From Ricordea florida (lineage: Eukaryota; Cnidaria; Anthozoa; Corallimorpharia; Ricordeidae): a stretch of DNA of 64,000 nucleotides. The stretch lies in the NCBI GenBank assembly GCA_949710005.1, contig OX453274.1, positions 11,226,668 to 11,290,667 of the forward strand, in the 5' to 3' direction. The translations under genes were made by a program, and so were the position numbers. Positions 1 through 64,000 of the stretch are shown here, piece after piece. The notes beneath the pieces were generated by a model. The model had not been told where the DNA came from. It searched no databases and saw nothing but the letters and a program-made list of their open reading frames with translations. Numbering within the stretch: the first letter of the stretch is position 1; each line of letters begins with the position of its first letter.

Positions 1-91
1 ACACACATCCCTCTGATGTCCGTGATTGATACTCACTTTAAAACAAATCAAATAAATCTTGAATGAGATACAAATAAATTTCATTACTAAA

Positions 92-570
92 CAACAGCTA
101 GCCACAAACAAACGAAGAAATCCTTCGATTTGAGAGAAGAGAAGAGAAGAGACGAGACCGCTCCCAAAGAAGATGACAGAGAATATCCCTTGTATATACA
201 CCACAACAGGTGCCGTTACCTAGGACTGATAATCCTTTCAAAAGAAGCAATTCAATTCCTAATAAGTAGCTAACCACGTACAAACGGTAGGTACGTGGTG
301 TAAGCATCGTGTATGGCTATGGAGAGCAATGTATGCCATATATTCACTAACGGGGAACCACTATATGATGCTTACACCACGTACCTACCGTACAAACCAA
401 GAAAATCCTCTGTACATTCTCAGAGATATGAATATCCCTTGTATATACACCACAACAGGTGCCGTTAATTAGGACTGATAATCCCTTCAAAAGAAGCAAT
501 TCAATTCCTAATCAGTAGCTAACCATGTACAAACCGAAAAATTCCTCTGTACATTCTAAGAGATATGACA
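92..570. repeat. Tandem array of a ~140-bp repeat
   Basis: Two long copies (about 181-286 plus 390-425, and 428-545) share GAATATCCCTTGTATATACA, the AGGTGCCGTTA block and the AGCTAACCA.GTACAAAC block. Weaker partial copies lie before and after. The first full copy is interrupted by the 103-bp element at 287-389. I recognise no coding capacity. Confidence 0.7.
287..389. mobile_element. 103-bp MITE with 8-bp target duplication (hAT-like)
   Basis: Perfect 23-bp terminal inverted repeats (left end GGTAGGTACGTGG) are flanked by GTACAAAC at 279-286 and 390-397. The neighbouring tandem copy shows the uninterrupted GTACAAAC near 528-535, an internal empty site. An 8-bp duplication is typical of hAT transposases, although the ends are not the usual CAG. 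Confidence 0.8.
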
Positions 571-1210
571 GAAAATATCTCTCAGATGCACAATGGCAAT
601 TTCCCACGTGTACCCGCCAGAAACGTGTTTGCTCCTTTGGCATATAACAAATCCTTTATTGCCCAGCGGTTTTTTGGTCGAATGCCTGGATATTGCCCTC
701 GCTCTTGCCTGCATGTTAAACACCTCAACTGCGTCGCGATCCAAAAAAACGCAAACATAAACTCGGCTAAAATGCTGCCAACTTGACCGCATGTTAAGGG
801 CAAATTTATAACATCGCCAAAATGTAAAGATTGAAAGGCAACACTCGTGAAAGTCCATTAATTCTAGATGTAACAGAAGTACCAACAGGAAAACGTTTCC
901 TAGTGGATTTATTCCTAAGTGTACGCGCGACCTCAAGTTCTGAAAAAACTGTAATTCACGTCAATGACAAGATCAGCGAAATTGCATTCATTTTCTACAC
1001 TAGGGTCAAGAATCCAGTGTAAAGTTTATGCAGACTCCTATCGTTCGTTGGACTGAAAAAACTCAATGGGACTCAAAGTCACACACCTAGCACTGTGTCC
1101 AGCTTGTTGTCTGCAAAAGCCTTAATGAGTGCTGGAACAAAACACAAACTACATGAGTAAATTTACAACATCAACTGTTAACGACCTTGTTAAAAAGTGA
1201 TAAGACAGAC
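571..1210. other. Stretch without a recognised gene
   Basis: Only short overlapping ORFs occur on both strands and none resembles a known family. The right part would be 3'UTR of the mosaic gene if the terminal exon at 1233-1211 is real. Confidence 0.4.
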
Positions 1211-1233
1211 CTAGCAAGCAAAAGGGGCACCTC
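1211..1233 (-). CDS. Candidate terminal exon of the mosaic gene
   Basis: A strong acceptor (ATTATTTTTTTCCAG) lies just upstream. Reading in phase 1 from exon 10 gives GGAPFAC followed by TAG at 1213-1211. An AATAAA signal on the minus strand at about 911-906 would give a 3'UTR of about 300 nt. The evidence is signal-based only; the gene could continue past the window instead. Confidence 0.4.
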
Positions 1234-2213
1234 CTGGAAAAAAATAATTGGTTAATATTAAGTTTCTAATAACCTGTGTCCTGTAGTAGTCATTTATAGT
1301 CGTTAGTAGTGATTTAGTACTAAATCTAACCAACAACGAGGCTGTATTTGCTCATTCAATGTTCTTTTGGGTGCACTGCGAATAATCAGTACCTGCTTCG
1401 CTGTGGTCAGAGGAGTTAGAGATCAGTGGACACACAGGGCAACACTGTCCTTTGATGTAGAGGGGTTCTCGACAATCTGGATGTCGGCACACTGTTGCCA
1501 AGCACTCTGCTATACCATTACGACAAACACACACCGTGCAGTCATTTGGTTCCCACGACTCTCCCTCACCATAGAACTTGTTACTCGGAGAGTCATGGCA
1601 CTTCACTGAAACACAAAGAGCAAAAAATAGGCAAGCATCGCATGTATGTGGCTACTGCATTTATTAAGTTTATTCGGACCTTTTTGCCATACCTATCGCC
1701 TTTCCTCGATTTCATGACTTTTACATACCCACAATTCTTCGCGTTGCGGGAATTGTATTGTGCTATGTGATTGGCTAAATAATAGGCACGCGCTGATTGG
1801 CTCCTTCACTCACTCAATCACTCGTGTTTCTTTTGACGTATTGGCTCCTGCATTATTTCATATGCAGCAGCCAAAAAACAAAACCCTTGGTGTATGACTT
1901 AATAACAATAAAAAAACAAGGCGTACATAAAAGCTGGAAGATACGGCGTAACTGGGTTCAAAGGAAGGCAAAAAAGGAGAAGAGTTTGAGTGCCAGGTAT
2001 TCGAGCCCCAAGCGTGAGGGCGAGCAGCGCGAGGGTGAGCAGCGCGAGGGCGAGCAGCGCGAGGGCGAGCAGCGCGAGGGCGAGCAGCGCGAGGGCGGGC
2101 AGCGCGAGGGCGGGCGGCACGAGGGCCACGCGCCCCAACTCTTCACGCTTGAAGTCTTCCTTTTCACGCTAGCTATGAAGGCTTCGCTATGGGCATTTCC
2201 TTACTCACAAGAA

Positions 2214-2245
<32 letters not shown>

Positions 2246-4721
2246 TGATGATAATATTGATGATGATGATAATGATATAAGACAGCACAGACGATCAATC
2301 TTCAAACAAGCCGTCATCACCTGCAGCTTTGACGATGCAGGCACTGCAATAACTGTGAATAATTGTCTCATTATCTACAACCGAGACTAAAAAGATAACC
2401 ACACCGTTACCAAAAGCAATCAAAGAACTGCTAAAAACAAAGAAGGTCGAAAATATGCTAAAGAAGCAGAACAGCAGTCCTGGCTGGGAGCCTACGCCAC
2501 CAAACAACTCCAAGATAAACAAATGCCACCTACAGCCAATCAGAGCCTAAAGAAATGGAAAATATCGCCGACATCCTATACAGCGTAAACAGGAGCATAC
2601 GCCAACAACTTTTACCAACCAAATCCTATCAGCGAAATAAAGCACAATTGAAGATTACTGACACCAAATGCAGAAAGTGTGGCACCGCTACAGAGTCAAC
2701 CACTCATGTACTGTGTGCTTGCCCAAAGATCGCACAAAGTCTCTATAAAGCAAGGCATGACGGATCGTTAAGACCTACCTATCACTGCCTACCAGAAAAG
2801 TACAACTTTCAGGAGAGCGACAATGAAAAACCGTGGTACCAACAAAAGACCCGTGTCCGCAAGTTACGTAACAAAACTGAAAACAAAAATGAAATCTTCT
2901 ATAATAATGATAATAATCATTAACAATATTAATAATTAATTGACAAGTACTAGTGCGCCACATTTAAGTAACGGTCCGGCTAAGAGGCGCGAAGAAAAAC
3001 AATAACGCTCGGCAATAGTGTCAGTTAATTTTGTGGTGCTAATTGGCGCAAAGAGCAAAAGCCAAATTTGGCCGAAAGACAGAAAACAGGGATATGGAAA
3101 AGACGAGGTCTAAAAATGACGTTTCTTGAATTTTTTTTCATTGTTTTTTTTTTCGGGGTTTTTTGGTATTAGTCAATGAGGTAAGAAGATTTAAATGGAA
3201 TTAACAATTACCTGTTCGCACCTTTTTAATGAGTTTTGCCTTACACCTGCCTACCTTTTAGCCGGACCATTACTTAAACGAGGAAAACTGGCGAGACCCG
3301 AAAACATCGGGCTTGATGCTGACACCACCATACAAGGCCTAGAGTAGGAAGGCAACTACAATTACCTTAGTGTCAATGCAGGAAATGGAATCCAACATGC
3401 AAAGATGAAAGGGAAACTTCGGAAAGAGTACTACCGTAGAACTAGGTTAGTACTCAAATCTGAGCTTAATGCAGTCAATAGAATTGACGCAATCAACACT
3501 TTTGCTGTCCCAGTCGTCACTTACAGTTTCAACATCATAAACTGGAAAATGGAAAAACTTAAGAAATTAGAGAGAAAAACGAGAAAGTTCTTGACGGTGG
3601 TAAAAACGCACCACCCAATAGCTGACGTGGACAGGCAGAAGGGCAGGTGGAAGAGGCCTTGCACAATCAAAAATTATCAACAAAACAGCCACAATTGGCC
3701 TCGATACAGATCCCACCAACACAGACGATCATCTCCTCAAACTAGCAAGGGATCATGACCGTGGCAAGAAAACAATGTCCGTACACCATCAAGCCGCAAA
3801 ATACAGTCGATAAGTCAGCTTACCTTCTGTTGAAGTGGTAGAGAATGAGCCAACCGCAAGCTGAAAGCCAAACACCAAGCTTTGGAATGACTCAAGAAGA
3901 AATAGGAAGAGAAGCCTTTGCATGGTCAAAAACCGAAATGAACGAAGAAGAAGGATGTACCCCGAGATCAAACCCACAATTGGCTTAGAACACCTGGCCT
4001 CAAATGAGAAATAGAAGGTCTTGCTTTCCAAGATCAGTGCATCAAGGCCACCTATTACCGAAACAAGATTTTAAAACATGTCACTGACCCGATGTGCAGA
4101 ATTTGTGGGAAATTCAAGAAACAGTTGACCACCTTGTCTCTGGATGCCATGAACTTGCCAAGAAGGAGTACATAGAAAGACAGAACAAAGCTGCAGTATC
4201 TCTCCACTGTACAATAAGCAAGCATTATGACATCAAAGTGTAAGACAAGCACAACAAACATGAACCAGCTACAGTGACAGAAAACCAGGCAGCGACCATA
4301 CTCTGGGACATGCCAATTCAAAGTGACAAAGAGATAAAGGCAAACAGACCAGACTTGGTGGTGAAAGATAAGAAGAAGAGAACCGGCCTGCTCACTGATA
4401 TTTCTATCCTCACAAAAAGGAACGCCTCTTTTAAAACAGTAGAAAAGCTCTCTAAGTATAAAGATCTTGAGATAGAAATCGAGAAAGCATGGAAAATGAA
4501 AACAACAACTGTGCCAGTGATCATTGGTGCACTTGGGCTTATCAAGAAGGGAACAGAAAGCCACATCAAAAAGGTCACAGGCAATATCAGAATAACAGAG
4601 CGACAGAAGATCGTCAGTAAACCGGCAGACTTATGACTGTCCTTAGCTCATGGATTGAACTCGGCACCATAAATGAAAAGAGCCAGATTTTAAGGACTTA
4701 CATGATAATGACATCATAATG

Positions 4722-4762
<41 letters not shown>

Positions 4763-7700
4763 TTATGCATTTATATTGCGCAGACTTCATGACGCCAGCA
4801 TTACAACAAGTTTGAACAAAATAAAATCTTATTTAAATACAAAATTTCTTAGTAATTGGCATTCAAAATAAGCTAAGATTCCAAAATTGAATAAAAATTG
4901 TAGTGTGAACCAACTAACAATGATTTAACAATAGATTCAAGAATTACAAAAAGCCTCCTTACATAAATGCGTCGTCAATAAAACCTTAAAAGTCTGAGGG
5001 TTGTCCAATACTGCAACAAATTTATGCATTGCATTGTATTGTATTATATGGCCATAACAATAGCTCAACAATGCATTCTAGAACGACACAATACAAAAAA
5101 ATGCATTTTAATATAATGCTGTGCACAAATTGGTCAGAGTATTGGACAAGTATGCAAAGTCTCGAGAGTTCTACTTCTTCCAGTGTTACGAGGTAAGAAA
5201 GACAATCAATTCATTGGGTAGTAAGGAGTAACAAAATTCACTGTAATAACAGAATCTCTTACAGTGCGGTGGAACAAGACTTGTGACCTTCTTTGCATGT
5301 AATGGTTAATGGCAAGAGAGCATAAGGGACAGATAGGGACCCTCCCAGTTGAGCCCTTGGGATATGAAAACTTCAGAAACGTTATTTATAGAAACGGAAG
5401 TACGTTTTCAAAGTGGTCCGCATGCCTTACCGAATAGGCCTCTTGCTTGTAAATTCCACCTGAATAATCCATAATTACAGAAACTCATAGCTGCGAGCGG
5501 TCATTAAATACAAATGGCTTGAAGGACCGGGTTACAATGGAGTCATGGGGACTTCTCGGAAAACGGACTTCCGCTTCTATGAATAGTTTTGTTGAAGTTT
5601 CCATATGTCAGCCCACGTGCCGAATGTCCATCTCTGTCCCTGATATTCCCTTGATAAGGGGTGATCTTAATTTAAGAAGAATGCTAATATTTATGACGAG
5701 CAGCGTTTTTGGGAATGGCGGAATGTATAAAGCGACGAAGCTTACCAATAGACGCCAGTGGCTTTGGAGATGGAGAAGCATTTGTATCAATTGTAGGATG
5801 ACTTTGCTCTGTAAAGAGAAACGGAACGAACATAATCCCAGCAGCTTTGGAAATTTTACAATGCTACGCCTCGGATAATTTTCAACAAAACCTAAGTGAG
5901 ACGAAACAAGGAAACTTTCGCGTGATGACCTCTTAAATGATTAACATTCAAAGGCGTAAGCACGTCAGTATGTAACGATCCTAAGGTTGTTAGTAATTGG
6001 TCAATTTCACTTTGTAGGATGTATACAGTGGACGTAGCCTGCTGAGACGGCGTAGGTAATGTTTTCATTGTAAAGCAAATCTGGGCTCGAAATTGTGGAC
6101 GCCATATTAGTTGCGCCCACGCTAGGTCAGCGCCAGGTAGAAAAACGAGAGGGAAGATGAAGATCCTCAGTACCCTCGCGTCGTCTGCTGCATGCGTCAG
6201 TGGCGAACAAACCCGGAACCCTGGCTTTCTACCCTTAAATACACCATCTAACGCCTTCTAAGAGTCTATAAGAAAAGCACAGCAGTGTTTGATTTCATTT
6301 CATTTGCCCAATTATGTCCACCACTAAGCACCAACATGACAAGTAAGGGACCTTTGATCTTTTACGAGGGGGGGGGGGGGTGGTGTGATTCGGGAAGAAC
6401 CATTTAAGAGTTGCATGACCCCACATCGGCTTTCCAATTTTTTTCACCCCCCCCCCCCCCCTTGAAGCAGCAATTTCATTGATGTGTTCCTGTTTAAACA
6501 TTATGCCATTTCAAAGTATTGCAAAAATATTTCAGGTGACCCCCCCCCCTTTCCCTATTTTTTCAGGGTATGGCCCTCCCTCGAAACCCGTTTTTTTTTT
6601 TCACATGCCCCCCCCCCAATCCCACCAGCACCCCCTTCCTCGTAAGAAGTGAACGGTCCCTAAGGTGAGGTTTTACTTGTCTATCATAACCTGAAACCTC
6701 TTACTTGAGCTGTCCTCAGAAACAACGAAATCATTGCACATGTCTTTTTTGCAACACTCCATAGTATTTTGCCGAGTTTGGTCCTGATTCTGACCACACT
6801 GACTCAGATATTCCTCTGACTTGTAGAAGCATCCTTTGGTCATTCCGCCCTCCTTGACATCACGATTGATAACAGAAAAGCACCCAACGGAGGTAGAGCA
6901 TCTATCTTGGACCCAGCACTGTGTGCAGCGACAGAAGAACGTGTTGGCTGGCAGAGAAAAAGGAAATAAACGATTCATACACGTACAGCTCAAAATTAAA
7001 GCGCCCATGCACAACTTCGGGCCCAGCGGAAAAAGGCTGATGATATCGACAAAACTACTGACGGGGGAAAATCAGTTTAATGCTCAGCTTATTTGGAAAA
7101 AAAAGTTCATAAATTCGTCCGCAGTTAAATGCAAACTCAAGCGACAGCAAGTTCTATTTGGAAAAATGGTGATATATTGCGCCCTTTGCACTAGTCCATC
7201 CCTGCTTCCTCATCGTCCCGAAAGAAACTTTTCCCGTGTTATAGAAGCCGATAAAACAAGTAACAAAAACTCAGCCAAGAACAACTATCTTATAATAACG
7301 AGCGCGGGCGACCAAAAGAGGCCTCAATTTTTCTTTACAAGCACACATGCGGGAATTCTGCAGTTCTAGCTGCAACTGTCAGTGTTAGATCAGTCTACCA
7401 GATGCTGAACTTCACCAGACATTCAGTTACTATCAAAGTTAAGTGACATGTGTAATGTAAACGGGTGGGATCACATTTGTAACACAATATTCACTTGATT
7501 CTGATTATGCTTACGTTGTCAAAGCGTAAACAATACTGATCAGTTCTTTCAGATATTGTGGGGATAGTTTCTAACGAAACTGGTGCTGCGTCGGTGGGGA
7601 ATTGAGACACAAGAAATTGGGATAATCAAACGAATTGGTTAAGTAAGTTATACCACCGTAAAGTAAAAGGGAGGTGCTGACGTTTCGAGCGTTAGCCCTT

Positions 7701-10700
7701 CGTCATTCGCTCCGCTCGAAACGTCAGCACGTCTCTTTTATCTTGCGGTGGTATAACTTACTTTATCGATTCGTTTGATTATCCCAATTTCTTGTAGTTC
7801 TTTTCAGAACCGAGTACATCTGTTCGCTTAAACTCAACAAACAACGACAGACTGCTTCCTTCATAACAGTTACAGTTGTATGCACTGGACGTAAATAAGC
7901 TAAAGGCCTGTTAAAGAATCGACGACTATACAACAAATCAGCCATTTTGCGGTCATGTTTACGTCGCTACTAGCAGGATAACGGACAAACAATTCTGAGC
8001 GATATTTATACAGAATTCCAGTTCAACTTAAGCAGGAATGCTGCCCCGATAAGCCAGATAACTCTCCCCAAGTTAACCTGGGTTAACAAATTTTAAACTT
8101 ATTTCTTCAAAACTTCAACCAACCGTCTAAATAGGGAAGGAGAAGATGTTGTAGCCACTCGAGAGGGCGATGTGTCTAGTCTCCGCCGGTAGAGTATCCT
8201 TGGCAGACGAGAGAACTATGCTAAATCACCATTAGACTTGACACAATAAGAGGAAAAAGAAGCGCAACCGATCGTAATTTCTTAGACTCATAAATTTTTC
8301 TTTTTGCATGAGCTTAAAATTGAACCTTGTGCGACAGTTGCCAGGGGTGACGCAGTTAAAGCAAGACAGGTACTGCGTGAGGGTTAAAGTGACGGAGGGA
8401 ATATATCGCGGTAACAAACTCCCGTGATATTGTGTACGTACAACCGTTGTTTTAACCGTTCAAGCTACAGGTGGGTGAACAAGGGCTCAAGGAGCGGGTT
8501 TGGTATCTCATAGCTAAACAGAATACGTCTTACAGGAACGAAGAGGTGTGGAACGGGCAAATGACGAGTCAGTGGACATGGACGGAACAACCGTAGATGG
8601 AGCTGAATGGCAATGCAGCTAAGGCAGCATTTAAGTGGATCCCTTAGGTCAAGGGCAATCGAAAGAAAGGGGCCTCCGGCTTAAACATGATTCACTTGGT
8701 AGAAGTACAGGACAAAGGGTTAATGTGAATAGCAGTTTGGAAACTAGCTCAGAGGAGGATTCGACATAACATTGCCTTGGCAGAGATCTCATGTATATCT
8801 CCACCACGAATCCCACTGTATGTGATTGTTTCCCTTTACAGGCAGAGATCTCATGTATATACCCACCACGAGTCCCCTGTACGTAATTGAATGGTACGTT
8901 GAAGCAATAGAGCGTTTTCACATGACGTCACATCAGCCATATTGGTGTTCCAAAACAATGAAACGGCGGCCATGTTGGTGTTCCTAACTAATCCTCTGGG
9001 AGTTGAACTCTTTTCTTATGTAAAAACTTTCTTTTGTTCCAAAACATTTGCATGGCTGCTGGCCACGTGAGTGAAAACGCTCTATTGAATAGTGCATTGA
9101 ATAATTAAACATGTCTTACGTAGTTGGGGACTCGTGGTGGGCAAATACATGCGATCTTTGCCATTGCCTTCGCAACCTACCCCCACCCCCTTGGTAGGCA
9201 CTAAAACACATTACGGTCAACGAAACAACAATTCACTGAGATATTAACAGGTGTTACTATGTGGCTGGTTCGCGGGCGGGCAAGATGAGACGGATCCAGA
9301 GTTCTGACTGGCTAGCCGAGCCGGCAAAGATGTGCCTATCTTGCCCGCCCGGGATATCCCGCGTTGTCTTGTCCCGGTCATATCAAAAATTCTTCACTGG
9401 CCAAGCTTGTTCGATCAAGATGGCTGGATATTGACTTCGTTCTTTCTTAGCGTTTTGATTGACATCGACTACGTTCTCGGTCAATAAAAATACAAAAATC
9501 AAAGTAGGACTATGGTGAACTCGTGGATATGTTTACAAAACAGAGAAAAAAGAAATAATTTAAAAATTAATGAGGTGTTTTTTCAGAGTTGTGATTGAAT
9601 GAACTTGAAGATAATTTTAATAATCTATAATCACAACATAAAAGTGACCAGGGAGCTGAGTAGCTTTTTGAAATAAACATACAGTGAGTACATGACGCCA
9701 ATCATTTGACTACACTAGGCATCAGTTATAAGGCAGGTGGCAAGCATACAGTTGTTAAAAAATTTGATAGCTTAACATAAGGGTACAGGATTAAATGGCA
9801 CCGAAACCAAATGTAGTTCTGGTATCCTGCTGCTCACTGTCTGTGTGTTCAAAGTAACAGGGTCCTTCTGAATAAGGTCTGAATTTTGTTGCCATGACAT
9901 TGTCAATTTTATCATCATTATAGTTTTTGTTGTCTACAAGTCTATTCAATGTATGCAACAGAAATATCCACCTTGATTCTGCAGCTGATAATGAACAAAA
10001 CCATGTAGGATAGCCCAGCTGATGTGATGATCTTAAAATCCTTAAGACTCTCAATCCTTTATCAAGTTGAATTAGTTTATTTACCGTACCATCTCATTTT
10101 AGGTTATCAGTGGTATATATATTCAGGGTTGCACTTAAAAAAAATCAGACTTGCCATCATTAATACAGCAATACATCTTTGTTTTTATCCTTATAACTTC
10201 TTGTTTTTACAATGTAAATATGATGAGTCACACAACAATAAGCAAAACAGGTAAGCCTATTTTTCCAACATGTCTACTTCAACACAATCTAGTTCACTTC
10301 AAGGTAAATTCGGAAATCAATAGACAGAAAACGTTTCATTGTAACGGCTTGTGGTGTATTGTATATAATATAACGCTTAATACATTTTCTACATGACTTA
10401 CTCTTTTCGAACCCTGGTTCTCCGTCACGGCATGCGCCTCTATATTTAATGGTAAGCGTTGACATACTTCTTGACCGTCCCAATACTTTTCCAACTCCAT
10501 TCCTGTTAGTACTAACACTTAAATCAGTAGAAAAGTCCTCCATGCGATGTTTGTTATCCAGGTTGGCCGCAGAAGTTCTTCGGTTTCACATCATGGATTC
10601 GTCAATTTATTCTGTTTTCAGTAGTGGTTTCGTTCAATAACGAGTACTCATTTCGCTCAAATAAATTCTCATTCAAGTGCTAATTTCGCTCTATGAGTTC

Positions 10701-13700
10701 TCATCAAAGCTTACTATATTAGCAAGAGATTTTCTCATCTTCAGATCACTTTCGAGCCAACTGAAATTCATATACTGCTTGTAATCTTGGGGGCGGTCGA
10801 TGGCGGTCGATGTCGGAAAAGCGAATAGTTATCATCTGTTCACGTTTAGCGCCTGGCCGAGTAAAAGGCTCATGAAATTCAGTATCCAAGTTGGTCATTG
10901 TCCTAACTGGAAACATTTAAACTCCTTTTGATTTTAGTAAGACTGCTAATGAGGCCCTGTTAGTGAGGTTGTTTATGTCGCGCGTCTGAGTTTCAAACCT
11001 TTTCACGTCGCAATTTCGGAAGGTCGAAGGTCGCTGTCGTAATTTCCCGTGAGCGGCTCGTCGTTCGTCGCCATTTCAGGTCCTTTATGTCGCCGTTTCA
11101 AGGCCACGTCGCTTGTCGAAATTTACCCCTAACAGGGCCTCGCTAATCGTCCTCTTAAGCTACAAAATCATTACAAACTCTGGCAACGGTACGATACACT
11201 TTCAGCGTGAACTTTCATCAACAGACTTCCGTGACTTCGGTCACGACAATTGTCGTCTTCATATCGGTGCCCCCGAGTTCTATCCGACTAATTACGAAGT
11301 GTGTCTACACTGGAGTGAGTGAGTGAGTGAGTGAGTGAGTGAGTGAGTGAGTGAGTGAGTGAGTGAGTGAGTGAGTGAGTGAGTGACAATTTGCATATCG
11401 GAGTCCCCACAAAAACTCGCAAATACGCTTCGCGTATCCACGAGTTAATAACTCGGCCAGTATGTTGCCTCTTGACCTCACGCTTGGTAAATAACGCGTG
11501 TTTATTTTTTTTTCTCAAGTATCTGAGCGGGCCGGAATCCTAAATCCTCGAATTTGATTGGCTAATCACACGCGCGTAACCGGTCCAGCCCACGGGCCGG
11601 ATTTTTTCCCCGCTGTAGCGATTTCGGCTCGTTAAAAATATTAATGTTACAAAAAAGCAAATAAGTTATTTACCGAGCTAGGTCGGTCCGTATGGGAAAA
11701 AAAAACTGTGCACTTGGACTCGGGTACAGTTTTTCCCATACGGAACTCCCACCCGGTAAATAACGTATATATCGTCAATGAAGGGGCATGGATGCATGCT
11801 TATCTCCCCTGTAGATCAATTTATATTGAAAGCAGCAAACGTAGCAGAGTAGCGATGGTTTATTGCACTGAATTATAAGCAGAACTTTAAAATAAAACGA
11901 CCAAACACGGTTTGAACACACATAATCAGCATGATTTCTATTTCATGACTCCCAAAGTCCTAGACTTAAAATAATGTCGTAGCATGGCAGAGAGAAATTC
12001 TCCAACTTTACTATAGAATAAGGTAGTTTTGAACGGTCACCAGACTGAAAAATGTTGATGACATTTTGCTGTCATAGTTTAGGCAAGTTTATGGTCACAC
12101 GGCAGACTTAAAATGATCGTACAGTTCACCCACATACTACATCGATTGACTCGGGCAACATTAGCGATACAAAACTATCAGTTGCCTCTCTAAAACAGCA
12201 AAAAAATTCATATGTTACTGGCCGTTGTTCGCTGCTGCATTTCAGTATTGTATTAACCACAGGAAGACAAGCGTCTGTAATGAGAGCTCCAAAAATTGTG
12301 CTTAAAAACGTTTTTTAATACAAAATATGATATATCGCCTTTAATTAAAAATGCTTAAGGCATACATTACCAACTAGCTCTAGACAAATTGCCAAATGAG
12401 AAAAAAGAAAGCTGATATTATTAAAAATAAAGGCGCGATTACATCCCATCTCCAATGGTCGCTATTAATAACCAAACCCTTTACCAGGAAAGAGCTGCAA
12501 ATTGCTATAAAACGCTATGCCCTGCGGGCCGTCTTACTGTAGTTTAATAGTTTTAAATCTGACAAGTAAAACCAGCTATTGTGCATACATGTACATAGAT
12601 ATGAGGTTTAATATATATACTCAGGTGATAACACAAAATCGCGCGCTCTGATTAGTTCGCTATCTCGGATTATTTAGCAATTGATCAGCTCGACGAACAA
12701 AGTGGCTGCCAGTCGTTCGCGCTTTTGATGAAATAGAATTTTTTCGTGTTGTACAACGTTTTTTTTTTCTTTTCTTTTTTGAAATAATCACCTGTGTATT
12801 GATACTAAAACAATTATTCCCCTCAGGCTTAGTGATTATCGGTGAATATTCAGCTTGACTTCGTCTCGGTTAATATCCACCCATAATCACTTCGCCTTTG
12901 GCGAATAATTGTTAAATATTCCAACTGAGCTGTTATCGAACACACAATCTGAGCCTTCGCAGTCGGCAAACCAGATAGTTAATTAAAGTAGACAGCTAGG
13001 TTAGCATACATTAAGTGCTGATTTGGGAAGATTTCGGAACATTTGGTAACAGCGTCTTACGTGAGATCATTGGATCCTTACCACGAGATTTGACAAAAAT
13101 GATCAAGTGAACTGAAAAATGTGTGGCACTTGCGTCGGAAAACAACGGCTAACAGCAGAGGAGACGGACTGACAACTGAAGGCCCATCATCACAACAAAG
13201 TGGAGAACTAATTTCTATCACTTGTATTTTTCAAACTGCACAAGCGAATGCCCTTAACCTAGACACCCTTGCAATTGTCGTAAACATAGTACAGGTATAA
13301 AACCTGCCTATCAATTGTCAGTCCGTCTTCTCTGCTGCTCGTGTCTGGTTTTGCTTTCCGAAGAACGTGCTGCATACTTTTTCAGGTCAACAGATCATTT
13401 TTGTCAGATCGTGTGGTAAGAATTCAACGCTCTCACTGTCGACAGATTCTTCACTCCAGTGATTTTGATAGTATTCCATAACTACGTGTACTTATGTAAT
13501 TCAACTAGTGAAAAAACCGTTAAAACTGTCACAAACGGCTGTTCGCTGTATACCTTGGTTCGCTACGAAAAGGAAAAAAGAAACTGTGTATCTCACCTGA
13601 GTTAACTGAGGCAGCGATGAAAGGAGGCAAACTAGAAACTGACGTGGTTGGGTAAACTGTTGGGGCAAGAAAAGCATATTGCGGCTTAGTTTATATTTAG

Positions 13701-16700
13701 GTCATGCAGCTCTAAGTTTGTGATAGTTTTACGGAAAACTAAGCCTCCTCGATTAGAAAACGACTTACAGCGGAGACATGTTGGAGAAATGGTACGCAAG
13801 GTTTGTTATATAAGGGAATCTGTCAAAACGTGGTCCATTTTGAAGAAATGATACACGACAGACCAACTCCTAGAGGGTCGGAGGGCTATTCTTTCATGTG
13901 CACGAGCACCAAATGAAATAATGTAACAGAAATAACTATATAACCGCTGAGAAATCTACTGTGCGTTACCATCTCTCCCAACGCCATGGCTCTGACAGCC
14001 TTGGTGTCTGCCCATCTGTGTTCTTAAGTTTACATCACTATATATTTCTTCTAGTTTGCGGGTGCAGAACAAATTGCAAGAAACCTCATAACAGCTCAGT
14101 ATCGATCAGAAAAATCAAATAGTGGACTTAAGTGTTCTACGTAATTAAGGCCTAAATCTATAGGGCGTTTGCGTACGAACCCACACACTCGATCAAACTT
14201 CGTTGACCTTTTAACTCCACCTTATAGAGACTGGTATTTTATTCTACTCCTATTTGGCAATCTGCTTATATTACCAGCAAACAGCACTTAACGGCAGTGA
14301 CAGGCACAAGTTACAAAATCAGCCTTGATACAGTTGCCAATGGCTACGACTCCTCGCCAGTCTTGCGCGGGCTTTACCTTTCTTCCTCATACAACGCTTC
14401 TTGCACTCGTCCTTGGTGCGGAAATTGTTCACGTTGCCATTGCAGCCACCATAAGTGAATTTCGAACACTTCCGCTTGGAGTGGTTGTAATACCAACGAT
14501 GAAAAGAAGCACGACAGGGGCCAGTGGCCGGAGGGAGCCTACAAGCTTCTTTCCACAAAGGCAGCGGTTCTGCATAACAAAGTGTCACACTGTAAAAAAG
14601 CTCGTCCTAATAAGGATAGCACTGGATTTCTTATCCTTATATAAGGTACGCAACTGCTAAACAGGTTACTTGACACGCCCTGAGACTAGAATAGCCAGTG
14701 GAGTCTCTAAAACGTTCCACTTCAATTGCTGGCTTTCAGTTGATGCCAGATTGGAGAGTAGAGAAGTGCTTAGTTACGCATTTGCCTCCTCAAAGTGTTT
14801 ATTCAAAAACCTGAAAAATCTTTTGGAAAGATAGTTAACTAAAACTATGTTCTTTTGGCCTTCAGGTTACTCAAAGAATGAGCCACACAAGACACTGCGA
14901 AACTCTATTTACGTATATCTGTTCAGGGGTTTCGATAAGAAATGTAGTAACAGGGGAACTGTGTAAAAGTAACAGGAGAATATTCTGAAAGAGCGAAGCT
15001 CGTTCCCCACAACGACGTACACAAGTGAAAGAGGAATTATTTGTTCAACACATTCTGCGTATATCTTCTAGGAAAAACTATACCATTTACGCCAAAGGTA
15101 ATTTTCTACTAAATAACGGCTCCAAATCCAAGTGAGGAACTAGTTCAGGCAATCTAGATTTGGCTGGAGAATTCCTTGTAGCAGTTGGAGAATTCTCTGA
15201 TCTCCGATGCCTAATGAACACAGTGTCTGTTTTTGTGGACTGTTCACAGAACGATGCAAAGAAACAAAACGAGAAACAGTTGTTAATTGGATTAGAACAG
15301 GTCGGGTTCGAAAAACGAACTTGGAAAATGTGATCATAAAGTATCCCCAAAAAAACCTTGATGGCTATATACGTTATTTTGGCTTGATAGGAACAGTGCG
15401 GAGATGAAAAAAGCAAAGTTCCCTCCTCTAAGTTTCTTGCTAAGGTTAAAATGAGTGAGATAAGAGCAAAACCATCTTTGCATCTTTAACAAGTGGCAGC
15501 TGTTATTCCTACATTTAATAAAGACCTGCTATGGGAGAGTCGAGGGCCCAGACTACACATTGGTACATATCTGTGTGTCAAAAAGTTTTTCAAAGAAACA
15601 GTAACCGCTGTAGCTCTCTTACGTTTTACTCCTTTTTTTATCGAGCTTGGAGGAAAACCTAAAAAAAATTCCTTTATTGTTCCTAGATAATATAGGTATG
15701 GCCGAAAGCATTGGCAAGGTCAGTGCATAGCCACGACTTCGATGGCTGTCTTCCCTAAAATCACCATGTAACTGTACGATTTTGGAATCAATGTTCAACT
15801 GAAAGACAACGACTGTGCTAAATAAGCTGATACAAACACTCGAGGCAGTTTGAGGTAGTTTCAAAGCATTTTCAAAGTATACGCAAGTTTTCAAAGTTAA
15901 TGCTAACCTTCACCAGCGGGTCTGGTTTGCAAGAAAAGGCTTTGTGTTAGCTGTTTTAAAATTCTCTCAAACTCCCTTACACGTTTGCATTATGCAGCTC
16001 AAGTGAAACGCGAGTGCCATTGTCTTCTTTTTAACTGTGATTCTGCGTATACAAAGTGGGAGGTTGAGAATGACACCTTTGTTTACTTGAGCTTATAACT
16101 CTCTTCTTCGTACTTCGCAAAGGCAGACTGACAGACTACATAAACAAAAATGTCTTACCTTGGGTCGAGACATTTTCAGGAGTAGGGACCGGAGTTTGTC
16201 TCGGCATTTGCGCTGCAGCAGCTGATGAAAAACATTTAAAACCCTTTAGTATAAATACTCAGGTGATTATACAAAATCGCGCGCTCTGATTGGCTCGCTG
16301 TCTCGGATTATCAGCCGATAATCACCTCGACGAACAAAATGGCTGCCAGTCGTTGGCGCTCTTTTGATGAAAAAAATTTTTTCCTGTTGTACAATGCTTT
16401 TTCTTTTCTCTTTTTTGAAATAATCACCTGTGTATTTATACTAGGAAAATTATTCGCCGAAGGCTCAGAGATTATCGGTGAATATTCACCGATAATCACT
16501 TCGCCTTCGGCGATTAATTATTTATACAAAAGAACCACAATCCAAAATAATAGCAAACTGAAGATCTCGAAATCTAAGTTCATAATCAGTGCAGTGTTTG
16601 TACGTAAACCTACATCTTAGTCTCCATAGCAACTTAGACTTAAAAGGGGCGCATTCAGGATTGTTCTTAGGCGGGGCGCATCTCTAAGGAATAACGTAAC

Positions 16701-19700
16701 TGAAGGCTGACGCAAACAAATTTTAGAAGCGAACAACTAAGAAGAAGGCTTATGAGTTATGACTAATGTCTTACTTCTACACCAATAAACCACATACTTG
16801 ATTTTCTTTCTTTCTTTTGGCAGAATACTAGTTATATTAGAAATCCGCTGGTCAACACAGCCGTGGGAGCGCATCCCTGCACCCCTCCCCTGGATCCGCC
16901 CCAGCTTCAGCTTTCATGCAGGTGTTATGGATCAATTTTATCCATGGTTTCAATTTCATTTTCCTTTGTCTCAAACTCATCATCACACATTACTGTACCA
17001 AAAAGCGAAGGACAATAAAATCTAAACCAAGCAAAAATTGAACCGCAACATATATATACCTGACTGGAGCTAAGCTCTCTAAAAGGTCGTTCTTTGTGAA
17101 AGCTAAACCAAAGTCAGGGGTATGCTATGATTGCCTAATAACCGGTATACCATTCTGGTTATTTCATTGGCACGGACGGTTACCATAGCAACATTATAGG
17201 CTACTGAACAATAGAACCACGCGGTGACCTTTGCTTTTTGTTCTTCAATTGCCGTTGAATTATTGCGGCGTGACATCTCGAAAAGTTTTAAAGGAATCAG
17301 GGGCTACCTTGCATTTACACACGAGGCAGCAGTAAATCCAAAATTACCAAGAGAATTGTTAGAAAAAAGACCAATGAACACATGCAGACAAAGGTATGTA
17401 CGCCTTCATTTTCAACTCTCAACTACCCTATTAGCGGCGGGCAAGAATTTATATTCCTGATATCTTACAGTTCACTGTGTGAAGAACAATTCTTATTGTT
17501 TTTGTTATCTTAAAGTGTGTTTCCATAGGGGACGGACCATTAGAAAAGTGATGGGGGGGGGGGGGGTGGGGAATTTTCAGCTTGCACGAATTTTTTTTTT
17601 CGCTCACTGCTTGTGCAGGAATTTTTTTTTCAGGTGAATCCCTCTGCACGAATTTTTTTTACTTCGTGTGAAAAAGTCACAATTGGACCTTCCTTCTGCA
17701 TGAATTTTTTTTTTACCTTCTTCTTTACATGAATTTTTTTTGGCATTTTCCCTTGCATGATTTTTTTTTTTGTTTTTTCCCCAGCCTCCACCACCCCCCC
17801 CCCCCCCCGCCCCACATCACTTTTCTAATGGTCCGTCCCTAGGTTATAAATGTTGCTATGGTAACCTCTGTAACCTCTTCAGAAACGAACTGGGCCAGGT
17901 CTATGAATGAAGTCTGAAGTATTGCCAGGAGCACATGGGCTCCTCGTAATCCGTAATTAGAGATTTTAGAGGGGAGTAAAACTATCCTATAAGCAGGTAA
18001 TCTAATGAAACGAAAACGCTAGTTTAAATCTAGGCACATGGCAGAACGATATTTGAAATACTCAATCCTCCATGTTTTTTTTAAAATTTGCTTCTACTGA
18101 CTATATCAGCGACATTTAACGTTTTTGCAATCCCGTTGTTTTCAATTTGCCTTAAGTCGCTCGCCATTCTTGCAGCTATATTTCTAGACGTTTCATCTGG
18201 TTTACATGGAGTAGTAAGATGGTTGGTCGTACACTGATGTCATAACTACAGTTCGGGTGTCAGTTTGTCTGGTTATGTAACTCATTTGTGCTAATGGCCG
18301 AACGCCTACGGATATCTTCAATGCTGATACCACCAGCTCAATACATTGTAGAGAACTGTGCGTTTTAAATTTTCCTTACTTCTGTTTCTCAGAACACAAA
18401 AGTTCTTGCAAGCAGTCTTGGTGTAAAAGTTGTTGGCATTTCCTTCACAGCCGCCATACAGGAAGGCCACACACTTTCCCCTTGTCTTGTCATAATACCA
18501 ACGCTGAAATGCGGCACGGCAAGGGCCGTCATCAGGATCAAACAGACACTGGAAAGGAATCTTATCTGCAAAAGCAAACGAGCATTACTTGAGGTGGCCA
18601 GCCACATGATTCACTAACTTGAATCTAGCAAATTATAGTGTACATATGATTTTGTGGTTGAAGTTGATCGTCCGGGTATAGCTAATTGTGAGAGAACTGT
18701 TTTTGGCGTCGACTGCCGTTTACATGAGGTCACTGTCAGGAACTTGATTCCCCCAAACTCATGAATGATTAATAAGTGCAACACATTGAAAATCAAGCCG
18801 TGACAGGTTGGGATATCTGATGAAACATGGCTTGTTTTTGCATCTTTGTTTTCTACTTACAAATCATTTCTTTTAAGACGCTTTATCAAAAAGTCAAACA
18901 TGCCGAACTTCGCGGTGTTTTATATGTAATGGAAGACACTGTGTTTCGTGTTTGATATATTACCGCAATTTTTCGGTTACAGGACGCACTCGGTTATAAC
19001 ACGCACCCCTAACTTCAATATCGTTATTGTGTCAAAGCAAAAAAATGAAAATTTCACTTAAAAATTCGGCTATAACCCGCCACCGAAACTAAGTGTAAAT
19101 TTTCCTTCAAGTTGGCTTTTATGGAAACAAAACGTTATTGAATTCTCTAATTAGCATCTTTTCATGAACGAATAAAAAAGGAAACACTCAAACCTTCATT
19201 AAGGAAAGACAAAAAGTTACACGTCTTGACGATACACAAGTCAGAACACTCAGGAAAGAAATTTATCGATCTGTTCTTTCGTTTACAAACATCACCTATG
19301 CGTTTGGATAATCAGATGCTCAACGTCGCTCCCGAGATAATTCGCCAGTATATTCGTATGAGCGTATATTCCAAAAGGATTTTCCATGAAGTAAAGTACT
19401 TGCCGTCGCACGTACGATTCAGTTGTTATCACGCTCATCAAAAAATGCTGAATTGTATAGAGCTGATTTGTATTTTGATGCGCACAGACATATTTGGATC
19501 GATGAGAGAGGAACTCCTGGTGACTGGATTTTGACCTATCATACATACATACATCCTTTATTGTCTTTCCCCACGGGGGCTTTTCGAAGACAATATGGTA
19601 CACTACAACATACAACATACAACAACATAGTTAAGAATCCCAACTGGTGGGAGGCAGACCAGTTGGCTATTTACAAGGATGATCGAGGAGTTGAACCAGG

Positions 19701-20391
19701 TACTTACCCAGAACAACTCCAAGTAGTGGCCAGAGCGGGATTTGAATCCGGGTCACCGCATTGAAATACCGCGCCCTAGACCACTCGGCCATCCTGCCTC
19801 AGTATTTCGGGCTAAACACATACATGTTATCCAGTCGATACATCTACAAGACTTAACATCTCACCTCTTTTGTCGCCATCCGTCAATCGTGCAGGGGTAG
19901 ACGGATGAGTTTCGGTAACAGGTCGATCGCCGTCTGCAGCACAAACGTTGTCCCAACCAAAGTCAAATGGAGTACTGTCACGTTATAATACTTTTAACAG
20001 GTACTTTATATCTTCTTACAGACTCTCCTCATACCCATTACTTAATAATGCGTAAGAATAACAAGGAAATCACGAACTGTGACGTGTTTGGATATCCACG
20101 GAAACACGATGTGTTTTGCGTTTTTAATTTCTCCTTCTACTATCACTCCCTACATGAAATGTTTTATCAAACACTCGATACCTGTGTCAGTTTTATCAGG
20201 TATAAGATAACCTCGAAATGCGTCAAAAACGCTTTGGTAAACGTTGTATTTTCAACTCTTCTTTGAATAAGTTACAGGTAAGAGAACTGCAACTTTTTAT
20301 GCTATCTATATTCACTGACTTAACCCGTGTAGCATCATACTCAGGGTCCGAAATTGCGCTTTCCTGGTCGCCAATGCGACTAAAAATTGGG

Positions 20392-20437
<46 letters not shown>

Positions 20438-23400
20438 TATTTCATAACGATGTGTCGATCGTCTTGACAGAACGCGAATGGAAAGACCGTTTTGAACATA
20501 GAGCAAAAAACGAAACGGGAGTTGATTCGTTCGTGGTGGTTTTTCAGTGGTAGGTGTATAAATAATCAGCGTGTTTGTATTTAATCTTATTCGTTAGCGG
20601 AAAAATCGCCATTGCGGCCCCAAATACATTCTCTTCGTTCTGATTCTTGAAAGAAAAATTGGCGACCAAAAATTGTGGCTTGTGTTTCGCTGCAAAGAAA
20701 AATTTTATTGTCGCTTTTTGGCGACAACATTTTTCCATATGGCGACTGAAAAAAAAAAAATTCCAGTCGCCAGTAGGCGCCTGCCTAAAAAAGTTAATTT
20801 CGGACCCTGATACTATGTTTACTCTCGCAGGGTTTTCAACACGAATTGTAACAGCAGGAGAATTGTGTAAAGTAACAGGAGGATATTCTGAAAGCGCTAC
20901 ATGTCTGAATTTAAAACTAGCTCAGGCCATCTAAATTTGACCGGAGAATTCTCCGTAGTAGCTGGAGGATTCTTCGATCTCCTATGCCTAATGAACACTC
21001 TGTACTCGCTGTTTGATATGTAATCACACTCCCTCACGTTTAATACACATCTTGCAACATTTTACGACAGATTTAACCAACATGAGACATCCTAGTGCAG
21101 TGGTAAGCGTGTTGGACTTCTAATCAGGAGGTGCACGGTTCGAACCCTTGAGATGAAACTGTGCTGTTACCATAGACAAGAAACTCAACTCAACAGTTTC
21201 TCTCTCCGAACAAGTGTGCAAATGAGTACTGGGGGTAGCCCTGTGATGGACTAGAATCCCATCTGGGGGGGGGGTGGGGGGGAAGTAACAACATGCTCAG
21301 GTGCTTCATGCTACAGAAATCGGGACAAACACCGGCCGTGTAAGCCTCAAGGCTCGTATGCGTCTTTGCTCTCTTTTCCTTCTTACTCTTACACAAACAC
21401 GTGTAACAATTTACCCGATGGATTCCCTGGCACGCAAACAGCAACATCAGGGATGTTAGCCTCCGGAATACCAGGAATTTGTACTTTACACTTGTATCCT
21501 TTAGGACAGCTTGATTGAATAGTCCTACCATTGACATCTGGCGACACTGAACAGCTTTCCGTGGATACTTGAGGACAATCTGACTCAACAGTACACTTCC
21601 ACTCCCCATGGAAACAACGACTGCCAAAAAAGGATTGCAAATAATGAACTCTTTTATCAAAATGCAATTTGCACAATCCATTTTGAATTTTAAAGAGTTG
21701 ATGGGTGAACTGCAAACGAAACAAACTTTCACATACGTTTCTTGGAAAAAAATACTATTGTTATTAATTATTATTACTATTATTATTATTAATCTATACC
21801 GCGCAGTTTCTATGTAAATATTCAACTGTGCCTTACAAGAAAACCTCATAGGTAGACATGGCCTAACTGCATTCAGTAAAAATCTAATATATAGATTTAG
21901 CCAAGCCTAAAAGCGGGGCTCCCGTTAGTACTTTCATTTCACTTTAAACTGTAAAAGCATTCTAAAATATTGCGAAGGAATTCACAAACGTTTTTAACTA
22001 TAGTTAAGTGTCGAGGTCGGTTAACTTGCTATGATTTTTGTCTAAACTTTCGTCTGCCATTAGTACGGTCTTTCTACCTACAAAGTCATGCAGTATATTC
22101 TACAAAAAACACAAATTATCAATGTACTGTATTCTATTCCTGATGAAATTAACCATTGTATTTGCGTAAATGTATTTAAAAGATTTGTACACGCTACTGG
22201 GAAATGCAGGACACAACTCTTGTCATTTTCGTGTTAAAACGAACACCTCGGTAAAATAATTGTTTACTCCAAGCATGAAGGGTGCAAAGAAAATTAATTT
22301 TACAGATTGCCGCAAGCTGTAACCAACATCTACCAGCCCGAAAAACATTTTTCACGAGAATGAAAAAATAATTATCAATTATTCTTTTCTTAATTACATT
22401 GTAAGTTTAAAAAATTACTGCCTTCATTTATTCACTACAATCAGCTGTAGTTACTTAACAAAAGAAATAACCGTAAAAGTGTGAACTATAAGTAGACCTG
22501 GTCCAACGCAACACGTGAATGACTAACATACATTTGAGACATTTTACAATTTAGAAGAACATTTTTTACGAAAACAACGGCGTTGAAACCAAAGTTCTCA
22601 ATCGACACACTAAATGACAACGTCGATAACGCGAAAAGCTGCCAGTGAAAGCGCTACATTCTGCAATTTGCCGCCAAGAGAAAATTCCCGCGGGAGTATT
22701 TCTTAGCCGTCGACAGGGGAGATGTTTATATGATTAAAGGTCATAAAAATTTGAAGTGAGCATCAGTGAGCAAATATTATGCAGACAACACTTATGCAAA
22801 TTTGTGGTCCATAGCACGGAGTCTTCCACTTCTCGGCTTTCTTCGCTACATATTTGTCTGTTTTCCACAACACGGAGTCTTTCCGCTTCTCGGCTTTCTT
22901 CGCTACAATTTTGTCTGTTTTCCACAGCACGGAGTCTTTCCGCTTCTCGGCTTTCTTCGCTAAAATTTTGTCTGTTTTCCACAGCACGAAGTCTTTCCGC
23001 TTCTCGGCATTCTTCGCTACAATTTTGTCTGTTTTCCACAGCACGGAATCTTTCCGCTTCTCGGCGTTCTTCGTTAACATTTTGTCTATTTTCTCGAGCC
23101 CGGAATCTTTCTGCTTGTCGGCGTTCTTCGCTATAATTTCGTCTCCTTTCTCTTTCCCGAGCGCGCCTTCTTTGGCGATCTACTTCGCTCATTCTTCCTC
23201 AGTTAATTCTTGCTCTCTTTCCCGTTGCTCTTCACCTGAACCCTGTGTTCTGCAAATTATATTTTCTCTGCTATTGTTTGTTGACATAGCAATAGAAATT
23301 GTTTCGTTTATCCTTTAGTAAAACTTTAACAGTGTAGAGTAGTAATATTGTGTCTCAAAAAGACAATGAACTGAAAATTTCTTTTTCAGTCGTCAACGCA

Positions 23401-26400
23401 ATTTCCCGCCAAAAATACGCGGGCTACCAGAACAGCTTCCAAATAAATCACGTCACCTCGATGAGTTGACACATGAGCCCACAATATGGTCATGTGATGC
23501 TGGTCAGTGGCTAACCTGTTTTGATAGCTGTCAATTGACCATATTGTCCAATACAAAAGATGTGGATTTGCCAAGACAAGCCTGAGATACCCCTCCCTTC
23601 CTTTTTGATAGTCTCCCCTACCCTACCCGTACAATCTGTAGACGCGCACGTACGGACGGACGTACGTACGTACGTACGCTCGGTCAGTCACGTGACAACC
23701 AAACGAAAAGAGGTTGACCATATTCCATGAGTATGGGGCTCTGCTCCACGCGCGCTTCGCGCGCGGGAGCCCCGCTACTAGTATATCAATGAAAATGCCG
23801 AAATCTGATTGGCTGAGCTACTGCAGACTATTAAACAATTAGATTATGAGCTCGAGATTTCTATCGCGCGATAGTTGACGAGGGCGCAGCCCGAGTCAAC
23901 TATCACGCATAGAAATCGAGAGCGAATAATCTAATTGTTTTAGTATAAATCTACTAGTCCTTCAAAATTTTGTCTTTTCTGGAACAGCCTCGACCAGTAA
24001 ACTGCCTAAATCTTCTACACGGACACTTCGAAAACGTGAAGAAGCGGCCGCCATTACGCTACTCGCTATCTATCACAGAATAGATAGTGAGTAGCGTAGC
24101 CAATCAGAGCGCGGCATTTGTGATAGAACACTAGTAGATTTATACTAAAAGCCATTAGACAGCACTTGGTTGAAGATCGTTTTAGTAATGTTGATGTATT
24201 CGCTCTCTAGCGAAGTTTTGCAGAAAGGTTTAGGATTTTGGTATTTTTCCACTGAGACATGATTTGTTTATTATGATTTCTACTAAAACAATTTGAAATC
24301 TCGAGCTCGTGATCTAATTGTTAAATACTTGTGACTGATGTCAGAAACACACGCGTTTTATGTTCGATAAGTTGCCTCTCTTGTTCACAACATTCGGCTG
24401 TCCTCGAAACTTTGTCTCTTGGGCAATTATTCATTTTGTGTTGTCAACGGGGCATATAATTCATGGTAGGCCACCATATATAGTCTCCCAGGGTGTACAG
24501 GGGTATACAATGGTTTGCAGGGAAGTATAACAAGGTGTTCATTGGTTAGCATTATATGGCTGGAAGACTATATGGTGGCCTACCATGAATTATATATCAT
24601 TGTATACACCTGTACACCCTGGGAGACTATACGGTGGCCTACCATGAATTATATGCCGTCAATGGTGGCATGCCATGACAGTCCGTCTGAATTTCAACGC
24701 TTTATTTTAATTTCTATTGTAACAGGAGGTCGGTGAATACTCGCAGGTAACGTAACATTGTGCCATTAAGTTTAACCCCACCAGCTTCATAGAAGGCCTT
24801 ACTACTAACCATTCTTCACAGCTGCTCTTGCCTCTTCGTGTTTCACCAAATCGAAAAGTCCTACCGCCATGGAAACATCCTGGCAGAAAAAAAGACTAGC
24901 TTTGGCTTGATACAACAAAAAATAATTTAAATGTAGTTCCTCTGTCTTAATGCAAGGAGGAGATAAAGGTATTGAGCTAAGGCTTTCTAGTAAGTGAAGA
25001 CAGGGGCTTCACAATCCATCTTATGATAGGTCATAAAGTAGTTGACAGAGTTGCTGAACTTTAAATCAGCTTAGCAACATACTAGACATATTAGACATTA
25101 CAACTATTATAAACTATGCTCAATGGTAGCTCAGTGAGTTGTGCTATTACAACATCACTGTCTGTTTAGCAGTGACTTTGGGAGACAGGGGCTGCTAAAA
25201 CCACCACTCAGCCTAAACAAGGCTTCCATTTTGTTTAAAAAAAAAAAAAGAAAAAAATCCCTTACTTTTACAAGGTCCCTGCATCAGCCCAATATCACTT
25301 CCAGAATGGCACTCATCTTTATATAGCTCACACTTATTATTGTACTGCTTTCCATTGTGATAACCACATACTGGCTTGTTTAAATAGTGGTTACAAGATT
25401 TTATGCATGTGCACTTTGGTAGTCCATTGACTCCAAGTGTACATACTTCATGGATGCCACATCGCTTTCTTTTACACATGACTGAAAAAAGACCGATATA
25501 AAACAACTTATGCAACAGACGGCATCAAAATAAGTTATTAGATTCTAAATAAATATAGAAACATGTAACACAACCACATTTTTGCAAAGCAGTGGGACAG
25601 CAAACATTGCTGTTTTAATTACATTACAGTCTCAGCTTACTTACTATAATAAACAAAACTATTTATTAAAAATTATCATTATCATCATTCATCATCATCA
25701 TTATCATTATCATTACAATTATTATTATTATTATCATTATTATTAGATGAGGCTTTTGGGATACTGAGAAAAATCTGGACTGGAATAGATGAGAATTTAA
25801 AATGAGATTGAGATGACAAGCGAAGAAAACTGAAACTGCATGCAGAGCCACTATATTGAGTACAGCTACAAAAACATTTTGGAAAAGGTATGGAAAATAA
25901 GGAGATATGTCAACTAGACAAACATAGTTAAGGAAGATGGGTGGAGTGACAATGTTTCAAAACTGAGTGCAATAACACAGGACAAGACTAAAAAGTGCAT
26001 ACAACAATAAATGACTCATATATACATAAACTGCAGGCCATATCACCTGTAATGATGAATGTCAAATACTTCTTAAACATTTAAGCATCACTTCTATATA
26101 ATGTGGTTTTATTTATGTAACCCTGTTGGGACGTGCAAGGCAAAATCTTCAGCCTGTCTAATTTCTCCAAAATGAAACCCTTAAATGAAAGTAGAAATAA
26201 ATACAGGGTACTGTACGTTGTCCTATAGGATTAGAGACCCCATGTGAGCATTAAACTTACTTCAATCATCATGAAATTCTAGAGTCCTAATGGTCACATA
26301 CAATAGTTTCCCTTACAGACCCTCAATCTGTGACATTTCAAAAAGCAAATCTCTGAACAGTTAAGAATAACTATTATCACTAATTTATTATTTTGATTAT

Positions 26401-26804
26401 TATTGTGATAACTGATTTGCACTATAAAACAGGACAAAACCCATCTACGATGATCTGCATCTAAGTGACTACTTCATGCAACAAGTGAATAACTTCATAT
26501 TACACCAGCATACCAGGTTCACAAAAGCCCAATCCTATATCCTTGCGTCGATCCCTAACAACGCATGCCAGTCCTGTATCACAGCGACCCTCAGTGTTCC
26601 AAAGTCCTCCACACATTTCCCCCTCCACCTTTGCACAAACTTTACAACAGCCACATACAGAATCTACCACACCTCCTTTGCAGTTAACAGGTTCAATACA
26701 TTGGACTTGAGAACATGGCAAACATGATAAAGAATAGACAGGGTAACTGGTCATCAGAAAGGTTGCTATTAGCAACAGTGCTTTGAAGCCCATCGTGTTC
26801 CTCA
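1211..26804 (-). CDS. Secreted mosaic protein: IGFBP, follistatin/Kazal, VWC, 2 Kunitz, BMP-receptor-like, VWC (multi-exon gene)
   Basis: Assembled by hand from splice sites on the minus strand. Exons, 5' to 3': 26804-26514 (ATG at 26793), 25481-25266, 24879-24810, 21620-21415, 19933-19865, 18565-18380, 16221-16159, 14569-14378, 6947-6705, 1605-1393 and a tentative last exon 1233-1211 (TAG). The reading frame stays open across every junction: 586 codons plus stop. All introns are phase 1 except the phase-2 intron inside the first VWC domain. Predicted order: signal peptide (1-21), IGFBP (22-92), follistatin/Kazal (94-165), VWC-like plus Cys-rich tail (166-257), linker, Kunitz (281-342), Pro/Thr linker, Kunitz (364-427), type I BMP/activin receptor ectodomain (428-508), VWC (509-579). 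No transmembrane segment is seen, so the product is probably secreted. Each family binds growth factors or inhibits serine proteases elsewhere; the combined role is inferred. I do not recognise a named orthologue. It could be two genes, but phase agreement at all junctions argues for one. Confidence 0.75.
1393..1605 (-). CDS. Exon 10: von Willebrand factor type C domain
   Basis: 71 codons, phase 1 to phase 1. Ten cysteines form a full VWC domain: [26 protein letters not shown]...C...C...DC...QCCPVCP. VWC domains of this kind bind BMPs in chordin, CRIM1 and kielin. The acceptor is TTTGTGTTTCAG and the donor GCAG|GTACTG, so at least one more exon follows. Confidence 0.85.
1625..1840. repeat. 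Dispersed repeat, copy 1
   Basis: Shares, in opposite orientation, the blocks around 36055-36260: the TTTTTGCCATACCTATC block, the TTTTACATAC block and CTTCACTCACTCAATCACTC followed by GTGTTTC. The edge TTGGCTACTGCATATGAA type motif recurs at 36034 and at the right end of the window (63980-64000). Confidence 0.65.
2026..2115. repeat. 15-bp GC-rich minisatellite
   Basis: About six units of GAGGGCGAGCAGCGC. Frames stay open through it because the unit is a multiple of three, which creates apparent Arg/Glu/Gly-rich and Ser/Ala-rich ORFs. An AAT microsatellite follows at about 2213-2245. Confidence 0.85.
2450..2925 (+). pseudogene. LINE fragment: zinc-finger region after reverse transcriptase
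   Basis: Translation gives [20 protein letters not shown] and [12 protein letters not shown], the CxxC...HxxxxC knuckle and KRRHD-like motif found between the reverse transcriptase and endonuclease of R2/NeSL-like LINEs common in cnidarians. The upstream frame is broken. It lies in the last introns of the mosaic gene on the opposite strand. Confidence 0.6.
2930..3289. other. Intronic stretch, nothing recognised
   Basis: AT-rich sequence with T-tracts near 3120-3170. No ORF or repeat structure stands out. Confidence 0.4.
3290..4690 (+). pseudogene. Degenerate R2/NeSL-like LINE, 3' part
   Basis: Three broken pieces lie in order. At 3330-3660 is a reverse-transcriptase thumb region ([20 protein letters not shown] ... 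[17 protein letters not shown]). At 4050-4160 is a CRICG knuckle remnant. At 4274-4636 is the restriction-like endonuclease region ([20 protein letters not shown] ... [14 protein letters not shown] ... [14 protein letters not shown]). Frameshifts and stops separate the pieces, so it is inactive. A GAT/AAT microsatellite at 4715-4762 follows and may be its tail. Confidence 0.75.
4765..6660. other. Intronic stretch with homopolymer-rich repeat at 6290-6660
   Basis: 4765-6290 holds no recognised exon. 6290-6660 contains G and C runs (about 6369-6382, 6446-6461, 6540-6548, 6608-6616) embedded in a partly inverted repeat with AAGGGACC / GGTCCCT ends, the look of a poly-G-bearing MITE like the one at 17526-17842. 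Confidence 0.4.
6705..6947 (-). CDS. Exon 9: activin/BMP type I receptor-like ectodomain
   Basis: 81 codons, phase 1 to phase 1. The acceptor is TTTTCTCTGCCAG and the donor TCAA|GTAAGA. Ten cysteines follow the three-finger pattern of the Activin_recp family: [13 protein letters not shown]...GC...GC...QC...[10 protein letters not shown]. The closing ECC....CN is the signature of type I BMP receptor ectodomains and related Ly6/uPAR folds. No transmembrane or kinase sequence follows, so this is a soluble receptor-like module. A Ly6-type fold without ligand binding is the alternative. Confidence 0.75.
6950..7609. other. Intronic stretch, nothing recognised
   Basis: The plus-strand ORF crossing 6836-7369 is antisense to exon 9 and has no family resemblance of its own. 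Confidence 0.4.
7610..7794. mobile_element. 185-bp foldback element
   Basis: Arms begin CAAGAAATTGGGATAATCAA and return as the inverse at the right end. Both arms also carry CCACCG...TGCTGACGTTTCGAGCG-type sequence. A partial copy with the same ACGTCAGCACCTCCCTTTTA block lies at about 54187-54285. Confidence 0.8.
7800..8778. other. Intronic stretch, nothing recognised
   Basis: No exon-like phase-compatible segment, LINE motif or clear inverted repeat was found. Confidence 0.35.
8779..9165. mobile_element. Nested repeats: duplicated block around a 183-bp MITE
   Basis: GGCAGAGATCTCATGTATAT occurs twice in direct orientation (8779, 8840), each followed by a CCACCACGA.TCCC block, and a degenerate inverted copy ends near 9165. 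Between them 8905-9087 has 17-bp perfect inverted ends CAATAGAGCGTTTTCAC, a MITE. Confidence 0.65.
9280..9362. repeat. Short GC-rich inverted repeat
   Basis: CGGGCGGGCAAGAT near 9275 returns as ATCTTGCCCGCCCG near 9350. It could form a stem with a loop of about 60 nt. No function is apparent. Confidence 0.5.
9800..10054 (-). pseudogene. Helitron-like helicase/Rep ORF fragment
   Basis: The minus-strand translation contains [20 protein letters not shown] then [11 protein letters not shown], resembling the G.PT.F.TLS.A..RW block of the Helitron_like_N region in cnidarian PIF1/Helitron ORFs. It is about 87 residues, truncated on both sides, in an intron of the mosaic gene. Confidence 0.6.
10289..10543 (-). 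other. Unassigned minus-strand ORFs
   Basis: Two overlapping frames are open ([20 protein letters not shown] and [17 protein letters not shown]). A good donor AAAAGA|GTAAGT lies at about 10403, and a weak acceptor near 10490. Neither frame gives phase 1 at both ends, so I did not add it to the mosaic gene. It may belong to the neighbouring Helitron remnant. Confidence 0.25.
11312..11387. repeat. (GAGT)n microsatellite
   Basis: About 19 uninterrupted GAGT units. Confidence 0.95.
11640..11768. repeat. Foldback around GTATGGGAAAAA
   Basis: AAATAAGTTATTTACCG...CCGTATGGGAAAAA...ACTG is mirrored by CAGTTTTTCCCATACGG...CCGGTAAATAACGT. It is an imperfect palindrome of about 120 bp; flanking sequence up to 12620 holds nothing else recognised. 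Confidence 0.6.
12622..12925. repeat. ~300-bp dispersed repeat, copy A
   Basis: Matches 16246-16531 over most of its length, for example ACTCAGGTGAT, AAAATCGCGCGCTCTGATT, GACGAACAAA.TGGCTGCCAG and AAATAATCACCTGTGTATT. Internally it contains inverted GATTATCGGTGAATATTCA-type arms. Probably a non-autonomous DNA element. Confidence 0.75.
12926..14377. other. Intronic stretch with a possible 9-nt micro-exon at 13605-13597
   Basis: Nothing is recognised except a TTAACTCAG segment on the minus strand at 13605-13597, between a pyrimidine-rich CTGCCTCAG acceptor and a consensus CAG|GTGAGA donor, with phase 1 at both ends. Confidence 0.3.
14378..14569 (-). CDS. Exon 8: second Kunitz/BPTI domain
   Basis: 64 codons, phase 1 to phase 1. 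Six cysteines in Kunitz order ([20 protein letters not shown] ... [16 protein letters not shown] ... C...C). P1 is again Arg. It ends in a basic stretch (RKK) before the donor AAAG|GTAAAG. It shares the GPCRA.F.RWYY core with the first Kunitz domain, which suggests tandem exon duplication. Confidence 0.9.
14935..15235. repeat. Dispersed repeat family (copy 1 of 3)
   Basis: Shares AGTAACAGG.GAA.TGTGTAA, ATATTCTGAAAG and ATGCCTAATGAACAC with 20825-21005 (same orientation) and, inverted, with 35030-35170. The rest of the interval from 14600 to 16150 shows no gene. Confidence 0.65.
16159..16221 (-). CDS. Exon 7: Pro/Thr linker exon
   Basis: 63 nt, phase 1 to phase 1. The acceptor is TTTTTCATCAG and the donor CAAG|GTAAGA. 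It encodes [20 protein letters not shown], a linker with one N-glycosylation sequon (NVS), between the two Kunitz domains. The sequence is too short to identify by homology; support comes from phase and splice signals. Confidence 0.6.
16246..16531. repeat. ~300-bp dispersed repeat, copy B
   Basis: Second copy of the element at 12622-12925. The internal hairpin ATTATCGGTGAATATTCACC followed by GATAAT is nearly perfect here. It starts about 25 bp from the acceptor side of exon 7. Confidence 0.75.
16532..17525. other. Intronic stretch, nothing recognised
   Basis: No exon, repeat or ORF with family resemblance was seen. Confidence 0.35.
17526..17842. mobile_element. MITE with poly-G/poly-C interior
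   Basis: Terminal inverted repeats start TAGGG(G)ACGGACCATTAG and run about 27 bp (17526-17553 against 17815-17842). Inside are a G run, a C run and several T-rich TGCA(C/T)GAATTTTTTT units. TA at both outer ends suggests TA target duplication. Confidence 0.75.
18380..18565 (-). CDS. Exon 6: first Kunitz/BPTI domain
   Basis: 62 codons, phase 1 to phase 1. Six cysteines have Kunitz spacing ([20 protein letters not shown] ... [16 protein letters not shown] ... C...C). The residue after the second cysteine, the P1 position of the inhibitory loop, is Arg, as in trypsin-type inhibitors. Kunitz folds also occur in cnidarian venom peptides, but the multidomain context argues for a structural or inhibitory extracellular protein. 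Confidence 0.9.
18600..19540. other. Intronic stretch, nothing recognised
   Basis: A block near 18960-19100 (CGGTTATAACACGCACCCC and CGGCTATAACCCGCC) resembles transposon-end sequence, but no second boundary was found. Confidence 0.35.
19541..19798 (-). mobile_element. tRNA-derived SINE with LINE-like tail
   Basis: On the minus strand the 5' end (19798) reads GGCAGGATGGCCGAGTGGTC (A-box-like) and carries GGATTCAAATCCC (B box) about 40 nt later. The 3' end (19541) is CAATAAAGGATGTATGTATG with a repeating tail. The tail resembles that of the L2/CR1-like LINE end at 63085, a likely mobilising partner. Confidence 0.75.
19865..19933 (-). CDS. Exon 5: short linker exon
   Basis: The exon is 69 nt, 23 codons, phase 1 to phase 1. 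The acceptor is TGCTGCAG and the donor GAG|GTGAGA. It encodes a hydrophilic linker ([20 protein letters not shown]...) without cysteines, rich in Thr/Pro and a plausible O-glycosylation spacer between the Cys-rich segment and the first Kunitz domain. It was found only because its splice sites and phase match both neighbours. Confidence 0.6.
20342..20809. mobile_element. hAT-type non-autonomous element
   Basis: Ends CAGGGTCCGAAATT and AATTTCGGACCCTG are inverted repeats with the hAT-like CAGGG start. Sub-terminal GGTCGCCA/TGGCGACC blocks are also inverted. About 468 bp without transposase. An exact 8-bp target duplication is not evident. Confidence 0.75.
20825..21005. repeat. Dispersed repeat family (copy 2 of 3)
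   Basis: Matches 14935-15235 and, inverted, 35030-35170 through AATTGTGTAAAGTAACAGGA, ATATTCTGAAAG and CCTATGCCTAATGAACAC. Confidence 0.65.
21083..21375 (+). mobile_element. tRNA-derived SINE with conserved central domain
   Basis: The head has TAGTGCAGTGGTAAGCG (A box) and GGTTCGAACCC (B box). The body includes CCTGTGATGGACTAGAATCC then CATC and a CCGGCCGTGTAAGCCTCAAG block, which resembles the broadly conserved central domain of V/Deu-type SINEs. It ends about 40 bp from the donor of exon 4 of the mosaic gene. Confidence 0.7.
21415..21620 (-). CDS. Exon 4: C-terminal VWC half and unassigned Cys-rich segment
   Basis: The acceptor TTTTTTGGCAG is followed by [17 protein letters not shown], which finishes the VWC-like domain begun in exon 3. 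About 50 more residues follow with three further spaced cysteines ([11 protein letters not shown] ... AVCVPGNP) that I cannot assign to a family. Phase 2 in, phase 1 out (TCGG|GTAAAT). The VWC domain here is atypical, because the usual second-half CC..C motif is absent. Confidence 0.75.
21640..22733. other. Intronic stretch, mostly AT-rich
   Basis: An ATT microsatellite lies at about 21757-21792. No other feature is recognised. Confidence 0.35.
22734..23192 (-). CDS. ORF with six 19-residue (57-bp) charged repeats
   Basis: 152 codons from ATG at 23192. A basic N-terminus ([19 protein letters not shown]) is followed by about six 19-residue units like [18 protein letters not shown]. The period is 57 bp, with substitutions between copies mostly keeping the charge pattern. 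The shape recalls the Arg/Glu-rich repeat leaders of some cnidarian PIF1/Helitron ORFs and STPR-type repeats, but STPR units are 23 residues. It lies in an intron of the mosaic gene, same strand, and after the repeats the frame runs into unrelated sequence. Probably a decayed transposon ORF; a real expressed exon is possible. Function unknown. Confidence 0.4.
   Translation of the reverse strand: MSEVDRQRRRARERERRRNYSEERRQAERFRARENRQNVNEERREAERFRAVENRQNCSEECREAERLRAVENRQNFSEESREAERLRAVENRQNCSEESREAERLRVVENRQICSEESREVEDSVLWTTNLHKCCLHNICSLMLTSNFYDL
23193..23719. other. Intronic stretch with (ACGT)n microsatellite
   Basis: An ACGT/ACGG microsatellite lies at about 23648-23680. Nothing else is recognised. 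Confidence 0.5.
23720..24330. mobile_element. Nested cluster of foldback elements
   Basis: 23834-23939 is a near-perfect palindrome (AACAATTAGATTAT... and its inverse). 23938-24150 has 20-bp inverted ends TTTAGTATAAATCTACTAGT. A hairpin, CGCGCTTCGCGCG, lies at 23750-23765. A third block near 24285-24335 repeats the AATCTCGAGCTCGTGATC arm, so the second element appears inserted into the first. Confidence 0.65.
24451..24657. mobile_element. Foldback element with ~60-bp arms
   Basis: GGCATATAATTCATGGTAGG at 24451 returns inverted, ending at 24657. A third partial arm copy at about 24566-24597 lies in the loop side. Confidence 0.75.
24810..24879 (-). CDS. Exon 3: N-terminal half of a VWC-like domain
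   Basis: A 70-nt exon. The acceptor is CTGCCAG and the donor TG|GTTAGT. Read in phase 1 it gives [20 protein letters not shown] then EE; the split last codon completes as Cys with the next exon. The CFHGGRTF...GE...C pattern is typical of chordin/VWC repeats. The exon bridges the phase mismatch between exon 2 (ends phase 1) and exon 4 (begins phase 2), which supports it strongly. Confidence 0.75.
25266..25481 (-). CDS. Exon 2: follistatin-type EGF-like segment plus Kazal domain
   Basis: A TTTTTTCAG acceptor opens 72 codons, phase 1 in and phase 1 out. The first part ([12 protein letters not shown]...CTC) looks like the FOLN segment of follistatin-type modules. The second part has the Kazal core ([20 protein letters not shown]...GPC). 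FOLN-Kazal pairs occur in follistatin, FSTL1, SPARC and agrin, and IGFBP followed by Kazal is the N-terminal order of HTRA1 and IGFBP7. The donor is AAAA|GTAAGG. Confidence 0.85.
25490..26513. other. Intron 1 of the mosaic gene
   Basis: An ATT/ATC microsatellite lies at about 25672-25745. Nothing else is recognised. Confidence 0.5.
26514..26804 (-). CDS. Exon 1 coding: signal peptide and IGFBP domain
   Basis: ATG at 26793-26791 opens a hydrophobic signal peptide of about 21 residues ([20 protein letters not shown], then S) followed by 12 cysteines. The CGCC..CA motif ([18 protein letters not shown]) marks an insulin-like growth-factor-binding N-domain, as in IGFBPs, CRIM1, HTRA1 and CCN proteins. 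A pyrimidine-rich tract ending in CAG just upstream of 26804 suggests a 5'UTR intron, so an upstream in-frame ATG at 26868 is probably intronic. The donor is CCTG|GTATGC and leaves phase 1. Confidence 0.85.
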
Positions 26805-29800
26805 CTGGGAAGGAAAAGAAAGCGTTACAACTCAATAACAACAAAATAATCCTCAACAACTTTAGCAAAGCACCTAGAATGATGGTGATTATCTCATCAA
26901 AACTGAAATTGCAGCAGGACTATATTACCTACACAGACAAAAGTCCACAATCTACATGGGCATTCTCTTGCCCTCCTCCCATGATTCCTTATTACTTGTT
27001 TTCCCTTTGATCCACATGCTAAGCACCCAACACCCCATTTTATAAATAATAATAATAATTAAAAGCAATGAAATAAATAACTGAAAGGAATGCTGCAATG
27101 CATAATTCTTTTCAACCCATTTGAACTGTTGGTAGTTTTTTTAAAAAGCCATTTTGAGCTGTATATATATATATCTGTACCATCTGCAGTGAAATATCAT
27201 ATTGTTCAAAAAATGGCAATTGGGGCTACAACTAAATGCCAATTCTGTTGTCAATTTGTAGCAGTTTTCACAACTATGCGTCGGCATGGCTAGAGTTAGC
27301 TGGTTAAGATGATAGTTGCTACGGAATTTCACAGAGAGTTCCACTTGACTGCATCTAACCCAGACATTGTATTTTTAGTCATCTTGGGGGGTCTTTCTGA
27401 GCTTAAGTGCTTACTCTAGCTAAATATATCCAGTGTATAATTTACCACATTTAAAAACGTCATCCTCTGTATGTTCTACAAAGTTTTTGTGCATTTCTAG
27501 AGTATTCAAAGAAAATTCAGGTTTTAACATAAATCAGGATATATATTATTTGATAAAAATCTTGGCATGGCACTTTCTTCAATTGCAGTCATCAAAGCAC
27601 TTTCCCCTCGAAAGAGCACAGAGAAGAGAACAAAGTCTTGGTGTCCTCAAGAATGCAATGCAGCAATACCATCACACACAACCAAATTACGCTCCCAAAG
27701 CGTCTATTTCAATGATTCCATCAACTGGTTCCATTGTCTTAACGTTTTGAATTTATTAGAAGAGATAACGCTCGAAGCCTCGGCCAATTACATCCAGCAT
27801 GAAGGTTATTTTGGGGTTCAAAGCTGCTTAATCGCGCACTGAGCCCGTCGTCGACAAATAAAATACACCGTGATTTGAAACTGAGTAACATTCTGAAATC
27901 TACTAGACTGTTTAAAATATTGATTGTATGATATTTCCCATCATTAATCCAGCTGTAAGTTTAAGCAGCTTGTTCTTTTCGCTTGAAAACTCGATATCAG
28001 TATATACAACTTTTAAAATTACAAATAATGTAAGCTGTATTTGGGGATCTATGTCTATGTTAGACCGCGTGCAGTGCACTCATACATTCATCCTATTTGC
28101 CGTCGGCAATTTGAGACAATTGAGATTAAAACAGAGGTTATTCAAGTATTCATTATTTGAATTTTCCTTTTAGCGACTCATATTCCCAAATACGCGCTTC
28201 CTTGACAAATGCGTAGTAACTAAATAATGAAGAGCTTTCCATGTGACCGTTGAATGGAAGTAACTACACGCAGATTACATTCATCTTTGAGAAAAAAAAC
28301 TCCCTTATTTGACCAAAGGATTCTCCAGACTACCCTAAAACAACACTGATGACCGAGTAAAACTCTTCTCTCATGTTCCGCGAACGAGTCCCACAAACAT
28401 GGACAACGTCATCATATTACTACGGGCGGAAATCAGATAAATACATCGCACTTGTTGACTACACACTATCTGATAAATTTTGAGAAGGTTCACTAACTTT
28501 GGATGCTATAGCTCAAAATAATCAGCGGACTTTACACAGCAGAAACGCTAGCAAACAAAAAAAGTAGATGTAACTTCGAACTACGAAACACCAATCCTTG
28601 ATAAGAATACATCAAAACAAACGTAATTCCTCGGCCCGGAGTGAAAAGAACGCTCGATTACTAGCTTCTAAAGAAGTTTAGGATGTTATAATTTGTAACG
28701 ATTACTGATAAACCTTCACCCTCACCTGGAAATGGAATTCCTTTAGTACATAAACGGAAAAACGCGCGGTTCTTTTGTCGTTCGCACTTCGACTCAACAG
28801 ACACAAAAAGCGAAAACTGATATCGATCACTCTCATGTGGGACTTTCACCAGACTGCAAAGGGTGTCAAACACAAAATAACCTTTCTAGGTCACGTTAGG
28901 TCAATTTAAGCGACAATTCCTCCCCCGCTCCTCCGGAGGGCAATTTCTCATTTGTGTACTGACAAATATTCTAACAGCATTCTATATACCAGATGTGGGT
29001 GAAAAACATATCCCTTAGCCCAAGAACTCCTTTCTCACAGTAGGTGGTCTTTAAGTTTGAAGACCCGCAACCCTACAGCTCATTAAGCGGAAGACTGTTC
29101 AGGGGGAAGGCTTTTCGTCATACCTACCTCTCGGGCATGGTTTGATAAAAGACTCGCTCGACACCTTGAATGATTTCTAATTCAGATGAGTCGTCGATTT
29201 TGATTTTTTGTTTTGGTCACGAAACTGTCCAAAAAGTTTCAGAACATGCGGCGCCTCTCATGTACACCCCACCCCACACCACCCCCCTTATCCAACTAAT
29301 ATCGAGCTTTTGCAGTCATGCATAGCGTACCAGATTTAAACTGTGATTCAAAATGAAACAACCTGAGTTTGTCTTCAACAAGATCAAGTGTTGTGCTAAA
29401 TCGATTTCCTTGCCTAACTGCATTTCGATCTGATAAGAGGAGGACTGGGAAACCTTCCCCCACCTCGGGAAATTGCTCATGCGAGGAGCAAAGAAAGGAA
29501 CACGATTCCGATGGACGTGACCTTTTTCCGCCCACATTTGTGTTCATCATACAGTATATACTTTCTTTGAATTGAGAAATATGTATTATTGACCAAGCCT
29601 AATTATAAGGTGAAGACATGGCTGGATATTGGCCAACTTGCATTAGTTTCTTTTTTAATATAGGTTCGCAATGCGTACATGTATGGCTTACAGAACCAAG
29701 TGACAGCCTCTCGACCCTCGGGGACAAATAAATAAATCCGATAGTTCCATTAAGTGGCTGCACAATGCGTCTGAGCCCCACAAAAAAGAAGGCCAATATT

Positions 29801-31463
29801 CAACCATCTTACACCATTTGGACTGAAACGACTTGTTTTGACAATCGTCAATAAAACGTGTGGTTGCTTTGTTTTGTGACCACAGTCGCAAAACGGCTTT
29901 TTTGCTTGCAAAGAAAAGAACAGATACGCATGATTTCAAGCATTTTTCTTTTGTTTGGCAGGGCAAAACGGGCAACTCCTAGAAAGACCCATCTTTCCCG
30001 TTCGTGAAACCAGCCATTCGACGAAAATTGCTTTAAACCTGTTTGTCCCTGTCCATCATTTTTGGAGGTATGCGGACTCCATGTGCCAGTTACTAAAGCC
30101 ACTTGAAATTGCCTAATCCAATTTTGGCGCCCTCTGTTGAGGAAAAAGCTTTGTCATGTATACTACTTCACTACTGTACACTACTGTACATACACTACTG
30201 TATACTACTTTCGTGCGCACATCCACGTTTACATCTACACTTGCGTTTAAGCATACATTAGATGCAGTTTTATCAAGGTCTAGGTGTTTTAGCTTCCGTC
30301 GAAAATAACCTATCAATTTATACAGATCTCTGGTAACCAGGAATCGTGATGAGTTGGTTTTATAGCAGCATAAAAAAGTCCTCGTGCAAGATGTTGTATA
30401 TTTCAGGAGCCCATATAGCGATGGGTTCTTGACATTCACAATGTTTTCTCCTAATGTAATCCGGCTTGAGTGACAAAAAACAATGTTCTATCACCCAAAA
30501 AGTTTATGGGAAAAACATATCGTCGTAATAAACAACAAACCACTCTGTTTTGGTTTGTTTGGAAATCAGACGTTCCATCCAGATGGCTATAAAAGCAAGC
30601 TCCTGCTTGGACCTAATGACCGAATTCGTGGTTTTCTTACAGAATTTCTGGATCGAAGGAAATCTTGTAACGCGCGCCCCACCCTTCTCAAAAAAATGTT
30701 GGGATATATTCCGAAATTCGAAACGCTATACCTTGGCGGGGGGGTAAAGACAACGGATCAATGCCGGTATCTGGGGTACTGTGCACCTACCCCTCCCCTA
30801 ACCCAACAAGTTATGTTAATGTTGGGTTAGGGGAGGGGTAGGTGCACAGTTCCCCATTGTACCGGCATTGATCCAAAATAACATGGTGTCGTATCGGTTA
30901 ACCCAACATAGAGAGGAGGGAGTGGAGGGGAGGAACTTAGATGGAGTGATTGGCATTTGTTTTAAAAAGAGGAAAGTGCCCATATGTCCAATATTTTTGG
31001 TAAAGATTTTAGCTTCTTACTTGAGATAAATTTGCAGTATCCTCGTACGAGACAATTTTAAACCTTCGAAACTCTAGAAGTCTAGACATTGATTTATCAA
31101 ATGGGATGCAAATAGCAGTACCTATCAGTTTACGTCAATGTTGGATATCCGTAATCCAATCCATTTATCAAATTTCTTAAGCCTTTAAAACGGTTTGGCA
31201 ACCACAAAAGCGTTGACAAACAAATGCACGACGAATTCACCATCCCACTTTTAAATAACTCTAACCAAGGAAGTTTTCGTCGGGAGCAGATAGAGTTTCC
31301 GCGACGACTACATACCGGTTTTCACAGCCTAAAACGGATTTTTTCAGTTCGGTTTACCTTCCAAATAACTGTTATTAAACACATAAGGAATTAATTGCTT
31401 TCTTTTCTATCTAACACGCAGCTAAACTAGGAAGCTTGAACTGTTCCTTATTTTAAAAATGGT
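26805..31463. other. Intergenic region between NELFA 3' end and the mosaic gene
   Basis: About 4.6 kb without a recognised exon. It should contain the promoter and 5'UTR exon(s) of the mosaic gene, but no clear TATA box or start region can be picked. A small CACTACTGTA tandem cluster lies at 30160-30215. Confidence 0.4.
30755..30874. mobile_element. 120-bp foldback element, family copy 1
   Basis: Arms start GGATCAATGCCGGTA and include GTGCACCTACCCCTCCCCTA; the right half is the inverse. The same GTGCACCTACCCCTCCCCTA arm recurs at 34468-34579. Confidence 0.85.
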
Positions 31464-34400
31464 TTAGCTGTTTTTCTGTGCCTGATTTGATGCACCGTTC
31501 TTGGAAATCACCCTGGTTCGTTTTAGACGTCTCCAGTGACCCGAATCGTAATTCATTTCAAACAGCATTTCCACAAGCAATGTCTGTTGAGTACCATCAG
31601 AGCCAGTTACATTTTCCGTGTTCTCGCTCAGTTTGATCGTAATGATTGGACCTTGATAGGCGTAAGGTTTATCTGCAATAAAAGAGTATTTCTTCCGTCA
31701 GAGCCTTCTTTTTAATTTTATAAACTCATCTTGATACAAAATCTCTTTCAGTTTGCCTTGAATTTCACTGAAAACTTTGTCATTTTCGTACAGTCTCGCG
31801 AAATCGCTGTGCTAGCGTTGGATCCCGGTCAGACCTTGACAAGGTACTGTGTTAATCTGAGCAGTTTGGGCGCCAACCACGTAAAATTTTGCCTTTAACA
31901 GGGAAAACAACGCTGCATACGCACGAAGTCTTCCAGCCGCGGCAGATCAAATACTTTGCTTGAAAAAGAACAGCGAAAATCCGAAAAAAGCTTCTTTTCG
32001 ATATTCGATCTGACGAAGAGCTGGCGTTCAAAATGTTAGCATCCCTATAAACGACAACTTGCATTGTTGTATAGCTGGCGTTTTTCCCGCTACAATGCGC
32101 CCACTGATTGGCTAGTTCATCGCCACATGACATCTAACAATGAGACTGTTTACCGCCAAATGCCATGAGCGGGCAACATTGGAAAAACTATGACGTCAAA
32201 TAGGAAACAGTACAGTGTTACCCGCCAAATGTTGACCGCTGTTGCACGTGATCAGTGCGTTTTTGTTTTGCTGTATAACAAATCACTTATGGTCCCTTGG
32301 GGAACAGGAGATTTTGAGAATTGAGATTCTTGGGAAACAAAATTCACTGTTTCCCTCGGGACTAGCAATTAAGTGTTTTCTTGTTCGCAAAAATATTAAC
32401 TTGAATATCAAATTAACTAAGCCATTGAGCTTACTGCTATATATAATAATTTTCTCTCAGTTATCACCGTGCTACAGTCAATGTTTTCATAAGAAAGTTT
32501 TCCCCGGTGGATTTACACAGTACTTTACCTCGGGCGCCAGCCATGAATCCTAGAATCAGAGCTTTTTCTGCTCTACTTACACGGTTGGCATTCCTAAACA
32601 TTTCATGAGCAGCTAACATTTGCTCACGCTAAAAGAAAAAGGAAAACATTGATCAAATAGACAGTTTCTAGAAGTAAAATGAACTGGTTTTTAACTCAGT
32701 CCCGTTTGAGTACTAGACTCCATGTGCACGAGCTACCCATCCCCACCCCTGTTGAGTACTAACTCCGAGTGCACGAGCTACGCATCCCCACCCCTCTTGA
32801 GTACTAACTCCAAGTGTACACGAGCTACCCATCCCCACCCCTCTTGAGTACTAACTTCAAGTGCACGAACTACCCATCCCCACCCCTCTTAAGTACTAAA
32901 TCCAAGTGCACGAGCTACCCATCCCCACCCCTCTTGAGTACTAACTCCAAGTGCACGAGAATCCCACAATTTCTTGACTAAGTATTAGAAGATTTCATTA
33001 TTATAGTTTCATAAGAAAAAGGCTGCTTTGCTTTTACATAAGCTGATACACTCAAGAACGTTTGAGAGAATCCCACTAAACCAAAACAAACTTTAGAACT
33101 CCCTGAAAATCTCTCGCGCGTCATTTTCTCTTTGTGATTCATTAAATGGCAATAGTTGTTCAACACATAACAGTTAAGACTGATAAAGCTGTGGCCCTCG
33201 AATCCAGATGTAATTGGAATTTGGAGGTGTTGGTTTGTTTGGAGGTGCTGGTTTGTTTGGAGGTGCTGGTTTGTTTGGAGGTGCTGGTTTGTTTGGAGGT
33301 GCTGGTTTGTATGGAGGTGTTGGTTTGTTTGGAGGTGTTGGTTTGTTTGGAGGTGCTGGTTTGTTTGGAGGTGCTGGTTTGTTGGGAGGTGTTGGTTTGT
33401 TTGGAGGTGCTGGTTTGTTTGGAGGTGCTGGTTTGTTGGGAGGTGTTGGTTTGTATGGAGGTTTTGGTTTGTTTGGAGGTGCTGGTTTGTTTGGAGGTGC
33501 TGGTTTGTTGGGAGGTGTTGGTTTGTATGGAGGTGTTGGTTTGTTTGGAGGTGCTGGTTTGTTTGGAGGTGCTGGTTTGTTGGGAGGTGTTGGTTTGTAT
33601 GGAGGTGTTGGTTTGTATGGAGGTGTTGGTTTGTTTGGAGGTGCTGGTTTGTTGGGGGGTGTTGGTTTGTTGGAAGGTGTTGGTTTGTTTGGAGGTGCTG
33701 GTTTGTTTGGAGGTGCTGGTTTGTTTGGAGGTGCTGGTTTGTTTGGAGGTGCTGGTTTGTTGGGAGGTGCTGGTTTGTATGGAGGGGTTGGTTTGTTGGG
33801 AGGTGTTGGTTTGTTGGGAGGTGTTGGTTTGTTTGGAGGTGTTGGTTTGTTTGGAGGTGCTGGTTTGTTGGGAGGTGTTGGTTTGTATGGAGGTGTTGGT
33901 TTGTATGGAGGTGTTGGTTTGCATGGAGGTGTTGGTTTGTTTGGAGGTGTTGGTTTGTATGGAGGTGTTGGTTTGTTTGGAGGTGTTAATTTGTTTGGAG
34001 GTGTTAATTTGTTTGGAGGTGTTGGTTTGTTTGGAGGTGTTGGTTTGTTTGGAGGTGTTGGTTTGTTTGGAGGGAGGAAAATCAGAGAACACGGAGAAAA
34101 ACCCTGTGAGCAAGGAGAGAACCAACAACAAACTCAATCTGCGTGAGACGGCGGGAGTCAAACCCTGGTCGCAGAGGAGGAAGACGAGCGCTGTCACCAC
34201 TGCGCCAGCCTTGCTCCCCTTTATCCCATTTACTATTGGCAAAAGGTTACTGCAAAACGTTCAAGTACAAAGACCTCTTTCATAATGGCAACCAAACAAA
34301 AAATTCTTTTGTTTTTATGCTAATGAGCCTTACTGGCCTCGCTAGCATGTGCAAAATTCAAAAAAATTTTGGTTCCAAAATGAGGTTAGTGGGTCGAATT

Positions 34401-36640
34401 AACATACATTCCAAAGAATAATAAATCGGCCGCCATTTATGAAAGTGGTCTATATTGTGACACATTTCAGTTTCTGGGCAACCGTGCACCTACCCCTCCC
34501 CTACACCAACATTAACGTTTTAACTCATTATAACTTGTTGGATTAGGGAAGGAGTAGGTGCACGGTTGCCCAGAAACTGATATTGATCCCATATTTATAA
34601 CCAACCGTTAGGGTAAGCTGTCGTTTTTGTTGCTGTGCTTGAGTCGCGCCGTTGCTAGGCATGCTTGTGGACGGGCTTGTTGTTGAGTCGGCAGCAGCTG
34701 CAGCAGCCGAGGTTGGGCGAGGTGTCGCCGCAACGCTTGATCCAGCTGCTGAGGATGTGTTGGTAAAAGCAGTAGCAGCAGCAGTTGCAGTCTTCTGCTT
34801 TTGTTGTCTCTCTCTTATCATCAACTGGCGCTGTTGCTCCATGTGCATCTAAATAATTATAACAGAGGAGTCAGCTCGACTTAAAACGGCAGCCTACTTC
34901 ATAGCAAGCTCTCATGAACCAAATTTACATTCTAACGACTGATAAACAACACCTGAAATGTTACAAGGCCGCACAAATATACGAAATGTGTTTGGACATG
35001 AAAAGAGAAATTTCTTATCGCCATTTCTTATCTTCGGCTACTACGAAGAATTCTCCGGCCATATTTAGATGGCCTGAGCTAGTTTTAAATTCAGACATGG
35101 AGCGCTTTCAGAATATTCTCCCGTTAATTAACACAATTCTCCTGCTACTGCAATTCTTATTTAAAACCCTGAGCGACGGTGTTATTTTCACGTCTGAAAT
35201 AAGATGTTATTTTCACGTGTAAAGATATCAAGTTTTCACATGAAAGCTCACCTTGTATTTCACTGGCACTTAATTATACATAGAGGATATTACATGGCCG
35301 CGCGGAGATATGAAATTTCTCTTCGAGTGTTGAAAAATATTTCATGAGTGAGCGCAGCGATACTGGTGACATAGATACTGGTGACATTGAAACAACTTCG
35401 GCAAATCTTCCTGGATGTTGTACCAGCTCGGAAAAAATATCGATGTGAAAATTTGGCAGCTCATCGAGAGTCACCGGTAACCGTACCGTCTTCGCACCTC
35501 GAACCCATGTTTTGAATGAAATTTCAAAAGAACCGGCCGCGCGTCTAAGCGGGAAGCTCTCTTGTAATTGGCTAATCATGTTGGTAACCATGGCGACACC
35601 AATATCCTCACACGTGAAAGATAAAAATGATATCTTCACGGCGCGCGATGAAGACATGATTTTTTAGTAAAAGGAAAAATCCTGGTATTTCATCAGTATC
35701 TATATCATAAATAATAAATAAGCAGTTGAAAGTATAGTGTCATTGGATTGAGTGGACGGCGAGGAAGTAGCCTCAGGAAATCCTCATGTGAATACAGACC
35801 CAACTTACACCCACAAAGGGAAAACTGCGACTTCCCACTCAGACTATAACAGAATCTCTTACATCCACAAAGGGAAAACTGCGACTTCCCACTCAGACTA
35901 TAACAGAATCTCTTACATCCACAAAGGGAAAACTGCGACTTCCCACTCAGACTATAACAGAATCTTTCACTGAATGCAAGAATGGAGTGACTGAACCTTA
36001 AAAACTGAAATAACGTAACATGTTCATTTTCTTGGCTACTGCATATGAAATAATGTCAAAGGAAACACGAGTGATTGAGTGAGTGAAGGAGCCAATCAGC
36101 ACGTGTCTAGTATTTAGCCAATCGATTTATTTTTAAACTCAGAAGAGAATACAGTGTATGTAAAAGTGATGAAATCGAGTAAAGCTGATAGGTATGGCAA
36201 AAAGGTCCGAACAAACTTCATTAAAGCAGTAGCCACATGCATGCAATGCTTGCCTATTTTTTTATTTCAAGTACTTTCAAAACGTAAGTCAAAGTGTGTA
36301 CACTTTGAGACATTCTAAGGTTCTTTGCACGCAATCTAACAAACAGTTTGTCAAGGAGGGGAGTCTTCAGAAAGGTACAACACTGAAAAGAAACAAGGCG
36401 TACATCAGCATTAACTCGGGCTGTCTATGTAATAAATTTTTTTGAACATCGTCCGTCTAGTCTTCGTCCCAGAGAACTTTCGACATTACGACCATACATG
36501 CGCAAATTTATCTTGGACGTTTCCTTTAAGGAGGCTCGAATAATAACAATAACAATAACAATAACAATAACAATAACAATAACAACAATAATAATAATAA
36601 TAACAATAACAATAACAACAACAATAATAATAATAATAAC

Positions 36641-36673
<33 letters not shown>

Positions 36674-39600
36674 GACGCAACAGACCAACTCGATGCCAGA
36701 ACTTACCTCTAGTTCCCTCTTCAGGTTGATGGTGCTTTCACTGAGGGTATCTGAGCTCACAGCTTGAGGAGTAGTAACTTTGGGCGGCGTCGCAGCCTGT
36801 GATGCGGCAGTGCTAGTAGTAGACGGTGAAGTACTAGAGGATGGTTTTTCTGGACTTCTAGGTTCCTTTAAAATCAAAACTAGAATTAGAATAATTATAC
36901 TGCGGGAAACGAAGGAAACTTACAGTACAAGACAGGGGATGGCATGCGTAAGGTGATCAACTTCTCGACTAACGGAAATTATGGATCGAAACTGATGAAA
37001 ATTGACCAATAATATTTGAGTCTCCACACCCAATGACATCACGGCTTAAATGACCTATCACAATGTTGAGCAGAGACATACAACTTTACATGTAAATACC
37101 ACCTCCTTACGACACGCAACTAACTTGAGTCTGATGATCGATGGCTTCCACTCCGTTTGTCGAAACGTCAGTTACACGAAACGTCGACAACATCTCTTCT
37201 CAGAACTACATGCAGTGTACACCTGCACAATCCAACTCTACAACTACTTTGTTATATACCTAGACTTTCACTCAACAACGAGCACTGTGATTGGTTGGTT
37301 TTTGGTCACGTGCACCTGATCAAATTCAAATGTATCCGGCCGAGATACAATTGCGCAGTTGTTGCCCGCGCGCCAGTTGTACCGTCTTTGTTTTTCTTGT
37401 TTTTGCTAAATTTTGTTTAGGGGAAAGTCTAAATATGTATAAAGGCACTTAATGTATGGTCCCTCGGGAAACTAGTTTGATTTGTTTCCCCCAGTTTTGT
37501 TTCGTCTCGGGAAACATCAGGACTCGAGGGGAAACAAAACTAACTGTATAATGTTCTGTTCATTATGTAGCCTTTTTACACGACTAAAAAGGGTCGAGGG
37601 CCAATAACTAAAATTAGCCAATCACATTCATTGATCTGTGGTTCCACAGGAGCTAATATTTTTACCAGTATCGCCCAGGCAATGTTCCGAAAGATCCTGT
37701 CTACTTCAAAGTCGTATTTTCGTCTTTCAAATGAAGCTGGCGGAAAGTATTTTTTTGTCAACAATCAATGCAAAACTCTTAAATGGATAACTAAAAAAAT
37801 AAAATCCCCTTCCATAACTTTTTTTCGATTCAATACAAACATTTTCAGCATTTTCGAGCTCATAATTTTTTCAGTCCCTGATACAGCCGACAGCTACTCG
37901 TGCCGCTACTGTGCCCACCCGTGCAAGGCCAACATTGGTCGCGTGAGCCATGAGCGGAGGTGTGGCGCAAGATCCGCTCACAACTGAGACCGTCGTTAAT
38001 CGACGCAAAAGTCAAAGAGAGAGAGATAGACACACACACACACACACAAAATCTAAATGCAGTTTCCAGTCGTGTAATAAATTTCTTATTAACCAAGCTT
38101 GGGTGGGACCGTACTGGGAGAATATCGGCCCTCAGTCTTTTCTGAACAGACCTAGCTGCGCTTGGTCGGTACGGTCAAACACTAGCGCCGATATTCTCCC
38201 CGTGCTGCGGCCCTCGCGCTTGGTCAGTAAATTTATATTTATTCCCCATTGCTTCAGGGTCTTGCCAAAGACAAGTCTATGGGGTGCACTCCAGCTTCAA
38301 TTCACACACCTAAGTACATGTGTAACTGTAATGACATTAATTGATCATCACAGTTATGTACACAACTTAAGCAGCTGTGAAATTTAAAGCCTGAAAAAAA
38401 TTCAGGCCTGGACGGGATTCGAACCCATGACCTCTGCGATACCGGTGCAGTGCTCTCCCAACTGAGCTATCAAGCCAACTGAGAGCTGGTCATATTGTGA
38501 GTTCGTAATAATACTCATTACATATTACTCCACAGTTCAAATATATGGTCTGTCATATATTCACTTGCACATGTACTGTACAACTCACCACATGTGATGC
38601 AGGTGTCAGTGTCAGGCCTGCAGCATAGTCTGGTGCTGCTGGTTCTGGGTTCTTCTGAGATTCTACTTTCCTCTGTTTTGCTTCTTCCCCTTGTTCAGGT
38701 TCTAAAACCCCAAAGAATGCCATTATGCATTATAACAGAAACCCACGAGACGAAACGCGTCCACATTCAATCTACCGAGTACCATATTTGGAAAGCAAGA
38801 GAAACCAAATGAGCCAATCAGTGCCAATAAGCTCCAAGACGGGGGCAAGCAGTTTCCAAATATGGTGTTTTGGAAATATTGAATCTGAAGATCCTGTGAA
38901 CGCGAGTTACACGTTTTCAGTCTTGTGGGTTTCGGCTTTTAATAACACACTAAAAAACACAACTTACAGATTATGATGGTATCCTATCATGAAAGTTATC
39001 CTACCATAACAACACTCAAATCTTTTAGACTACTATTGTACCTTAAAAATTTGCAACATATTATTTCTTTGCATGAAAATATTAATAAAGATGATAAATG
39101 CCTGCTTATCCACAAGGCGAGCAGAGTGTCCATGGCTTTATGATAATGTTTATACACACACCTGTTGGTCTCTTTCTTCTTTTCACCTCTCTTCCACATC
39201 CAATGGGTTGTTCATTGATATCTAGAAGCTGCAAAATATACACAACACACATTAAACAAAACTGATAGATGAATGTGTCACAATGTATCAATCTTTTAGT
39301 AGGTCTTGGTAGGTACAGTATGTGCATTCAGTTAATGCCACAACTAACCAGTTTGGGTATAATATTATGTTACAGGTTAAATTTGATTTCAGGTTAAAAT
39401 GATCTAACCTACCGGTAAGTTGGTTCGTAATTTCTCTGTCTATAATTATTAATGCTAATGAATACCAGACACACATACAAAAAAAAAAGTAAAATCCAAC
39501 CAACAAATTAAATCAGAAGATTAAATCATTTTAACCTGAAAATAATCAAATTTAACCTGCAACATATAATTCATGTGAAAAAATATTTGATTATTCCACT

Positions 39601-42600
39601 ATTATGTCACTTTACCATAAACGGTTAGGAGAACACGCAAAATACACCTGCCTACAACATTGTACACTAGCGTATTACACTGTTGTTATTAAAGGAGGAC
39701 AAGAAACAAAAAAATGGCCAGACTGGACAAATCAAATTTCGACTTGTTTTCAAACTTGACTTTCTGTACAACAAACTTATTTAAGATAAGCTTTATGGAA
39801 ACTTTGATTTAGAACATAGCTTTCGCATCCGCTATAACTTTTTACAGAGTGTTTCCTATGAAATCTAACTGCAGTCATTGTAAGAATGAATAAATGAAAA
39901 ATCTGAAGAGACCAATAGTTGTTTTACTTCAAGACTATATCAAGAACCTGTCATTGGTGACTCATTTTATCCAATCAAATGAAAATAATATTATTAGCTT
40001 TTTGTTTTGTCACATATATGTAGCTCACGCTTGCCATATGAAGAATGAGAAAGTTACCACTTTCTGTACTCCAGCCAGAAAATATAGATGCTTTATAACA
40101 TAAAAAATTCAATGGAACACTAAACCTCTTATTTGATGTTTTGCGAGATAAAACACATGGACATATTACTCATTGCTTGTTGAAGATCTGACCCTTGCAG
40201 TACTGATGTTTCAGTAGAGACCAGCATCCAATTTCTCATTACCATACCACTGTTCATCAACCATTCGTGTTATGAGAATAACGAAAATGATCACCAAAAA
40301 AGAGTTGTATTGACATTTAAACAAAACTCTCGATCCTCACTAGTACTGTAACAAATATGAGAACAGTTAGGAGAAAATAAATATTGAATATTGGGGCTTA
40401 ACAGGTTAAGTATGATAAAGAACAGGCTGGCATGGGATTCGAACCTGCTACCAAGAGAAAACCATAGCGATGCTCTACCACCAGAATTAAACAAGCCATC
40501 TACGTTGGGAGTAGGCCAATACATGTGTATACACTGTTGTTAGCCCGTCTGAAATTTGAACCCTAGTGGGTTCAGATATTTCCACTGCAATTTACTAACC
40601 TTTGTTCTTCCATGGTGTTTAAGCGTTGCCGCAGAGATAATACTCCTTGATGACCCACTTGATGTCGGTTTGTTTGGCGTTGGTCGGTAACTTGTAGAAT
40701 TTGATACTCTGGGTATGACCCTCACTATAACAAAAGACACAAATTATTGCTCAGATTGTTTCCAAAATCACTGTTACAATCATTGAAACAAAGAGTTTGG
40801 AAGCAATTTCATTCACAATAATAAACATTCTGATTGGCTGAGAGCACATCAATTATCTCCCAAACAGTGAAGAAAATTGAGATTGAGTCAGAGCACAAAA
40901 TCTTAAATGAAATTTGTGGATGTATCTTATTTTAGGCTTTCTCCATGCTCATTTAATCCAAATTGCACTTGAAAATATTTGATTACCTGTACATAAAACA
41001 TAGCTCATAAACTGAAGACTTTGGCATCAAAGGAAGATAGTACACTCAGGTGACTTGATACTCTTCAAAGGAAAGAGGATTGCATAGACATCCCAATGCT
41101 GTTACTACAACTCTCCTCCAATGATAGGTCCTCTTATTGTATATCACAGCTCTCATAACTCTGCAGCCTTCAGTCCAGACTTTATAGCTTATTGTTACTT
41201 ATTTTGTCTTTTATCTTTTATCTAAATTATGCAATTCTAAAGAAATTGTGAAATTAAACTTGCGCAAAAAAGTTCTTGCCAAAAATTAATTACGTGGAAT
41301 TTAATACCCTGCGATACCATCCTTTTTAAAATGAAATTTAACAAGGACCTATTTGAAGAAATGGTCAATGTTGTTAATCTATAGGGGGTTCCAGACATTC
41401 CAGCATGGCTGTTCAACAAAATCAAACAGATACCTGTTGACTCATTACCTATGCAAAGTGGTATCACATACATACCTTCTGTACATGACATAGTACATGT
41501 ATCTTGGCCAATTATTAGGGAACAATAATAATTAGTGTATAATAATTAATAATTGAAAAAGCAGTGATAATTATTAATTACCTAAAAAATAATAGTGCTT
41601 CTGTTATATAAAGCTATATAATAATATTAGATTTCATAATCAACAATGAAATGAAACAATTATTATAATTATTTTCCATATTTTTCTAGGATCAGTCATG
41701 ACTGCAGAACAGCCTCAAACAGAGTTCTCAGTATAAGCTCTGGCGACCGGCGAAATTCACCGTCTAGTCGTCCTTGGCACACCGGCTACTCAAAGTAAAT
41801 AATAATAAATTAATAACCACACCACGTCTTTCTATCGGCATTGTCCGCCGTCTACTCAAAGTTATTCTCCCTCTCCTTCAAATTTTCAGGAGAACCCTGC
41901 TCAAAGCTATAGGAGAAAAGCCAGCTGCAGAAGTCTCTGTAGGAGATACAGTATAAAATTTATTGCAGTGTTTCTGTTAGCTTCCTGCAGTAGCAGTCAT
42001 GAGTATTGCAACACCTACATTGCATAGAATATGGTGGTTTTACATGCCATTTACTTGCCAAAAACGAGCATGTAAAATTTTACACACAATGAATTTAGTA
42101 GTACATGTATTTGTTATCCTAAGGGAAAACTGTATAAACCACAGTGAATGCATTTGCAGATGCAAAAAGTATTAGCAAGATAATAAAATCATTATTGTAA
42201 CACTCACCGGGAGCTTCAAACTTCTTTGGGGATGACTGTGCTTTATGGCTGGATCCTGATGGAGTTACCAGTCCCTTTTTGTGAGTAGATATTACTTCAC
42301 TTGCTTTAAAAATAATTATAGTAAAAATAAATATACAATGTAAGTTAAAATAATATTATTAGTCTCATTGACCACCTTCTGTTGCCTTTACCAGAGTTTA
42401 AAACACAGTCACAATGATAATAATATAGTAAAAGTTTGAACCCAGGAGTATCAGTAGTTTGTATAGTTTGATCGTCCAGGTGAGGGTAGTTCTGAAAAGA
42501 ACTGTTGTTGGTGACTAACGTTTCGACAACCTGAGAAGAAGTCATCTTCAGAGTCAAAAGAATTAATAGTGTTTGTCAGACGATGATGTTATAAGTCTGG

Positions 42601-45600
42601 TCTGTTAAACGTGATTGGTCAGTTTAGCCATGATGGTATTGGCTGAAAGACTTGTGTAAAGTTTGTTACCAGTCACAGGGATGGAAATAAGGGAAAACAG
42701 ATTGATAGGTAATTTGCTTGGGCATAAAATTGTGGAGGTGGGGGGCTCGTGGGGGGGGTGGGGGGGGGGGGCGGTAAAATCGAGGGAGGTCTCAGCGTTG
42801 GTTCTCGCCCAGTCTCCCTAATCCACCGACACCGAGCATCTGCAGTACAAGTTGCACAGCGGTTCAAAGACACCGTCATTATCGGTACCATTATGGATAT
42901 TTTCAAGGATTTTATCAACAAAGAACATCTCGATTTACCAGAAAACCTGAAGGAAATGGGAACTTAACTCCTAGAAACTTGAGAGAGTTTGCCGGTCGAT
43001 GGCTTCCAAGATCTCTCGTCTGTTTTCAACTGCTATCTTTCATTGGAGGCAAATACCATGAATATGCTGGTGAAACTGGACCAATTTGAGGAGAAACTGA
43101 ATTTGAGACTGTCACTTTGACTTTGCATTTTTTTCCATTAACAACGGCTCTTTCAAGAGCCACAACACCGATAAAGGCTATGTCCAATGTGTTGTTACGT
43201 CCAGATAATATTTGATTTGATTCTTGTGAAATTTTATTATTTCATTTCATTTTTGGCTGGCAAATTTGATTGGTAATTACCGATCACCGGCTGTTATTTC
43301 CATCTCTGCAGTCATTGGTCGGTTTCGATCCATCTATTGTTTGTCAAATTTGACAAACTAGATCGACTTATTTGACAAACAATAGATGGCCGGGCAACCG
43401 CAGTCACCCGAAGCCAAGTGTTTGTCGCCTGAGGCAACTGGGTGCCATGAGAGCACAACTTTGTTACATAATGGAGATCTGCCCATGTAATTATGTATTA
43501 GTTGTACGGCTGTACCTTTTTGAGTCAGCTCTGCTCTGAGAGTAGCAGACTTTGGTTTTCTTCTTAGAGTGAAGTGCTTTGTGAGAGGAGGCTGTTGTCC
43601 CACCATGGCCAACAATGCTGATCTATTCAGGTATTGGCTCTCTAGAGGAAGGAGACTTGAGCTACCACCAGAGAGGGCACCAACTGAGGGACACAATGAG
43701 GACATATTTTAACAAAACTACTGTATGCATACACTGCACTGATACAAGGTACATGCAGCCTGCTGGAACAGGATTCAAAACAGCAACCCTGTGAATACTG
43801 CTAACAAGGGGTGTAACAACACATTTTTTGCAAATTGATCCATATCGTGATACAGGGCTTTGATAAGATTACTTTCGATAAAATACCTTGATTGACATTG
43901 TTTCGCTCTGTATTAATGAGATAATTGGCTCTGAATTAATTAAAGAATCCTACGCGCGAAAACGTAACAATGACTAATTAACGGTAATTAGGCCATAACG
44001 AGAAACAGCAAACACGGAGACAACCATCGGGTAAATATCTCTCTTTCTAAACAATGTAACTGATTTCATTGTATCTAAACTAATCGATGATATATTTCAC
44101 CAGATTTCGAACACGTGATACACGCAACATAATCCAAGAAAACGTAACAAGAGTGTGTAACAGTTTGAAACTGATGGTTGAATAAAATACATCACAAAAC
44201 AATACATTCGAAATCCGATGCTGAAATGGCAGAAGAAGCAAAGAAAATAAGGACAACCGCGAAAACACGCTTCACGAGAAGACGGAACGAATTCTTAAAG
44301 TCCGTCAGAGAAAATAGAGGTATTGACACTGTAAAGAGAACTTTTGCTGAACTTCATGAAGCATGGAGTACAGTCGAAGGTAAGCACGATCTTTATACCT
44401 TACACTTAACGGAAGAAGAAATTGAACATAACGAAACATGGATCAACGAATTACAAGAACTTTACAACGAAGCAGCAGCTATTCAAATTCAATATATAAA
44501 CGATCAGGTCCAGCTCGAGAAAAGGCAAAGAGAAGAAATAAGTCGCCAAGAAGTGATAAGAATAGAGCAGGAGAAGTTTCAGCGATTGTTAGATCAAATG
44601 AACTTAAGGAAGAAATCACAGGAAACAATCTTTGAAACCCTTACAAATTACGCTCAAAGCCTAATGGAATCACATGACGGTGGCCAAGACGCGCCTGCAG
44701 CCTTACGCAAAACCGCGAGAGAATTGGAAGTTGCACTAGCCAATTGCAATGAACTACACAACAAATTACTCGAGCTCCTGAACACCGAGAGAGCAAAATA
44801 CGAGATTAAATGGATCCGTGAAATTTACGAGCGCTACAACGAAATGAGTGGCAAAATCGAATCATTTATCGCCAAAGGAAAGAATGTCGAAAGCGCGCAA
44901 AGGCAAAATCCTCTACAATTGGAAAAGGTCAAGATGCCTTCGTTCACGGGCGAAATAAGAGACTATCCTAGATTTAAAACCGACTTTGAAAGGCAAGTCA
45001 TGCCGACGATAAGCATCGAAAACGTGCCTTATATACTTCGTTCATGTCTCAGCAAGGAAGCAGCTAGTACGGTAAAAAGTATTGACGACGATCTCGATGC
45101 TATGTGGAAGCGACTAGATGAGAAATACGGCGATCCCGCAAAGGTTGTAGACGTTATAATGAACGGCATACAGAATACGCGAAACATTAAGGACGGCGAA
45201 AACAGGCGACTCATAGAATTTATCAACATCATAGAAGACGGCTACAGAGACCTGAAGAGATTAGGATTAGAAAAGGAAATTACCACGACGAGCTCTGTGA
45301 GCATAATCGAAAAGAAATTGCCAACTGACCTAAAAAGGGAATGGTCGAAATTAGTAACCTGCGAAAGCAGCACTATTGATAAAACGGACAAGTTCCCGAG
45401 TCTTCTGAGATTTCTTCTCGATCAAAAGCAAGCCATCGAATACGAAAACTCCGACTTGCGCACAATTGGTAACAACTTCAAGACCAGAGGCTCTGCATAT
45501 TATTCAGAAAAAGACGACGATAGAGTAGCTAACCCGAGTACAAGACGCATTAAATGTCTGATTCATGACGGAGCTTACCATTGGATCGGCGAGTGCAAAG

Positions 45601-48600
45601 TCTATCTTTCAAAAACTGTGGAAGAGAGAAGAGCAGTCCTAAAGGAAAAGGGTGCCTGCTGGTCATGCCTCAGACGCGGTCACAGAATCCAAGATTGCAG
45701 GAACAAGAGAGTATGTGGAGTGAACGACTGCACGAAAACACATCATATGACTTTACACAAGGAAAGACAAGAAGCCGACGCATCGGCAAATACATGTAAT
45801 AACAAAGCAGTAGATACCCAGTGTTTATTGCAAGTTCAAAAAATTCGAACAAAAAAGGGATGGATTAACGTGTTGTGGGACAACGGCGCTTCCCTCTGTT
45901 TCATCACGAACAAAAGAGCGAAGGCGGAAAAGCTCAAAGGGATAAAAACTGAACTATCATTAGTAAAGGTCGGAGGAGTTCGCGAACAATTGGTGTCGTA
46001 TAAATATAAGATCCCACTGATTGACAAGAAGGGACAAGAGCTGCAGATTGATGTATACGGTATCGACAAAATAACGTCCGATATTCCGGCTGTAAACCTA
46101 AATGGTGTATACGAGCTATTTAAGAATGTACCGAAGAAAGAAATAGAAAGACCAACAGGGGAAGTAGATGTGTTAATCGGCTACGAATATGCCGGCTTTC
46201 ACCCGCAAAAGGAGCAGAGTTCTGGACACTTGCTTTTGCTAAAGAATCGATTCGGCAGATGCATAGCAGGAACTCACCAACAAATTAAAATAACAAAGGA
46301 CAGGTACGAACTTAATAACGTGCAGGTACTACATATATCATCTCCAAGCGTGGAAGACTTTTATAACATAGAGAACCTCGGCATTGAATGCACTCCACGG
46401 TGCGGAGGATGCAAATGTGGAAAATGTTCCCTGGGTAGCAAGAATTATACAATTAAAGAGGAAAGAGAGCTTGCGCTAATTGAAAGGAACATTAAGTACG
46501 ACAAGGAAGCCAAAAGATGGATCGCTCAGTATCCATGGATTAAGGATCCTAATGATCTGCCTGACAACAGAAAAGTTGCCTTTGGAAAACTGATTTCAAC
46601 TGAAAAACGACTTACAAAAAACTCAGAACATGCAAAAGTCTACAAAGAACAAATACAAGATATGGTTGATCGTGAAGTAGCAAGGAAGCTTTTGATTCAA
46701 GAACTAGAAAACTATAAAGGTCCAATCCACTATATTTCACACCACGAAGTTCTAAAACCAGACTCCAAATCTACTCCCGTTAGAATTGTATTTAACAGCA
46801 GCGCAAATTATATGGGACACGTGTTGAATGACTATTGGGCGAAGGGACCAGACCTACTGAATAACATACTAGCTGTCCTCATAAGATTCAGAGAACAACG
46901 AGTAGCCTTCATTGGTGATATTAAAAAGATGTACCACACCGTTGGGACAGAGGAACTTGACCAGCACACACATCGCTTTCTTTGGCGTGACATGGAAAAA
47001 ATGAGAGAACCCGATACTTACGTAATACAGAGGGTATCATTTGGCGATAAACCCTCCGGCGCAATAGCAACTGTTGCTTTGAGGAAAACCGCAGAAATGG
47101 GCAAGGAACACTTTCCAGAAGCCGCGCAAATAATTCTTAACAGCACATATATGGACGATATCATTGAAAGTGTAGACACACATGAAAGGGCTAATCAACT
47201 TACAGATGACATACAAAGGTTATTAGAGGAGGGAGGATTCAAGCTAAAGGAATGGACCTACTCGAATGATAACTCGAACAGAGATGATACAGAGATACCT
47301 GCTGAGCCTTCTACGGTCACAGAAAAGGTTCTGGGAGTCGTATGGGACCCTAGACAAGATCATTTTAAATTTACAGTTAAATCGAGTTTCTGTACCAAGC
47401 GAAAGAAAATGCGAATTCAGAAGAACAAGACACCCACGGATATTCGACCCATCCATGGTAATCCAGACGTTTTGACCAAACGGATAATTCTCTCTCAGAT
47501 TAACAGCATATATGACCCACTTGGACTAGCTGGACCGTATACCGTAAGAGCTAAAATACTTATGAGAAGACTGTGGACGAACGAAACCAAGATAAACTGG
47601 GACGATCCTATACCAGAAAAATACAAACGTGAATGGAACACATTTTTTAACGACTTACCAGACATGAAAGAAATCACAATAAAACGATGTATCAAACCAA
47701 GTAACTCACTCGAAGATCCCGTTCTTATTATATTCAGCGATGGATCGAATGACGCTTATGGCGCATGTGCCTACGCTAGATGGAAATTAACGACAGGAGG
47801 ATTTGATAGTCATCTCATTCTATCAAAGAATCGCCTCGCCCCAGTCAAAAGGATCTCAATTGACCAAATAGAACTGTGCGGTGCATTGCTTAACAAGAGA
47901 ATTAAAACAATTCTACAGAAACAGTGTAGGTACAAATTCCAACGATATTACCACATTGTTGACTCTCAAATAGTACACGCGATGATACACAAAGAATCGT
48001 ATGGGTTTAATACATTCGCTGCAACCCGCATAGGCGAAATTCAAGAAGGTACCGAAAGAGACGACTGGTACTGGACCAAAGGTAAATACAACATTGCTGA
48101 TTGGTTAACGCATGGTAAAAAACCAACTGAAATAAATCTCAACAGTAACTGGCAGAAAGGACCCGACTTTCTTAAGTTACCGGAAAGCGAATGGCCCATA
48201 TCAAAGGAAACAACTACACATCGACAACTACCGGACACGTTAAAGGTTCTCGCGTCAATTAATGTAACGAGCCTTGCTGAAGAGAACACACTTGCGGACC
48301 GAATTAATATCAACAAGTACTCGAATTTTGAGAAATTATTAAGAGTGACCGCTAGAGTACTAGCACTATACAAGAGAACACCAAGAGTATCATTCCGAAA
48401 TGTAACCAAGGAACTAACAACTGAAGACATCGCAGATGCGGAACTATTCTGGATTAATCACGCACAAAAGATAATGTATGAAGATATCAAAAGAGGAAGA
48501 TATAAGCGACTCTGCCCTCGAACATCTGACGACGGAATATATGTAGTGGGGGGACGCGGACAACGATGGATAGAGATGAGTTACAACAAGCAAGAGCTTA

Positions 48601-51600
48601 TCTTATTACCTTATGAACACCGATTTTCTAGACTTTACGCAGAACACATTCATCAAAGAGGCCACCTTGGAGTACTATCCACAGCTAGTAAAATTCGATC
48701 AAGATTTTGGATAATTCGATTACTTAGACTGGTTAAAAGTATCAAAAACAACTGCGTAATCTGCAGAAAACTTGAGAAAAAACTTAGCGAACAAGTGATG
48801 GGAAAGTTACCCATCGAAAGACTGAAACCAGCACCAGCATGGCATTCCACAGCTCTTGATTTGTTTGGACCCTTTAAGATTAGAGATGAAATAAAGAAGA
48901 GAACAACGGGAAAGGCATACGGTGTAATATTCAACTGTCTTACTACTCGAGCTGTCCATGTGGACATCTCACCAGATTACAGCACACAGAAATTTCTAAT
49001 GGTATTGAGACGTTTTGTGTCCATAAGAGGTTATCCGTCAAAGCTATATTCAGACAATGGGCCCCAACTTGTATCAGCCAATGAAGAATTAAAAAGAATA
49101 ATAAAGGACTTTGATCAAGAATCACTCAAACAGTTTGGAGTGACGCAAGGCCTTCAATGGATATTCTCATCTGCCGACGCTCCATGGCAAAATGGCGCAT
49201 CAGAAGCACTTATAAAATCGATTAAGAAAGCAATTACAGTAGCTGTTGGTGAGAGTGTGATGGCATTCTCGGAATTACAAACAGTGTGTTTCGAAGCAGC
49301 CAACCTAGTAAACGAGAGACCAATAGGTAGACACCCAACCTCACCAGACGATGATTCCTATCTATGCCCAAATGATCTTTTACTTGGTCGATCGACCTCT
49401 CGAGTACCAAGTGGACCGTTTACACAAACGGAAAACCCGCGATACAGATTTGAATTTATTCAGAGAATCGTAGATAACTTTTGGAAAAGATGGACTAGAG
49501 AATATTTTCCGAGCTTAATCATACACCAAAAATGGCACACCTCCAAGAGAAACCTTAAACAGGGCGATATCGTTCTTATTCAAGATTCAAACCAGGTTAG
49601 AGGTCAGTGGAAACTTGGAAAAGTTTCTGAAGTATTTCCAGGAGAGGATGGCAAAGTTAGGAAGGTGCATGTAGTCTACAAAAACCCCAAAGCAGGAGAA
49701 CCCTTGTACAAATATTCTGGAAGAGGATACGTTACAGTGGAAAGATCGGTTAACAGGCTGGTATTGGTAGTACCAGTCGATGAAAAAGACTCTAACTAAG
49801 ATATTATAAAAGAGAAATATACTGAACATTAACATTTTTCATATTATAAATTTGGCGGGGGGAGTGTTTCGCTCTGTATTAATGAGATAATTGGCTCTGA
49901 ATTAATTAAAGAATCCTACGCGCGAAAACGTAACAATGACTAATTAACGGTAATTAGGCCATAACGAGAAACAGCAAACACGGAGACAACCATCGGGTAA
50001 ATATCTCTCTTTCTAAACAATGTAACTGATTTCATTGTATCTAAACTAATCGATGATATATTTCACCAGATTTCGAACACGTGATACACGCAACATAATC
50101 CAAGAAAACGTAACAAGAGTGTGTAACAGTTTGAAACTGATGGTTGAATAAAATACATCACAAAACAATACAGACATGTCGAAATACTATACAATGTATG
50201 AAGGCAAAATAAGGTAAACATCTTACAAGTGGAATGAGATTTACAAGTAAGTGTTCTGGACCAAAAAAAACAACTGGATTGCCAGCAAGTTCGATAGCCA
50301 ACATTTTGTGTTTTGTTTTTATATTCATTTGGTAAATGAAAGCCCTTCTCTGATTAGATAACCATAACTAAGTAACTAATAATATAATTATACATGTATA
50401 TTAATGATAGCAATAACAATAGAACTGAAACAATAACAAAAAACAACTAACTATGACACCAGCCAAGGGCAATGGGGAGGGAGGGGAACTCGAAGAAAAG
50501 GTGAGAGCGAATCAAGAGCAACTGCAAACTTGGAAGGCAAAGTACACACTAAAAGTACAAGATTCGAACGATGAACCAAGCCATCAGGAGAAGACCACTG
50601 GCTGTCATCCCAATCAACTGCCCCAGGGCTCCACTGACCTCGAAGGTTACACAGTACATGCCAAAATGGCTACTGCTGCACACCAGAAATGACAACATGC
50701 TGCTTTCTTTTAAATCATTTGCAGATCCAAACAACCTGCACCACATGTGTGGAGCACTGACAAAATACCAGATGCCACAGACACCAATGATGACAAGACC
50801 ACCAGTAAAACATGCTAGTAGCTACAAATGCTAACCGCTACAAATGCTAACCGCTACAAATGCTAACCGCTACAAATGCTAACCACTACAAATGCTAACT
50901 GCTACAAATGCTGATGACTGATATACTGACTGATGATACGCTTTACACTCTGTAGGATGAAACCAGCAAGGGAAAAACAAACAACATTGCTCCTCGTAGT
51001 TAACTAGCTTAAATTACATTTAAGCCCATGATACATAATTATGTTCTAGTTCAATTTTATCTTTGGTTTAAATTTTATTTTTCTTTGTTTCAAACTCATT
51101 ATCATACATTACGATAGCAGAAAACAAAGGAAAATAAAATTTGAACCAAGGAAAAAATTGAACTAGAACATAAACACACATATACAGCTAGTGCACACGT
51201 GCGTGTATTGACATACGCATGTATGCAAAATATGCTCATTTATTATATGGCTTGTGCTTCTAGGCGATATAACGCGCGCTCTGATTGGCTAACTGTCAAT
51301 GAATTGTAGGGCATTATTCTCCCGTAATGCCCACAGGCCGATTACGGACTTGCAAAAACAAAACAAAAAGGAATTAAAAAACCGTCGATTTTTTTTGTCT
51401 GAAAATTGTAGCGGTTGAGAATGAGTGACTGAAGCAGAAAACTCTGAGAGTGAATTTTATTATCCGGACAAAGTACAATTTCAGGACAACAGTGATTTGA
51501 CAGAACGAGTTGGCGAGAGAGAAAACGAAGGAAACAGTCAAGAAGAAATTAAAACTTTCGTGAAGGAGCAATTAAGTGACAACACAACAAAGAAAACAGT

Positions 51601-53783
51601 CAGCGACATGAAAACATTTCAACGCTATTTGTTATCAATAAACAAGGGCGATGTAGAAGTTTTGGACCTACCGGCTGATGACCTTGACCATTTACTTGCA
51701 AAGTTTTCAAGGAGTTGCGTAAAATTAATGGCGACGAGTACGAGCCTGACAAGCTATCGGGTCAACAACGAAGCATTCAGAGATTCCTTTCCGATGGGAA
51801 ATCGCCATTCAATATTCTTGTGCAAAAGGAATTTGAGATGTCACGTAAAGTTCTCGCAAACAAACGGAACAGTTTAGTTCTGAAAGCCGGCAAGAGCAAC
51901 AGGCCAAACGCCACCCGCTCGTTGACAGATGACGAAGAAGACAAACTCTTCAAAAGAGGCCAGTTTGGTGCTTTCAGTCCCGAAGTCCTGCAGAGAGCCA
52001 TGTGGTGGTTTTTGTCCCTCCATTTTGGCTTCATCGAAAGTGATGAAGAAGACTGAACATTCTGAACAGTGCATTCCTGTAGTATACTTTCAACGAGGCC
52101 GTTGACATTTTTCTGTACTTATTGACTTTGGCCGTTGATTCTCAAAAACATTGACGAAATTTTCCTTGTTGTAACGTGACCATAACATTCCACATGAACT
52201 TTTTACAGCTGCACTATAAATTGTGACGAAAATAAAAATTATTTTAGATCGAAAGACGCGTTAGTTCACCTGATTTGTGCAGTTAGAAAAGATGAATGAA
52301 CAGGGAAGCGCGCGCACTGCCGGATGTAAAGTGATCACTTCCGCTGCGCTAGCTTTGGCTTTTTTGCTTTATTTTTGTTTTTGTGCCATATAATAAACAA
52401 CTTAATAACCTCGACCGTTTGGTCGTTACGGGAAAATCTCAAACCTCGGCCTACTGTATTGACCTCGCTATCGCTCGGTCAATACGGCGAGGCCTCAGTT
52501 TGAGATTTTCCCGTAACGACCTCACTCTCGGTTATTAAGTAGTTAATAATACGCGTAAGCAATGTTTGGGTATACCTAAGCTGCACTGTATACTCAATTA
52601 GTTGATTTATACTGTACTACCATAATACCAATGGTGATGATAAAAATTGTAGTCAAAATCCATGACCAAACCCTTTTGAAGGGGGGCGGGCACACTGTAC
52701 CATCATTAAGGGCATCAATATTAATTCTTTATTAGGGACTCCCTCCACGGATTAAACTGAGTTGGTAACATTAAACCCTGGAGATGATTCATGCTAGATT
52801 TCTGCATGACCCCAAACTTCATTATGCATGTAGTACATGAATTTTCTCATTCTCTGAGAACAAGAAACGTTGGATTGATTTCTGCACAGGTCCCTACTTC
52901 ATTATGCATGCTGTAGCCAAACTGTTTCATTAACATTATTATTATTTTCCCTTACCACCCCTCAAATAAGTATTATTGGCCGGGGGTCAGAGATAAATGT
53001 TTACAGCATTTCCGAAATATTGCGGGCAAGATTTTCGCACCGGTCCCTACTTCATTATGCATGCACCAGATGAATTGTTCACATGTAAACAATTTTTGTT
53101 ATTGCAGAATGATACAATATGGCTACAGCATGCATAATGAAGTAGGGACCTGTGCGGAAATCATTCCATATTGCGCTTAAATTTAATTACATCTATAGAT
53201 ATTCTTTCATTCTGCAATAACAAGAAATGTTTACATGTGCATTACCTTAAACAATTCATCTGCTGCATGTATAATGAAGTAGGGACCTGTGCGGAAATCT
53301 TGCCGAAATGTTTGCTCGTGTATTAGCCTAGACAATACTGCTACTGTAAAGCATGCATGATCTGGGGTGATACGGAAATCTAGGCGATGATTCATATTTG
53401 CCCTCACCGGTTTTCCTAATCTCTTGAGTGACTTCTGCAATAACAGGGCTAACGTGTTCAAGATAAACGTTCAGTATTCCTGTATTGGGATAATATTTCA
53501 ATGCCTCCGCTAAAACGCGAACCCACTCGTCTTCATCGGCGCTCGCAATCTCAAGGATTTCAGTTATTTCAGCGCTGGTCTCCTCAACAACACGGCGAGG
53601 TAAATGAAGGAATGCCATCATTAATTTAATCTTTACCGCAGTTTCCAGGCGATGAAAACATTCTGGAATATTTCGGACAACATCTTGAGTGAGAGAAGAT
53701 CTTAAACTACTACCAGACCACGTATCATCCGAAGACAACTTGTTGTGAAGCCACACGGCTGTGTCTGCACGACGAGCCGCCAT
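31464..53783 (-). CDS. NELFA: NELF-A, negative elongation factor complex subunit A (10 coding exons)
   Basis: Exons 5' to 3': 53783-53408, 43683-43516, 42303-42208, 40724-40600, 39228-39162, 38701-38589, 36865-36707, 34848-34606, 32628-32529, 31672-31464. They join in frame to 551 codons plus TAA (human protein about 528). The N-terminus (MAARRADTAVWLHNKLSSDD ... KIKLMMAFLHLPRRVVEE) is the HDAg-like domain that contacts NELF-C and polymerase. Residues about 126-181 include PLESQYLNRSALL and RRKPKSATLRAEL, near-identical to vertebrate NELF-A. PDYAAGL and the C-terminal REQMLAAHEMFRNANRVSRA and MLFEMNYDSGHWRRLKR blocks also match. The middle is Ser/Thr/Ala-rich with a Gln-rich part, as in the RNA-binding tentacle. 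It acts in the nucleus in promoter-proximal pausing of RNA polymerase II. All splice sites are GT-AG. Intron 1 (9.7 kb) carries a BEL/Pao retrotransposon; the start was chosen at the conserved MAA. Confidence 0.93.
31673..32528. other. NELFA intron 9
   Basis: Holds one copy (about 32285-32370) of a small repeat with GGTCCCTTGGGGAA and TGTTTCCCTCGGGAC ends, related to 37455-37555. Nothing else is recognised. Confidence 0.5.
32705..32962. repeat. 45-bp tandem repeat, about 5.6 units
   Basis: The unit is built on TTGAGTACTAACTCCAAGTG then CACGAGCTACCCATCCCCAC then CCCTC. It lies in NELFA intron 8, about 80 bp upstream of exon 9 on the gene strand. Confidence 0.9.
33175..34212 (-). mobile_element. 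tRNA-derived SINE with internal minisatellite
   Basis: The minus-strand head (34212 to about 34140) has GGCTGGCGCAGTGGTGACAG (A box) and GGTTTGACTCCC (B box). It is followed by a TTGTTGGTTCTCTCCTTGCT / TTTTTCTCCGTGTTCTCTG body typical of an anthozoan SINE. The 3' side (33223 down to about 33175) holds AAATTCCAATTACATCTGGA. Between body and tail the CCAACACCTCC segment has expanded into the 18-bp array. Confidence 0.75.
33223..34070. repeat. 18-bp minisatellite, about 47 units
   Basis: The plus-strand unit is GGAGGTGCTGGTTTGTTT with C/T, T/A and T/G variants at fixed positions. Because 18 is a multiple of three, most frames stay open and give artefactual Gly/Val/Leu, Cys/Leu/Glu/Val and Ser/Lys/Gln/Thr ORFs. 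Confidence 0.95.
34468..34579. mobile_element. Foldback element, family copy 2
   Basis: Same family as 30755-30874. Arms CAGTTTCTGGGCAACCGTGC and inverse. It ends 26 bp from the NELFA exon 8 donor (34606), so the hairpin would form in the nascent transcript just after the 5' splice site. Confidence 0.8.
35030..35170. repeat. Dispersed repeat family (copy 3 of 3, inverted)
   Basis: Inverse of the blocks at 14935-15235 and 20825-21005, for example GAATTCTCCGGCC, GCGCTTTCAGAATATTCTCC and ACACAATTCTCCTGCTACTG. The rest of 34850-35800 shows no exon. Confidence 0.6.
35812..35970. repeat. 54-bp tandem repeat, three copies
   Basis: The unit contains CATCCACAAAGGGAAAACTG and CGACTTCCCACTCAGACTAT. 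Copies are almost identical, so the array is young. It reads as 18-residue repeats on the plus strand, but there is no gene context. Confidence 0.9.
36034..36260. repeat. Dispersed repeat, copy 2 (inverted to 1625-1840)
   Basis: Shares GTGATTGAGTGAGTGAAGGA, GATAGGTATGGCAAAAAGGT and TGTATGTAAAAGTGATGAAA-type blocks with the left-edge copy. Confidence 0.65.
36540..36671. repeat. AAT/AAC trinucleotide and hexanucleotide microsatellite
   Basis: (AATAAC)n grading into (AAT)n over about 130 bp, only 36 bp past the NELFA exon 7 donor. The flanking minus-strand ORF runs into it and gives an artefactual Ile/Val-rich tail. Confidence 0.9.
36880..38260. other. NELFA intron 6 repeats
   Basis: Contains a repeat with GGTCCCTCGGGAAAC / GAGGGGAAACAAAAC ends at 37455-37555, a CA microsatellite at 38031-38048, and an imperfect inverted repeat at about 38105-38205 (GAGAATATCGGC / GCCGATATTCTCCCC). 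No exon was found. Confidence 0.5.
38270..38482 (-). mobile_element. tRNA-derived SINE (Ala/Val-like head)
   Basis: From 38482 the minus strand reads GGCTTGATAGCTCAGTTGGG ... ATGGGTTCGAATCCCGTCC, a nearly complete tRNA shape, followed by CCTGAATTTTTTTCAGGC and a unique body. The head continues into SINE body without CCA or a terminator, so it is not a functional tRNA gene. It lies about 105 bp from NELFA exon 6. Confidence 0.8.
38720..40420. other. NELFA introns 4 and 5, nothing recognised besides exon 5
   Basis: Apart from exon 5 (39228-39162) no repeat boundary or coding segment was identified. Confidence 0.35.
40425..40515 (-). mobile_element. tRNA-like SINE head
   Basis: The minus strand carries TGGTGGTAGAGCATCGC (A box) and GCAGGTTCGAATCCCATGCC (B box) about 35 nt apart. 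The body is too degraded to bound. Confidence 0.55.
40740..43330. other. NELFA introns 2 and 3
   Basis: Mostly AT-rich (notably 41510-41700). A G-run-rich block lies at 42735-42775. A GACTAACGTTTCGACAACCT / TGAGAAGAAGTCATCTTCAG block at 42505-42560 resembles a widely dispersed metazoan repeat motif. A short inverted repeat CCATCTATTGTTTGTCAAA lies at 43329-43389, partly outside this span. No exon other than exon 3. Confidence 0.4.
43899..44206 (+). repeat. 5' LTR of the BEL/Pao element
   Basis: Starts TGTTTCGCTCTGTATTAATG and ends AACAATACA. An AATAAA near 44180 could serve as the polyadenylation signal. Confidence 0.95.
44207..44225 (+). promoter_or_regulatory. Very short leader / presumed primer-binding region
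   Basis: Only 19 nt (beginning TTCGAAATCCGATGC) separate the 5' LTR from the polyprotein ATG. It does not start with the usual TGG that pairs with tRNA CCA ends, so the primer tRNA is unclear. Confidence 0.5.
44226..49799 (+). CDS. BEL/Pao gag-pol polyprotein
   Basis: 1857 codons from the first sensible ATG (44226); the open frame extends upstream into the LTR without an in-frame ATG. Order: coiled, charged gag N-terminus; DUF1759-like gag region (about 235-390); zinc knuckles (CWSCLRRGHRIQDC near 478); aspartic protease with DNGAS near 552; reverse transcriptase with YMDD near 975; RNase H (FSDGS near 1171); integrase zinc-binding H..H..C..C region near 1470-1500; integrase core with the DLFGP, SDNGP and E of NGASEA positions near 1544, 1609 and 1659; C-terminal DUF5641-like region near 1750-1850. 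All catalytic motifs are present and there is no stop or frameshift. No envelope gene follows. It supplies retrotransposition functions in the cytoplasm and nucleus. Confidence 0.97.
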   Translation: MAEEAKKIRTTAKTRFTRRRNEFLKSVRENRGIDTVKRTFAELHEAWSTVEGKHDLYTLHLTEEEIEHNETWINELQELYNEAAAIQIQYINDQVQLEKRQREEISRQEVIRIEQEKFQRLLDQMNLRKKSQETIFETLTNYAQSLMESHDGGQDAPAALRKTARELEVALANCNELHNKLLELLNTERAKYEIKWIREIYERYNEMSGKIESFIAKGKNVESAQRQNPLQLEKVKMPSFTGEIRDYPRFKTDFERQVMPTISIENVPYILRSCLSKEAASTVKSIDDDLDAMWKRLDEKYGDPAKVVDVIMNGIQNTRNIKDGENRRLIEFINIIEDGYRDLKRLGLEKEITTTSSVSIIEKKLPTDLKREWSKLVTCESSTIDKTDKFPSLLRFLLDQKQAIEYENSDLRTIGNNFKTRGSAYYSEKDDDRVANPSTRRIKCLIHDGAYHWIGECKVYLSKTVEERRAVLKEKGACWSCLRRGHRIQDCRNKRVCGVNDCTKTHHMTLHKERQEADASANTCNNKAVDTQCLLQVQKIRTKKGWINVLWDNGASLCFITNKRAKAEKLKGIKTELSLVKVGGVREQLVSYKYKIPLIDKKGQELQIDVYGIDKITSDIPAVNLNGVYELFKNVPKKEIERPTGEVDVLIGYEYAGFHPQKEQSSGHLLLLKNRFGRCIAGTHQQIKITKDRYELNNVQVLHISSPSVEDFYNIENLGIECTPRCGGCKCGKCSLGSKNYTIKEERELALIERNIKYDKEAKRWIAQYPWIKDPNDLPDNRKVAFGKLISTEKRLTKNSEHAKVYKEQIQDMVDREVARKLLIQELENYKGPIHYISHHEVLKPDSKSTPVRIVFNSSANYMGHVLNDYWAKGPDLLNNILAVLIRFREQRVAFIGDIKKMYHTVGTEELDQHTHRFLWRDMEKMREPDTYVIQRVSFGDKPSGAIATVALRKTAEMGKEHFPEAAQIILNSTYMDDIIESVDTHERANQLTDDIQRLLEEGGFKLKEWTYSNDNSNRDDTEIPAEPSTVTEKVLGVVWDPRQDHFKFTVKSSFCTKRKKMRIQKNKTPTDIRPIHGNPDVLTKRIILSQINSIYDPLGLAGPYTVRAKILMRRLWTNETKINWDDPIPEKYKREWNTFFNDLPDMKEITIKRCIKPSNSLEDPVLIIFSDGSNDAYGACAYARWKLTTGGFDSHLILSKNRLAPVKRISIDQIELCGALLNKRIKTILQKQCRYKFQRYYHIVDSQIVHAMIHKESYGFNTFAATRIGEIQEGTERDDWYWTKGKYNIADWLTHGKKPTEINLNSNWQKGPDFLKLPESEWPISKETTTHRQLPDTLKVLASINVTSLAEENTLADRININKYSNFEKLLRVTARVLALYKRTPRVSFRNVTKELTTEDIADAELFWINHAQKIMYEDIKRGRYKRLCPRTSDDGIYVVGGRGQRWIEMSYNKQELILLPYEHRFSRLYAEHIHQRGHLGVLSTASKIRSRFWIIRLLRLVKSIKNNCVICRKLEKKLSEQVMGKLPIERLKPAPAWHSTALDLFGPFKIRDEIKKRTTGKAYGVIFNCLTTRAVHVDISPDYSTQKFLMVLRRFVSIRGYPSKLYSDNGPQLVSANEELKRIIKDFDQESLKQFGVTQGLQWIFSSADAPWQNGASEALIKSIKKAITVAVGESVMAFSELQTVCFEAANLVNERPIGRHPTSPDDDSYLCPNDLLLGRSTSRVPSGPFTQTENPRYRFEFIQRIVDNFWKRWTREYFPSLIIHQKWHTSKRNLKQGDIVLIQDSNQVRGQWKLGKVSEVFPGEDGKVRKVHVVYKNPKAGEPLYKYSGRGYVTVERSVNRLVLVVPVDEKDSN
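49865..50172 (+). repeat. 3' LTR of the BEL/Pao element
   Basis: Same length and, as far as read by eye, the same sequence as the 5' LTR. Followed directly by GACAT. Confidence 0.95.
50400..51030. repeat. ~600-bp dispersed repeat, plus-orientation copy
   Basis: Matches 56935-57490 in inverse orientation: TTGGAAGGCAAAGTACACAC, GCCCCAGGGCTC, AGAAATGACAACATGCTG, ACCAGATGCCACAGACACC and TTGCTCCTCGTAGTTAACTA. This copy carries about six tandem 16-bp TGCTAACCGCTACAAA units at 50815-50905. Weak ORFs in both copies are related but broken. Confidence 0.8.
51250..51420. other. Repeat-like segment upstream of the recombinase-like ORF
   Basis: Contains GCGCGCTCTGATTGGCTAAC, a motif recurring in several dispersed elements of this window (12650, 16278). 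It may be the 5' part of the element carrying the ORF at 51425. Confidence 0.4.
51425..52056 (+). pseudogene. Crypton-like / DUF3504-type tyrosine-recombinase ORF, N-terminal part, frameshifted
   Basis: Two overlapping frames describe one protein. The first, from 51425, gives FVKEQLSDNTTKKTVSDMKT then FQRYLL and DLPADDLDHLLAKF. The second, from about 51715, gives NGDEYEPDKLSGQQRSIQRF, KSNRPNATRSLTDDEEDKLF and WWFLSLHFGF. The switch near 51702-51715 fits a single-base loss in a T run. The pattern (N-terminal SAM-like core, EY.P..L...QRSI, HFGFR) matches the DUF3504/KCTD1-like recombinase family abundant in corals and related to Crypton transposons. The catalytic C-terminal half is missing: it ends TGA soon after HFGF. 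A decayed element in NELFA intron 1. Confidence 0.6.
52401..52540. mobile_element. 140-bp foldback element
   Basis: CTTAATAACC...GTCGTTACGGGAAAATCTCA is mirrored by TGAGATTTTCCCGTAACGAC...GGTTATTAAG, with a secondary TTGACCTCG/CGGTCAATA stem in the centre. Confidence 0.8.
52800..53310. repeat. Inverted multi-copy GGTCCCTACTTCATTATGCA repeat
   Basis: The GGTCCCTACTTCATTATGCA block occurs near 52890 and 53043 and inverted at 53128 and 53262; a degenerate copy lies near 52815. Arms also share TGAATTGTTCACATGTAAAC / TTTACATGTGCATTACC. Together they form a compound palindrome about 100 bp past the NELFA exon 1 donor. Confidence 0.75.
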
Positions 53784-55064
53784 TGTCAACAACCTGATTG
53801 TCTGAGAGGTTGCAAAGCCAAAGTTCACCCATTTTGTGTAGCGTACATGACGTGCCACGTGTCATAGTGTGCAACAGGGAAGTGCACAGTGTGGTAGTGA
53901 GTTATGTAAGCCTTTACAAAATATCCCGAGATCTCCTCGGGGGGTAATCAGAAAATCTCGGGATATTTTGTAAAGGCTTACATGATTCACTTCCCGAACA
54001 GTACCAATTTTCTGGCCTCTTGGATACATTATACAGTTAGTAGAGGGGACTAACTATGATACTTTACAATTACCTAACTCCTATTCCCTTCAGCCCCCCT
54101 GTACAGGCCCTGAAATAAACCCCAATGACAATACATAGCTCCAAACTTCTCTATATTACGTAACCCAAAATCCTCTCATTCACTCCGACGACGGGCTAAA
54201 GCTCGAAACGTCAGCACCTCCCTTTTACCTTGTGGTGGTGTAACTTACTTAATCAATTCATTTGATTTACCCAATTTCCCAATGACAATACAACCGGGGA
54301 TTTTGGACTGTGCAAGAAAATGGAAGTTCCCAATATTTTTTATTTATTCCTTCTGAAAATTTTTATAAACACCAAACATGTAACTAAGTGAGTTGTGCTG
54401 TTCAGATCTGACAGATCTATTTCCAGTGGTGTTTTAAGAATTTTGTTGACGCTTTAAAATGTGCATTGCGGCCTATTTTCCCGTTGCCAGGGGCCCATTA
54501 CTGGCGTGACTTAAATTTCTAAATTTCTAAATTCTCGGTTTTCCAAAAAATGTCCCGCGAAAAGAAGTTCTCGCGAAATTGAACGACGCTAAATTAAATA
54601 GAGCTAGTCTCCTGCCATATGATTCATTTTAAAATCAGTTCTAATGAGGACCAATTTGAAGAACTTGACCAACGTCCTTCATCTGTAATTCGATGGTGCC
54701 ATGTACGTTGTACTCCTGCATAGTTCTACTTTGTTGAAAATTAAAGAACATCAAATTTCTTGTATTATGGCTTTGTTCAGTGTATTAAAAGCTATCGCTA
54801 TAACTGTTTGTTAATGCAGTTTTGATAATTTTCGAAAAATGTACTTCCCGTATAATGAATTTTTTTGGGATAAATTGCGAAATTTAAGTCTCGCGAAAAC
54901 AAGCAACAACAAGGCAAATAACCAGCGCTCGGCAACCAAAGCACGATCCCAACTGACAAATGATGATGCCGCGAGCGAATTATGCTTTCCCCCTCCCCCG
55001 GGTACCGAGAGGCAACTATAGAGTTGTCCCCCCGAACAAGATCTAAATTGGTGACGTCTTCAAT
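53784..55064. promoter_or_regulatory. Divergent NELFA/COG8 intergenic region
   Basis: The two genes start head to head 1.28 kb apart, so their promoters must lie here or nearby. It contains an 80-bp near-perfect palindrome at 53904-53983 (ATGTAAGCCTTTACAAAATA and inverse), 120 bp from the NELFA ATG, and a partial foldback copy at 54187-54285. No TATA box is evident at expected distances. Confidence 0.5.
53904..53983. repeat. 80-bp palindrome upstream of NELFA
   Basis: ATGTAAGCCTTTACAAAATA then TCCCGAGAT, short loop, then the inverse. Likely a small foldback transposon in the promoter-proximal region. Confidence 0.85.
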
Positions 55065-58000
55065 ATGGCCGCTGTGATGGAGTCTGTGGAAAATGATGAA
55101 AATCTGTTACGAACGCTTTTCAGGCAGTCTTTCCCAGGTGATTTTAGCTTCACACATATATTACTACTTTTGCTGTACTGCCTGTCAGACTGAAAGAAAA
55201 TAATTCATGGTGTATATTTTCAGAAACCTGGAGGGATAGTGCGGACTTTGCTTCATATCTCGCCGAACTAAGTGCTTCCAGCCTAGATAGACTGGGTAAG
55301 TAAGTCAAACACTCTGTTTTCTTTTGTTATTTGCAAGTAGTTGTGTTTGAAATCTTATTAAATGTCTCGATTTTAAGTTACATTTATATAATACTGTAAC
55401 ACCGTATAATTAACCAGAGATGGTGTATTATCCCCTGTAATGATGTATGGTTTACGAGTAAAACTGAAAAACCGCTGAGACTAGATAAATTTCATTACGC
55501 ATGCTGCGACTGAATTCTTTCGGGTAATGCGCGTGAACACATTTTGTTTTCAAGATTAGGAAACGTTAAATGCTATATGTTTGATTAAGTTAAGCCAACA
55601 AAACATACATGATTAACCTGGATTTTATTAGTCCGGGCAAATCGACTCTTCTCTTAGCCCGGGCGAATCGACTCTTGGTCCGGGCGAATCGACTTTTTCT
55701 TCGGGCGAATCTACTCAGAAATCGGGCGAAACGTCTTCGGGCGAATGGGTCATCGGGCGAAACGACCTGATACCTGCACAGGTGCGCATGGAGCATACCT
55801 ACAGTAATGGAAAATATGTGTGGCATTGAATTCTAGGCCTAAAATCCCATACAGCGCCTCGTTATGCTTGGTTTAACTGTATTACATGTATATGTGTTGT
55901 GGTTCAATTTTTACTTTGGTTTAAACTTTATTTTTCTTTGTTTTTTGGTATTATGCTTTTCTTCTCATGCATACACCTTCAAAATCTCCCACTATGCCCC
56001 TGGGTGTTTAGTTCACTATTTTAAAGCCAACACGCTTTTTGCTGGTGTGTTTTTTTTGTTTCTACCCAATTTCCTGGCCTTTGTGGACAAAGGAGAGAGT
56101 AGCTTGCGACCCACCTACTTTTCATTTCCCTTCTCCTTTTGACTCCTGACAGATGTTGTCACTAAGGGCCAGGGGCCGGGGATTTCCCCCAGCTACTGCA
56201 AGTCTGAGCACCAGCTACTGCAAGTCTGAGCACCAGCTAATGCAAGTCTGAGCCCCGGCTACTGCAAGTCTGGGCCCCGGCTACTGCAAGTCTGAGCACC
56301 AGCTTCTTTAATACAAAACCAAAACATTAGTCCCACCAGTAAATGTTTGTCCTGCAACTACTTTTTTCGTTTCCCCACGTACTTGAAAAATTAGAGACAG
56401 CCCTGCTCCTAAGGATAATAATAGATTGCAGTTTTATGACTGTATTGTTTTCTGATGGTACATGTACATGTATTTTGTAGTTATGTATGTTTTCCAAGTA
56501 GATTCTTTATTTCTCAGGCAGAGAACCAGAGCGTTTGGCAGAAGAAAAAGCTCAGATCTTGGAACAGACAGAGCATTTGGCATTTCATAATTATACAACC
56601 TTTATTAAGGCAGCAGAGTGTTCTAAGGAAATCTTCAAAGATGTAAGTTTGGATTTCCCTTTTTTCACTTTCACACTGTGTCCCTTCTGAGTATTAATGG
56701 TTTCTAACATTGTTTTCTCTGTCCCATACACTAAGACTAAGCATTGTTAGGAATTACTATTTTGCTGAACTGTAAATTTTTTTTCTTTCAGTTTGTTTCA
56801 GTAGAGAAGCATGTCAAGTCCTTACTAGATAAGCTACCTGCCTTTTCAGAAACATGTAGCAAATTTATGGATGAGGCGCAAGCAATAAACAGCAGGTAAA
56901 GCTCTACTCCCTGTTCCTCAATGTTGGAACATTTAATAGGCTTAAATGTAATTTAAGCTAGTTAACTACGAGGAGCAATGTTGTGTGTTTTTTTCCCTTG
57001 GTGGTTTCATCCTACAGAGTGTTAAACATAATTATCATCAGTCAGTGTGTCAGTTGTCAGTGTTAGTAACGGTTAGCATTTGTAGCCGTTAGCGTGTTTT
57101 ACTGGTGATCTTATCATCAGTTGGTGTCTGTGGCATCTGGTATTTTGTCAGTGGTCCATACATGTGGGGCAGGGTGTTTGGATCTACAGATGACTCACAA
57201 GAAAGCAGCATGTTGTCATTTCTGGTGTGCAGCAAGTAGCCAATTTGGCATGTAACCTTCGTGGGCAGCAGAGCCCTGGGGCAGTTGATTGGGACAGCGG
57301 CCAGCAGTCTTCTCCTGCTGCCCTGGTTCATTGTATGCATCATGTACTTTTAGTGTGTACTTTGCCTTCCAAGTTGGCAGTTGTTGTGATCTGTTCTTCG
57401 AGTTCGCCTCCCTCCCCATTGCCCTTGGTTTTTGTCATACATGTAGTTAGTTGTTTTTTGTTATTGTTTCAGTTCTATTATTATTTCTGTCATTAATATA
57501 TTATTATATTATTAGTTATCTAGTTATTTATTCATTTTTTTTTCCACTGAGTCTACTCAGTGTGACGGGTGCCCAGTGTGTGGTGTAGGGTGTTACAGCA
57601 TGGGTTTGGACAGTCATTCAGGCCCATAGCCTCCCGGGGCACCTAACCTCCACCTTGTGACAAATTTACAACTGCATGTAGTAACACGTTTACATTGACT
57701 AAAAATAAGAAACATAACATTACTAGCCTAGAGATATTACTACCTGCAAGTAAACTATGTAAATAAGTCATGTTCATATCTAATAACACAAAAGAGTGTA
57801 CATGTATTGTAACGCCTTCCCAGCGTTCAAGTTTGCATGTGGTCCACATACAGGTGCTTTTTTGTAGCGGTACGTGAGAATGTTTTCCATGTGCTGAACT
57901 TTAGTCGGAACGTTTGAGTAACCTTTTAGTTTTTCATTCGAGTCAGCTTACCGGAGAGACTTTACAGCCCGATGGTCCAGCCTTGTCTGCCAGTTTCCAT

Positions 58001-61000
58001 AAGTTTGTCAGACAAGTATTGTAATCACGTAAGCTTTTCACTGTTTTTAGTATCCTCGCGACCCGAGGGTAAATAAATGGTTCAGTGGTTGGATTGAGTT
58101 AGACTCGAAGTCTGTCCTACATCAGTTTCCTCGCGGCCCTTTCTCCCACCGGAAAAGCGGCCGCTGCATGTATGTTTGCATGCATAAATATGTTTTGAAC
58201 CCAACTCAGACTCATTTTAGTCTGAGCCACTACATGTAGGCAAGGGCTAAAATGAGCTCTGAGAAGGGCCTAAAACATATTAATTTTGTGCCCAAGAACA
58301 TAAACTTTATTGCTAATATTATCACTTTGGAAGTCATTGAGAAAATGAAAACTGAAAAAACAAACTTGACAACTAAACAGCAACTTGAATGGCTATTATT
58401 TTCCCACAATGAAAATAAACCAATTGAGCAAAGCTGGTTGCAAGAAAACAGCATGAACATTATAATGGCTTCGTAATTCTTGTTGGTTGCTAAAATTGTC
58501 CAATAATTTGATTCACACTTTTCATTGGCTTATTTCAGTGGGCTAAAATACATTTTAGCCGCCCAAATTCTTTATCTTAGCCTGCAAAATGTGCCCCAAT
58601 GCCCGGCTAAGGGATAATACAGTGTACATGTAATTTGATTGTTAAAAATAGGTATAGTTGCAGACTGTTTAATTGAGGGAGAGTGCTCCAAAGTTTTGCA
58701 GCACAGAAAGAGAAAGTCCTATGTACATTATACTTGACAGTATTTTACAATATATTGTACTCTTCTGTAATATGTCTTATTTGCAGTCGCCGTCTGAATT
58801 CTCTAACATTGCAACGCCACACTCAACTGCTGGAAATCTTGGAAATCTCTCAGGTGAGAGGGTGATCTGTGTGTAATTGTATTGTTTTCTAAATTAGACT
58901 GTACAGTTTTGACCTTTGAGTTTTTAGACTGAAACTGTTCATGAATAGAATCTTCTATAATCCAGTGGCATCAAAAACTCCCAGATAAAGTGTGCAGCCA
59001 TGGAACAAGAAGGAACTACTGAGATCTTTAGCTTGGAAACCAAAAGTTTCATCAGAATACATGTACTTTAATAAAAGTTATTGTACACCACTCAGTGGAT
59101 TGTTTTGTGAGTTACCAGCCATTAGGTTCAATATAACGTTACTTGTGAACACTACAAGATTAACAGTGGTTCCTATCTTCATTATTTTTACCACAGTTAA
59201 TGGATACGTGTGTACGCAATGGTTACTATGAGGAAGCTTTAGAGCTGGCATCCTATGTACATCGACTGGAAAAGAAGCTTTCCAGCATTCCAGTTATACA
59301 AAACATTGTGGAAGAGGTCCAGTCATCAACTAAGCTAATGCTCTCTCAGCTTTTGCAACAGCTACGCTCAGCTATCCAGCTGCCAGCATGTCTACGGGTG
59401 ATAGGTTACCTTAGGCGTCTTGATGTATTTTCCGAGTCTGAACTTCGAATAAAGGTACTGTACAAATAATAAGAGGTGCTTTCTTTTTTAATTTTTACAA
59501 TGATATAATGTTGTGTAACATTGTATTGTATGTACCGTAAAGACTTGTGTATAAGTTTCAACTTTTTGCTTAAGTTTTGAGCCAAAAATTGCAGGTGCAG
59601 CTTATACATAAGACCATTACTTTCAGAGGGAGTACACAGGCTTGTAGGGGTCTAACATGTTGAAGCCTGTAGTTGAACATTGCTTTCAGAAAAAGTGGTG
59701 GCTCCTAAAGGAGCCGTTTGTTTGGATGTTGCCTGGAGAGCACAGTTTTACTGACAGAGGTTGTCTTCAAAAGGTCAAGATTGACAAGATCTGCAGATGG
59801 ATCAATGACGCCTGGGATGACATTCCACCAGAGGTCATTGCAAAATCGTTTCATAAGTGCTGTATCACCAATGCATTGAATGACACAGAAGATGAAGAAA
59901 TCTGGGAAGAGGAGTTTGATGACCAGTTGTACTATGAAGATCACTTTGGACAACAACAAGCAGAAATTGAACCTGAATGCTTTGAGAACATTTTTTTGGT
60001 GAAAGGGACGGCGAGAACTTTTATGGTTTCTAACTGAGCAACTACCACAGTAGTTGAACATTGAATATTTAACAGTGTCCAGACTTTCCTCGTTAAATGA
60101 TTATGTTGCTACCAAGCAAATGTATTGTATTGTTATTCTGCGCTTCATTTTCATGAACTAATTCCATCATTTTCATTTTAACTGTGTAAGCAATAAAGTT
60201 TATTGTGAAAATCTGCGAGCAAATAACCAACTTTTTTCACAAGAGTGCTTTTTTGGGAGTTCTTACTTTTTTCCTAAATCATACTTGAAAGTTGGGGTGC
60301 GGCTTATACACGAGTCTTTAAAGTAACTCAAATGGTTGAACAGAATAAACTCTTACATGTTGTTTTAGTGCTAAAATTACTTTTTTAGTTTCCACAGAGT
60401 GCTAGCCCTTGTTGTCGAAATAGAGGACCACATGTGGCTGTTCTTGGGACTGTGAATTTGATTCCCACTGAGGTCAAAGAAATTTCCCAAGGTGTTTCAG
60501 TGTTAGGGATAACACTCAGTAGAAATTTTAGGACCCATTCACTTTCCAAATATTATACTAAAAGTCAAAGTCAACCCACTGCTGTTACCATCAGGGAACA
60601 CACTTCCTCCCTCTATGGAACACGTGACTCATGACCACACCTTTCATTCACATCCTTGCCAAGACACAAGTGTTTCCCCCTTGCAATTGTACAGATAGGA
60701 AATCTGAACCTCACATTTCTCTTATTATTATTTTTCTAGTTTCTTCAAGCTCGAGATGCATGGTTACAAGGTGTTTTGAGCTCAATTCCATCAGATGACC
60801 CATATTATCATATTACCAAGACAATTGAAACCAGCCGTGTGCATCTGTTTGATATTGTGACCCAGTATCGTGCCATATTTTCTGATGATGATCCAATACT
60901 GACCATGGAAAATGAGGAGAGTCCAGTTTACAGTAATTTGTTTCACTGCTGGATTGTTCAAAAGGTATCTTCTTTTTCAAGTTTTGTTTGTTTACAAGCA

Positions 61001-62279
61001 GTTTTCAGTATGGTTTCATGTGCCAGCAACCTCATTATGCAGCAGTGATTTTCAGTGGGTTGTAGGTTGAACTACTGTTGCACCGTTTAGTCTTAGATCT
61101 ACATGTAACTTCACCATTTCACAATCTTCTGCACTGCCATCAAATTTACCCTGTGGAGTTGCCTATATATTTTACTGAAAATGTTCTGAAATTGGTTTTT
61201 TAAGGTACATCAGTTCTTAAAGACTCTGGAATACGACTTGAATCGTGGAGTTGGAAGCCGTCTGGACTCGCTGCTGGGTCAATGCATGTATTTTGGACTG
61301 TCATTCAGCAGAGTTGGGGCTGATTTTAGAGGGCTGCTTCCTCCCCTCTTCCAGACTGCTGCACTTCAGGGCTTACAAAGTGCTTTACAAGATGCAACTA
61401 GCAGGTAAATTGTCACCATTGCAAACATTCAGAGGTATATTTTAAGACTTCTGTATGTTTTTACGCACTTGATCCCCCCAAACTATAAACTGGGTTCACT
61501 AATGAACACAAAGGCTCCTTGAACAGTATCTTATGGCACTGTACACCTGTAAAGGAATTGTCATTGCATGTTATTGTAAGTCATCAGTACCACTAGTTCC
61601 ATGGCTGCACGACCAACTTAAAACTGTTTAAAAATTAATACTGATATGTTGTATACTGCTCAAATCGATCATCTTTAATACTCTTAAGCTATTCACATCA
61701 CCTTAAAAACTAACAGATTTTCACAGCCACATCACAAAATGACTCAAAATGACTTCTATGAGGATAAAACAGTCAGCAAAACCCTTTAAGCACTCTTGAT
61801 TGTACATTTTGTGCAGAACTTTTAGTAATTTTTATGAATAATTATACCTTATGCGCAGTTATCAGGAATGGAATTTTTATGTTCATGTTGTTAAAACCAA
61901 GGAATTTCTAATTTTTCAGGTTTATTGAAATGATGAAGTCATACTCTTTGCAGCCTGTCTCTGCTACATTGACATCAACAATATTGACAAGCCCCTCCAC
62001 GGTATGTTAACTGTATCCAAAATTTTATAGTTTACACTATGAAACATTTTTCTGGAGTTTTGTTGATTAGAACTTCTACTTTTATACTCAAAGAATGATA
62101 ATGTTGTGCTGAAAGCTAGCCATTCTTGTGTAAGTTGCATACTTGTTCTAATTCTCAAACCGTTTTAAAGCTTGTTGCAGTTGGTTTTAGCTTGAGAAGT
62201 ACTGTATTGGTTAATTTTGACTTGTCATTAAACTCTCTGGTGTCTGTTGTTGGGAAAGGAGTTTGCAGTAGTAGTGATC

Positions 62280-62313
<34 letters not shown>

Positions 62314-62816
62314 TAATAATAATAATGATGATGATGATGATGATGGTGGTGATGGTGGTGATGATAATGATAATGTTAATGATAATGAAAATTACTAATA
62401 ATAATGATAATAATGATAGTAATCATAATAATGATGGGGTACTTGCACTGTCATTATTGTTGTTGTTATTACTGCCAACTCCTCAGTTCCAACAAGAGAA
62501 ACGATAATTTAGAATTATCTGTTTTTATAACTTGCCTGTAAAACTTATAGAGAGAAATAATTAACGATAAAAAAAATGTGATTTGGTGATTTTTTTTTTA
62601 ATAATGGTGTTTGTAATAGATGGATGAAACAAACCAAGTGCTATGCCCACCAGTGGTGTTACTTCAGTATCCTCCTCTAGCTACATACATCAATAACATT
62701 CTGACTGCCTTGAATGACATGCGTCACTGTGCCCCGCTGTCTCTGGTCAAACCACTTACTGAAGCTTTACAGTCGTCACTTGACTCTGTTGTTGCCACCA
62801 CCTGTTCTTTCCACAG
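55065..62816 (+). CDS. COG8: COG8, conserved oligomeric Golgi complex subunit 8 (exons 1-10, partial)
   Basis: Exons: 55065-55137, 55224-55295, 56518-56642, 56792-56895, 58787-58853, 59197-59454, 60740-60964, 61205-61404, 61920-62001, 62620-62816. All are GT-AG and the frame stays open for 467 codons. ATG at 55065 begins [20 protein letters not shown]; the following [128 protein letters not shown] and [15 protein letters not shown] all match vertebrate COG8 in order (Dor1 family; human about 612 residues). COG8 belongs to lobe B of the COG tethering complex, needed for retrograde vesicle traffic within the Golgi and so for glycosylation. The last exon ends in phase 2 (TTCCACAG|GTGAGT), so C-terminal exons are outside the window or beyond the LINE at 63.1 kb. 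Confidence 0.93.
55630..55770. repeat. Degenerate tandem TCGGGCGAAT repeat in COG8 intron 2
   Basis: Seven or so irregular units built on CCGGGCGAATCGACTCTT / TCGGGCGAAACG. Confidence 0.7.
56195..56305. repeat. 22-bp tandem repeat in COG8 intron 2
   Basis: About five units of CAGCTACTGCAAGTCTGAGC plus AC. Confidence 0.85.
56935..57490. repeat. ~600-bp dispersed repeat, inverted copy, in COG8 intron 4
   Basis: Inverse of 50400-51030 from TTAACTACGAGGAGCAATGT to TTTTGTTATTGTTTCAGTTC. Only about two degenerate 16-bp TGCTAACCGCTACAAA-type units are present here. Confidence 0.8.
57809..58122 (+). repeat. LTR-like segment in COG8 intron 4
   Basis: Begins TGTAACGCCTTCCCAGCG, contains AATAAA (58070), and ends near CTACA/TCA (58119-58122). 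TG...CA ends and the polyadenylation signal suggest a solitary or truncated LTR. No matching second copy or clean target duplication was found. Confidence 0.35.
59535..60323 (+). mobile_element. pogo/Tigger-like DNA transposon, decayed, in COG8 intron 6
   Basis: Inverted ends AAAGACTTGTGTATAAG (left) and CTTATACACGAGTCTTT (right) are flanked by TA. The interior reads [20 protein letters not shown] then [17 protein letters not shown] (59775-59900), the C-terminal part of a DDE_1 transposase after its catalytic domain. The catalytic DDE core is missing. Confidence 0.7.
62280..62432. repeat. AAT/GAT microsatellite in COG8 intron 9
   Basis: (ATA)n grading into (GAT)n and imperfect units. Confidence 0.9.
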
Positions 62817-63084
62817 GTGAGTTTTCCACTATTTTTTTTGGATACTGAGCAACATGTTTTTACTAACCAGAAACGTTTACTATGTATTCTCATGGCCACA
62901 GAAAAAAATTAGATTCTGAATATGACCTGAACTGATGCAGTGACATCCAATGATACGTTCTACTTGTCTTTTCCCGTTTTCCCCGTCAGATATTTACAAA
63001 AGTGCGCAGATCTTTCCTGTCCCTTCCCAGATACAGCGAAGAGTTTCCTTAGAGTCTTTGACTCTAGTAAGCTCCAGATGTGTG

Positions 63085-63800
63085 GTGTGTAGATAGATAG
63101 AAACTTTATTAAGAATGTCATCAACCACCTAGCTGGGGAAAAACTCCTCTACTAATACAGGGACGTAACAAAAACGAGTTACATGTAAATTAAAAGAAAA
63201 TACTATAGCTATAGCTATTTACAATAGTAAAATTTAAATCCAAGTTAAAATATGTTATGTGACTATGTACAGTGGATTCTTTAGGAGAAGCAGAGCGGAC
63301 ACTGCCTCTGCAGCCATCATCTAATAATGCCTCAAGATTGTTGAGATTTCTGATGTTCGTCTTAAAAGTGCTGAGAGATGTGGTCTCTCTTATGCTCTTT
63401 GGTAATTTTGACCACAATTTGGGTCCTAGGTATCTGATCGAGTGCTTACCATATTTCACCGAGTTAAACCTTGGCATTGTAAAGTCAGATTGTCTTAAGT
63501 TATACGTACTAGGGTTATTGCTGAAAAAATCACAGAGATAGTAGGGGCATAACTTATGTTTAACTTTATACATCAAAATAGAGAGGTCTTGAAGTCGTTC
63601 ATTAATTAATGTGGGCAGACCGGCCCTCGCGAGCAGTTGATTATAGCTTGAGTTGTTGTCCTTAAAAACTGCTCTGAGGCCTCTTTCTTGTATTGTGTGG
63701 TTATGGTAGCAGGAAGGTGTAGATTTTGCGTTAAACTTAACAGTTTCCTTTGGCTTTTTCAGTGGTGGAGGATGGGAAAGTTTCATAGCCAATTACCACC
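63085..63800 (-). mobile_element. L2/CR1-like LINE, 3' end with truncated ORF2
   Basis: The minus-strand ORF at 63792-63190 includes LQDLSILMYKVKHKLCPYYL, YNLRQSDFTMPRFNSVKYGK, SIRYLGPKLWSKLPKSIRET and LSTFKTNIRN, the region just after the reverse transcriptase in CR1/L2/RTE-type LINEs. Downstream it ends AATAAAGTTTCTATCTATC at 63085-63105, a 3' end with a short repeat tail. The 5' part is absent (usual 5' truncation). It lies after COG8 exon 10, probably within the next intron. Confidence 0.75.
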
Positions 63801-64000
63801 CAATCTGAATTCTCAAGATTTCATTTTCTCTGATTGGCGTAACGTAGAATTTCAGTACCTTACGAAACATCCATGCCACTGTCCGTTTTTGTAACCCGTA
63901 TCACAGACTACCCTTTTTATACTCTAGGAGGGTGTAGTTAGAGGATCGCTGGACAGCAGCTACACTTATAAGGTTTTTTTTGGCTACTGCATATGAAGTA
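63801..64000. other. Right window edge
   Basis: No exon was recognised. The last 25 bases (TTTGGCTACTGCATATGAAG) match the edge motif of the dispersed repeat at 36034 and 1625-1870. Confidence 0.4.

Follow-up and report, generated by a model that had tools for sequence, protein, structure and literature searches.

A mosaic gene of corals and sea anemones predicted to encode an alternatively spliced, secreted regulator with growth-factor-binding-type and protease-inhibitor-type modules

CRIM1, like its counterparts CRM-1 in C. elegans and Crimpy in Drosophila, starts with an IGFBP domain that is followed by several VWC-type repeats, and antistasin-like repeats are a further feature of this protein. 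Besides WAP, Ig and NTR domains, the secreted proteins WFIKKN1 and WFIKKN2 each contain a follistatin/Kazal module and two Kunitz modules. In KAZALD1 and IGFBP7, an IGFBP domain is followed by a Kazal module and then by an Ig domain. Kunitz modules with Arg or Lys at the P1 position are found in papilin, which also has thrombospondin type 1 domains, and in TFPI, SmCI and bikunin; TFPI has in addition a basic tail after its Kunitz domains. The BMP type I receptors BMPR1A, BMPR1B and ACVR1 have a Cys-patterned ectodomain and a kinase, and BMP signalling patterns the second body axis of anthozoans. CRIM1 is described as a type I transmembrane protein (PMC4731764).

The locus described here, from the corallimorpharian Ricordea florida, has likenesses to all of these systems. 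The window, that is the whole stretch of 64,000 nucleotides that was analysed, corresponds to C3:11226668-11290667 of a 538-Mb genome in 48 contigs. The sequence-only reading had recognised exons for IGFBP, follistatin/Kazal, VWC-like, two Kunitz, type I receptor-like and VWC modules, lying in order on one strand with compatible phases. The mosaic gene is real, although this first model of it is not quite right. Splice sites and alignment to homologs gave 14 phase-compatible exons on the minus strand, separated by 13 introns, 12 of which are in phase 1 and one, inside VWC1, in phase 2. The module order is signal peptide and IGFBP, follistatin/Kazal, VWC1, an orphan Cys module, a first Kunitz module (KU1), a second (KU2), the BMP type I receptor-like ectodomain (ActR), VWC2 and the start of VWC3, with five short linker exons. 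On this strand, exon 1 (26514..26793, donor phase 1) contains the start codon, a hydrophobic leader that looks like a signal peptide by inspection and the IGFBP domain (Pfam, 5.7e-9), and exon 2 (25266..25481, phase 1-1) encodes the follistatin/Kazal module (Kazal_2, 1.9e-5). VWC1 is split over two exons: its first part is in exon 3 (24810..24879, phase 1-2, from splice sites and homolog alignment) and the rest, together with the orphan Cys module, in exon 4 (21415..21620, phase 2-1), for which eight homologous slices show 48-62% identity. Linker exon A (19865..19933, phase 1-1), which has splice sites and stands at the linker position of homologs with a weakly conserved sequence, precedes the KU1 exon (18380..18565; Pfam Kunitz, 7e-20), and linker exon B (16159..16221, phase 1-1, from homolog alignment) follows it. 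Next come the KU2 exon (14321..14569 when followed through to its stop; Kunitz, 1.9e-21), linker exon C (13597..13656, phase 1-1), which aligns with a linker of homologs, the ActR exon (6705..6947), linker exon D (5746..5808, phase 1-1), placed by its position in the homolog alignment, and the VWC2 exon (1393..1605; Pfam VWC, 1.7e-11), which is 85% identical to the Oculina patagonica protein P0001. Linker exon E (1087..1131) reads LIKAFADNKLDTVL and matches LIKAFAENKLDTVL of homologs; the start of the VWC3 exon (1..35), VSINHGHQRDVC, matches VSINHG..DVC of homologs and runs off the window.

When Pfam was run on the open frames of the window, IGFBP, Kazal_2, both Kunitz modules and VWC exceeded their cut-offs. 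The VWC-like piece at 21.4 kb had no Pfam match of its own, just Lustrin_cystein at 0.13, and NCBIfam models gave nothing useful. The named modules were thus found in the order first proposed, ActR being weak by Pfam and recognised by profile (below), and the named exons join at consensus splice sites with every junction in phase. Missing from the earlier exon list were six further exons of the window (the first half of VWC1 and the five linkers) as well as the VWC3 start.

The gene had also been thought to end at 1211. Long homologs contradict this, as they continue EADLIKAFAENKLDTVLVSINHG, which is encoded in the window by linker E and the VWC3 start; a candidate stop exon at 1211-1233 (TAG at 1211), supported by no long homolog, was rejected. 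The gene extends beyond the window, reaching at least C3:11,221,868, and covers about 31.6 kb between its start codon and the last exon matched. Outside the window, VWC4 lies at C3:11223547-11223774 (71% identity to P0001) and a last half-VWC at C3:11221868-11221951 (75% identity to P0001); the 2,500 bases adjoining the window read N, and the rest of VWC3 would fall there. With P0001 as query, a search of the own genome gave at least 46 matches (59 of 80 candidates scored). Nine of the 46, the best six included, lie in this locus and the remaining 37 are dispersed exons of Kunitz, follistatin, VWC, IGFBP or receptor type; no second locus with modules in order was seen among the 46. A family search of the same genome for IGFBP domains returned two matches, the only one besides the mosaic's own being an exon at L017:5728-6324 (G000:C9) on the minus strand (1.7e-4).

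The window holds other elements as well. Two 300-nt direct repeats, 100% identical, at 43899-44198 and 49865-50164 flank a plus-strand ORF at 44175-49793 with Pfam matches to Peptidase_A17, RVT_1, DUF1759, DUF5641 and an integrase zinc-binding domain; ORF and repeats together are a recent BEL/Pao-type LTR retrotransposon. A plus-strand ORF at 2519-2920, in the intron between linker D and VWC2, matches zf-RVT below cut-off (0.003) and is probably a retroelement remnant. Also on the plus strand, a 378-aa ORF at 33146-34279 consists largely of an 18-nt tandem repeat (47 copies, 33220-34073) and has no Pfam match.

A protein search found 43 proteins, 14 of which belong to the mosaic family by shared modules (P0030 and P0033 are partial chains); the seven named members among these 14 are from corals or sea anemones. 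The Oculina patagonica chain is 55% identical over 98% of the query, and family chains also come from Pocillopora meandrina, Orbicella faveolata, Acropora muricata, Actinia tenebrosa and Nematostella vectensis. The other 29 proteins are all listed with Kunitz in their precomputed Pfam annotation and align over 11-34% of the query; the final hit is a WFIKKN-like protein of Pleurodeles (P0043; 35% over 24%). A second protein search found six proteins, all of the mosaic family, and a profile search with a seven-member query found 34, three of them in the family; it missed P0001, P0004, P0005 and P0033 of its own query, so that its reach is limited with regard to the range outside corals and anemones. 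In the tree of the front half, the window is sister to P0001, P0004, P0005 and P0009 (98/96), apart from P0006, P0011 and P0013 and from the anemone chains, a placement consistent with a coral or with a near outgroup such as a corallimorph; the VWC2 tree does not resolve it. By Pfam, three or four VWC stretches are present per chain in P0001, P0005, P0006 and P0011, and both Kunitz modules occur in one chain in P0006, P0007 and P0013. The Acropora-type chains P0014, P0015 and P0026 are without follistatin and VWC1, so that their IGFBP domain is immediately followed by the orphan Cys module and KU1.

In Oculina, Pocillopora, Actinia and Nematostella the ortholog is a single chain, which argues against a chance juxtaposition of modules and, with the own-genome locus, bears out the view that this is one gene. 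An annotation artefact, in which two or more neighbouring genes have been fused by gene prediction, is very improbable: mosaic architectures predicted in lancelets have been blamed on errors (PMC4967905), but here uninterrupted chains on contigs of 1.5-3.2 kb span module borders (P0004, P0007, P0013, P0014, P0024, P0026) and the module order is conserved from corals to anemones. We therefore regard ligand-binding-type and inhibitor-type modules as parts of one locus and of one apparently secreted family, as had been proposed.

All the modules are known, and among the families tested (CRIM1, WFIKKN, type I receptors, papilin) there is none whose definition this combination satisfies in full, so that the claim of an order unlike described proteins holds for these families. 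Compared with CRIM1, the mosaic gene carries inserted follistatin, Kunitz and ActR modules. It may differ as well from the transmembrane CRIM1 in its C-terminus, as no membrane segment was seen there by eye in the mosaic chains P0001, P0004-P0006 and P0011, the 3' end of the window's gene being only partly covered. Antistasin had no match at E 0.1 in P0001, P0005, P0006 and P0011 and appeared just in P0033, below cut-off. P0033 (309 aa) has IGFBP, a follistatin-like stretch, VWC and one Kunitz module, and is perhaps a link towards CRIM1-like proteins. The follistatin/Kazal plus two Kunitz set of WFIKKN1/2 is found in the mosaic at the level of the gene, but IGFBP, VWC and ActR stand in place of WAP, Ig and NTR, for which there was no match in the window exons (E up to 1) or in ten homologs (E up to 0.1). 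Likewise, neither an Ig domain as in KAZALD1 and IGFBP7 nor thrombospondin type 1 was matched in the window exons or the homologs scanned. The best 60 of 158 PDB matches cover just Kunitz parts of the mosaic. The automatic names of family chains are 'cysteine-rich motor neuron 1 protein-like', 'papilin-like' or 'uncharacterized', and we found no description of such a protein in the open literature searched, including under LOC5502690, the identifier of the gene in Nematostella.

Comparison of the homologous chains suggests alternative splicing of the mosaic gene. P0004 and P0007 share 351 of 358 residues before they diverge, P0004 passing into VWC2-4 without ActR and P0007 into KU2 and a basic tail, where it ends; P0015 and P0026 diverge in the same way after 228 of 229 identical residues. 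In both pairs the divergence point is the exon boundary after linker B, which is thus the last common exon before the alternative 3' parts. P0004 and P0007 are on contigs of 3,242 and 2,251 bases, far too short for a gene of more than 31 kb, and therefore look like transcripts. Because neither pair matches perfectly, each may combine different alleles or even sister species. Beyond KU2, the frame in the window encodes a basic tail and then a stop. This tail scores 33 against that of P0007 (reached by 85 of 5,000 shuffles) and 34 against that of P0026 (53 of 5,000), the frames after 11 other donors of the locus scoring at most 19 against the same tails; its score of 22 against the tail of P0013 (326 of 5,000) is not significant. 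About 77 nt after the KU2 stop there is a polyadenylation-type hexamer, which is weak alone given 34 such hexamers on this strand in 27 kb. From these comparisons, KU2 is most likely the last coding exon in the window's lineage, although a phase-1 donor at 14377, kept in the KU2 exon, and the Actinia chain described below count against it.

The sequence-only reading had instead proposed one soluble chain with all modules at once, which would trap a ligand and also shield ligand or matrix from proteolysis. Every exon, KU2 included, is phase-compatible in order, and one protein, the Actinia chain P0006, does combine IGFBP and two Kunitz modules with an ActR-like stretch and four matches to VWC. 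However, P0001, P0004, P0005 and P0024 go directly from linker B to linker C without KU2, P0007 and P0026 stop after KU2 with a tail similar to that encoded in the window, and the end at 1211 on which this chain was modelled is contradicted by the homologs. With such alternative 3' parts, a chain with all modules is unlikely in corals, where KU2 and ActR are probably in separate transcripts. The earlier reading held that transcripts ending between the modules would mean two or more independent genes; KU2-ending forms of that kind are indeed indicated, but they share the 5' half with the VWC-rich forms, which speaks for one gene with alternative ends. ActR itself is probably a cassette exon. 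Nine chains count as long, in that they continue beyond the Kunitz part to ActR or VWC2 or begin shortly ahead of it (the gene-model fragment P0030 was left out), and ActR is present in five (P0001, P0006, P0009, P0011, P0024) and absent in four (P0004, P0005, P0014, P0015). We do not claim a second alternative end inside ActR, as in P0009, because the 1,500 nt around the window's read-through stop contain no hexamer of polyadenylation type.

The P1 position of Kunitz domains is fixed by rule, and P1 is Arg in both KU1 and KU2 of the window and Arg or Lys in all 16 Kunitz rows of the family, which exclude the Kunitz of P0033, missed by the regular expression, and the first of P0007, a duplicate. 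In the Kunitz tree the KU1 rows group at 85/95 and the KU2 rows are unplaced. The Kazal module had been counted among the inhibitors; at what we take to be its P1 position it has His, and it is more likely of the non-inhibitory follistatin type. The orphan Cys module is strongly conserved within the family and has no significant PDB match by profile or fold, its predicted model having a pLDDT of 70 and a pTM of 0.43. Its top match, the tick complement inhibitor RaCI, was not significant (profile E 0.13; fold E 0.12) and was rejected as an identification.

For ActR, the Pfam model Activin_recp gave 0.026 on the open frame and 6.3e-4 on the exon alone (21.1 bits, cut-off 20.9), and it matched all six members of the ActR family. 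A profile of these six had BMPR1A as best match (5.9e-9), and the predicted model best matches type I receptors in fold comparison; the likeness to BMPR1A, BMPR1B and ACVR1 thus covers profile, fold and ectodomain Cys pattern. BAMBI and Ly6/toxin-type Pfam models also match, weakly. ActR is encoded by one phase 1-1 exon, and by inspection so are the receptor ectodomains of this genome. It differs from the BMP type I receptors in that it stands in a secreted-type chain, can be skipped and has no kinase: neither GS motif nor kinase was matched in P0001, P0005, P0006, P0009, P0011 and P0024. Within the BMP-2 epitope of BMPR1A, whose hot spot is Phe85 (PMC2946932), the window's ActR keeps Phe60 and Gln86, has Ser for Phe85 and Asn for Arg97, and has Val at 62 and Met at 99. 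Gln86 is kept in all four coral-lineage ActR modules.

The substitutions at Phe85 and Arg97 weigh against the ligand-binding role that we prefer below, and they bear as well on the view that the protein belongs to the extracellular or skeletal matrix, its modules working in adhesion and in the control of proteases and playing no part in growth-factor action. Modules of the VWC, Kunitz and IGFBP types do occur in matrix proteins, and key BMP-2 contacts of the receptor are replaced in ActR. Against this, ActR keeps the type I receptor pattern, with Gln86 conserved as above, and no such module name is in the main text of the three skeletal-proteome papers searched, so that we give this view little credence.

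As to the origin of ActR, pairwise scores over six ActR modules are 109-125 for a receptor on C2, 84-117 for one on C12, 59-87 for one on C3 and 60-96 for BMPR1A, which favours the C2 receptor as the nearest, but no branch of the ActR/receptor tree is starred. The C2 gene (L016:1-1590, G000:C2:35267601-35269190) encodes a type I receptor of the TGF-beta family that has a kinase, a weak GS match and a divergent ectodomain (Activin_recp 1.2e-5), and this ectodomain has the best score against the mosaic ActR among the receptors of this genome. We suggest, only tentatively, that the ectodomain exon of a BMP type I receptor, possibly of a cnidarian one like that on C2, was taken up by a hexacoral gene. 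Through alternative splicing this gene would now yield, on a common IGFBP-follistatin-VWC front half, either a soluble BMP trap with the receptor module or a Kunitz inhibitor, and would thus be a splice-switched decoy receptor and antiprotease.

Taken as a whole, one locus encodes a front half of signal peptide, IGFBP, follistatin, VWC1, orphan Cys module and KU1, followed by parts that relatives use alternatively. The mosaic is predicted from its sequence to be a secreted modular regulator of growth factors and proteases. The explanation that we prefer, with moderate confidence, is that the coral/anemone lineage has here a single gene for an extracellular regulator of secreted type, from which alternative splicing yields two forms, a short one with Kunitz modules and a long one that binds BMP/TGF-beta-class ligands. 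Behind the common front half, a splice choice would lead either to KU2 and a short basic tail or to VWC2 onward with or without ActR, and would thereby decide between protease inhibition and ligand binding. Because of the Kunitz fold and the Arg or Lys at P1 in the family rows, the short form might act on trypsin-like proteases as a two-headed inhibitor, which the basic tail perhaps anchors in the matrix. The long form might bind ligands of the BMP/TGF-beta class through its row of VWC modules, and also through the receptor-like module if the cassette is included, acting as a soluble trap or carrier.

With automatic names such as CRIM1-like or papilin-like, the make-up of this gene is easily missed in databases. 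It would be a clear case of exon shuffling, in which symmetric phase-1 exons build a new regulator, and engineered receptor traps would have a natural counterpart in a secreted protein with an optional BMP type I receptor-like cassette.
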